A stretch of 33,732 nucleotides of DNA from Betaproteobacteria bacterium RIFCSPLOWO2_12_FULL_62_13. Lineage in GTDB: Bacteria > Pseudomonadota > Gammaproteobacteria > Burkholderiales > SG8-41. Every line of letters begins with the position of its first letter. Position 1 is the stretch's first letter. Below the pieces are notes generated by a model that was not told the origin of the DNA, ran no database searches, and saw nothing but the letters and a program-made list of their open reading frames with translations. Both the position numbers and the translations under genes were made by a program. This document shows, piece by piece, positions 1 through 33,732 of this stretch. The stretch covers positions 1 through 33,732 of the forward strand of contig MERG01000017.1 in the NCBI GenBank assembly GCA_001771985.1. Direction: 5' to 3'.

Positions 1-2
1 TG

Positions 3-335
3 GTTCGCACCTACACCGCCTCGCTCACGCTGTATCGCGACCAGACCATCGACTACCGGCCGCTGAAACTTACCCCGAGAGATACCGACGTCATCGTGAA
101 ATCGGTGGTGAGGCAGTCACGCGGCGAGCCGATATCGGTCGATTACGCCATGGAGAAGACCGAGAGCGGCTGGAAGGTGTACGACGTCAAGCTCGCCGGC
201 ATCAGCCTGGTGGAGAATTATCGCAGCGCATTCAGCGCCGAAATCGAGAGGAGCGACATCGACGGGCTCATCAAGGCGCTTGCCGAGAAGAACCGCGCGC
301 TTGGCGGGAAAAAGAAGGCGACGGTGCAGACCTAG
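3..335 (+). CDS. mlaC: MlaC/Ttg2D-family phospholipid-binding protein, 3' part (5' end outside window)
   Basis: Open frame from base 3 (VRTYTASLTLYRDQTIDYRPLKL...) continues into ORF 96..335; C-terminal pattern 'PISVDYAMEKTESGWKVYDVKLAGISLVENYRSAFSAEIERSDIDGLIKAL' is typical of MlaC. Confidence 0.8.
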   Translation, partial: VRTYTASLTLYRDQTIDYRPLKLTPRDTDVIVKSVVRQSRGEPISVDYAMEKTESGWKVYDVKLAGISLVENYRSAFSAEIERSDIDGLIKALAEKNRALGGKKKATVQT

Positions 336-463
336 AATAAATAGGGACAATCGAGGTTGCCCAGGTCCAGCCGACAGGCCGTATTGACTGGACGGCGCAG
401 CCAGAGTCTACTGAATCGGAGCGCCCCCCGGTCGTCTTCGCAACAACTCTATACGAGGAGGAA

Positions 464-1441
464 ATGATGCGTCACGTCATATTCAACGCGGCCGTTGCTG
501 CGCTACTCGTCTTTGCCGCGAATTCGCTTGCACAAGATTATCCGGTGCGCCCGGTAAGGTTAGTGGCGCCCACTTCGCCTGGCGGCACCAGCGACTTTCT
601 CGGCCGCTTGCTTGCGCAGAAGTTGAGCAAAGCGCTCGGCCAGCAGGTCGTGGTGGAAAATCGTCCCGGCGCGAGCAGCATGATCGGCGCAGACTTCGTC
701 GCAAAAGCCGCGCCGGATGGTTACACGTTACTCATTTCGCCCGCCGCGCTTGCGATCAACCCGAGCATGTACGCAAAGATGCCGTTCAACACGCAGCGGG
801 ATCTGGCGCCGGTTTCGCTAATCGCGGAGGCGGGCAATGTGCTCGTCGTGCATCCGTCCCTGCCGGTGCGCAGCGTGAAGGAACTGATCACGCTTGCCAA
901 GAAGAAGCCGGGAAGTCTCGTGGCGGCATCGCCCGGACGGGGCGGGAGCCCGCACATGTCGGCCGAGTTGTTAAAGATCATGGCGGGCGTCGACCTTCTG
1001 ATCGTAGCCTACAAGGGCGGCGGCCCGGGCGTGATCGCGCTGATCTCAGGCGAGGTCTCGCTGATGTTCACGACGCCGCCTAGTGCGCTTGTCCACCTCA
1101 GGGCTGGAAAGCTGCGCGCCCTCGGTGTGACCACCAAGACCCGCATTCCGGCACTTCCAGACGTGCCTACCATCGACGAGGCCGCTTTGCCCGGTTACGA
1201 GGCGACGCAATGGTTCGGGCTGCTCGCCCCTGCCGGCACCCCGCGGCCCATAGTCGATCGCTTGTATCAGGAAACCGTTCGCGCGGTCCGCGCGGCAGAC
1301 ACGAAGGAGCGATTCGTGATCGAGGGTCTCGATCCGGTGGGCAGCAAGCCGGAGGAGTTCGCGGTTTATATTCATTCGGAACTCAACAAGTGGGCGAAGG
1401 TGATCAAGACAGCTGGAATCAAGCCGCAGGGTAGCCCCTGA
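464..1441 (+). CDS. Tripartite tricarboxylate transporter substrate-binding protein (TctC/Bug family)
   Basis: 325 aa, signal peptide, 'YPVRPVRLVAPTSPGGTSDFLGRLLAQKLSKALGQQVVVENRPGASSMIGADFVAKAAPDGYTLL' is a Bug family signature. Confidence 0.93.
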   Translation: MMRHVIFNAAVAALLVFAANSLAQDYPVRPVRLVAPTSPGGTSDFLGRLLAQKLSKALGQQVVVENRPGASSMIGADFVAKAAPDGYTLLISPAALAINPSMYAKMPFNTQRDLAPVSLIAEAGNVLVVHPSLPVRSVKELITLAKKKPGSLVAASPGRGGSPHMSAELLKIMAGVDLLIVAYKGGGPGVIALISGEVSLMFTTPPSALVHLRAGKLRALGVTTKTRIPALPDVPTIDEAALPGYEATQWFGLLAPAGTPRPIVDRLYQETVRAVRAADTKERFVIEGLDPVGSKPEEFAVYIHSELNKWAKVIKTAGIKPQGSP

Positions 1442-1619
1442 TCACGCCGGAGCTTGATCGTGCGCCGCATGCGCTGTCTTGCTGCCAGACGCGGGGATCC
1501 TCGCGCGCACGCAGCGAACCAAGATCCGAAAGTTGTTTTAGGCGAGATGAAGATGGTATAAGTCAAATCGGGCGTTGCACGAAATATCTTGTACGAATCA
1601 ACCCAGAAAGGAAGACCCC

Positions 1620-2225
1620 ATGGCGCGACTCGCCCCACTGCCAGTCGGCTCGGTTCCCGAGCTAAACGACGTTTTCCAGCAATACAAGGCTTCCGGGCAC
1701 TTCATTCCGAACAGCCAGCTTATTCTGCAGCGCAAGCCAAAGATCGTGCGGGCCGTCCGCGCGCTCAGCAGCGCCGTCTTCGATCCGCAAGGGGAAGTGA
1801 GCGTGGGCTTCAAGCGCCTGCTGGCCTATGTTGTTGCGCGCACTCACGGATGCCATTACTGAATGGCCCACAATGCCGGAGGGTCTCTCCGGTCTGGAAT
1901 CAAGGACGAGAAGCTCGCTGCTGTCTGGGAATATAAGACGAGTCCGCTCTTTACCGAAGCAGAGCGCGTGGCAATCGAGTTCTCCATCGCTGCTGCATCG
2001 CAGCCGAACGACGTTACCGACGAGTTGTTCGATCGTATGAAGAAGCACTGGACGGAAAGTGAAATCGTGGAAATAGTGGCGCTGGTCGCCTATTTCGGAT
2101 TCATGAACCGCTTCAATGACACTATGGCGACGCCGCTCGAGGAAGAGCCGGTAGAAGTGGCCGAAAAACACATCGCGGCGCACGGCTGGAAAATCGGCAA
2201 GCACGCGCCCGGGCCCATCGGGTAA
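1620..2225 (+). CDS. Carboxymuconolactone decarboxylase/AhpD-like protein, probable selenoprotein (Sec at codon 81, TGA 1860-1862)
   Basis: Same-frame ORFs 1575..1862 (ending ...RTHGCHY*) and 1863..2225 (MAHNAGG...) form one CMD/AhpD-like protein; the TGA sits where the second Cys of the CxxC-xxHN motif is expected (GCHY-U-MAHN). RBS-like AGAAAGGA upstream of ATG 1620. SECIS-like hairpin follows the TGA. Confidence 0.8.
1876..1892 (+). promoter_or_regulatory. Putative bacterial SECIS hairpin
   Basis: CCGGAG-GGTCT-CTCCGG: perfect 6-bp stem (plus a flanking G-U), 5-nt loop GGUCU, the same loop as E. coli fdhF SECIS; the GGU begins 19 nt after the TGA, close to the 18 nt in fdhF. Confidence 0.75.
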
Positions 2226-2335
2226 TTCGTCATTTCCATATTTTGCGTCTTCCGTAGTAGTCGCAGCCCGATGCCGCAGTAAGTCCTGGACCGCTTCTCC
2301 GGTCTTATTTGGTGGGGGATCTTTTGTTCGCCACC

Positions 2336-2611
2336 ATGGATGTTTCGAGCAATGCAAGGACCGGCTTTATGATGAAGTATTTCACTCCGCTTCCCATTTC
2401 CGCGCTTGCAGCCAGGGCTTGTTTTCGGCGCCCTGCCCAGACTTTGCCGGTGCCTGTCGCGCTGGACAGTCCTGCTGTGAACACTATGACCGATTTCAAG
2501 CGGGTGCCCCGCGTCACGATCGACCCCCAGGCGGCCATAGACGACGCAAACCGGAAAATGATCGAATCACGAGCGCGCTACGCCGCACGCATTGGCTTTC
2601 TAGTTTCGTGA
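2336..2611 (+). pseudogene. Truncated CBS-domain protein fragment
   Basis: ORF segment 'SPAVNTMTDFKRVPRVTIDPQAAIDDANRKMIESRAR' resembles the start of a CBS domain, then reads into unrelated sequence and stops. Confidence 0.45.
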
Positions 2612-2760
2612 GGGATGGCGGCGGCGATCGGCACCCGGTCCCATGCGAACGGCTGTCTTAAAGGCCTTGCTGAAAGCCGCTTCCGACTGATAACCGACCT
2701 GTCCGGCGATTGCGCCGGTGCCCAGGCGCGGTTCGCTCAAACTAGCTCGGCTATTTCGCC
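2603..2760 (-). pseudogene. AraC-family regulator C-terminal fragment
   Basis: Minus-strand ORF contains 'SEPRLGTGAIAGQVGYQSEAAFSKAFKTAVRMGPGADRRR', matching the second HTH of AraC proteins, without the rest of the gene. Confidence 0.5.
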
Positions 2761-2947
2761 GGACCGATAACGTGTCGGGGCCGGGCGCTTCTGCCTTAAT
2801 ACCTGCGTGAAGTTTGATATTGATCAAGTTTTCGCCGAAATTGTTCCGTAGACTGGGTGGTGTATACGGCCGTCCGGTGCGTTCCGGCAGCGGCATCAAT
2901 GCTTGCGGTGGAGGTGGCCGCATATGTTCAACCGGTGAAGGGCGTCG

Positions 2948-5020
2948 ATGCGATTTCCCCGACTCAAGGGACTGTCCTTCAAAATCTATATTGCGTTTCT
3001 TATCGCCGCCGCGGTGCCGGTGACGGTAGCTGGGTTGGTCGGCATTCATTACGCGCTGGAGGCGCTCAAGAACGAAACGCTGCTTCACCTCGAACACGAA
3101 GTCTCGAGCCGGGCGGCGAGTTTAGGGCAGTTCTTCGATCAGGTGACCGGCGAGCTCCTCCTGCTGTCGAACACCCCTGTGGTAAACGACCTCGCCAACT
3201 CGATTGGCGGCACCATCCAGCTCGCGCCGGCCGTGGCGGGCGAGCGCGTCGAGCGACTGTTCACCGGTTTTGTTCGCGCCTATCCATACGTGTACCAGGT
3301 GCGATTTCTCGGCACCGACGGCATGGAGATCGTGCGGGTCGATCAGCGCGGGGAGCGGCCGTACGTCGTTCCGCCCGAGGCTTTGCAGGACAAATCCGAC
3401 CGCTACTACGTGCACGAGGGGCTGGAGCACGAGCCCGGCCAAGTATACGTCTCGCCGCTCGACCTGAACGTGGAGCATGGCAAGATCGAGGAACCCGAGC
3501 GTCCGGTGATCCGCTTCGCGACACCGATCGCGGACCGCACGGGCCAAAAGCGCGGCCTTCTCATCATCAACTTGCACGCCGAGTTCATGCTCGGCCAGAT
3601 CCAGGAGATGGCCGGCTTGCGCGGCGGCAGCGCTTACCTGTTCGATCGCGGCGGTTTCTTCGTGTCGCGCTTGGCGGACTCACCGGTCGAGCCGTCGGCG
3701 CTGCGCATGCAGTCGGTCGAGGCGCTGGCGGCGAGCTTCACGCGACCGCTGCTGGCGAACATCCTGCGGGGTGCGAATGGCACCAAAGTACTCGGCGAGC
3801 TGATCGTCGCGTACGCACCGATTCAGATCGGCCGCACGCTAGCCGAGCGCAGCGACAGCTCTATGGAGTGGGCGATCGCCTCGGCGTTTCCGCGCAAGAA
3901 GCTATTCGAAGCAGTGTTCAATCTGTATCTGCTCTACGGCGTGCTCGCGCTGTACCTCGCGGCTACGGCGGTCGGTGGCTACGCCCTGTCGCGCCATCTG
4001 CTGCGGCCGCTGTCATCGCTCAGCCGCGAGACCGAGGAGATCGCGCGCGGCAACTTCTCGCATCGCGTCGAGATCCGAGGCCGTGACGAGATCGCGGATC
4101 TTGGAAGACGGTTTAACGAAATGGCAGGGCGGTTGGAGCAGTCGTACTGTTCGCTCGAGGCGCAGAAGGGGCGCCTCGAGGAGGAGGTGAAGGCGCGGAC
4201 AGTACAGCTCGAGCGCGAGCAGGAGGCACGCCGTGAACTCGACCGGCAGATGTTCCAGATGGAGAAGATAAGCACGCTCGGCGAGCTGGCGATGGGCGTG
4301 GCGCACGAGATTGGCAACCCGCTGGCGGGGATGAAGGCCGTCACACAAATGCTGAAGGAGGAGGAAGGCGTACCGGAGCGTGCGCGCGAGTACCTGGGGC
4401 GAATCGAGGGCGAGATCAACCGGCTCTCGGGCTTCCTGCAGACGTTCCGCGGTTTCGCCGCGCCGCAGGCGACGCATCCGGTTCCATGCCCCGTGGAACA
4501 CGTGCTGGACGATGTGCTTCTCTGGACACGCAAGGAGGCGCGCACGCGCCGCGTGACAATCGATTACGCCGCGTGCCGGGAACAGGTGCCGGAGCTGTTC
4601 GCAGATCCCGGCCAACTCAAGCAGGTACTGCTCAATCTCCTGATCAACGCGATCCAGGCGATGCCCGGAGGCGGGCGGATCGAGATCGGAATGTGCGCGC
4701 GTCCCGGGGATTTGGGCGCCGCGCTGCCGCGCATGCGCTTTTGCGTGCGGGACAACGGCCCGGGCATCGCGCCCGAAGTGCTGCCGCGCATCTTTGATCC
4801 TTTCTATACGACGCGGCCGGACGGGTCGGGCCTGGGGCTTGCCGTGGTGAAGAAGATCGCGCTGCAGCACGGTGCCGATATCCATGTAGAAAGCGAACCG
4901 GGGCGGGGCACGCGCTTCGAGATCGCGTGGCCGGTGGCGCAGCCGCGGCGCGTGCCACCATCCGAGCGCGGTGAACACGGTGCCCGCGCGAAACACTGCC
5001 CGGAACTGACGCATGCCTGA
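2948..5020 (+). CDS. Membrane sensor histidine kinase (periplasmic sensor domain, HAMP, HisKA, HATPase)
   Basis: 690 aa; 'ETEEIARGNFSHRVEIRGRDEIADLGRRFNEMA' HAMP, 'MGVAHEIGNPLAGMKAV' H-box, 'DNGPGIAPEVLPRIFDPFYTTRPDGSGLGLAVVKKI' ATPase motifs. Confidence 0.95.
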   Translation: MRFPRLKGLSFKIYIAFLIAAAVPVTVAGLVGIHYALEALKNETLLHLEHEVSSRAASLGQFFDQVTGELLLLSNTPVVNDLANSIGGTIQLAPAVAGERVERLFTGFVRAYPYVYQVRFLGTDGMEIVRVDQRGERPYVVPPEALQDKSDRYYVHEGLEHEPGQVYVSPLDLNVEHGKIEEPERPVIRFATPIADRTGQKRGLLIINLHAEFMLGQIQEMAGLRGGSAYLFDRGGFFVSRLADSPVEPSALRMQSVEALAASFTRPLLANILRGANGTKVLGELIVAYAPIQIGRTLAERSDSSMEWAIASAFPRKKLFEAVFNLYLLYGVLALYLAATAVGGYALSRHLLRPLSSLSRETEEIARGNFSHRVEIRGRDEIADLGRRFNEMAGRLEQSYCSLEAQKGRLEEEVKARTVQLEREQEARRELDRQMFQMEKISTLGELAMGVAHEIGNPLAGMKAVTQMLKEEEGVPERAREYLGRIEGEINRLSGFLQTFRGFAAPQATHPVPCPVEHVLDDVLLWTRKEARTRRVTIDYAACREQVPELFADPGQLKQVLLNLLINAIQAMPGGGRIEIGMCARPGDLGAALPRMRFCVRDNGPGIAPEVLPRIFDPFYTTRPDGSGLGLAVVKKIALQHGADIHVESEPGRGTRFEIAWPVAQPRRVPPSERGEHGARAKHCPELTHA

Positions 5021-6398
5021 GCGCATTCTGGTCGTCGAGGACGACTCGACCATCCGCGTGACGCTGGGGGAGGTGCTCGGCAAGCTCGGCCACGAGATCG
5101 ATCAGGCCGATACCGGCGCCGCGGCGCTCGAGCTGTTCCGCGCGCGCGATTACGACTTGGTGCTGCTCGACTTGCGGCTGCCCGACCTGAGCGGGCTCGA
5201 GGTGCTGAAGCAAATGCGCGAGAGCGACGAGCAGGCGCTCGTCGTGGTGATGACGGCATACCCCGAGGTTCGCACGGCCATCGCGAGCGTCAAGGCTGGC
5301 GCCTACGACTACCTCAACAAGCCTTTCGAGCTCGATGACCTGAGAGAGCTTGTCAAGCGCGCGCTTGAGACGCGCCGGCTGCGAAGGGAAGTCGCACGCC
5401 TGAGTGTCAGCGCGGCCCGCGCCGCCCCGGTCGAAGGCATGGTCGGTTCGAGCACCGCGTTCGCCGCGGCGCTGGAAGTGACGCGCAAGATCGCCGCCGC
5501 CGGCCGCGTGCCGGTGCTGATCCGCGGCGAGTCCGGTACCGGCAAGGAGCGCATCGCCCAGGCGATCCACGCGCTCAGTCCGCGCGCCGCCGGCCCGTGG
5601 GTGACGCTCAACTGCTCGGCGCTCGCCGAAGGGCTGCTCGAATCCGAGATGTTCGGTCACGAAAAGGGCGCTTTCACCGACGCGAAGACGATGAAGCCGG
5701 GGCTGCTGGAGCTCGCGAACGGCGGAACGCTGTTCCTCGACGAAATCGGCGACCTCGCGCTCGCGCTGCAGCCGAAGCTGCTGCGCGCGCTGGAGACGCA
5801 GACCTTCCGCCGCGTCGGCGGGCAAAAGGAGGTGCGCGTCGACGTGCGCTTCGTCGCCGCGACTAACCGTGATCTGGAAGCGATGGTGCGCACGGGGACG
5901 TTCCGCGAGGACCTGTACTACCGGCTCAACGTCGGCTCGATCGACGTGCCGCCGCTGAGAGAGCGCCGCGCGGACATCCTCGCGCTGGCGCGCCATTTTC
6001 TCGCCGAGGCGGCGAGAACGATGGGCCTTGCCGAACCGCGGCTCGATGGTGCCGTGCAACCACTGCTGGAGAGTTACTCATGGCCCGGCAACGCAAGGGA
6101 GCTGCGCAACGTCATGGAACGCGCGCTCATTCTCTCGGGCGGGGCGCCGATCCTCGCGCTGCACCTGCCGCGCGAGATATCGAGCCGGGCTTCCGACCGC
6201 GGCGGGGCGGAGCCGGGGCTCGTCCCCTTGGAGGAAATCGAGCGCCGCCACATCCGGCGCGTGCTGGAGGCCTGCGGCGGCAACAAGACGCAGGCCGCGA
6301 AGCTGCTGGGCATCACCCGCCTCACGCTTCGCAACAAGGTCAACGAATACGGCTGGCAGGAGTTCATCGAGCGCGGCGAGCCGGGGGCCGGGCGCTGA
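5013..6398 (+). CDS. Sigma54-dependent response regulator (NtrC family: REC, AAA+, Fis-type HTH)
   Basis: 'ILVVEDDSTIRVTLGEVL' receiver; 'GESGTGKE' Walker A; 'GAFTDA' sigma54-contact loop; C-terminal 'EACGGNKTQAAKLLGITRLTLRNKVNEYG' HTH. Overlaps the kinase gene by 8 nt. Confidence 0.96.
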   Translation: MPERILVVEDDSTIRVTLGEVLGKLGHEIDQADTGAAALELFRARDYDLVLLDLRLPDLSGLEVLKQMRESDEQALVVVMTAYPEVRTAIASVKAGAYDYLNKPFELDDLRELVKRALETRRLRREVARLSVSAARAAPVEGMVGSSTAFAAALEVTRKIAAAGRVPVLIRGESGTGKERIAQAIHALSPRAAGPWVTLNCSALAEGLLESEMFGHEKGAFTDAKTMKPGLLELANGGTLFLDEIGDLALALQPKLLRALETQTFRRVGGQKEVRVDVRFVAATNRDLEAMVRTGTFREDLYYRLNVGSIDVPPLRERRADILALARHFLAEAARTMGLAEPRLDGAVQPLLESYSWPGNARELRNVMERALILSGGAPILALHLPREISSRASDRGGAEPGLVPLEEIERRHIRRVLEACGGNKTQAAKLLGITRLTLRNKVNEYGWQEFIERGEPGAGR

Positions 6399-6408
6399 GC
6401 CGCGCCGC

Positions 6409-6450
6409 AGGTTATTTTCTAGCCGCGCCGGTTAATTTCTGACCGCCGAC
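6409..6450. repeat. Short tandem degenerate repeat, possibly an IS21-type end remnant
   Basis: GCAGGTTATTTTCTAGCCGCGCC-GGTTAATTTCTGACCGCCG: two degenerate copies of GGTTAnTTTCTnnCCGC. IS assignment is by resemblance only. Confidence 0.25.
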
Positions 6451-6682
6451 CCGGGGCCGATCCGGCCGCCACGCACCGTGCGCGCCCGGGCATGAATTCT
6501 GCGATGCACCGCTTCGCTTGGATCATGGTGGAGCGGCCGCTCGCCCCAACAGCAGAATCTCTTGTCGCCCGCGGCGGGCATCGCCGCGCTGAAGGGAACC
6601 TGGAAAAGGGGTTCTCAAGATCTCCCTGCTGCTCGCGGGCACGCATTTCGTCGCGCAGTGACGGGCATCCGTCCTACGTGCG

Positions 6683-6781
6683 GCCGATTATCGCGCGCTG
6701 CCACTCATGGGCGATCGCGTCGCGGTGTGGATCGTCGCCGAGCTTCACCTGATGTTCGCCGCGTTCGTGCTCGGCGTGCCG
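6683..6781 (+). pseudogene. Relic of the N-terminal part of a CydA-like gene
   Basis: Translation 'ADYRALPLMGDRVAVWIVAELHLMFAAFVLGVP' aligns without gaps to 'ADYPQIAGVNGRVAVWLAAQLHLWFAAFVLAVP' of the CydA-like protein at 30952..32778; 27 nt at 6755-6781 are identical to 23912-23938. Confidence 0.75.
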
Positions 6782-6783
6782 GT

Positions 6784-6865
6784 CCGTGAAATAGTGAAAG
6801 ACGGCGACGGTGAGGAGCGTGAGGCCGACAATCAGCGGATAGCGAAGCGCTCGGTGGACGATCAC
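6784..6865 (-). pseudogene. Fragment of the N-terminus of a membrane protein (possibly a sensor kinase)
   Basis: Minus-strand 'MIVHRALRYPLIVGLTLLTVAVFHYFTD' is a plausible signal-anchor start that runs directly into the CydA relic at ~6783. Confidence 0.4.
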
Positions 6866-7142
6866 CCAACGGCGCTCAAGCGGAAGTGGGGGCGGCGCTG
6901 CCGATCACCAGCAAACCTCGCACTGCCGCGCCTCAGCGGCGTCCAGGAACGATGCAACGGATCGGACACAAGGCGCTGACGAGGCGCGGCAGCGAGGCGG
7001 AACGATCTCTTCCATTGTCTTGCTGATTGTCTTGGAGTCGGAACATCATCCCTTCACTCCCCGCGCCGATACTCTACTGTCAACCTGACGCAATTACTTT
7101 TCTTTTCAGCAGCTAAAGGGAATTCAGATGCGGCTTCCCGTA

Positions 7143-7158
7143 TGGCATAGATATTGCG
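7143..7158 (+). promoter_or_regulatory. Sigma54 (-24/-12) promoter upstream of the UspA/PCP_red-radical SAM-HemY genes
   Basis: TGGCATAGATATTGCG matches TGGCAYrNNNNTTGCw with correct GG-GC spacing. Confidence 0.7.
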
Positions 7159-7284
7159 GCACGGCTATCGGAATAGAACATATGCCGTGCAGAAGCTTGC
7201 GCCAGCAGTGCTTCCGAAGTGGGGCAGTGCCGCCCCAGAGCGGCCGGCCCCAGCGCCACCTTCTCAGACAATTGGGGGTCGTCC

Positions 7285-9261
7285 ATGCGTGCAATAGCTG
7301 AACCGAGCGACGCCTTGCCCCAGCCTCTGCCGGCGTATGGCTCGATCCTGCTGGCTGCGGATGCCTCCGACCATGCCAATCGGGGCGCGCTCGAGGCTGC
7401 CACGCTTGCCGCTCTGTGGCGGGCCCGGGTGACGGGGATCCACGTCTACGCCGCGAAAATGCACGACTTGCGCTTTCGCCAGATGGAAGGCGGGCTGCCC
7501 GAGCAGTTTCGCGAAGAGCGCGAGCTCGAGCGCCAGCGCGACGTGCACGACGACCTGATCGCCCGGGGGCTCTCGATCGTCGCCGGTTCCTATCTCGATC
7601 AGGTGGCGCGGGTCTGCCAAGCGCAGGGAGTGCGCTTTTCGCCGTCCGCCGCGGAGGGGAAGAACTACCGCGAGCTCGTGACAGCGGCCAACAGCGGAAG
7701 CTACGACCTGCTGGTTCTCGGGGCACTCGGGCTCGGGGCCGTCGAGGGCAGCCGTCTGGGCAGCGTAACCCACAGGGTCGTGCGCCGCTCGGCCATCGAC
7801 GCGCTGGTCATCCGCGATCCTCAGCGCGCCCTCGCCGAGGGCCCGATCGTGGTCGGAGTTGACGGCTCGCGCCATGCCTACGGCGGCCTGCTCACGGCCT
7901 TGTCGCTGGCGAGCCGCTGGCAGGGGCCGGTCAAGGTGGTTGCCGCATTCGATCCGTATTACCACTACGTCGCCTTCAACCGTATCGCCGGAGTCCTCTC
8001 AGAGCAGGCGGGCAAGGTCTTTCGCTTCCAGGAGCAGGAGAGGCTTCACGAGGAGATCATCGACTCCGGCTTGGCAAAGATCTACGAGGGGCATCTTAGG
8101 GTCGCCCGTTCCATTGCCGCTGAGTACGCCACCGAGCTGGAGACCGAATTGCTGGACGGTAAGCCTCATGACGCCATCGAGCGCTACCTGCGCCAAGTCA
8201 AGCCCTCGCTGCTCGTCATCGGCAAACTGGGCATCCATGCCGACCCTGAACTCGACATCGGTGGCAACGCGGAGAACCTGCTGCGCAACGCGCCGTGCGC
8301 GGTGCTGCTGAGCCAGCGTCAATACCAGCCTTCGGTCGACCGACTGGCCGCAGTGACAACCTCCTGGACGCGCGAGGCGGAGGAACGGATGGAACGGGTG
8401 CCCGCGTTTGCGCGCGAGATGGCGCGCATGGCGATCTTGCGATATGCCCAGGAACGCGGGCATACCGTGATCACCGCGCGCCTTGCCGATGAAGCGACAA
8501 TGCGCATGTGTCCGCATGCCGCGCGGGTGATGCAGAACGTCGGCGCCACGCACGACGCGGGGCGGCGCGATCGCGCACCGGAGCACGAGGCGGCGCCCGC
8601 CTGGAGCGCCGACGCCGCCGAACTGGTTGCTTCCGTGAGCGATGAATCGATACGCAGAAACCTGACCCTGCGGGCGGAAAAGAAGGCCCGCCAGCAGGGC
8701 GAACGGCTGGTCGGTGCCGAGCACGTGCGCGCATTCATGGGTGAAGTAACGCTCGAAATCGCCCAGGCGGTCCTCGGGCGTGAGGAGACCGGGGCCGAGC
8801 AGGGCGCGGACCGCGTTCCTCGCGGCAGGAGCCGCTCGCCGACGCCGGCGCAGCCCCCCGAGCCGATGACATGGTCAGCGGCGGCGGAGGCGCGCATGCA
8901 CCGGGTCCCGGACGGCTTCATGCGCGATCTCACGCGGGAGCGCATCGAGGCCTTCGCGCGCCGCCGAGGCGTGCGCGAGATCACTCCTGAGCTGATCGAG
9001 GAGAAATATGCGGAATGGGGCTCGGGCTCCGAGAAGCAGACTATCCAACTCGCCTGGACCGCGGAGATGCTGGCGCGGGTCGAGCGCATACCGGTCTTCG
9101 TGCGCGGGATGGTCATCATGGAGGTGGAGCGCTGCGCCCGCGAGATGCGCGCCGATACGGTCACTGCCGAGGTGCTGGAGCGCGCGAGCCGGGCATGGGC
9201 GAGCCACGGCGGCTTTCACTCCGAGAGCAACCCCGGCCAGTATTCCTCTGGCGCAGAGTAA
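7285..9261 (+). CDS. Double UspA-domain protein with four C-terminal PCP_red-like repeats
   Basis: Two Usp domains ('ILLAADASDHANRGALEAA', 'IVVGVDGSRHAYGGLLTA'), then four repeats beginning W-(S/T)-x-(E/D/A): WTREAEERMERVPAFAREMAR..., WSADAAELVASVSDESIRR..., WSAAAEARMHRVPDGFMRDLTR..., WTAEMLARVERIPVFVRGMVI.... The start may instead be at 7219. Confidence 0.85.
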   Translation: MRAIAEPSDALPQPLPAYGSILLAADASDHANRGALEAATLAALWRARVTGIHVYAAKMHDLRFRQMEGGLPEQFREERELERQRDVHDDLIARGLSIVAGSYLDQVARVCQAQGVRFSPSAAEGKNYRELVTAANSGSYDLLVLGALGLGAVEGSRLGSVTHRVVRRSAIDALVIRDPQRALAEGPIVVGVDGSRHAYGGLLTALSLASRWQGPVKVVAAFDPYYHYVAFNRIAGVLSEQAGKVFRFQEQERLHEEIIDSGLAKIYEGHLRVARSIAAEYATELETELLDGKPHDAIERYLRQVKPSLLVIGKLGIHADPELDIGGNAENLLRNAPCAVLLSQRQYQPSVDRLAAVTTSWTREAEERMERVPAFAREMARMAILRYAQERGHTVITARLADEATMRMCPHAARVMQNVGATHDAGRRDRAPEHEAAPAWSADAAELVASVSDESIRRNLTLRAEKKARQQGERLVGAEHVRAFMGEVTLEIAQAVLGREETGAEQGADRVPRGRSRSPTPAQPPEPMTWSAAAEARMHRVPDGFMRDLTRERIEAFARRRGVREITPELIEEKYAEWGSGSEKQTIQLAWTAEMLARVERIPVFVRGMVIMEVERCAREMRADTVTAEVLERASRAWASHGGFHSESNPGQYSSGAE

Positions 9262-9279
9262 GAAAGCGGTCGTTCGCAC

Positions 9280-10614
9280 GTGTCCGCCGACTCGTTCCAG
9301 CCGCTCCATCTCCTCGCCATCAACCTGACGCGGCGCTGCAACCTCGCTTGCGCCCATTGCTACCTGGATGCCGACGCGTTGCGCAGCGGCGCGCGCGACG
9401 AGCTCACAACCGCCGAAGTCCGTAACGTGATCGAAGAGCTCGCGAGCCGCAGTGCGGAGACCATGGTCGTCCTCACCGGCGGCGAGCCGCTATTGCGGCG
9501 CGATCTCGAACAGATCATCGCCTGCGGCGCCGAGCGCGGTCTGGCCATGGTCGTCGGCACTAACGCCACGTTGCTCAGCGAGCGGCGCGCGCGCTCGCTC
9601 AAGCAGGCCGGCGCGCTGGGGCTCGGAATCAGCGTGGATTCGCTCGACGCCGGCTATCACGACCGCTTTCGCGGCTCGCCTGGCGCCTGGCGCAGGACGA
9701 TGGCCGGCATCGACGCGGCGCGCCGCGCGGGCCTCTCGTTTCAGATTCATTTCTCCGTCAGCGAAGGAAATGCGCACGAGTTGCCGGCGATGATCGGGTT
9801 CGCCCGCGCGGCGGGTTCGAGAGCGCTCAACGTGTTCTTTCTCGTGTGCACGGGCCGCGGCGAATCGGTGATCGACCTCTCGCCGCTGCGCTACGAGCAG
9901 GTGCTGAAGGAACTGATCGAAGCGCAGGAACGCTGCCCGGAAATCATCATCCGGCCGCGTTGCGCGCCGCACTTCAAACGCGTCGCCTTTCAGCGCAATC
10001 CCGATTCGGCCCTGAATCGCATCAGCGGCAGGGAGGGCGACGGGTGCATCGCCGGGGTCCATTACTGCCGCATCACGCCAGAGGGCGGGGTCACGGCGTG
10101 TCCCTACGTCGAAGGCGAACAGGGTAACGTGCGCAGCCGGCCGTTCCTGGAGATCTGGGACCACGGCGCGGACTTCCAGCGCCTGCGCTCGCCCGAGCTG
10201 CGCGGCAAGTGCGGGGTCTGCGAGTTCCGGGCGTTGTGCGGTGGCTGCCGTGCGCGTCCCCTCGCTCAAGGCGGTGACATCATGGATGCCGATTCCATGT
10301 GCGCCTATGCGCCGCGGGGCGGAACGCTCATCGCGCCGCTGGGCGCGCGCGCGCTACACGACCTGAACTGGAGTCCAGAAGCCGAGAAGTGCTTGCAGCG
10401 TGTGCCGGCATTTCTGCGCGGCTTGGTCAGGAAGCGCGCCGAAGCGTATGTCGCCGGCCTGGGCCAAGACACCGTGCTCCCCGATCACCTTTCGCAGCTC
10501 GCTGCTAGGCGGTTTGGAGGGGGCGGCCCCACGCCGCCCGAGCGTTTTCCTGCGCGAAGCAGCGCGCCGCATCTCGAGGAGCGCGAGCCCCTCGAGCCGG
10601 GAGCGGGGCCATGA
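9280..10614 (+). CDS. Radical SAM/SPASM protein, NirJ/AhbD-like, with C-terminal PCP_red-like domain
   Basis: 'NLTRRCNLACAHCY' CxxxCxxC; C-terminal 'GCIAGVHYCRITPEGGVTACPY...GKCGVCEFRALCGGCRAR...MCAY' as in heme d1/alternative heme biosynthesis radical SAM enzymes; then 'LNWSPEAEKCLQRVPAFLRGLVRKRAEAYV'. GTG start. Confidence 0.88.
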   Translation: MSADSFQPLHLLAINLTRRCNLACAHCYLDADALRSGARDELTTAEVRNVIEELASRSAETMVVLTGGEPLLRRDLEQIIACGAERGLAMVVGTNATLLSERRARSLKQAGALGLGISVDSLDAGYHDRFRGSPGAWRRTMAGIDAARRAGLSFQIHFSVSEGNAHELPAMIGFARAAGSRALNVFFLVCTGRGESVIDLSPLRYEQVLKELIEAQERCPEIIIRPRCAPHFKRVAFQRNPDSALNRISGREGDGCIAGVHYCRITPEGGVTACPYVEGEQGNVRSRPFLEIWDHGADFQRLRSPELRGKCGVCEFRALCGGCRARPLAQGGDIMDADSMCAYAPRGGTLIAPLGARALHDLNWSPEAEKCLQRVPAFLRGLVRKRAEAYVAGLGQDTVLPDHLSQLAARRFGGGGPTPPERFPARSSAPHLEEREPLEPGAGP

Positions 10615-12071
10615 TCGGGACGGCGCGCACGCAGCGCGTGCCCGGTGACGCCGCGGACGTGGATGTTCTGGTGGTTGGCGGCGGCATCTCTGGCTTGGCA
10701 ACGGCCTGGTGGTTACAGCGCGAAGGGATCACCGTAGAGCTGTGGGAGCGCGACGCCCGCCCCGGCGGAAAGATCCGCACCGATGCGGCTGGAGGCTACG
10801 TGAGCGAGCGGGCGGCCGCGCTGATGATGAATTTCCGCCCCGAGGTGACGCAGTTACTCGCCGAGAGCGGTCTGGACGCAGCGAAAGCACCGCGTTCGGC
10901 CGGCGCGGCCCGCCGCTACCTCGTGGAGCAGGGGCGCCTCGTTGCAGTGCCGACAGCGATGGGCGCAATGCTCGGCTCGCCGCTATGGAGCGCGCGCGGC
11001 AGGCTGCGCGTGCTCCTGGAACCCTTCGTTCCGAGAGGCGGGCATGCCGGCGAGACGGTGAGCGAATTCGTCAGCAGGCGGCTTGGGCGCGAGCTGCTCG
11101 AAAAAGCGATGGAGCCGTTCATCGCAGGGCCGCTGGCTTCGGACCCGGATCGGGCGGAGGCGCGCGCCACGCTGCCGCGCCTGAAGGCGCTGGAGCAGCG
11201 TTACGGGAGCATCGCGGCGGGGGTGCTCGTTCACAAGCTCCTCGGGCGCCGTACGGCGCATCCCACCGAGACTTTCTCGTTCGAGGGCGGCATGGCGACG
11301 CTGATCCGGGTACTCGCCGCGACACCCGGAGTCCGCCTACGCGCCGGGAGGGCTGCAACCGGCTTGGAGCCGCGTGCAAGCACGTGGCGCGTGACGGGTT
11401 GCGGTGCGCAAGGCGAATGCGCGGTGTCGGCCCGGCACGTGGTGCTGGGCGTTCCGGCATCCGCAGCCGCGCAGCTGCTCGTGCCGGTCGACAGGGAACT
11501 GGCCGGGCTGCTTCGCGGTATCGAGTATGCGCCGCTCGTCGTCGTGCACCTGGGACTGCCTCGCCCGGCGATCGAGCATCCGCTCGACGGCGCGGGATTT
11601 CTCGTGCCGCGCCGCGAGGGCCTGCCCCTCAACGGCAACTTGTGGATGAGCTCGCTCTTTCCCGGCCGCGCACCGGAGGGATACGCGCTTCTCACCTCGT
11701 ATCTCGGCGGTGCGCGCCGGCCGCAGGCGTTCGACTGGGACGAGGAGCGCGCGATCTCGACCGTGCTCGCAACACTGAAGCCACTGTTGAACATCGGGGG
11801 AACGCCGGCGATCGCGCGAATCCACCGGCACCGCTACGCGTTGCCGCTCTATCACGGGGACTATCTCGGACGGCTTGCGGCGATCGATGCGCGTCTTTCT
11901 CCGCTGCCGGGCCTGCATCTCGTGGCGAATTACCGCGGGGGCGTGTCGGTACGCGACCGCATCGCTTGCGGGCGGGCGGCCGCCGGCAGCATCGCCACGG
12001 CGCTCGGCAAGCGGCCAAGCGCGACGGTCGACGCGCAGAGCAGTCCCGCCCTGGGCGCCGCAACCGCTTGA
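10611..12071 (+). CDS. hemY: Protoporphyrinogen/coproporphyrinogen oxidase, HemY-type FAD protein
   Basis: 'VDVLVVGGGISGLATAWWLQREGITVELWERDARPGGKIRT' Rossmann/FAD motif; overall HemY-like ('FIAGPLASDPDRAEARATLPRL'; 'YRGGVSVRDRIACGRAAA'). ATGA overlap with the preceding gene. Confidence 0.85.
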   Translation: MIGTARTQRVPGDAADVDVLVVGGGISGLATAWWLQREGITVELWERDARPGGKIRTDAAGGYVSERAAALMMNFRPEVTQLLAESGLDAAKAPRSAGAARRYLVEQGRLVAVPTAMGAMLGSPLWSARGRLRVLLEPFVPRGGHAGETVSEFVSRRLGRELLEKAMEPFIAGPLASDPDRAEARATLPRLKALEQRYGSIAAGVLVHKLLGRRTAHPTETFSFEGGMATLIRVLAATPGVRLRAGRAATGLEPRASTWRVTGCGAQGECAVSARHVVLGVPASAAAQLLVPVDRELAGLLRGIEYAPLVVVHLGLPRPAIEHPLDGAGFLVPRREGLPLNGNLWMSSLFPGRAPEGYALLTSYLGGARRPQAFDWDEERAISTVLATLKPLLNIGGTPAIARIHRHRYALPLYHGDYLGRLAAIDARLSPLPGLHLVANYRGGVSVRDRIACGRAAAGSIATALGKRPSATVDAQSSPALGAATA

Positions 12072-12452
12072 CCGAGGCGCCGGTGAGCCGCATCCTCGTC
12101 GTCGACGACGACATCGCGAGCTGCCGCACGATGGCCCTCCATCTCGGCGGCGAGGGCCACGAGGTGCGCGTTGCCCACACCTTCGAAGACGGCCTCGCCG
12201 CTGCGCGAGCCGCTGCACCGCAGTTGGTAATCCTCGATATCCGCATACCCGGAAAGGGCGGTCTGGAGGGGCTGCGCGATTTGAAGCGCGAATTCCCCAA
12301 TACGCCTGTCATAATGATTACCGCGTTTCCACGACCGGGACTCCCGACTCGAAGCCATGGAACGAGGGGCGGACGACTACATCGCCAAACCGGTGGACCT
12401 CAACGAGTTGGACGCAGCGGTGGCTAAGGCGGATCCATCGGGATTAAGCTAG
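12068..12452 (+). pseudogene. Response regulator receiver protein with apparent +1 frameshift
   Basis: 'SRILVVDDDIASCRTMALHLGGEGHEVRVAHTFEDGLAAARAAAPQLVILDIRIPGKGGLEGLRDLKREFPNTPVIMITAF' then shifts; removing one T from TTT at 12326-12328 restores 'HDRDSRLEAMERGADDYIAKPVDLNELDAAVAKADPSGLS*'. Could be a sequencing error. Confidence 0.75.
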
Positions 12453-12458
12453 GCGGTG

Positions 12459-14345
12459 ATGGAAACGAGCCAAGTCAAGCGCAGATCCCGGCCGGGGCTA
12501 CGTGGCAAGCTCGTCTTGGCGATCCTCGGTGCGGGTTCGGTGCCGATCGTCGTCGGCCTGTCGGTGGCGTACTTCGAGGCGACGAGCGAACTGCAGACTG
12601 TGGTCGGTGAGAGCTTCAAGGCGCTCGCGGAGGATAGCGCTTCGAGGGTCGAGGCCGAGATCCAGCGCATCGTCGCCTATGATCGCCGACTCGCAGAACA
12701 GGCTGCGGGCGACCGCGCGGTGTGAGCAGAGCTTTCGGGCACGGCGCCTCATGGGGCCGCCGCGCCCTCCTTTCACTGGCCCGCGGCGCACGAGACCGGC
12801 GTCGAGCGATGGACGCTGCGGGCCTCGACGGTGACCGGCCTGAGCACCGATCGCCTCGGTCAGGGGGCCGAAGCGGGGGCTCGCTCGGGGGCGCCGGCCA
12901 AGTCCACCCTTTCGGGCCTGCGTCTCGGAGGCCAAGCGCAGCGCTATCTATTCCGCGTTTCGACACCGATCGGCGACCCCGCGGGTGGGGACCTGCTCGG
13001 TTGGCTAGACCGCGAATACGACGTGAAGAACTTGCTCGACCCCCTCATCTATCCAATCCGTTTCGGGGCCACCGGCCATGTGATGCTCATCGACAATCGC
13101 GGCGCGATCGTCAGTTGTCCGCTGCTCGCAACCGGCAGCCGCATCTCCGACTGGCGCGAGCTGGAGGGCGTGGTGCACGGCGAGCCGGGATGGTCCACCG
13201 CCTATAACGACGGGCACGGCGGGCGCAAGTTCTCGATCATCGGCCACGCGCCACTGCGCACCGTGAACGACGTGCTGGAGACGGGCGTCTCCTGGCACAT
13301 GTTCGTGTGGCAGGACTCGCGCGAGATCTTCGCCCCGGCGCGCAGCCTGCTCGCCGGCATGACGCTGGCCGGTCTCTTTGCGCTCAGCCTGCTCGCGATC
13401 CTAGGTTATTACGCGAGCCGGCGCATCGTCGAGCCGATTCGCAGGCTTGGTGAGGAGGCCGCGCACATCGCAGGCGGCGACTTGAACCGGCCCCTCGACA
13501 TCCGCACGCATGACGAGATCGAGGACCTCGCCGAGAAGTTCGACGACATGCGGGTTCAGCTTCGCAAGCTGATCGGTCATCTCGAAGAGCAGGTCGAGCA
13601 GCGCACGCGGGCGCTTCAGGACACGCAGGCCGAGAAAGACCGGGTCGTCGAGAGCCTCATCCAAGCGGAGAAGATGGCCGCGATCGGCACCCTGGCGAGC
13701 GGGATCGGGCACGAGATCAACAACCCGTTGTACGCGATTCTGGGCAAGGCGGAGGCGATCCGCGACGAAACGGATCCCGCCCGGCGCCGGCAATACAGCG
13801 ACGATATCATCAGGCGCTCCAAGCAGATAGCGACCATCGTCGAGGATCTCTCAGGTTACGTGCGCCCGGGAAGCCAGCGGGACTGGGTGCTGGTGAACGT
13901 GAACCATCAGCTTTCTGAAGCGATCGCTCTCGCCCGGCATTCGCTGCTCAGCGACCACGTGGAATTCCGCAAGCGCCTGGGGGCGGTGGGCGGCGTCGCG
14001 GCCAAGCCGGACGAGATCCGGCAGGCCTTCTTCAACGTTATCCGGAACGCGATCCAGGCGATGCAGGGCCGCGGGATACTCGAAGTGGCGAGTGACATGG
14101 ACGAGGGCGGCATCCGCGTCAGCATCCGCGACGCCGGGCCGGGGATCCCGAAGGAGCAGCAGCGCAAGATCTTCGATCCGTTCTTCACGACCAAGGGCCC
14201 GGACGAGGGCGAGGGGCTCGGTCTGTACATCGTCCAGCAGATCGTGAAGAAATACGGCGGCTCGGTCGCCGTGCAGAGCGAGGAGGGACAGGGAACGACG
14301 TTCACGTTCCGCTTTCCGGCCAGCCAGCCATTACCCGACAGGTGA
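12459..14345 (+). pseudogene. Membrane sensor histidine kinase (dCache/HAMP/HisKA/HATPase) interrupted by in-frame TGA at 12723-12725
   Basis: ORF 12456..12725 and ORF 12831..14345 are in the same frame; between them the frame reads 'AELSGTAPHGAAAPSFHWPAAHETGVERWTLRASTVTGLSTD' with no other stop. 'IGHEINNPLYAILGKAEAI' H-box and 'DAGPGIPKEQQRKIFDPFFTTKGPDEGEGLGLYIV'. Confidence 0.8.
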
Positions 14346-14351
14346 GACCCC

Positions 14352-14753
14352 ATGCAGCACCACGTACTTGTGATTGATGATGAACCGGAAGTCCACGAGG
14401 TGATCCGGCTGCAGCTCAGCGGCACGCGCTACCAGGTTCTCGCTGCCGCCGACGGCGAGCAGGGCATCCGGCTTCTGGAGGCCAATGCCTTGACCGTCGA
14501 TGTGATCATCTGCGACGTGCGCATGCCCAAGATCAGCGGTGTCGAGGCCGTCGCCTATTTCCGGCGCGAGTACCCCTCCACGCCGGTCATCGTGCTGACC
14601 GGCTATCCGGACGTGAACCTCGCGGTGCAGTTTCTGAAGCAGGGCGCGCTGGAATATCTCATCAAGCCTGTCGATAAGGAAAAGCTCGTCGAGGCGGTGG
14701 ACCAAGCCGCCGCCCAACGCACCCTTTTCAGCGGGCCCAGGCCGAACGAGTGA
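14352..14753 (+). CDS. Single-domain response regulator
   Basis: 133 aa CheY-like: 'HVLVIDDEPEVHEVIRLQLS', 'DVIICDVRMPKISG', 'VIVLTGYPD', 'YLIKPVDKEKL'. Confidence 0.93.
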   Translation: MQHHVLVIDDEPEVHEVIRLQLSGTRYQVLAAADGEQGIRLLEANALTVDVIICDVRMPKISGVEAVAYFRREYPSTPVIVLTGYPDVNLAVQFLKQGALEYLIKPVDKEKLVEAVDQAAAQRTLFSGPRPNE

Positions 14754-14765
14754 TTCCCCGCCTCC

Positions 14766-14790
14766 GGGGCATGACTGGGGCATGACGGGG
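14766..14790 (+). repeat. Tandem 11-bp direct repeat GGGGCATGACT/GGGGCATGACG
   Basis: GGGGCATGAC at 14766-14775 and 14777-14786, followed by GGGG; about 180 bp upstream of the sigma54 promoter. Confidence 0.55.
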
Positions 14791-14965
14791 CTGCTCCTGG
14801 TCGGCGCCCTCGATGGATCTCGGGAACGAAACGGCTCGCGCTCCAGCGCGGGCGGAAACGGATCATTCCAGCGATTCCAGGCCGCATTCGCGCCTGTCGT
14901 CGAAACGCTTCGATATCGCAATGATCTGACGAATCTTGTCTTCGCGGCAATCTGCGGTGCAGCGC

Positions 14966-14981
14966 TGGCACGTTTGATGCT
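14966..14981 (+). promoter_or_regulatory. Sigma54 (-24/-12) promoter upstream of the redox operon
   Basis: TGGCACGTTTGATGCT: one mismatch to TGGCACrNNNNTTGCw, correct GG-GC spacing, 60-75 nt upstream of the first operon gene. Confidence 0.78.
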
Positions 14982-15040
14982 TAACCGATAGAAGGATTTT
15001 CCCGAGTTATTGCCACGAATGAAAGAAAAGGGAGACGGAA

Positions 15041-15823
15041 TTGGTGACAGCCCGCAAGCGAACGGTAGGAACTTTTTTAGCGTTGACATTGACTGCGGTG
15101 GCCCCCGTTGCCGGCGCGGCATATACCGAGCAGGCCGTGGCGAAGGGCGGCAGCATCAGCGGCAAAGTGACTTTCCAGGGAGTACTCCCCGCGGACGCGG
15201 TGGAAAAGATCACGATCACCAAGAATCCCGAGGTCTGCGACGAGGACAAGACCGGTTATCGCGAAGTGGTCTGGGTCGATGTCAAGGACGGCGCATTGCG
15301 CGGCGCTTTCGTGTTCATCGACAAGATCGACGCCGGCAAGAAGTGGCCCGCGCCCAAGGCCGCCAAGTATGTGGTCGACCAGAAGGGCTGCCGGTTCCGT
15401 CCCTGGGCGCAGGTAATGAAGAGCGGCCCGCTCACGATCAAGCACAGCGATCCGGCGACGGTGCTGCACAACATCAACGCGCGCGAAATGATCGGCGTGG
15501 AGAAGAACCGGATTGTCAGGCGCACCATCTTCAACTTCGCCCAGCCCGACCCGGGCGAGATCGTCAAGGAGCTGAGGACGCAGCGCTCGCATTACGTATC
15601 CCTCAACTGCGAAGCGCACAACTTCATGTTCGGTTTCATGATGGCCCCCGAGCACCCCTACGCCGTGGTCGTCAACGAAGACGGTTCGTACACGCTCGAC
15701 GATGTGCCGCCCGGGGACTACACGGTCCTCGCCTGGCATCCCAGGTTCGGACTCAAGGAAGCGAAGGTCACCGTGCCCCCAGGCGGCAAGGCGCAGGCCA
15801 GCTTCACTTTCTCGGCCAAATGA
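15041..15823 (+). CDS. Exported cupredoxin-like/carboxypeptidase-regulatory-like protein
   Basis: Signal peptide; 'GGSISGKVTFQG', H-rich 'VLHNINAR', 'SLNCEAHNFMFGFMMAPEHPYAVVVNEDGSYTLDDVPPGDYTVLAWHP' with possible Cu ligands C-x2-H-x2-M. Start TTG 15041 or GTG 15044. Confidence 0.75.
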   Translation: MVTARKRTVGTFLALTLTAVAPVAGAAYTEQAVAKGGSISGKVTFQGVLPADAVEKITITKNPEVCDEDKTGYREVVWVDVKDGALRGAFVFIDKIDAGKKWPAPKAAKYVVDQKGCRFRPWAQVMKSGPLTIKHSDPATVLHNINAREMIGVEKNRIVRRTIFNFAQPDPGEIVKELRTQRSHYVSLNCEAHNFMFGFMMAPEHPYAVVVNEDGSYTLDDVPPGDYTVLAWHPRFGLKEAKVTVPPGGKAQASFTFSAK

Positions 15824-15852
15824 TTCGGCGAACGTCCAAGGAGGCGTTACGT

Positions 15853-17010
15853 ATGAGCACATCGACAAGATCCGCTTCGTTGCTGTGGTTGGCCGTTACG
15901 GGCGCGGCAGCGGCGGCCCTCATGGGCATGTCCGGACTTTCCTGTGCCCAGGGCTTCCCGGCGATCGGTCCGCTGCCGGCCAAGAAGGCGCCCAATCCAG
16001 GGCAGGTGGAGATGGGCCGGCGGCTGTTTTTCGATCCGCGCATCTCGGGCGATGGCGCGATCAGCTGCGCGAGCTGCCACGATCCGAAGCAGGGATTCAC
16101 GAGGCAGGTGGATAACAAGGGCAAGCCGCAGGCGCTGTCGGACGCCTATCCCGGCACGAGCCATTTCCGCAACTCGCCCACGCTCATCAATACCACTTAC
16201 AAGGCGGGCTTCGCGAATGCCGGCTGGGGCTGGGCCGGGCACATGGGCGCGGACCTGAACGACGTGGTGCGGGACATGCTCACCGAGACCCTGGTGATGA
16301 ACATGGACATGCGTCTCATGCACGAGCGCATGAAGCAGGACCCGGTGTACGTGAAGATGTGCCAGGAGAGTTTCAAGGGCGAGTGCAGCTCTGGCAAGGC
16401 GCGTAGCGCCCTGGTGGCCTTCATGGACACCCTCGTCTCCAGGGATGCGCCGTTCGACACTGGCAAGATGTCCGACGAGGCGAAGCGCGGACGGGGGCTC
16501 TTCGAAGGCAAGGCGGGCTGCATCGCGTGCCATAACGGGCCGTACTTCTCCGACGCCGAGCCGCACAACACGGGCGTGCCGGAGAACATGGAAGTCTTCA
16601 AGGACCCCGTGCGGCACCTGACTTACCGTGCAGCGATGTCCAATCACGGTGTGCCCAGGACCGAAATCTGGCGGCGCGACGTGGGCTATTTCCTCGCGAG
16701 CAAGAACTACGCCGACGTCGGTAAGTTCATCACGCCGACCTTGAGGGAACTCAAGTACACCGCGCCGTACATGCATAACGGCGTCTTCAGCACGCTGGCG
16801 GAAGTGGTCGATTTCTACGACCGAGGCGGCGGCCGCGACGATCCGCTGGCGGCGGAACTGAAGCCACTGGGGCTCAGCGCGGAGGAAAAGAAGGATCTGA
16901 TCGCCTTCCTCGAAAGCCTGAGCAGCACCGCCCCGGTGACAGTCCAGCCGGTGGCGGACATTCCCAAAGAGTACGCACCGATCAAGAACTTTCTGGGCGC
17001 GCACAACTAA
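15853..17010 (+). CDS. Di-heme cytochrome c peroxidase/MauG-like protein (idrP1/P2-like)
   Basis: Signal peptide; CASCH and CIACH; 'GRRLFFDPRISGDGAISCASCHDPKQGFT', 'TPTLRELKYTAPYMHNGVFSTLAEVVDFYDRGGG'. AAGGAGG RBS at ~15839. Confidence 0.92.
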   Translation: MSTSTRSASLLWLAVTGAAAAALMGMSGLSCAQGFPAIGPLPAKKAPNPGQVEMGRRLFFDPRISGDGAISCASCHDPKQGFTRQVDNKGKPQALSDAYPGTSHFRNSPTLINTTYKAGFANAGWGWAGHMGADLNDVVRDMLTETLVMNMDMRLMHERMKQDPVYVKMCQESFKGECSSGKARSALVAFMDTLVSRDAPFDTGKMSDEAKRGRGLFEGKAGCIACHNGPYFSDAEPHNTGVPENMEVFKDPVRHLTYRAAMSNHGVPRTEIWRRDVGYFLASKNYADVGKFITPTLRELKYTAPYMHNGVFSTLAEVVDFYDRGGGRDDPLAAELKPLGLSAEEKKDLIAFLESLSSTAPVTVQPVADIPKEYAPIKNFLGAHN

Positions 17011-17026
17011 GCATGGAGGTCGAACG

Positions 17027-18244
17027 ATGAGACCGAGCAATGTAGCACTGTATCTGCCGGTGCTTCTGATGTGCGGATTTTTGGCCGCGGGCGCGGCGAA
17101 CGTGCTGGCCGCGGGGGATCCGCCGCGGCTGGCGCCGCTGCCGCCGGTGCCGGAGCCCTCCGACAACAAGACGACCAAGGCGAAGGCCGAGCTCGGCAGG
17201 CTCCTGTTCTTCGATCCCAAGATCACCGGCGATGCGAGCCTCTCCTGCGGTGACTGCCACGTACCGAGGCAGGGCTGGGGTTTGGCCGATCCGATCTCCC
17301 GCGGCTATCCGGGTACCGTCCACTGGCGCAACTCCCAGACTGTGGTGAATACCGCCTACCTCGCGAAGCTCTTCTGGCAAGGCGATGCCGGAAGCCTCGA
17401 GGCCCAGGCCGAGGCGGCGAACACCGGCGCGGTCGCCGGCAACGGCTCGAACGACGTCATGGAGGCCAGGCTGCGCCAGACCCCGGAATATATCAAGCGC
17501 TTCAGGGAGGCCTTCGGCACCGAGCGGCCGCTCATCAACGACGCGTGGTACGCGATCGCCGCCTTCGAGCGGGCCGAGCTCATCCAGAAGGACAACCCCT
17601 TGGACCGCTATCTGACGGGCGACAAGAACGCGCTGTCGGCGAAAGCGGTCAAGGGAAAGCAGCTCTTCGAGGGCAAGGCCAACTGCATCCAGTGCCACAA
17701 CGGCCCCATGCTCACGGACGAGAAGTACTACAACCTGGGCGTGCCGCGGCCGAAGGAGTTCGAGGAGACAGGGCTCAACCAGGTCACCTATCGCTGGGAG
17801 ATCTACCAGAAGGGGCTCCACGAGCAGCGCTACCGGCAATGGAAGGATGATCCGGGGCTTTATCACACCACCGCGTGGGTGCGGGATGCCGGCAAGCACC
17901 GCACCGCGCCCCTTCGCTACATCAAGTACACCGCGCCCTACATGCACGCGGGGCAGTTCTTCACCCTGGAAGAAGTCATCGACTTCTACGACAAGGGCGG
18001 CGGCGAGAACGAGTTCACCAAGCGCTACGGCAACAAGACCAGGATCCTGAAGCCCTTGAATCTGACCAAGGACGAGAAGGAGGCGCTGATAGCGTTTCTC
18101 GAAGAGCTGAGCGGTGAGGAGATCAAGATGGCGGTTCCCAAGGTGCCATCGTACGCGGTGAAGCCCGACGTACCCGGGCTGACGCAGGCGCAAGCGAAGC
18201 GCATCGGCCTCGAGAGGCATCTCCCCGCAATTGGGAAGAAATAA
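17027..18244 (+). CDS. Di-heme cytochrome c peroxidase/MauG-like protein (idrP1/P2-like), second copy
   Basis: CGDCH and CIQCH; 'GRLLFFDPKITGDASLSCGDCHVPRQGW', 'YIKYTAPYMHAGQFFTLEEVIDFYDKGGG'. Confidence 0.92.
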   Translation: MRPSNVALYLPVLLMCGFLAAGAANVLAAGDPPRLAPLPPVPEPSDNKTTKAKAELGRLLFFDPKITGDASLSCGDCHVPRQGWGLADPISRGYPGTVHWRNSQTVVNTAYLAKLFWQGDAGSLEAQAEAANTGAVAGNGSNDVMEARLRQTPEYIKRFREAFGTERPLINDAWYAIAAFERAELIQKDNPLDRYLTGDKNALSAKAVKGKQLFEGKANCIQCHNGPMLTDEKYYNLGVPRPKEFEETGLNQVTYRWEIYQKGLHEQRYRQWKDDPGLYHTTAWVRDAGKHRTAPLRYIKYTAPYMHAGQFFTLEEVIDFYDKGGGENEFTKRYGNKTRILKPLNLTKDEKEALIAFLEELSGEEIKMAVPKVPSYAVKPDVPGLTQAQAKRIGLERHLPAIGKK

Positions 18245-18254
18245 GGAGTTTCAA

Positions 18255-18812
18255 ATGGCTACGTGCAAGAACGACAGCGGTTTTCAGGGCGCCTGCATGA
18301 CGCGCAGGGCCTTCCTGTTCCGCAGCGGCGCTGCGGCGGTGGGAACGGTCGCGCTTCCGAGCCTTGCCGGGTTCGAGGGCAAGGCGCTCGCCGCGCAGGT
18401 GGCGCGCTACCCGAGAATGAAGATCGGCAAGCTGAGCCAACTGGTCAAGGACAAGCCGGTGCTCTTCAACTACCCGGACAAGGGCGCGGGTTCGCAGAGC
18501 CTGCTCGTCAAGCTCGGTGTTCCCGCGGGCGGCGGCATCGGTCCCGAGGGCGACGTGGTCGCCTTCAACTCCCAGTGCACGCACATGGGCGCGCCGATGG
18601 GCGGGAATTACCAGCCCGCGCACCAGGCGCTCGGGCCATGCGCGTTCCATCAGACCACGTTCGACCTCACGCGGCACGGCATGGTTATTGCGGGCCACGC
18701 GACGGAAAGCCTGCCGCAGGTGCTGCTGGAGCTGAAAGGCGATGACATCTACGCGGCGGGAATGCTCGGGCTCATCTACGGCCGCTATGACAACCTGAAG
18801 ACAAAGGCATAG
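18255..18812 (+). CDS. idrB: Rieske [2Fe-2S] small subunit of AioB/IdrB type with Tat signal
   Basis: 'MTRRAFLFRSGAAAVGTVALPSLAGF' Tat signal; Rieske ligands 'CTHMGAPMGG...GPCAFHQTTFDL'; lies directly upstream of the Mo subunit. RBS AAGGAG at 18243. Confidence 0.85.
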   Translation: MATCKNDSGFQGACMTRRAFLFRSGAAAVGTVALPSLAGFEGKALAAQVARYPRMKIGKLSQLVKDKPVLFNYPDKGAGSQSLLVKLGVPAGGGIGPEGDVVAFNSQCTHMGAPMGGNYQPAHQALGPCAFHQTTFDLTRHGMVIAGHATESLPQVLLELKGDDIYAAGMLGLIYGRYDNLKTKA

Positions 18813-18823
18813 GAGGACTAGCG

Positions 18824-21517
18824 ATGGCTGCGAAACATTCAACACCGTTCTATCAGCCGCCGGACAAGGTACCCCTTCCTCCGGCCAATGCCGAGACCTT
18901 CACCACGTGCTGCGACTACTGCGTCGTGGCTTGTGGCTTCAAAGTGTTCCGCTGGCCGGCAGGCAGTCCGGACGGCGGCCCGAAGAAGAACCAGAATGCC
19001 CTCAAGCGGGACTATCCGTTGGGCCCGCTGGCCGCTGGCTGGGTGGGGCCCAACCAGTACACCCAGGCGTTTTTCAACGGCAAGCTCTACAACATCGCCG
19101 TGGTCGCCGACCCGGATGCCAAGGTCGTGAACGTCGGCGGCACCCACAGCATCCGCGGCGGTTGCATCGCGCAGAAGGTGTACAACCCGCAGAAACCGAC
19201 GCAGGACCGGCTGCTCCATCCCATGGTCCGCGTCAACGACATCCTGATGCCGGTGACCTGGGACTTCGCGCTGGACATCGCCGCGGAAGTGTCCAAGCAC
19301 GTGATCGCGCAGCACGGCGAAGAAGCCTGGGCGCTGAAGTACTACAGCTACCAGTTCTTCGAGAACACCTATGCGCTCTCGAAACTCGCGCTGAAGAGCA
19401 TCGGCACGCCGGCGATCGCCGAGCACGACCATCCCTCCAAGGTGGACGCGGCGCCCGGCTGGACGGATATCGGCTACGACATCTTCAGCGCCGCCTACGA
19501 GGATTTCGCGCTGGCGGACTGCATCCTGGTTTCCGGGACCGATCCCTTCGAGACCAAGTCGAACCTGTGGGAGTACTGGTTCCTGAAGGGGATCCGCGAG
19601 AACAAGACCAAGCTCATCATGGTCAATCCGCGCAAGACGAGCGGTTTGGCGTACGCCGAAAAGCACGGCGGCCTGCACATCGACGTCGTGCCCGGCTCGG
19701 ACACGCCGGTTCACATGGCGATCGCCAGGGTGATCCTGGAGAATGGCTGGGAGGACAAGGAGTTCATCAAGAACTGGGTGAACAACTTCTGGGAAACTGA
19801 CTCCGGCTTCGGCCGGGGAACGCGCAACACGCCTTGGCAGTGGCGCACGATCTGGGGCATGTTCCAGGTGAACGGCTTCGACGACTGGAAGAAGTGGCTG
19901 CTCGCGCAGGAGGAGTCCAGGCCCGAAGTGGCGGCGAAAATCGCGGCGATCGATCCGAAGAAGATCTACCAAGCAGCCGAAATGATGGCCAAGCCCAAGC
20001 CGAACGGCGAGCGCGTCAAGACCACGATCTGCATGGAGAAAGGTAACTACTGGTCGAACAACTATCTCAATACCGCCTCCATCGGCAACCTGGGCGTGAT
20101 CCTTGGCTGCGGAGGGAAACCCGGGCAGGTCATCACCCGCTTGGGCGGCCACCAGCGCGGCGGCTCGACGGGCGGCCCGTACCCCGGCATGAAGTCGCCG
20201 TACAAGGTGCCGGGCAGGCGGCGCCTCGAGCTGGACGTGGATCGCTGGTTGGAGTCCGGCCACATGCACTTCGCTTATGTCGTCGGCACGACCTGGATCC
20301 AGTCGATGGCCGGATCTTCGGCGCTGGAAGATGCGTTCAAACGCTACGTGAAGCTCAACCCGCACCAGGTGAGGACCCTCAACAAGCAGGCGATCATCGC
20401 GACGCTGAAGAAGCGTGTGGATGGCGGCGGGCTGGTGGTGGTGAACCAGGACATCTACCTGCGCAACCCAATCGGCAACCAGTACGCCGACATCGTGCTG
20501 CCCGCCGCGACCTGGGGCGAAGAAGACTTCGTCCGGGCGAACGGCGAACGGCGCATGCGACTGTATTCCAAGTTCTACGACGCGCCTGGAGAAGCGCTGC
20601 CCGACTGGAAGATCGTCGCCATGCTCGGGCAAAAGATGGGCTTCGAGGGCTACGACTGGAAGGACGCGAACGAAGTTTTTGAAGAAACTTGCCGGTTCTC
20701 GCGCGGCTCGCGCAAGGACTACAACGCCATCCGCGTGATCGCCCGGCGCAAGGGAATGCGCGCGCACGACTTTCTGCGCGCCTACGGCACGACGGGGTTG
20801 CAGGCGCCGCTGCTGATCGACGGCGACGCGATCATCGAGACCAAGCGGCTGCACGACTACAACCGCAAGGACATCCCGGAAACAGGCCCGGAAGGCGCGA
20901 CCATGCACAACAAGCGCTTGCTCGCGTTCAACACCCAGACGGGCAAGCTCAACTTGCTGAAGACACCGTGGAAGTACTGGTCGGACTTCTACGCGTTCAT
21001 GCAGCCCAAGGGCGACGAGCTGTGGGTCACCAACGGGCGCATCAACGAGATCTGGGAATCCGGTTTCGACGACTACGCGCGGCGGCCGTACACGCAGCAG
21101 CGCTGGCCGGTGAACTTCGTCGAGATCCACCCCGAGGACGCCCGGGCGCGAGGCATCGAGTCGGGCGACTGGGTGGTCGTCGAATCCGACCGGGTGCCGG
21201 TGCAGACGGACCTCAACCTGGGCGTGAAGGACGGCGAGATGTGGTTCGACGGTCTGATGAAACGCGGCCACATCAAGCTCGCCTCCGGGCAGTTCTCGGC
21301 GGTGGCGATCGTGACCCCGGCGATCAAGAAGGGCGTCGCCTTCACGAACTTCCTGCACGAGAATTCTCCGGCCAACGCCATTACGCCGAGGGTTCCGGAC
21401 CCGATCAGCCAGAACTACCGCTTCAAGCTCGCGCACGCGACCATCATGAAGATCGGCGAATCGGGGTACAAGCGAAGCTTCGCCCAGATGAGCTTCAAGA
21501 GGAGAGACATCGCCTGA
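18824..21517 (+). CDS. idrA: Molybdopterin oxidoreductase large subunit, AioA/IdrA clade (putative iodate reductase-like)
   Basis: 897 aa; CxxCxxxC 'TTCCDYCVVACGFKVFRWPAG' as in AioA/IdrA [3Fe-4S] proteins; DMSO reductase family features ('GNLGVILGCGGKPGQVITRLGGHQRGGS', 'NQYADIVLPAATWGEEDFVRANGERRMRL'). idr rather than aio assignment rests on the two adjacent di-heme peroxidases. Confidence 0.8.
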   Translation: MAAKHSTPFYQPPDKVPLPPANAETFTTCCDYCVVACGFKVFRWPAGSPDGGPKKNQNALKRDYPLGPLAAGWVGPNQYTQAFFNGKLYNIAVVADPDAKVVNVGGTHSIRGGCIAQKVYNPQKPTQDRLLHPMVRVNDILMPVTWDFALDIAAEVSKHVIAQHGEEAWALKYYSYQFFENTYALSKLALKSIGTPAIAEHDHPSKVDAAPGWTDIGYDIFSAAYEDFALADCILVSGTDPFETKSNLWEYWFLKGIRENKTKLIMVNPRKTSGLAYAEKHGGLHIDVVPGSDTPVHMAIARVILENGWEDKEFIKNWVNNFWETDSGFGRGTRNTPWQWRTIWGMFQVNGFDDWKKWLLAQEESRPEVAAKIAAIDPKKIYQAAEMMAKPKPNGERVKTTICMEKGNYWSNNYLNTASIGNLGVILGCGGKPGQVITRLGGHQRGGSTGGPYPGMKSPYKVPGRRRLELDVDRWLESGHMHFAYVVGTTWIQSMAGSSALEDAFKRYVKLNPHQVRTLNKQAIIATLKKRVDGGGLVVVNQDIYLRNPIGNQYADIVLPAATWGEEDFVRANGERRMRLYSKFYDAPGEALPDWKIVAMLGQKMGFEGYDWKDANEVFEETCRFSRGSRKDYNAIRVIARRKGMRAHDFLRAYGTTGLQAPLLIDGDAIIETKRLHDYNRKDIPETGPEGATMHNKRLLAFNTQTGKLNLLKTPWKYWSDFYAFMQPKGDELWVTNGRINEIWESGFDDYARRPYTQQRWPVNFVEIHPEDARARGIESGDWVVVESDRVPVQTDLNLGVKDGEMWFDGLMKRGHIKLASGQFSAVAIVTPAIKKGVAFTNFLHENSPANAITPRVPDPISQNYRFKLAHATIMKIGESGYKRSFAQMSFKRRDIA

Positions 21518-21548
21518 GCCGTCGGGCGAGTGTGTCCGGGCAAGCCTC

Positions 21549-23744
21549 GTGAAGCGGGCCATGTCGCTTTCCCACGCAAGCGTTCAATCCGGGGTGCTTG
21601 GCGCAACGGACGCAGCCGGCCCCGGCGCCCGGGCCCGGGTCGTCGAGGCGCTTCGCGGCGCGCTCGCGAGCGACAGCGCAGTGACGCGGTGCTCGGCCGT
21701 GAGGGCGCTGGAAAGGCTGGATTGCCGCGACGGGAGACCGGCGCAAGAGCTCATCGGGCTGCTGCGCGACCCGGATCCCGACGTCCGGGCGGACGCCGCC
21801 GCCGCGCTCGGGCGCATGCGGGTTGCGGAAGCGACCGGGGCGCTGATCGAAAACCTCGAGCGCGATCCGGAAGGCGAGGTGCGCAGCGAAGCAGCCAAAG
21901 CGCTCGGCCGGATCGGCTCGCGCACCGCCGTCGAGCCGTTGATCAGCTGCTTCAAGGCGAAGGGCTATCCCGAGCTCGACCACTTTGCGGGGAACATCGG
22001 GTTTGGACCCTGGTGGGAAGTCCAGCGCCAGGCGCTCGCCGCGCTCGGCGAGATCGGCGATGAGCGGGCCGCTCAGCCCGTGATCGAGGCGCTCGCCGAC
22101 GACGACTCCGAGGACCTGCAGGAAACCGCTTTCAGGGTGCTGGCCCGGCTGAACGGCACGCAGGCGAAGGCGCTGCTGATCGGGCAGTTGAAAACGGGCA
22201 ACCGGCAGGCGCGGCGGCGCGCCGCGAGGTTCCTTGCGGCGTTGTCCGAGCTGCGCGGGGTGCGCGCCGGCTTTCCCCCCGAATTCATTCCGCCGTTGCT
22301 CGATGCACTGCTCGACCCGGAGGCAGCGGTGCGAATCGAGGCGGCCCGCGCACTGGCGGCAAGCGGCGAGCCGACGGCGCTGGTGCCGCTCACTCTGTTA
22401 CTCGGCGACCCGGAGGCTGAGGTGCGCAGGGAAGTTGTCTCGCTGCTCGCTGCAATGCGCGACGAACGCGTGCTCAAGCGGCTCCATGCGCTGCTGGGCG
22501 AACCGGATCCGGCATTGAAGCGCAGCGTCGCACGCGTGCTCGGAGACATCGGCGATGCGCGTTCGGCCGCTCCGTTGAGCGCGCTGCTCGAAACCGGGGA
22601 CGCGGACCTGCTCTACGAGATCGTCTGCGCGCTCGGAAAGATCGCTCGCCCGGGTGCGGAAGAAAAACTTGCCGTAATCCTGGCGGACGCAAAGGCGCAT
22701 CACCCGGTTCGCGTCCAGGCAGCCCGGGCGCTCGGTCGCATGCGCGGGAAGGGCGGCCCCGAGCGGCTCGCGCGCTGCGTTTTCGACGCGGATGAACGGG
22801 TCGCGCATGCGGCGCTCTGTGCGCTCGCCGAAATGGATCCCGAAGGCGCGCCCGCGAGGCTTGCGGATCTGCTCGAAGCGACTGCACCCGCGCAGGATTC
22901 GAGCGGGGCAAGCGTTCCGCCGCGAACCGAGGTCCCGCGCGAACTGCAGGACATGGTCGCCGGCCAGAGCGCCCGGACGTCGACCCTCGCTGCCATTTTT
23001 TTCGCACGCAGCGAGGGCGCCGCGCAACCTGGCGCGGCCTCACCCGAGCCGCGGCCGGCGTTTGCAAACGGGGCGCGCGTTCTGGCGGTGCGGCTGCTGG
23101 GCGAATGCGCGAGCCCTGGGGCGCGGGCGATCGAGGCTTTGGAGAAGGCGTGCCGGTCGAGCGACGGCGCGCTGCGCAGGGAGGCGCTGCTCGCCCTCGG
23201 GCGCATCGGCGGTCGGCAGGGGCTTGGCGCACTGCTCTCTGGGCTCGAGGACGAGGCACGCGAAGTGAGGCTCGCGGCGCTCGAGGGGCTCTGCGGCCTG
23301 CACGACGTGCCCGACATCGCCGGGCGGCTCGCCGCGCTGTGCGAGGACGCCGACCCGGACGTGCGCGCTCGGGCGGTTGAGGCGCTTGCGGCGGCCGGGG
23401 GACCCGAGGCGGCGCCGCGCCTGGCGCGCGCCCTGGAGGACGAGCGCATGGAGGTGTGTCGCGCGGCGCTCAACGCCCTGACCGGCGAGACCTACACGCC
23501 GGAATGCCGAGCAGCGGTCGTGAACCTGATGTTCCGGTTCTCAGGCGAGCTGCGCTTTGAAGCGGCTGCGACCCTGAGGCGGCTGAACGATTTCGCGCCG
23601 GCTCTGTGGTTGCTCGCTACCCTCGACGACGCCGGGAAGGAAGAGGTGCACTGGATCTGCATCGACGCCTTGGCCGAGATGCATGCTGCCACGTCCACGA
23701 TGGCCTCTGGCGTCGCGCGGGCGGTGACGGAGGGCGGACGATGA
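21549..23744 (+). CDS. HEAT-repeat (PBS-lyase HEAT-like) protein
   Basis: Many repeats such as 'LLRDPDPDVRADAAAALGRM', 'LLGDPEAEVRREVVSLLAAM', 'LCEDADPDVRARAVEALAAAGG'. ATGA overlap with the next gene; alternative ATG at 21561. Confidence 0.9.
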   Translation: MKRAMSLSHASVQSGVLGATDAAGPGARARVVEALRGALASDSAVTRCSAVRALERLDCRDGRPAQELIGLLRDPDPDVRADAAAALGRMRVAEATGALIENLERDPEGEVRSEAAKALGRIGSRTAVEPLISCFKAKGYPELDHFAGNIGFGPWWEVQRQALAALGEIGDERAAQPVIEALADDDSEDLQETAFRVLARLNGTQAKALLIGQLKTGNRQARRRAARFLAALSELRGVRAGFPPEFIPPLLDALLDPEAAVRIEAARALAASGEPTALVPLTLLLGDPEAEVRREVVSLLAAMRDERVLKRLHALLGEPDPALKRSVARVLGDIGDARSAAPLSALLETGDADLLYEIVCALGKIARPGAEEKLAVILADAKAHHPVRVQAARALGRMRGKGGPERLARCVFDADERVAHAALCALAEMDPEGAPARLADLLEATAPAQDSSGASVPPRTEVPRELQDMVAGQSARTSTLAAIFFARSEGAAQPGAASPEPRPAFANGARVLAVRLLGECASPGARAIEALEKACRSSDGALRREALLALGRIGGRQGLGALLSGLEDEAREVRLAALEGLCGLHDVPDIAGRLAALCEDADPDVRARAVEALAAAGGPEAAPRLARALEDERMEVCRAALNALTGETYTPECRAAVVNLMFRFSGELRFEAAATLRRLNDFAPALWLLATLDDAGKEEVHWICIDALAEMHAATSTMASGVARAVTEGGR

Positions 23745-25888
23745 TCCGGATGCTCAGCCGCTTTGTCAGACCGCGCGCCGGGCTCGCCGCCCTGCTCCTC
23801 ATGGTGCTCGCTGTGTCCACCACGTACGCGCTCGAGCCCAACGAGTACCGCCAGGTCCTCGACCTCGATTCGAGGAAGCTCATCTGGTTTCTCGCGCAGG
23901 TCAAGCTCTTTTTCGCCGCGTTCGTGCTCGGCGTGCCGCTGTTTGCCGTCACCATTGAGTTCGTGGGCTGGCGCACGAATGACCGGAAGTACGACAAGCT
24001 CGCCTACGAGTTCACGAGCCTGCTGAGCGTCGCCTACGCGACCACCGCTGCGCTTGGCGGCCTGCTCGCTTTTGCGCTGTTCGCGCTGTACCCCACCTTC
24101 ATGGGCTACATGACGGGCGTCTTCCGGGACGTGATGTTCCTCTATGCGCTGCTCTTCTTCGCCGAGACCTTCACGCTGTACTTCTACTACTACGGCTGGA
24201 ACTGGCTCGCGAGCCGGGAGCCGTTCAGCAGGAACGTCCAGTGGGTCTTCAAGGGCCTCGGCATCGCGGTCCTCATCCTGACCGCCGTGTTCTTCCTCGG
24301 CGGCTTCGGCCCGAAGATGCGCGGGGATACGCGCGCGTTCATGGCCCTGCTCTACCTGCTTCCGGTAGGGGCGGGGCTCCTTATCATCCGCGACTGGAAA
24401 GGCGTGCACATTTTCATCGGCATCCTGCTCAACGTCGCCGGCACCGCGATCATGCAGGTCGCCAACAGCTGGGCCGGCTTCATGATGAGCCCCGCGGGCG
24501 TCGACAAGGAGGGCGTGCCGACCGGCACCGTGTGGCAGGCGTTCGAGAACGTGCTCGCGACGCCGGTGGCGATCCACCGCATGCTCGGCAACATGGCCTT
24601 CGGCGGGCTGGTCGCCGGGGCCTACGCGGCGGTGAAATTCATCGGCGCGCGAAGCGAGGACGAGAAGGCGCACTACGACTGGATGGGCTACGTCGCCAAC
24701 TTCGTCGCCATCAGCGCGCTCATTCCGCTGCCGTTCGCCGGTTACTACCTCGGCCGCGAGGTCTACTCGACGAGCGCGGTCATGGGCAACAACATGATGG
24801 GTGGAGACTTCTCCTGGACCTTCATCATTCAGGCGATCCTCGTAGGGTCGCTCTTTGTCATCAGCAACTACTACCTGTGGACGGGGATGACGCGCATCCC
24901 GGGCGCCGAGCGTTACTACGGCTACATCAAATACATCCTCGCCGCGCTAATCGTGTCGTTCGCCATCTGGCTCACGCCGCACAACCTGCCGCTCACCGGC
25001 ACCGAGGTCGGCCAGATGGGCGGAAGCCAGTATCACCCGACGCTGAAGTTCATGGGGCTGATGCCGGCGAAGAATGCGGTCATCAACCTGATCATCCTGT
25101 CGACCTTCTTCAGCTTCCTGCTCTATCGCCGGGGCAACAAGACCGATGCGGTCGCGATCAGCGCGCAGGGTTGGATGCCGAAGATCGTGATCGCGCTCGC
25201 GGGGCTTGTGGCCGTCTATCTCTCCGGCCAGTACGTGGCGGCGCTGTTCACGATGAAGCCGGCGGAGCTCGATCTTCCCGCCGACCGCGCGCCCTACTTC
25301 CACACTGTCGGTTATCTGCTGCTTGCGCACTGCGCCGCGGCCCTCGTCGCGGTGGCGCTGGCGCTGAAGGACCGGGGCAAGCTTGCGCAGAACTTGTACA
25401 TGGGGGTCACGGCGTTCAACGTGGTCATCTTCCTGGGAGTGTACGGTTTCGTGGTGATGGAGCAGGCCTCGCCGTTCCTTCGCAACATCGCGGTGAGCCA
25501 GTTCCTGCAAATCATCGCCTGTCTCGTGCTGGTCACGGCGATCGACGTGTTCCTGTTCCGCGGGGCGAAGGAGATCGGCAGGCTCCAGTGGGGCAAGATC
25601 CCGCTGCGCAGCCAGTACGCGCTGCTGCTCCTCACCTTCGTCATCACCATGAACATGGGGTTGATGGGCTTCATCCGCTCCGGGTTGCGCGGCGACTGGC
25701 ACATCTTCGGCGTGATGCGCGACACTTCGCAGTGGTCCTACACGCCGAGCAACTTCACCATGACGCAGATGGTGAGCCTGTCGGTGCTCGTGTTCATGGT
25801 GAGCATCGCGTTCATGTTCTGGCTCGGCGGCATCGCCGGCAAGCAGAAGGCCGCCCCGGGCGCAGCGCAGGAAGCGGCCGATGTCTAG
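23741..25888 (+). CDS. CydA-like (cytochrome bd subunit I-like) membrane protein, copy 1
   Basis: Polytopic; 'LAQVKLFFAAFVLGVPLFAVTIEFVGW' aligns with CydA helix I; 'VQVANSWAGFMMSPAGV'-type and 'IHRMLGNMAFGGLVAGAYAAVKF' segments match CydA. Confidence 0.85.
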   Translation: MIRMLSRFVRPRAGLAALLLMVLAVSTTYALEPNEYRQVLDLDSRKLIWFLAQVKLFFAAFVLGVPLFAVTIEFVGWRTNDRKYDKLAYEFTSLLSVAYATTAALGGLLAFALFALYPTFMGYMTGVFRDVMFLYALLFFAETFTLYFYYYGWNWLASREPFSRNVQWVFKGLGIAVLILTAVFFLGGFGPKMRGDTRAFMALLYLLPVGAGLLIIRDWKGVHIFIGILLNVAGTAIMQVANSWAGFMMSPAGVDKEGVPTGTVWQAFENVLATPVAIHRMLGNMAFGGLVAGAYAAVKFIGARSEDEKAHYDWMGYVANFVAISALIPLPFAGYYLGREVYSTSAVMGNNMMGGDFSWTFIIQAILVGSLFVISNYYLWTGMTRIPGAERYYGYIKYILAALIVSFAIWLTPHNLPLTGTEVGQMGGSQYHPTLKFMGLMPAKNAVINLIILSTFFSFLLYRRGNKTDAVAISAQGWMPKIVIALAGLVAVYLSGQYVAALFTMKPAELDLPADRAPYFHTVGYLLLAHCAAALVAVALALKDRGKLAQNLYMGVTAFNVVIFLGVYGFVVMEQASPFLRNIAVSQFLQIIACLVLVTAIDVFLFRGAKEIGRLQWGKIPLRSQYALLLLTFVITMNMGLMGFIRSGLRGDWHIFGVMRDTSQWSYTPSNFTMTQMVSLSVLVFMVSIAFMFWLGGIAGKQKAAPGAAQEAADV

Positions 25889-26858
25889 CGCGATCGCCAA
25901 GGTCTTCGGCTTCCTGCTTCTCGTGCTCGGCACGTTCCTGTGGATCGGGCAGGCGGTCACCGCGCTCACCGGCGGCGAGAAGGCGGCCGCGGGCGCGGGC
26001 GCGGTGGAAATCACTCCGGAAGGCGGCGAGACGATCTTTTGGGGTAGGGGCCGCTGCTTCACCTGCCACAGCATGGGCGACCGGGGCAGCGCCGTGCGCG
26101 GCCCCAACCAGGGCGTGTTCGGCGACAAGTTCCCGCTGCCGATCGGTGCGCGCGCCGCCGAGCGCGCGAAGGAGCGCTCGCAGAAGACGGGCCAGGCGTA
26201 CACGGCGACAGACTACCTGGTCGAGAGCCTCGCCGAGCCGGGCGCGTACGTGGTCGAGGGCTACAAGAACGAAATGGCCATCGTCTATGCCCCGCCGATC
26301 GCGCTCAGCGTGAAGGAGGTCAAGGCGGTGATCAGCTACCTGCAGAGCCAGGGCGGAGAACTCGACCTCGAGGCGCTCGAAAAGCCGAGCGAGGTCGCGA
26401 AAAAATTCTTCGCCAAGATGGCCGCGGCGCAGGCGGCAGGCGGCGGCGATCCGAGCGCGGGCGAGCAGGTGTACGCCGACAACTGCGCAAGCTGCCACGC
26501 CATCAGGGGCAAGGGCGGCAAGACCGGCCCGGAGCTCTCGGCGATCGCAGCCAAGGGCGTCCGGTTCATCGAGGAATCGATCCTGCGGCCGGCGAAGTCC
26601 ATCACGCCGGGCTTCGAGACCTACTCGGTCATCGAAAAGGACGGGCGCAAGACGGTCGGACTGAAGACCAGGGACGGCGCGACCGAAGTCGAGATCACCA
26701 AAGCGACCGGCGAGAAAGTGACCATTGCCAAGGCCGACATCAAGGAAATCGAGCAGGACAAGGACGCGAGCGTGATGCCGGACAACCTGAACGAGGCGAT
26801 GACCGTGAAGGACCTGCAGGACGTGCTCGCCTACATGATGCTGCAAAAGAGCCAATGA
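25881..26858 (+). CDS. Membrane-anchored di-heme cytochrome c
   Basis: N-terminal TM; CFTCH and CASCH; 'GEQVYADNCASCHAIRGKGGKTGPELSAIAAKG'. Confidence 0.9.
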   Translation: MSSAIAKVFGFLLLVLGTFLWIGQAVTALTGGEKAAAGAGAVEITPEGGETIFWGRGRCFTCHSMGDRGSAVRGPNQGVFGDKFPLPIGARAAERAKERSQKTGQAYTATDYLVESLAEPGAYVVEGYKNEMAIVYAPPIALSVKEVKAVISYLQSQGGELDLEALEKPSEVAKKFFAKMAAAQAAGGGDPSAGEQVYADNCASCHAIRGKGGKTGPELSAIAAKGVRFIEESILRPAKSITPGFETYSVIEKDGRKTVGLKTRDGATEVEITKATGEKVTIAKADIKEIEQDKDASVMPDNLNEAMTVKDLQDVLAYMMLQKSQ

Positions 26859-27838
26859 GCGGAGGCGGCGGCGTGCTGAGGCGGAGGATCAACCGGTTCT
26901 GGACGACGGTGGCGGCGCTCGCCGTCATCTACGCGCTCGTGAGGTGGGGCATACCGGTGGCCTCGCGGCAGATCACCGGCATGCCCTTCCCGCTCCCGGT
27001 GCCGGGCGCGCTGGTGTTCATCTACATGACGCTGGCGGTGGTCGCGCTCGCTATCCTCGTGACGTTTTCCGACGAGCATCTGGACGAGTTCGTGCGGCCA
27101 GTGAAGGCGTTCCTGCGCGGTGAGCACGGCAGGCTGCCGCGGACGGTGGTGCTCGTCGCCGTTCCCCTGCTCGTGGGCTGGCAGGTCTGGGGCGTCACGG
27201 CGCCCGAGGTCGCGGTGCCGGCCGCGCTGCGCATCCAGCATCCGTCGTCTAACTTCCCGAAGAGCTTCGAGACGCTCAAGAACCCGCTCGCCAACCCGAG
27301 CGACGCCGACGTCCAGGCGTTCGTCGAGCAAGCGAAGGCGAACGCGGTGGCGTTCATTCCGCAGGTCGCGGCCGACGTGAAGCGCTGGCGCGAAGCGAAC
27401 GCGGACAAGCATCCGCTTGACTTCATTCCGACCGCGCCGATGAAGAAGTTCGTCGCGGCGCTGAAGGCGGGCGCGGTGGATCCGCAGACGGGCAGGGCGG
27501 CGCTCGTCGAGAAGTACCTATTCGAAGGTCGCGCGCTCTATGCGATGAACTGCCGGGCCTGCCACGGCGACAGCACGGGCGGCGACGGTCCGATGGCAGA
27601 CGGCTTCAAGCTGCGCCCGATCAACTTCACCGATAGCGGCACCATCGAAACCATCGTTGAGGGCTACACCTTCTGGCGCGTGACGAACGGCGGCCCGGGG
27701 TTGCCCACCGAGGCGACGCCATGGGACTCGGCGATGCCGGAGTGGAAGCTGAGCCTCACGGAAGGGGAACGCTGGAAGATCATCCTGGCGGAGTACGACC
27801 TGGCGCAGAAGACGCCGCGCATTCCGGAGCAGCACTGA
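26855..27838 (+). CDS. Membrane-anchored mono-heme cytochrome c
   Basis: Two N-terminal TM segments; 'YLFEGRALYAMNCRACHGDSTGGDGPMADGF'. ATGA overlap with previous gene. Confidence 0.9.
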   Translation: MSGGGGVLRRRINRFWTTVAALAVIYALVRWGIPVASRQITGMPFPLPVPGALVFIYMTLAVVALAILVTFSDEHLDEFVRPVKAFLRGEHGRLPRTVVLVAVPLLVGWQVWGVTAPEVAVPAALRIQHPSSNFPKSFETLKNPLANPSDADVQAFVEQAKANAVAFIPQVAADVKRWREANADKHPLDFIPTAPMKKFVAALKAGAVDPQTGRAALVEKYLFEGRALYAMNCRACHGDSTGGDGPMADGFKLRPINFTDSGTIETIVEGYTFWRVTNGGPGLPTEATPWDSAMPEWKLSLTEGERWKIILAEYDLAQKTPRIPEQH

Positions 27839-27839
27839 C

Positions 27840-29486
27840 ATGACCGCGCGCCGAAGCACGAAAACACTCGCGCTCGGCGCGGCCGCGGCGCTCGCCCTAG
27901 CGCTCGCGGCGGGCGCGCACGCCACCGACCGGCCGTCGAAATCGAAACCCGCCGTGACGCCCGAGCTTCTCGAGCAGGGCAGCGCCGTCTACTTCAGGCG
28001 CTGCAGCTTCTGCCACGGCCTCATAGGCGACGGCGATGGGCCGGCGGCGGAGTTCCTCGATCCGCGGCCGCGCGATTTCACGCTCGGCACCTACAAGTTC
28101 CGCACCACGGAGAGCGGCAAACTGCCGACCGACGAGGACCTCTTCCGCACGGTGAGCCGCGGCCTACCCGGCACCGCAATGCAGGCGTTCGACAACGAGG
28201 TGATCAAGAATGGGCTCACCGAGGATGAACGGTGGGCGGTGATCGCCTACATCAAGACGTTCGCGCGCGAATTCAAGGACCCCGCATTCGACCCCTACAA
28301 GCAGGTCATCGCGCTGCCGAAGAACCTGCCGGCGATGAGCGAGGCGACCATCGCGAAAGGCAAGGAGGTCTTCGAACACGCCAAGTGCTGGGAGTGCCAC
28401 GGCAAACAGGGGCGCGGCGACGGACAGAAGGCGTTCGACCGCACCGACGACTGGGGCTTCCCGATCCGCATCCGCAACGTGACGCACCCGTGGAAGATCA
28501 AGGGCGGCACGGCGGTCGAGGACATCTACATGCGGTTCACGACCGGCATCAACGGCACGCCGATGCCTTCGTTCGTCGAGGGGGTCAAGAAGGAAGAGGA
28601 CCGCTGGTACCTCGCCGCCTACATCAAGTCGCTGCAGCACAAGCTGACCGAGCACCAGGTGCTGAAACCGCAGCGCGCCGAGGGCGAGGTTCCGTCGGCG
28701 CCGGAGGACGCGGCGTGGGCAAAGGCCCAGCCGATGGACATGCGGCTCGCGGGTCAGGTGGTGGCGCCGCCGCGCTGGCAGAACCCGAGCGTCGAACTCG
28801 CCACGGTGCGGGGGGTGGCGAACGACAAGGAGATCGCGTTCCTCGTGCAATGGGACGATCCGTTCAAGGACGCGATCCACAAGGAGGACCAGGAGTTCGA
28901 CCCGAAGGACATCGCCAAGGTCGGCGCGTACAACTCTTACGTCGATCCGTACAAGATGGTGCCGCGCAAGCTCGAGACGTTCCGCGATGCGGTGGCGCTC
29001 CAATTCCCGGTCAAGCTTCCCGAAGGCACCAAGAGGCCGCACTTCCTGCGGGGCGACGCGTCCAATCCGGTTCACCTGTGGGTGTGGAAGGCCGACTTGG
29101 AAGAGCAAGGCAAGCGCTCGGCCGAGGAGGCGATCGCGCGCGGCTGGAAGCAGCCCGCCAAGGCGCTGCCCGACAAGCAACAGCTGGTGAGCGGCAAGGC
29201 GCAGTGGAAGGAAGGCCGCTGGAGCGTGGTCATGAAACGCGCGCTCGTCACCGGCGACGGCTCCGGCGTGCAGTTTGTTCCCGGCGCGTTCATTCCCATG
29301 TCGATCAACGTCTGGGACGGCTCGAACGGCGAGCACGGCCTGCTGATGGCCGTGTCGACGTGGCACTACGTGTTCCTAGAGGCGCCCACGCCGATGCGGG
29401 TGTACGGCTATACCGGTTTTTCGGTGCTGCTCACCGGCGTCCTGGGTTTCGGGCTGATGAGGAAAGCGCAAAGGAGTGAATCATGA
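27840..29486 (+). CDS. Di-heme cytochrome c fused to ethylbenzene dehydrogenase gamma/NxrC-like heme-binding domain, C-terminal TM
   Basis: CSFCH and CWECH in the N-terminal half; C-terminal half 'PMDMRLAGQVVAPPRWQNPSVELATVRGVANDKEIAFLVQWDD...FIPMSINVWDGSNGEHGLLMAVSTWHYVFLE' resembles EB_dh; TM tail 'TGFSVLLTGVLGFGLMRKAQ'. Confidence 0.85.
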   Translation: MTARRSTKTLALGAAAALALALAAGAHATDRPSKSKPAVTPELLEQGSAVYFRRCSFCHGLIGDGDGPAAEFLDPRPRDFTLGTYKFRTTESGKLPTDEDLFRTVSRGLPGTAMQAFDNEVIKNGLTEDERWAVIAYIKTFAREFKDPAFDPYKQVIALPKNLPAMSEATIAKGKEVFEHAKCWECHGKQGRGDGQKAFDRTDDWGFPIRIRNVTHPWKIKGGTAVEDIYMRFTTGINGTPMPSFVEGVKKEEDRWYLAAYIKSLQHKLTEHQVLKPQRAEGEVPSAPEDAAWAKAQPMDMRLAGQVVAPPRWQNPSVELATVRGVANDKEIAFLVQWDDPFKDAIHKEDQEFDPKDIAKVGAYNSYVDPYKMVPRKLETFRDAVALQFPVKLPEGTKRPHFLRGDASNPVHLWVWKADLEEQGKRSAEEAIARGWKQPAKALPDKQQLVSGKAQWKEGRWSVVMKRALVTGDGSGVQFVPGAFIPMSINVWDGSNGEHGLLMAVSTWHYVFLEAPTPMRVYGYTGFSVLLTGVLGFGLMRKAQRSES

Positions 29487-30139
29487 AACGCAAGACCACC
29501 GTACTGCTGGCTGCCGCCCTGCTCGCGCTTGCGAGCGGCACCGTTCGCGCCGATGCCGCCGCGGGGGCGAAGCTCTTCCAGGCGAAGAAGTGCCAGGAGT
29601 GCCATTACACCGACGGCCCGGCGAGGGAAAAGACGATCGCCGACCAATTGGCGAAGAAGGGCCCCGAGCTGTGGTACGCGGGCAGCAAGTTCCAGAAGGC
29701 GTGGCTCGCCAAGTGGCTGCAGGATCCCAAGCCAATCCGGCCACTGAAGTACAACTCGCTCACCGAGAAGAACTCGGGCAACCACCCAAAACTCGCCGCC
29801 GCCGACGCTGCCGCGGTGACCGATTTCCTGATGAGCCTGGTGTCGAAGGACATCCAGGCGGGTCTGGTCAAGCCCAAGATGAACCCGAAGGGCCGGCTGG
29901 TGTTCACCAAGAGCATGCCGTGCAGCGGCTGCCACCAGTTCCCCGGACCGAAATTCACCGGCGGGTTGAACGGCCCCTCGCTCGCCGCCGCGGGCGAGCG
30001 GCTCAACCCGGACTGGATTCTCGCTTACCTCAAGGATACGAAAACGTTCAAGCCGGTCAGGCAGATGCCCGTCTTCGCCGGCCTGCTGAACGAAAAAGAC
30101 ATGCAGGCGGTGGCGGAGTTCATCTCCACCTTCAAATAG
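29483..30139 (+). CDS. Periplasmic di-heme cytochrome c
   Basis: Signal peptide; CQECH and CSGCH. Confidence 0.9.
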   Translation: MKRKTTVLLAAALLALASGTVRADAAAGAKLFQAKKCQECHYTDGPAREKTIADQLAKKGPELWYAGSKFQKAWLAKWLQDPKPIRPLKYNSLTEKNSGNHPKLAAADAAAVTDFLMSLVSKDIQAGLVKPKMNPKGRLVFTKSMPCSGCHQFPGPKFTGGLNGPSLAAAGERLNPDWILAYLKDTKTFKPVRQMPVFAGLLNEKDMQAVAEFISTFK

Positions 30140-30174
30140 CAATTGATGACCGGCGGTCGCGGAGGCAATGAGAC

Positions 30175-30540
30175 ATGAGCAGATTCGTCAACCTCGCAGC
30201 ACTTCTGATTGCAGTCGGCCTTCCGGTGAGCGCGCCAGCGCGCGCCGCCGACGGCGAGCAGCTCTTCAAGTTCTATTGCGCGCAGTGCCATGGGCTGCAA
30301 GGCAAAGGCGACGGCCCGAACGTCACCAAGGATTTCCCGGTCGATCCGCGCAACTTCACCAAGGCCGACGAGATGAACAAGCTCTCGGATGCGGACATCC
30401 GCAACGTGATCCTGGATGGCGGGCCGGTGGCGGACAAGTCGCCCATGATGCCGCCGTGGGGCAAGACTCTGTCCAAGGCGGAAGTGGATGCGCTCGTCAA
30501 GCATCTGCGCAATCTGTGCAAGTGCAAGGGCAAGCCGTGA
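30175..30540 (+). CDS. Small mono-heme cytochrome c
   Basis: 121 aa; signal peptide; 'GEQLFKFYCAQCHGLQGKGDGPNVTKDFPVDPRNFT'. Confidence 0.9.
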   Translation: MSRFVNLAALLIAVGLPVSAPARAADGEQLFKFYCAQCHGLQGKGDGPNVTKDFPVDPRNFTKADEMNKLSDADIRNVILDGGPVADKSPMMPPWGKTLSKAEVDALVKHLRNLCKCKGKP

Positions 30541-30545
30541 CCGCC

Positions 30546-30650
30546 ATGGCGCGATCGGGCAAACGAACGCTCGCCGATTACGTGATTTTCGCCGGCATGG
30601 CGGCCAATGCGGTTGTCATCGTGCTGATCCTCTATTTCTACGTGTTCTAG
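30546..30650 (+). CDS. Short single-TM protein (34 aa)
   Basis: ATG..TAG: MARSGKRTLADYVIFAGMAANAVVIVLILYFYVF; basic N-terminus plus one TM helix, packed between operon genes. Confidence 0.6.
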   Translation: MARSGKRTLADYVIFAGMAANAVVIVLILYFYVF

Positions 30651-30688
30651 GAGCCGGTTTTTTCTGACTTGTCGCCTGAGGTTTTGAG

Positions 30689-30811
30689 ATGAAGCTCAGC
30701 CACATGGACACGCGCGAGCAGGGCGGCACCGACAGGTACGCCTGGGCGGGACCGGCATTATTTGTCGTCGTGCTGGTCGCGCTAGTCGTGTTCTTCTGGT
30801 GGTTTCTCTGA
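30689..30811 (+). CDS. Short single-TM protein (40 aa)
   Basis: ATG..TGA: MKLSHMDTREQGGTDRYAWAGPALFVVVLVALVVFFWWFL. Confidence 0.6.
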   Translation: MKLSHMDTREQGGTDRYAWAGPALFVVVLVALVVFFWWFL

Positions 30812-30823
30812 AGGAGGCCGGAC

Positions 30824-30940
30824 GTGAAGGACCATCTGGTTCCCCTCGTGGTGGCGTTTGCCGTCTGCGCGCTCGTCTTTCTCGGGCTCGACTACACGAT
30901 CATGAAGATGATGGGTCTGACGCTCATCTATCAGCCTTGA
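30824..30940 (+). CDS. Short single-TM protein (38 aa)
   Basis: GTG..TGA: MKDHLVPLVVAFAVCALVFLGLDYTIMKMMGLTLIYQP; preceded by AAGGAGG at 30811. Confidence 0.65.
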   Translation: MKDHLVPLVVAFAVCALVFLGLDYTIMKMMGLTLIYQP

Positions 30941-30951
30941 AAGGGGCGCGC

Positions 30952-32778
30952 GTGAAGACGGGTTCGTGGTCGAAGGTCTGGATACCGTGGCTGCTGCTCG
31001 TGGCCGTCGCAATGCTTTTCGGCGCGGATCTGCTCGCGCCGGACGTGGCCATCGCCGCCGAGCCGGCCGCGGCCGCGGAGGCCGCCAAGGCGCCCGCCTT
31101 CCCGCCCGCGCCGAAGCTCTCCGCCGCCGACTACCCGCAGATCGCGGGCGTAAACGGGCGCGTCGCCGTCTGGCTCGCGGCACAGCTGCACCTGTGGTTC
31201 GCCGCGTTCGTGCTCGCGGTGCCGATCTTCGTGTTCGTGATCGAGGCGATCGGCATGGCAACGCGCGACGAGCGCTACGACAGCCTCGCCTACGAGTTCA
31301 TCAAGGTGAGCATCACGGCCTACTCGCTCACCGCCATTCTCGGCGGGCTGCTGCTGTTCTTCCTGATCATCTTCTATCCCCACCTGTTTCAGTACCTCGC
31401 GACCATCTTCAGGAAGAGCATGATCTATTACGCGCTGCTGTTCTTCGCGGAGAGCGGCGTCCTCTACCTGTATTACTACGGGTGGCACTGGCTTCAGGGC
31501 GGGTTCAGGAAATGGATGCACCTCACGCTGGGGCTCGTGCTGAACGCGGTCGGCACGACCTTGATGTTCCTCGCCAACGCCTGGGTCACGTTCATGATGA
31601 GCCCGGCGGGGGTGGATGCCGCAGGCGTGTTCAGCGGCGACACCTGGGCGGCGATCCACAACGCGCTGTGGAACCCGATCAACATCCACCGCGTAGTCGC
31701 GAACGTCGCTTTCGGCGGATCGATCGTCGGCGCTTACGCGGCGTACCGGTTCCTGAACGCCGGCACGGCCGAACAGAAGGCCCACTACGACTGGATGGGC
31801 TATACCGCGAACTTCGTCGCGATCTCGGCGCTGCTGCCGCTGCCCTTCGCCGGGTACTACCTCACCGCCGAGATCTACGCCTACAGCCAGCAGATGGGCA
31901 TCACCTCGATGGGCGGGATCTTCGCGTGGCTGTTCATCATTCAGGCGGTGCTGATCGGCACGCTGTTCCTGTCGGCGAACTACTACCTATGGTGCGGCAT
32001 GGGGCGCAGCGACGGCGCGGTCCGCTACAACGGCTACGTCAAGTACCTCGCGATCGTGATCGTCGGCGCGTTCCTGGTCTGGTTCACGCCGCACACGCTG
32101 GTACTCACCAACGAGGAGCTGAAGGCGCTCGGCGGGCCGTACCACAAGTTCCTGGGGCCGCTCGGCATCATGCCCGCGAAAAACATTGCCGTGAACACGA
32201 TGATCGTGTTCACGACGCTCAGTTTCCTGATGTACCGCCGCGCCAACAAGATTCCCACGGTGTCCTGGGTCAAGGCCGGCAATGCCGCGCTGGCCGGGCT
32301 GTTCGCCGCTGGAATCCTGAACATCCTGTTCCTCGGCGTCTATCACGGGTACTTCACCAACACCGTATACAAGGTCGCCTCTTCCATCCCGCAGGTGCTG
32401 ACGACGCTCACCATCATCGTCGTCAGCACGGTCATCGACACCTTCATGTACCGCGGCGCAAAGGAGGTTGCGCCGCTGCGCTGGGGCCGGGTGCCCGACC
32501 GCGCGCAGTACGCGCTTTTTTTGCTGGCCGTGGCGTTCACCTGGCTGATGGGGCTGATGGGCTACATCCGTTCCGGGCTTCGCCAGCACTGGCACGTGAC
32601 CGATATCTTCCGTGACGCCTCGCCCGATGCGTTCACGCCGACGCTCGGCTACGCGGCCAACGTGGTGTCGGTTGGCGCCCTCATCTTCATGGCGCTGGTC
32701 ATCTTCGTGTTCTGGGTCAGCCAAGTGAGCGCCAGGCACACGGCCGCAGCCGGTTACTGGAAGGCCGAGGCCGCGTGA
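30952..32778 (+). CDS. CydA-like membrane protein, copy 2
   Basis: 'GRVAVWLAAQLHLWFAAFVLAVPIFVFVIEAIG', 'NPINIHRVVANVAFGGSIVGAYAAYRF'; clear paralog of 23741..25888. GTG start. Confidence 0.87.
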   Translation: MKTGSWSKVWIPWLLLVAVAMLFGADLLAPDVAIAAEPAAAAEAAKAPAFPPAPKLSAADYPQIAGVNGRVAVWLAAQLHLWFAAFVLAVPIFVFVIEAIGMATRDERYDSLAYEFIKVSITAYSLTAILGGLLLFFLIIFYPHLFQYLATIFRKSMIYYALLFFAESGVLYLYYYGWHWLQGGFRKWMHLTLGLVLNAVGTTLMFLANAWVTFMMSPAGVDAAGVFSGDTWAAIHNALWNPINIHRVVANVAFGGSIVGAYAAYRFLNAGTAEQKAHYDWMGYTANFVAISALLPLPFAGYYLTAEIYAYSQQMGITSMGGIFAWLFIIQAVLIGTLFLSANYYLWCGMGRSDGAVRYNGYVKYLAIVIVGAFLVWFTPHTLVLTNEELKALGGPYHKFLGPLGIMPAKNIAVNTMIVFTTLSFLMYRRANKIPTVSWVKAGNAALAGLFAAGILNILFLGVYHGYFTNTVYKVASSIPQVLTTLTIIVVSTVIDTFMYRGAKEVAPLRWGRVPDRAQYALFLLAVAFTWLMGLMGYIRSGLRQHWHVTDIFRDASPDAFTPTLGYAANVVSVGALIFMALVIFVFWVSQVSARHTAAAGYWKAEAA

Positions 32779-33593
32779 GTAATTTCCTCAAGGTCGTGGT
32801 GTTCAGCCTGCTGGTGATCGCGTTTTTCGCCGGCTTTTCCAATTTCGGCGTCCCGCAGATCGAGCCGGCGCCGCCGCCCAAGGAGGAGAAGCTGGAGCTC
32901 GGCGCGATGACCATCGACCAGTTCGTCGCGCTGGGCAAGAAGCTCTTCGAAGGCAAGGGCACCTGCACGCTGTGCCACAACCCCGTAGGCGGCCGCGCCC
33001 CGCTGCTCGACCGCGCCGCTGCGGCGGCCGCCGAGCGCCTGAACGATCCGCGCTACAAAGGCAAGGCGAAGAACGTCGAGGATTATCTGTACGAGTCGAT
33101 GGTGGCGCCGTCCGCGTACGTGGTTTCCGGCTTCGGGAAGGCGGGAACCAACGACACGGAGAGCCCGATGCCCGACGCGTCCTCGGGCAGCATCCGTTTG
33201 TCCGAGGCGGAACTGAGGGCTGTGGTCGCGTACCTCCAGGACCTGAGCGGGGTCGAGGTGACGGTCAAGATCCCGACCGAGGTCGGAACAGAGCAAAAAG
33301 CCGAAGCGAAGCCCGCCCAGCGCCCGCCGGCCAAGAACGCGGAGGAGCTGATTGCGCAGTTCGCCTGCACCGCCTGCCACAAGATCGGGGCGCAGCCGGG
33401 CGGGCCGATCGGGCCGGACCTCAGCAAGATCGGGGCCACTAAGGATGCCGAATACCTGCGGCGCGCAATCCTCGACCCCAATGCCGACGTGGCGAAGGGC
33501 TTCGCGCGGGGCTTGATGCCAGCCAACTACGGCGAGCAGCTCTACGCCAGGGAGCTGGAAATGCTGGTGGCGTATCTCGTTGCGTTGAAATAG
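32775..33593 (+). CDS. Membrane-anchored di-heme cytochrome c (paralog of 25881..26858)
   Basis: N-terminal TM; CTLCH and CTACH; GTGA overlap with copy 2 of the CydA-like gene. Confidence 0.9.
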   Translation: MSNFLKVVVFSLLVIAFFAGFSNFGVPQIEPAPPPKEEKLELGAMTIDQFVALGKKLFEGKGTCTLCHNPVGGRAPLLDRAAAAAAERLNDPRYKGKAKNVEDYLYESMVAPSAYVVSGFGKAGTNDTESPMPDASSGSIRLSEAELRAVVAYLQDLSGVEVTVKIPTEVGTEQKAEAKPAQRPPAKNAEELIAQFACTACHKIGAQPGGPIGPDLSKIGATKDAEYLRRAILDPNADVAKGFARGLMPANYGEQLYARELEMLVAYLVALK

Positions 33594-33609
33594 CGGGGAC
33601 GAGCACGCG

Positions 33610-33732
33610 ATGAAATGGCGAGTCCCCAGGCTGGCGCAGGCGGTGCTGACCGTCGCCGGCATCTACGCCGCGTTCAAGCTCGTGTTCGGTGTCCTCCTCG
33701 GCCAGCCGATCCCCTCGAGCCTGCTCACCATG
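33610..33732 (+). CDS. 5' end of a membrane protein, probably the paralog of the cytochrome c at 26855 (runs off window)
   Basis: ATG 33610, MKWRVPRLAQAVLTVAGIYAAFKLVFGVLLGQPIPSSLLTM, open to the end; resembles the N-terminus of 26855..27838. Confidence 0.5.
   Translation, partial: MKWRVPRLAQAVLTVAGIYAAFKLVFGVLLGQPIPSSLLTM

Follow-up and report, generated by a model that had tools for sequence, protein, structure and literature searches.

An iodate reductase-like (idr) gene set within a long respiratory operon of a betaproteobacterium

Gene content of the locus

The window investigated in this study, i.e., the whole stretch of 33,732 nucleotides that was analysed, lies on contig C17 of a betaproteobacterial assembly of 5.88 Mb (Betaproteobacteria bacterium RIFCSPLOWO2_12_FULL_62_13, GCA_001771985.1), and the genus mate of its genome, L033, is a groundwater betaproteobacterium. 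The gene set at 15041-21517 lies on the + strand and encodes a cupredoxin-like protein, two di-heme peroxidases, a Tat-Rieske subunit and a molybdenum subunit of 897 aa (Table 1). These five genes, their coordinates and their order (cupredoxin-like-P-P-B-A) had been given in a preliminary description and were borne out; because the identical order recurs in dozens of genomes, they are not chance ORFs. The 3' boundary of that description did not stand. From 15041 to 30540, 12 genes follow one another with intergenic gaps of -14 to +35 nt, so that the apparent operon reaches at least 30540, and a second bd-like gene (bd2) with its cytochrome, about 258 nt past the 12-gene run, carries the linked genes to 33593. 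The description had also called the downstream genes a non-standard idr context, rightly, since genes for a HEAT-repeat protein, bd-like proteins, cytochromes and an EB_dh protein follow idrA. Of the two halves of the observation, this downstream extension proved the more interesting.

Table 1. Genes of the window, their positions and the evidence for their assignment
Feature	Coordinates	Strand	Evidence
Sensor histidine kinase, idr-type (dCache-like sensor, HAMP)	2948..5020	+	Pfam; sensor-region comparison
Sigma-54-dependent response regulator, idr-type	5013..6398	+	Pfam; 63-66% identity to the regulator beside canonical idr
UspPCP: universal-stress-protein domains and three PCP_red domains	7219..9261	+	Pfam
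Radical SAM/SPASM protein near AhbD/NirJ (heme synthesis type), with PCP_red	9280..10614	+	below equivalog cut-offs
HemY-type protoporphyrinogen oxidase	10611..12071	+	TIGR00562, 222 bits (cut-off 97.85)
cbx, predicted periplasmic cupredoxin with CarboxypepD_reg domain	15041..15823	+	Pfam; structure model
P1, IdrP-type di-heme peroxidase 1	15853..17010	+	CCP_MauG, E 3e-31; two CxxCH; 15853 is the best start
P2, IdrP-type di-heme peroxidase 2	17027..18244	+	CCP_MauG, E 1e-36; two CxxCH
IdrB, Tat-exported Rieske subunit	18255..18812	+	start 18255 or 18297; TIGR02694, 115.6 bits (cut-off 95.65)
IdrA, Mo-bisMGD catalytic subunit with 3Fe-4S cluster	18824..21517	+	TIGR02693, 372.4 bits (cut-off 359.05)
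HEAT-repeat protein	21549..23744	+	Pfam
bd1, bd-like (CydA-superfamily) membrane protein	23735..25888	+	PF01654; 5doq profile, E 2e-15
c-type cytochrome, 2 CxxCH	25881..26858	+	
c-type cytochrome, N-terminal hydrophobic segments, 1 CxxCH	26855..27838	+	
EB_dh (heme-b gamma type) protein, alt-NxrC_2-like	27840..29486	+	Pfam EB_dh, 2e-21; TIGR03477 match below cut-off
c-type cytochrome, 2 CxxCH	29483..30139	+	
c-type cytochrome, 1 CxxCH	30175..30540	+	
bd2, second bd-like membrane protein	30799..32778	+	46% identity to bd1; start codon uncertain
c-type cytochrome, 2 CxxCH, paired with bd2	32775..33593	+	

Among the core proteins, cbx has a carboxypeptidase-regulatory-like C-terminus (Pfam), and its model (pLDDT 92) matches amicyanin/plastocyanin in Foldseek (prob 1.0); with H143, C190, H193 and M196 invariant in the alignment of its relatives, it probably binds copper. 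Both peroxidases harbor a PYMH motif that resembles that of MbnH (6e1c), and they also match MauG/MbnH models, all below the curated cut-offs. A MauG-like role was therefore set aside, as PYMH looks like the motif of MbnH and of bacterial peroxidases. IdrB displays the Tat motif TRRAFL followed by the Rieske ligands CTH-X18-CAFH, the CXHX18CX2H spacing of the IdrB of Azoarcus DN11 (PMC10149662), while IdrA carries the 3Fe-4S motif C30-X2-C33-X3-C37 with S109 and no evident signal peptide, the spacer to the serine in CX2CX3C...S being 71 in the window and 70 in DN11. The earlier statement that the CxxCxxxC motif and the Rieske ligands fit the AioA/IdrA clade agrees with these motifs and with the TIGR02693 and TIGR02694 scores; that the arsenite_ox_L and arsenite_ox_S cut-offs are passed is to be expected, IdrAB being members of this superfamily and the matches including no Idr model.

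The window module contains a CydA-superfamily membrane protein, c-type cytochromes and an EB_dh/NxrC-like heme protein. In most idr loci, including most of the 'bare' ones that have no such module, idrA is immediately followed by the HEAT gene. The N-terminal helices of bd1 align with CydA, its Foldseek match is cytochrome bd-II (E 7.5e-6), and the heme ligands H19 and H186 of CydA correspond approximately in position to His57 (in bd1 relatives) and His281. Only in the window genus is this near-invariant heme-ligand histidine (CydA H19 equivalent) replaced, by K57, and the chemistry of bd1 may differ in this genus; because its bd1 has lost the CydA-H19-type histidine, bd1 and bd2 may also have different roles. 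Near its N-terminus the EB_dh protein has two heme c motifs, and at its C-terminus a hydrophobic segment that is likely transmembrane. Upstream of the core, a UspPCP-type gene accompanies many idr loci as well as NXR-like loci.

The regulator pair

The kinase and sigma-54 regulator have their counterparts in the pair found immediately upstream of idr in an Azonexus plasmid and in G137, G275 and G284, and a kinase homologue stands directly upstream of canonical idr in L024 and the same three genomes. A sigma-54 HK/RR has been described in an equivalent arrangement at the idr locus of Azoarcus DN11 (PMC10149662). The sensor was compared over a 400-genome sample of the order, 6 of them with idrA, and its sensor region (N-terminal 401 aa) was at least 50% identical in 5 of the 6 idrA genomes and in 0 of the 394 without idrA, the next-best matches in this sample being mostly partial and at most 43% identical. 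As idr is induced by iodate in cultured iodate reducers and the sensor is idr-restricted, the window locus may well answer to iodate; the sensor is the best indirect sign of this, short of proof.

Relationship of the molybdenum subunit to IdrA and AioA

IdrA relatives were drawn from plasmids, genomes of the order and named genomes, and two trees were built, one of 98 rows and one of 48 rows with the longest AioA branches left out. The window protein falls inside the IdrA clade in both (support 100 and 100/100, respectively), and the branch separating Idr from AioA measures about 1.8-1.9 changes per site. It pairs with L033 in a clade that includes Acidiferrobacteraceae, Arenicellales, other gamma- and alphaproteobacteria, Planctomycetota and others, whose tree neighbours are an alphaproteobacterial/roseobacter clade and, further off, a Rhodocyclales-type clade. 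Iodate reduction has been shown in groups on the Rhodocyclales-type and roseobacter sides (PMC8692401, PMC10149662, PMC11445184), and the window lineage thus appears bracketed, by group and not by reference sequence, by proven iodate reducers.

The residues point in the same direction. At all 8 diagnostic sites the window IdrA shows the Idr state (S175, Y176, D202, D240, Y409, R445, M495 and H677), while both families share H201, R439, H443 and the 3Fe-4S motif. The pocket glutamate, present in 8 of 8 AioA sequences, is A209 in the window, and the residues listed in 90 Idr rows at this arsenite-site position, which we take to be E203 of A. faecalis, do not include Glu. Position 209 and its neighbours are variable within the IdrA clade, and at the checked sites the pocket of the window lineage is indistinguishable from those of other IdrA lineages. 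Judged from these comparisons, the locus at 15041-21517 is idr and not aio, in accordance with the preliminary description, which had pointed to Idr, had given placement inside AioA as a refuting outcome and had listed the pocket residues among its checks; the P-P-B-A order, canonical for idr, and the sigma-54 HK/RR, both matching loci of proven iodate reducers or their close relatives, speak for it as well.

Distribution of the downstream module

Of the 400 genomes sampled from the order, 3 have a bd1 relative at 50% identity or more; all 3 carry idrA, and none of the 394 genomes without idrA has one (p about 1e-4, the window's own genome left out). Weaker relatives (about 40%) occur in 4 genomes of this sample, and in three of them, G125, G380 and G418, a type II NXR-like alpha/beta pair adjoins the bd-like gene, with UspPCP and HemY also present. 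A bd-like relative was observed in 36 of 59 chosen idr genomes, and a full-length bd1 at 73-86% identity in 16 window-clade genomes (L033-L046, L051 and the window's own; L055 excepted). None was found in the roseobacter/Stappiaceae genomes tested or in G137, G275 and G284, the plasmid collection contains no bd1 relative, and idr was present with no bd-like protein detected in L047 and L055. The gene order cbx-P-P-B-A-HEAT-bd1-c-c-EBdh-c-c is kept, with small variations, in the beta-, gamma- and alphaproteobacteria of the window clade.

The bd1-c-c-EBdh block of L061, L063 and L095 nests with L051 inside the window-clade modules (100/100), the L061 module being 64-70% identical to them, while the IdrA proteins of these three genomes belong to the alphaproteobacterial clade and are 57-61% identical to window-clade IdrA. 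The trees show a transfer of the module onto a second IdrA lineage, docked at an equivalent place. Two Nitrospinota genomes, G519 and G524, carry the module with idrA not detected, and for this reason the module is not strictly tied to Idr; an NXR-like query gave no match in Nitrospinota, in a search run without a positive control. Cultured iodate reducers were not met among the module-bearing lineages encountered here. RuBisCO was considered as a sign of lithotrophy and dropped, because its enrichment is not significant (13 of 34 module genomes against 4 of 22 bare ones, p=0.14) and none is found in the window genome, which does hold several heme-copper oxidases; the module is therefore not its only candidate terminal oxidase.

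Comparison with known systems

The IdrABP1P2 systems of Pseudomonas sp. SCT, Denitromonas sp. IR-12 and Azoarcus sp. DN11 (PMC8692401, PMC10149662) share with the window the P-P-B-A set and order, a Tat-Rieske IdrB with CXHX18CX2H and a 3Fe-4S IdrA devoid of a signal peptide, and in DN11 also the nearby sigma-54 HK/RR. The window IdrA is about 50-52% identical to Rhodocyclales-type relatives, however, and the cupredoxin upstream and the HEAT and bd-like/cytochrome genes downstream are not reported as conserved in these papers, the surroundings of idrABP1P2 having been described as poorly conserved (PMC8692401).

The module itself resembles the neighbourhood of NXR in Nitrospira, Nitrospina and Kuenenia, where two copies of a bd-like protein, membrane-bound c-type cytochromes, alt-NxrC_2 and cupredoxins have been described (PMC3578206, PMC6606698); the likeness extends to the NxrC-type heme protein, which combines two heme c motifs with a TM helix. 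The two differ in that the molybdenum enzyme of the window is IdrA, of the AioA/IdrA family, and not a type II NXR, and that di-heme peroxidases and a HEAT protein are present. With the OR-N CydAA' bd-like oxygen reductases (PMC10839748, PMC12342949), the module has in common a CydA-superfamily N-terminus, paired paralogues and cytochrome c partners; the two are likened at the level of the CydA superfamily, and the bd1 of this genus lacks the CydA H19-equivalent histidine. As far as the open literature searched shows, in which no idr/bd-like operon was described and subscription journals were mostly uncovered, the idr core adds a new member to a known family and the joined operon is undescribed.

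Proposed function and alternatives

The reading that we favour, by a modest balance of the evidence, is a periplasmic iodate reductase locus (idrP-P-B-A) in a long respiratory operon whose module links Idr to the membrane respiratory chain. IdrB would be exported by Tat together with IdrA and would pass electrons to the Mo site of IdrA, which would reduce iodate to hypoiodous acid or iodide, and P1 and P2 would clear the H2O2 by-product, as in the published model of iodate reducers (PMC8692401); the HIO and H2O2 steps are taken over from cultured iodate reducers by analogy. The cupredoxin, two bd-like proteins, five c-type cytochromes and the EB_dh cytochrome may form one membrane complex, which would exchange electrons between the respiratory chain and the periplasmic carriers feeding Idr. 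OR-N bd-like proteins are thought to draw electrons from cytochrome c (PMC10839748) and are regarded as putative cytochrome c-dependent O2 reductases; alternatively, they have been proposed to serve reverse electron flow. Since the module would share carriers with Idr, the cell could switch between O2 and iodate, which would compete for electrons, and this fits the electron-sink role under oxygen limitation proposed for iodate reduction in marine aerobes (PMC11445184). For the window lineage, the comparisons establish the gene content, the membership in IdrA, the Idr-type pocket residues, the conservation and repeated docking of the module and the idr-specific sensor kinase, while we infer that iodate is the substrate, in which direction the enzyme works, that the proteins assemble into a complex and what the module does.

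Several points count against this reading: the module-bearing lineages met here include no cultured iodate reducer, the bd1 of this genus has lost a heme-ligand histidine, and G519 and G524 have the module with idrA not detected. In addition, a comparable module in NXR systems accompanies an oxidatively working Mo enzyme, and the cultured-type iodate reducers tested manage without one. The last two points would suit a module-bearing Idr working in reverse, which we consider unlikely, where iodide would be oxidized to HIO or iodate and electrons would pass via the cytochromes and cupredoxin to the bd-like complex; the fate of the electrons would be O2 reduction and/or reverse electron flow, as proposed for Nitrospira NXR. 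The assembly of Mo enzyme, cytochromes, bd-like proteins, EB_dh and cupredoxin is of NXR-type architecture, three genomes of the order have a bd2-type protein next to an NXR-like type II enzyme, together with UspPCP and HemY, and in Mn lithotrophs, too, bd-like proteins are among the candidates for the terminal oxidase. However, the IO3-/I- couple lies at about +0.67 V at pH 7 (estimate), leaving little energy, the RuBisCO counts lend no significant enrichment, the regulator is of the idr type adjoining canonical iodate reductases, and the IdrA pocket is the same as in other lineages at the sites checked. An Idr-like enzyme for another oxyanion, such as bromate, chlorate or selenate, or a promiscuous oxyanion reductase, is a fairly unlikely reading; the whole module-bearing clade is known from its sequences, position 209 and its neighbours vary, and iodine is scarce in many groundwaters, but the clade sits between groups of proven iodate reducers, P1P2 are conserved and the sensor kinase is idr-specific.

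The module may also be a mere neighbour, a separate respiratory island placed beside idr by chance or shared regulation, which we hold to be distinctly improbable: though G519 and G524 have the module with idrA not detected, and some genomes hold parts of it on both sides of idr or on other contigs, the gene order persists across alpha-, beta- and gammaproteobacteria with gaps near zero, and a second IdrA lineage has acquired the module in the corresponding position. In favour of an arsenite oxidase (Aio) locus, the NCBIfam label of both subunits is 'arsenate reductase (azurin)' and AioA is the closest enzyme of known structure, AioBA (PDB 8cff, 4aay, 1g8k) sharing the fold family, the 3Fe-4S motif, the Rieske subunit and H201/R439/H443. 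Nevertheless, identity to AioA is about 25-30% (about 27% to AioBA), the protein lies outside the AioA clade with full support, the pocket Glu is replaced, the diagnostic residues are Idr-type and two di-heme peroxidases are present, so that the trees and pocket residues rule this reading out for practical purposes, its chance being very slight.

Implications

The data describe a large IdrA lineage, spread over several phyla, in which a fixed 12-gene order combines an iodate reductase with a respiratory module of the kind found in nitrite and manganese oxidizers, and the joined operon allows a concrete electron path to be proposed for iodate respiration. The module also raises the question whether some Idr systems run oxidatively. 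In the iodine chemistry of the ocean, the biological conversion of iodide to iodate is an open problem, and if the reverse operation were true, the carriers would be lithotrophic or co-metabolic iodate producers, supplying the biological oxidation of iodide that the iodine cycle has been missing. The finding also matters where idrA serves as a marker of iodate reduction, since idr loci with and without the module may differ in function.

Module genes and their neighbours

During alignment of bd1 and bd2, the bd-like membrane proteins of the CydA superfamily encoded downstream of idr, we observed that residue 57 of bd1 is Lys in the window and in its genus mate, and that all other aligned bd1 and bd2 sequences harbor His at this near-invariant position, which matches H19 of CydA. 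A heme-synthesis-like trio co-travels with idr and partly also with loci of nitrite oxidoreductase (NXR)-like enzymes, and may be the source of a special heme used by the bd-like complex. A HEAT-repeat protein was detected immediately 3' of idrA in most loci, both bare and module-bearing; its sequence conservation is low (about 25-45%), and its role is perhaps in assembly or scaffolding. A second, diverged module copy, with bd2 at 59% identity, was also noticed in the window's own assembly, where it runs to the contig end; this could be a paralogue or contamination (the assembly is 7.6% contaminated).

Features and loci
Feature	Location	Content
Heme-synthesis-like trio	window 7219-12071	Usp/PCP_red protein; AhbD/NirJ-like radical SAM with PCP_red; HemY
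HEAT-repeat gene	window 21549-23744	
bd1 residue 57	window 23903-23905	Lys (also L027, genus mate)
Second module copy	L185 (G000:C190) 627-11269	HemY, radical SAM, Usp/PCP_red protein, EBdh, cytochromes, bd2
Azonexus hydrophilus plasmid	L024 12113-30904	idr set, then TnsA, TnsD, IS21 genes
Vibrio (THAF190c) megaplasmid	L023 12247-17679	P-P-B-A idr set, unannotated
Two idr sets, one genome (G200)	L128, L129	
NXR-like type II Mo enzyme loci (genomes G125, G380, G418)	L144 12991-19839; L143; L145	
Nitrospinota (G524, G519)	L184 4334-16323; L183	two-bd module, cupredoxins

Distribution of idr sets and module parts

The transposition genes that follow idr on the Azonexus plasmid suggest carriage by a Tn7-like element. 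The Vibrio megaplasmid encodes an IdrA with 54% identity to that of the window, and the two idr sets of G200 differ and lie on separate contigs. In the two Nitrospinota genomes, no idrA was detected despite the two-bd module. In three other genomes, which belong to the same taxonomic order as the window's organism, a Tat-exported NXR-like enzyme adjoins bd2-type proteins, the Usp/PCP_red protein and HemY, and these organisms are possibly unrecognised nitrite oxidizers or relatives thereof.

Follow-up and report, generated by a model that had tools for sequence, protein, structure and literature searches.

The genome of Betaproteobacteria bacterium RIFCSPLOWO2_12_FULL_62_13, an uncultured lineage, carries a predicted operon in which an iodate reductase (idr)-type core is followed by CydA-like proteins and a set of c-type cytochromes, and this coupling is conserved in other genomes. 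The genes, their conserved linkage, the promoter context, the portability of the CydA-like module and its co-occurrences were obtained directly. They may reflect an oxyanion-reducing enzyme of the periplasm together with a CydA-like complex dedicated to its electron transfer, the reading that we tentatively favour. The window, that is the whole stretch of 33,732 nucleotides analysed, lies on contig MERG01000017.1 of a MAG-like draft genome (92.9% complete, 7.6% contamination). The block contains the following genes.

15041..15823, plus strand: Cbpd, secreted carboxypeptidase-regulatory-like protein, first operon gene (Pfam CarboxypepD_reg)
15853..17010, plus strand: CCP1, dihaem cytochrome c peroxidase, IdrP-like 1 (CCP_MauG 5.8e-32; two CXXCH)
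17027..18244, plus strand: CCP2, dihaem cytochrome c peroxidase, IdrP-like 2 (CCP_MauG 1.1e-36; two CXXCH)
18255..18812, plus strand: Rieske [2Fe-2S] small subunit, IdrB-like, with a twin-arginine signal (TIGR02694 115.8, cut-off 95.65; CTH-X18-CAFH, TRRAFLF)
18824..21517, plus strand: MoA, molybdopterin large subunit, IdrA-like (Molybdopterin, Rieske_3 3Fe-4S; TIGR02693 372.4 over 359.05; tree)
21549..23744, plus strand: HEAT-repeat protein with no evident signal peptide (HEAT_2 4.4e-70)
23741..25888, plus strand: CydA-like protein 1, 715 aa (Cyt_bd_oxida_I 9e-09; K55 at the H19 haem-ligand position)
25881..26858, plus strand: dihaem cytochrome c (Pfam Cytochrom_C; two CXXCH)
26855..27838, plus strand: membrane-anchored monohaem cytochrome c (Cytochrome_CBB3)
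27840..29486, plus strand: fusion of two cytochrome c domains with EB_dh, like the haem-b subunit of type II DMSO reductases (EB_dh 2.1e-21, Cytochrom_C twice; TIGR03477 90.6 bits)
29483..30139, plus strand: dihaem cytochrome c opening the CydA2 module (Pfam; same place in L-NosZ-linked modules)
30175..30540, plus strand: monohaem cytochrome c (Pfam)
30546-30650, 30689-30811 and 30824-30940, plus strand: three small hydrophobic transmembrane proteins (read from the sequence)
30952..32778, plus strand: CydA-like protein 2, 608 aa, with extra transmembrane helices (Cyt_bd_oxida_I 2e-15)
32775..33593, plus strand: dihaem cytochrome c (Pfam)
33610..33732, plus strand: beginning of a second gene for a membrane cytochrome c, truncated at the contig edge (open frame MKWRVPRLAQAVL...; full gene in G003, a genome of the same genus)

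According to the gene models, everything from 15041 to the contig end forms a single plus-strand directon with intergenic distances of -8 to +38 nt, in agreement with an earlier note on this DNA that had described the genes as all on this strand and closely packed. The overlaps which it named at 23741, 25881, 26855 and 32775 are all real, and a fifth was found at 29483. It had also seen no obvious terminator, and indeed every terminator-like plus-strand hit inside the block falls within coding sequence and none is intergenic. Its 14 CXXCH motifs in eight proteins were recovered in a recount (2+2+2+1+2+2+1+2). The end of the window, up to which it had followed the block, is the contig edge at 33732, where the operon is cut. 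Beyond this point G003 has a second transmembrane cytochrome c (48%) and a second cytochrome c/EB_dh protein (37%). Moreover, the first and second small hydrophobic proteins are kept in that genome at 77% and 60%.

The following regulatory features were found upstream of the block and of a tetrapyrrole cassette that precedes it.

2948..5020, plus strand: HK1, sensor histidine kinase paired with the sigma-54 regulator (open reading frame)
5013..6398, plus strand: NtrC/AtoC-type sigma-54-dependent response regulator (Pfam Sigma54_activat, Response_reg and HTH_8; best NCBIfam match AtoC)
7143..7158, plus strand: candidate sigma-54 promoter TGGCATAGATATTGCG preceding the Usp-PCP gene (3 mismatches; G003 has TGGCACAGATTTTGCC in the corresponding position)
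14966..14981, plus strand: candidate sigma-54 promoter TGGCACGTTTGATGCT at the operon head (the sole site in the window with at most one mismatch)

The site at the operon head stands 60 nt upstream of 15041. Sites with two mismatches or fewer precede the first operon gene in 14 of 41 loci, against a background of 1.5%, and the same scan saw none before MoA, CydA1, cEbd or cytc2b. The site at 7143 taken alone is weak, three mismatches being chance level, and was kept because its counterpart in G003 is conserved. In G006 a relative of HK1 (62-70%) again neighbours this NtrC gene, immediately upstream of the CydA-like module. The genes atoS/atoC have also been reported upstream of idr in Azoarcus DN11 (PMC10149662).

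CydA-like genes lie inside the fetched flank in 31 of 41 CydA-positive relatives, and in each of these 31 they share the strand of the Mo gene. The coupling is conserved in Pseudomonadota, in SAR324 and in deltaproteobacterial MAGs, and it recurs in unbiased genome samples (G494, G1170, G1071, G1063, G1192, G1163 and G964). The arrangement of idrA with CydA-like and HEAT genes, which the earlier note had proposed to look for elsewhere, exists in many genomes, against the lack of synteny that it had named as a refutation; its further remark that it knew of no described idr locus with such an architecture agrees with our literature search, which found none in the available papers. The module occurs downstream or upstream of the core, in at least two gene orders, with at least ten label changes on the MoA tree. 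Since half of the 50 tested MoA genomes have the core and no CydA-like gene at all, the coupling is a variant repeatedly gained and lost, not a rule. MoA is present on named plasmids, there without CydA, and a plasmid search for CydA2 found none.

The CydA-like/cytochrome c module is portable and not idr-specific. It adjoins a clade III lactonase-type nitrous-oxide reductase (L-NosZ) in G108, G167, G509 and G721, with the tetrapyrrole cassette nearby in three of these four genomes, and a periplasmic nitrite-oxidoreductase (NXR)-like enzyme in two further genomes, namely an NxrA-like protein in G1185 (1628 bits to Kuenenia NXR 7b04) and a similar protein in G959. The L-NosZ-linked CydA2 sequences fall inside the same 13-row clade as that of the window (100/98), which points to swaps of partner. 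Among MoA genomes the co-occurrence of L-NosZ and CydA (7/25 versus 0/24) loses its significance when the structure of the tree is taken into account; this link rests on physical linkage in the four genomes. L-NosZ was not found in a search of the window's own genome. A 618-aa minus-strand frame in L136, considered as a partner gene, was rejected as the shadow of an L-NosZ gene on the other strand.

The tetrapyrrole cassette comprises three genes.

7219..9261 (start maybe 7285), plus strand: universal-stress protein with three PCP_red (BchB C-terminal) domains (Pfam)
9280..10614, plus strand: radical SAM/SPASM protein with PCP_red, NirJ2/AhbD-like (NCBIfam NirJ2 304.9 and AhbD 292.3 bits, both below the 500-bit equivalog cut-offs)
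10611..12071, plus strand: HemY-like flavoprotein of the protoporphyrinogen oxidase family (TIGR00562 222 bits, cut-off 97.85)

It is present in 24 of 25 CydA-like-positive MoA genomes versus none of 24 CydA-like-negative ones, and seven to eight of eight independent pairs agree (p about 0.008). Judging from this co-occurrence, the cassette probably makes or installs haem for the CydA-like unit, as a dedicated haem tailoring.

CydA-like protein 2 is predicted to have the fold of cytochrome bd subunit I, the ten best PDB matches of its AlphaFold model (pTM 0.78) all being to that subunit, and the sequence alignment to subunit I covers the N-terminal half only. No CydB-like gene occurs among the gene models of the window. 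The haem-ligand and proton-path residues of canonical subunit I are H19, E99, E107 and H186 (E. coli numbering). The H19, E107 and H186 positions are kept in CydA2, E99 is replaced by Tyr, and the C-terminal ligands lie beyond the alignable part. Moreover, the H19 and H186 haem-ligand positions are kept in 20 of 20 CydA2 sequences, which is compatible with an O2 site. The H19 position of CydA1 is lost in betaproteobacterial sequences (K in the window, G003, L048 and L083). Window-type loci have two CydA-like genes and many relatives just one.

The whole block can be pictured as a sigma-54-controlled respiratory operon built of three modules. The first would be the iodate-reductase-type core, with a periplasmic IdrA/IdrB-like Mo-Rieske enzyme, two IdrP-like peroxidases, Cbpd and HEAT. 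The second and third would be consecutive electron-transfer sets of CydA-like proteins without CydB, di- and monohaem c cytochromes, small transmembrane subunits and the NxrC-like cytochrome c/haem b fusion. Quinol would be oxidised at the CydA-like complex, whose c cytochromes would pass electrons to the Rieske subunit and on to the Mo centre; iodate or a similar high-potential oxyanion would be reduced in the periplasm and the peroxidases would clear oxidising by-products. In this scheme we infer the substrate, the direction of electron flow, the quinol donor, the haem tailoring and the role of HEAT.

What favours an electron-transfer role is that the module is also a neighbour of L-NosZ, which is a reductase of the periplasm, and of an NXR-like enzyme. 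The many idr-type genomes without the module weaken the idea of a dedicated complex. Oxidation of quinol is in turn made less probable by the loss of the Q-loop and quinol residues in related NXR-linked bd-like proteins (PMC3578206), by the lack of an evident quinol site in the residues or structure here, and by the conserved H19 and H186 positions of CydA2. The OR-N CydAA' proteins, similar to those of the window, are also read as putative cytochrome c-oxidising O2 reductases (PMC10839748). The earlier note had coupled the Mo enzyme to CydA-like complexes rather than to a bc1/oxidase route. The genetic coupling is conserved, but the "rather than" is unsupported, since cytochrome bc1-type genes and several haem-copper oxidase genes were found by search in the same genome; an exclusive CydA route is thus unproven.

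It is also possible, though we give it less weight than the favoured reading, that the two CydA-like proteins and the c cytochromes form a cytochrome c:O2 reductase of the OR-N CydAA' type. This could be a high-affinity oxidase removing O2 and paired through a common cytochrome pool with an O2-sensitive periplasmic reductase, or else the last step of a chain in which electrons from an oxidised inorganic compound reach O2 by way of the Mo enzyme. Such an activity has been proposed for OR-N1 and OR-N2 CydA together (PMC10839748, PMC12342949), Idr is reported to be O2-sensitive (PMC11445184), and the residues kept in CydA2, the pair of CydA-like genes and the linkage to an NXR-like enzyme, which fits a donor-to-O2 chain, would all agree with it. 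However, one would not expect a pure oxidase to be linked in an operon with L-NosZ, CydA1 has lost H19 in Betaproteobacteria, the E99 position is Tyr, and just one CydA-like gene is found in many relatives. The NXR cluster of Kuenenia, an anammox organism, also contains the related bd-like gene (PMC3578206), which likewise counts against this reading.

The core itself is idr-type by its gene order, cofactor motifs and regulators. The order CCP1-CCP2-Rieske-Mo is found in the window and in 70 of 70 loci with enough upstream sequence, and the published idr order is P2,P1,B,A (PMC10989891). The Rieske subunit carries the IdrB motif CXHX18CX2H and a Tat signal, and both IdrP-like proteins have two CXXCH each. 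In MoA the IdrA-type 3Fe-4S motif CX2CX3C...S corresponds to C30, C33 and C37, with Ser109 one residue past the published CX70S spacing. A tree that did not include characterised IdrA sequences places the MoA clade of the window (100/100) within an idr-like radiation with solo idr-type loci, far from AioA. As MoA is just about 48-59% identical to the solo idr-type relatives, homology does not prove iodate to be the substrate. Cbpd adjoins CCP1 in most relatives of this clade.

In 48 of 66 loci, irrespective of CydA, the gene after MoA is HEAT. It does belong to the operon, as had been claimed, but its assignment to the CydA module was ruled out because MoA-HEAT also occurs in 22 of 34 loci not scored CydA-positive. 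The cytoplasmic HEAT protein probably helps to assemble the Mo subunit. The Mo enzyme should be periplasmic, given the Tat signal on its Rieske partner, as established for idr, so that uniting the system in one membrane-bound complex amounts to guesswork.

It is improbable that the Mo enzyme is instead an arsenite oxidase (Aio) and that the operon encodes a chain for respiration with arsenite as donor. The NCBIfam names for its subunits are arsenite_ox_L (372.4, cut-off 359.05) and arsenite_ox_S, and the nearest solved structures are AioA; yet identity to most AioA proper is just 26-28%, with a deep split in the tree. The arsenite-site residues are His195, Glu203, Arg419 and His423 (A. faecalis numbering). 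His201, Arg439 and His443 are kept in the window, but Glu203 has become Ala209, mostly Ser in the clade. Moreover, CCP genes stand beside the Mo gene in all 70 scorable loci, whereas aio loci lack CCP (PMC8692401).

It is more improbable still that the core plus HEAT, on the one hand, and a CydA-like respiratory module of general use, on the other, are two independent transcription units that lie next to each other without functional link, for although the two are also found apart (CydA2 modules occur without MoA as well), this is countered by the 4-nt HEAT/CydA1 overlap, the 31-nt MoA-HEAT gap, the recurrence in several gene orders and the sigma-54 sites at the head only.

The module looks like a reusable electron-transfer plug-in. 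A wider proposal, which we regard as doubtful, is that together with the radical-SAM/HemY/PCP_red cassette it represents a horizontally portable and as yet uncharacterised member of the cytochrome bd superfamily that would conduct electrons from quinone to the periplasm, with specially modified haem and independently of bc1, and would serve several periplasmic oxidoreductases unrelated to each other, of IdrA type, L-NosZ and NXR-like. CydA-like proteins have long been noted beside nitrite oxidoreductase, and the general question becomes what the module does with an iodate-type or nitrous-oxide reductase partner. Iodine, N2O and nitrite metabolism would be linked through one common piece of respiratory hardware. 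The CydA-like genes and the Usp-PCP_red cassette can also be a marker splitting idr-type organisms into two kinds, and point to an undescribed candidate haem-tailoring cassette.

Compared with idrABP1P2 of Pseudomonas sp. SCT, Denitromonas sp. IR-12 and Azoarcus sp. DN11 (PMC8692401, PMC10149662), the block has in common the CCP-CCP-Rieske-Mo genes, the cofactor motifs, the Tat/Sec signals and a nearby sigma-54 regulator and kinase. The surroundings of published idr loci are reported as poorly conserved, and the available papers describe none with CydA-like, EB_dh-fusion or tetrapyrrole-cassette genes. The NXR clusters of Nitrospina, Nitrospira and Kuenenia (with a 14-TM "cytochrome bd-like oxidase", PMC3578206) likewise combine a periplasmic Mo enzyme, a CydA-like multi-TM protein, an NxrC-like haem-b subunit and mono- and dihaem c cytochromes, the bd-like proteins being likened by description. 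Their Mo enzyme is a type II DMSO reductase, whereas that of the window is of the AioA/IdrA branch with a Rieske partner and CCPs, and its large subunit best matches AioA-type models, not NxrA. A CydA2 search of three Nitrospinota genomes gave none at E<=1e-8. The OR-N type CydAA' (Murali et al. 2021, cited in PMC10839748), as described there, resembles window-type loci in having CydA-type proteins without CydB, two CydA-like genes and c cytochromes, a likeness by description and not a clade placement; a difference is that a haem ligand is missing from one of the two proteins in Betaproteobacteria. The L-NosZ loci share the same CydA2/cytochrome c module, but carry a copper enzyme where the window has a Mo enzyme.

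The reading of the genes from 15041 to 33732 as a conserved, co-regulated set of modules is well supported. The window is one entire contig (C17) of a genome of 5.88 Mb (469 contigs, 92.9% complete, 7.6% contamination), and its main features are as follows.

15041-15823, + strand, first gene of the operon (Cbpd)
15853-18244, + strand, CCP1 and CCP2
18255-18812, + strand, Rieske protein
18824-21517, + strand, IdrA-like Mo subunit (MoA)
23741-25888, + strand, CydA1, CydA-like protein
29483-30139, + strand, dihaem cytochrome c
30952-32778, + strand, CydA2, CydA-like protein
33610 to contig end, + strand, second membrane cytochrome c gene, cut by the end

As the earlier note had it, all plausible genes of this block lie on the + strand and are closely packed (spacing -8 to +38 nt), 14 CXXCH motifs are spread over eight proteins in the window gene models, and there is no obvious terminator, with no + strand terminator-like site in intergenic positions. 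A 287-nt gap, longer than any spacing inside the block, precedes 15041. The operon extends past the window, because the contig ends inside a gene. In a same-genus genome (G003) a collinear block, with a Mo subunit 87% identical, continues past this edge with the full second membrane cytochrome c gene and a second cytochrome c/EB_dh fusion.

The sole window site with at most one mismatch from TGGCACGNNNNTTGCW is at 14966-14981, 60 nt upstream of the first operon gene. Among relatives (at most two mismatches, GG/GC exact) a sigma-54 site precedes this gene in 14 of 41 loci, compared with 1.5% of random stretches, and none was found in 158 cases before the genes for MoA, CydA1, the cytochrome c/EB_dh fusion or the dihaem cytochrome c at 29483 (cytc2b). 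This supports a putative promoter solely at the operon head. Further upstream the histidine kinase gene HK2 (12483-14327) has an in-frame TGA at 12723-12725, and the preceding receiver gene (about 12080-12440) is apparently frameshifted at about 12327; these are either sequence errors or gene decay. A relative (L038) aligns across both parts of HK2.

Relatives came from a single scan of 85,488 species genomes, which gave 80 loci. In the window's own Mo clade all 17 tree members were scored as coupled (MoA plus a CydA-like protein); the module is downstream of the Mo gene wherever the fetched flank reaches it, and the few remaining members have a CydA-like gene elsewhere in the draft genome. 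Other lineages carry the CydA2 module upstream of CCP1 (e.g. L069, L087, L089, L103, L109), and further ones the CydA1 module downstream (L083, L090, L092, L102). The synteny proposed earlier recurs in other genomes; a CydA-like gene is within the fetched flank in 31 of the 41 CydA-positive loci, always on the strand of the Mo gene (31/31). CydA-like genes occur in 25 of 50 whole genomes and are lacking in 25, several of these being incomplete drafts. With at least 10 changes of the CydA label required on the Mo tree, the coupling has been gained or lost repeatedly. Two of the loci, L109 (Candidatus Thiomargarita nelsonii) and L103, place the idr-type core and CydA2 module in giant sulfur bacteria. 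Contig C50 of the window's genome (L030, about 890-1019) holds the remnant of a further IdrA-like Mo subunit gene, of which only the stretch for the C-terminal ~45 residues (50% identity) is left.

CydA2 was found in three others among 399 sampled Pseudomonadota genomes and in 15 others among 387 genomes of the window's class, counts that are not independent of the 85,488-genome scan because some assemblies are shared with its loci. One of the three (G494) has coupled idr-type genes; in G509 and G721, which have no MoA, the module adjoins a gene for L-NosZ, the clade III lactonase-type nitrous-oxide reductase (786 and 753 bits, cut-off 700). G108 and G167 present a contiguous same-strand block, cytc2b-cytc1-CydA2-cytc2c-TMcytc-cEbd-LNosZ-cytc-UspPCP-rSAM-AO. 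The L-NosZ-linked CydA2 nest inside the window's CydA2 clade (support 100/98), so partner enzymes have been swapped. Within the class, seven of the 15 carry MoA, or the CCP genes that go with it, in the same stretch of contig, two have a 1176-1179-aa Tat protein near the module (that of G1185 a full-length match to Kuenenia nitrite oxidoreductase subunit A, 1628 bits) and one (G852) has subunits of a type II DMSO reductase close by; the remaining five, some at contig ends, have no partner call. At L177, L180, L136 and L137 L-NosZ genes lie within or adjoin the CydA2/cytochrome c module, suggesting that it is their electron-donor pathway. Full-length periplasmic NxrA-like proteins are encoded at L218 (10426-13956, G1185) and L219 (4354-7893, G959), in genomes of the window's class, where they adjoin the CydA2 module and Usp-PCP/rSAM genes; both genomes may belong to nitrite oxidisers or nitrate reducers that have gone unrecognised.

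On the operon's upstream side (7219-12071) are genes for a Usp protein bearing three copies of the PCP_red domain, a radical SAM/SPASM-PCP_red protein closest to NirJ2/AhbD and a HemY-family flavoprotein scoring above the family cut-off (both NCBIfam). Among the genomes on the tree, Usp-PCP is present in 24 of the 25 scored CydA-positive and in none of the 24 scored CydA-negative, with 7-8 of 8 independent tree pairs in agreement (p about 0.008). Judging from protein families and co-occurrence, this cassette would serve the CydA-like unit by making or installing a haem. Another contig of the window's genome (C190, 11.3 kb; L139) bears a second CydA2 module, 58% identical, accompanied by cytochromes and by a Usp-PCP/rSAM/HemY cassette of its own.

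The N-terminal half of CydA2 aligns to the Pfam profile of bd subunit I. The ten best PDB matches of its AlphaFold model (pLDDT 75, pTM 0.78) are all cytochrome bd subunit I, with more helices in the model than in the canonical subunit; TM-scores by query length reach a modest 0.33-0.42, and for this reason statements on single residues are drawn from the sequence alignment. Positions H19, E107 and H186 (E. coli numbering) are conserved in 20 of 20 CydA2 and E99 is Tyr. In CydA1, Lys occupies the H19 position (window K55) in four sequences only (window, G003, L048, L083); the four that have lost this haem ligand are all betaproteobacterial by title or kinship. CydB was not found among the window gene models, and the genome also carries genes for a bc1-type cytochrome b and for several haem-copper oxidases.

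Electrons may, tentatively, run from quinol to oxyanion; the linkage of the module to L-NosZ favours flow from the membrane to periplasmic reductases. That same linkage speaks against flow from cytochrome c to O2, in which the CydA-like module would have an O2-reducing role. This is somewhat less likely; it is allowed by the linkage to NXR, by the retained haem-ligand positions and by the literature on OR-N, the CydAA' clades of the bd superfamily (PMC10839748, PMC12342949). NXR-linked bd-like proteins have been proposed to act on quinone, like alternative complex III (PMC3578206).

No described idr locus with this architecture was known to the earlier note and none came from the literature search, which is no proof as subscription papers fall outside its coverage; the same search held no description of the partner-swapping module or its link to the tetrapyrrole cassette. 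The individual parts are all of known kinds. The core has two MauG/CCP proteins (Pfam and NCBIfam), a Rieske protein above the arsenite oxidase small-subunit cut-off and a Mo subunit just above the large-subunit one (NCBIfam), models that do not discriminate between Idr and Aio. Plasmid-borne AioA is mostly 26-28% identical to the window Mo subunit, and AioA is set apart by a very long branch in a comparison that took in no characterised IdrA, so the substrate is inferred only. The arsenite-site Glu203 (A. faecalis AioA numbering) is lost and His195, Arg419, His423 and the 3Fe-4S cysteines are retained, equally in CydA-positive and CydA-negative relatives. The order CCP-CCP-Rieske-Mo, kept in 70 of 70 loci having enough upstream sequence, is identical to that published for idr clusters (PMC10989891). 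Moreover, the solo (CydA-free) loci of Azonexus and Burkholderiales have a kinase/sigma-54 pair upstream and match in this the idr locus of Azoarcus DN11, where such a pair is also upstream (PMC10149662).
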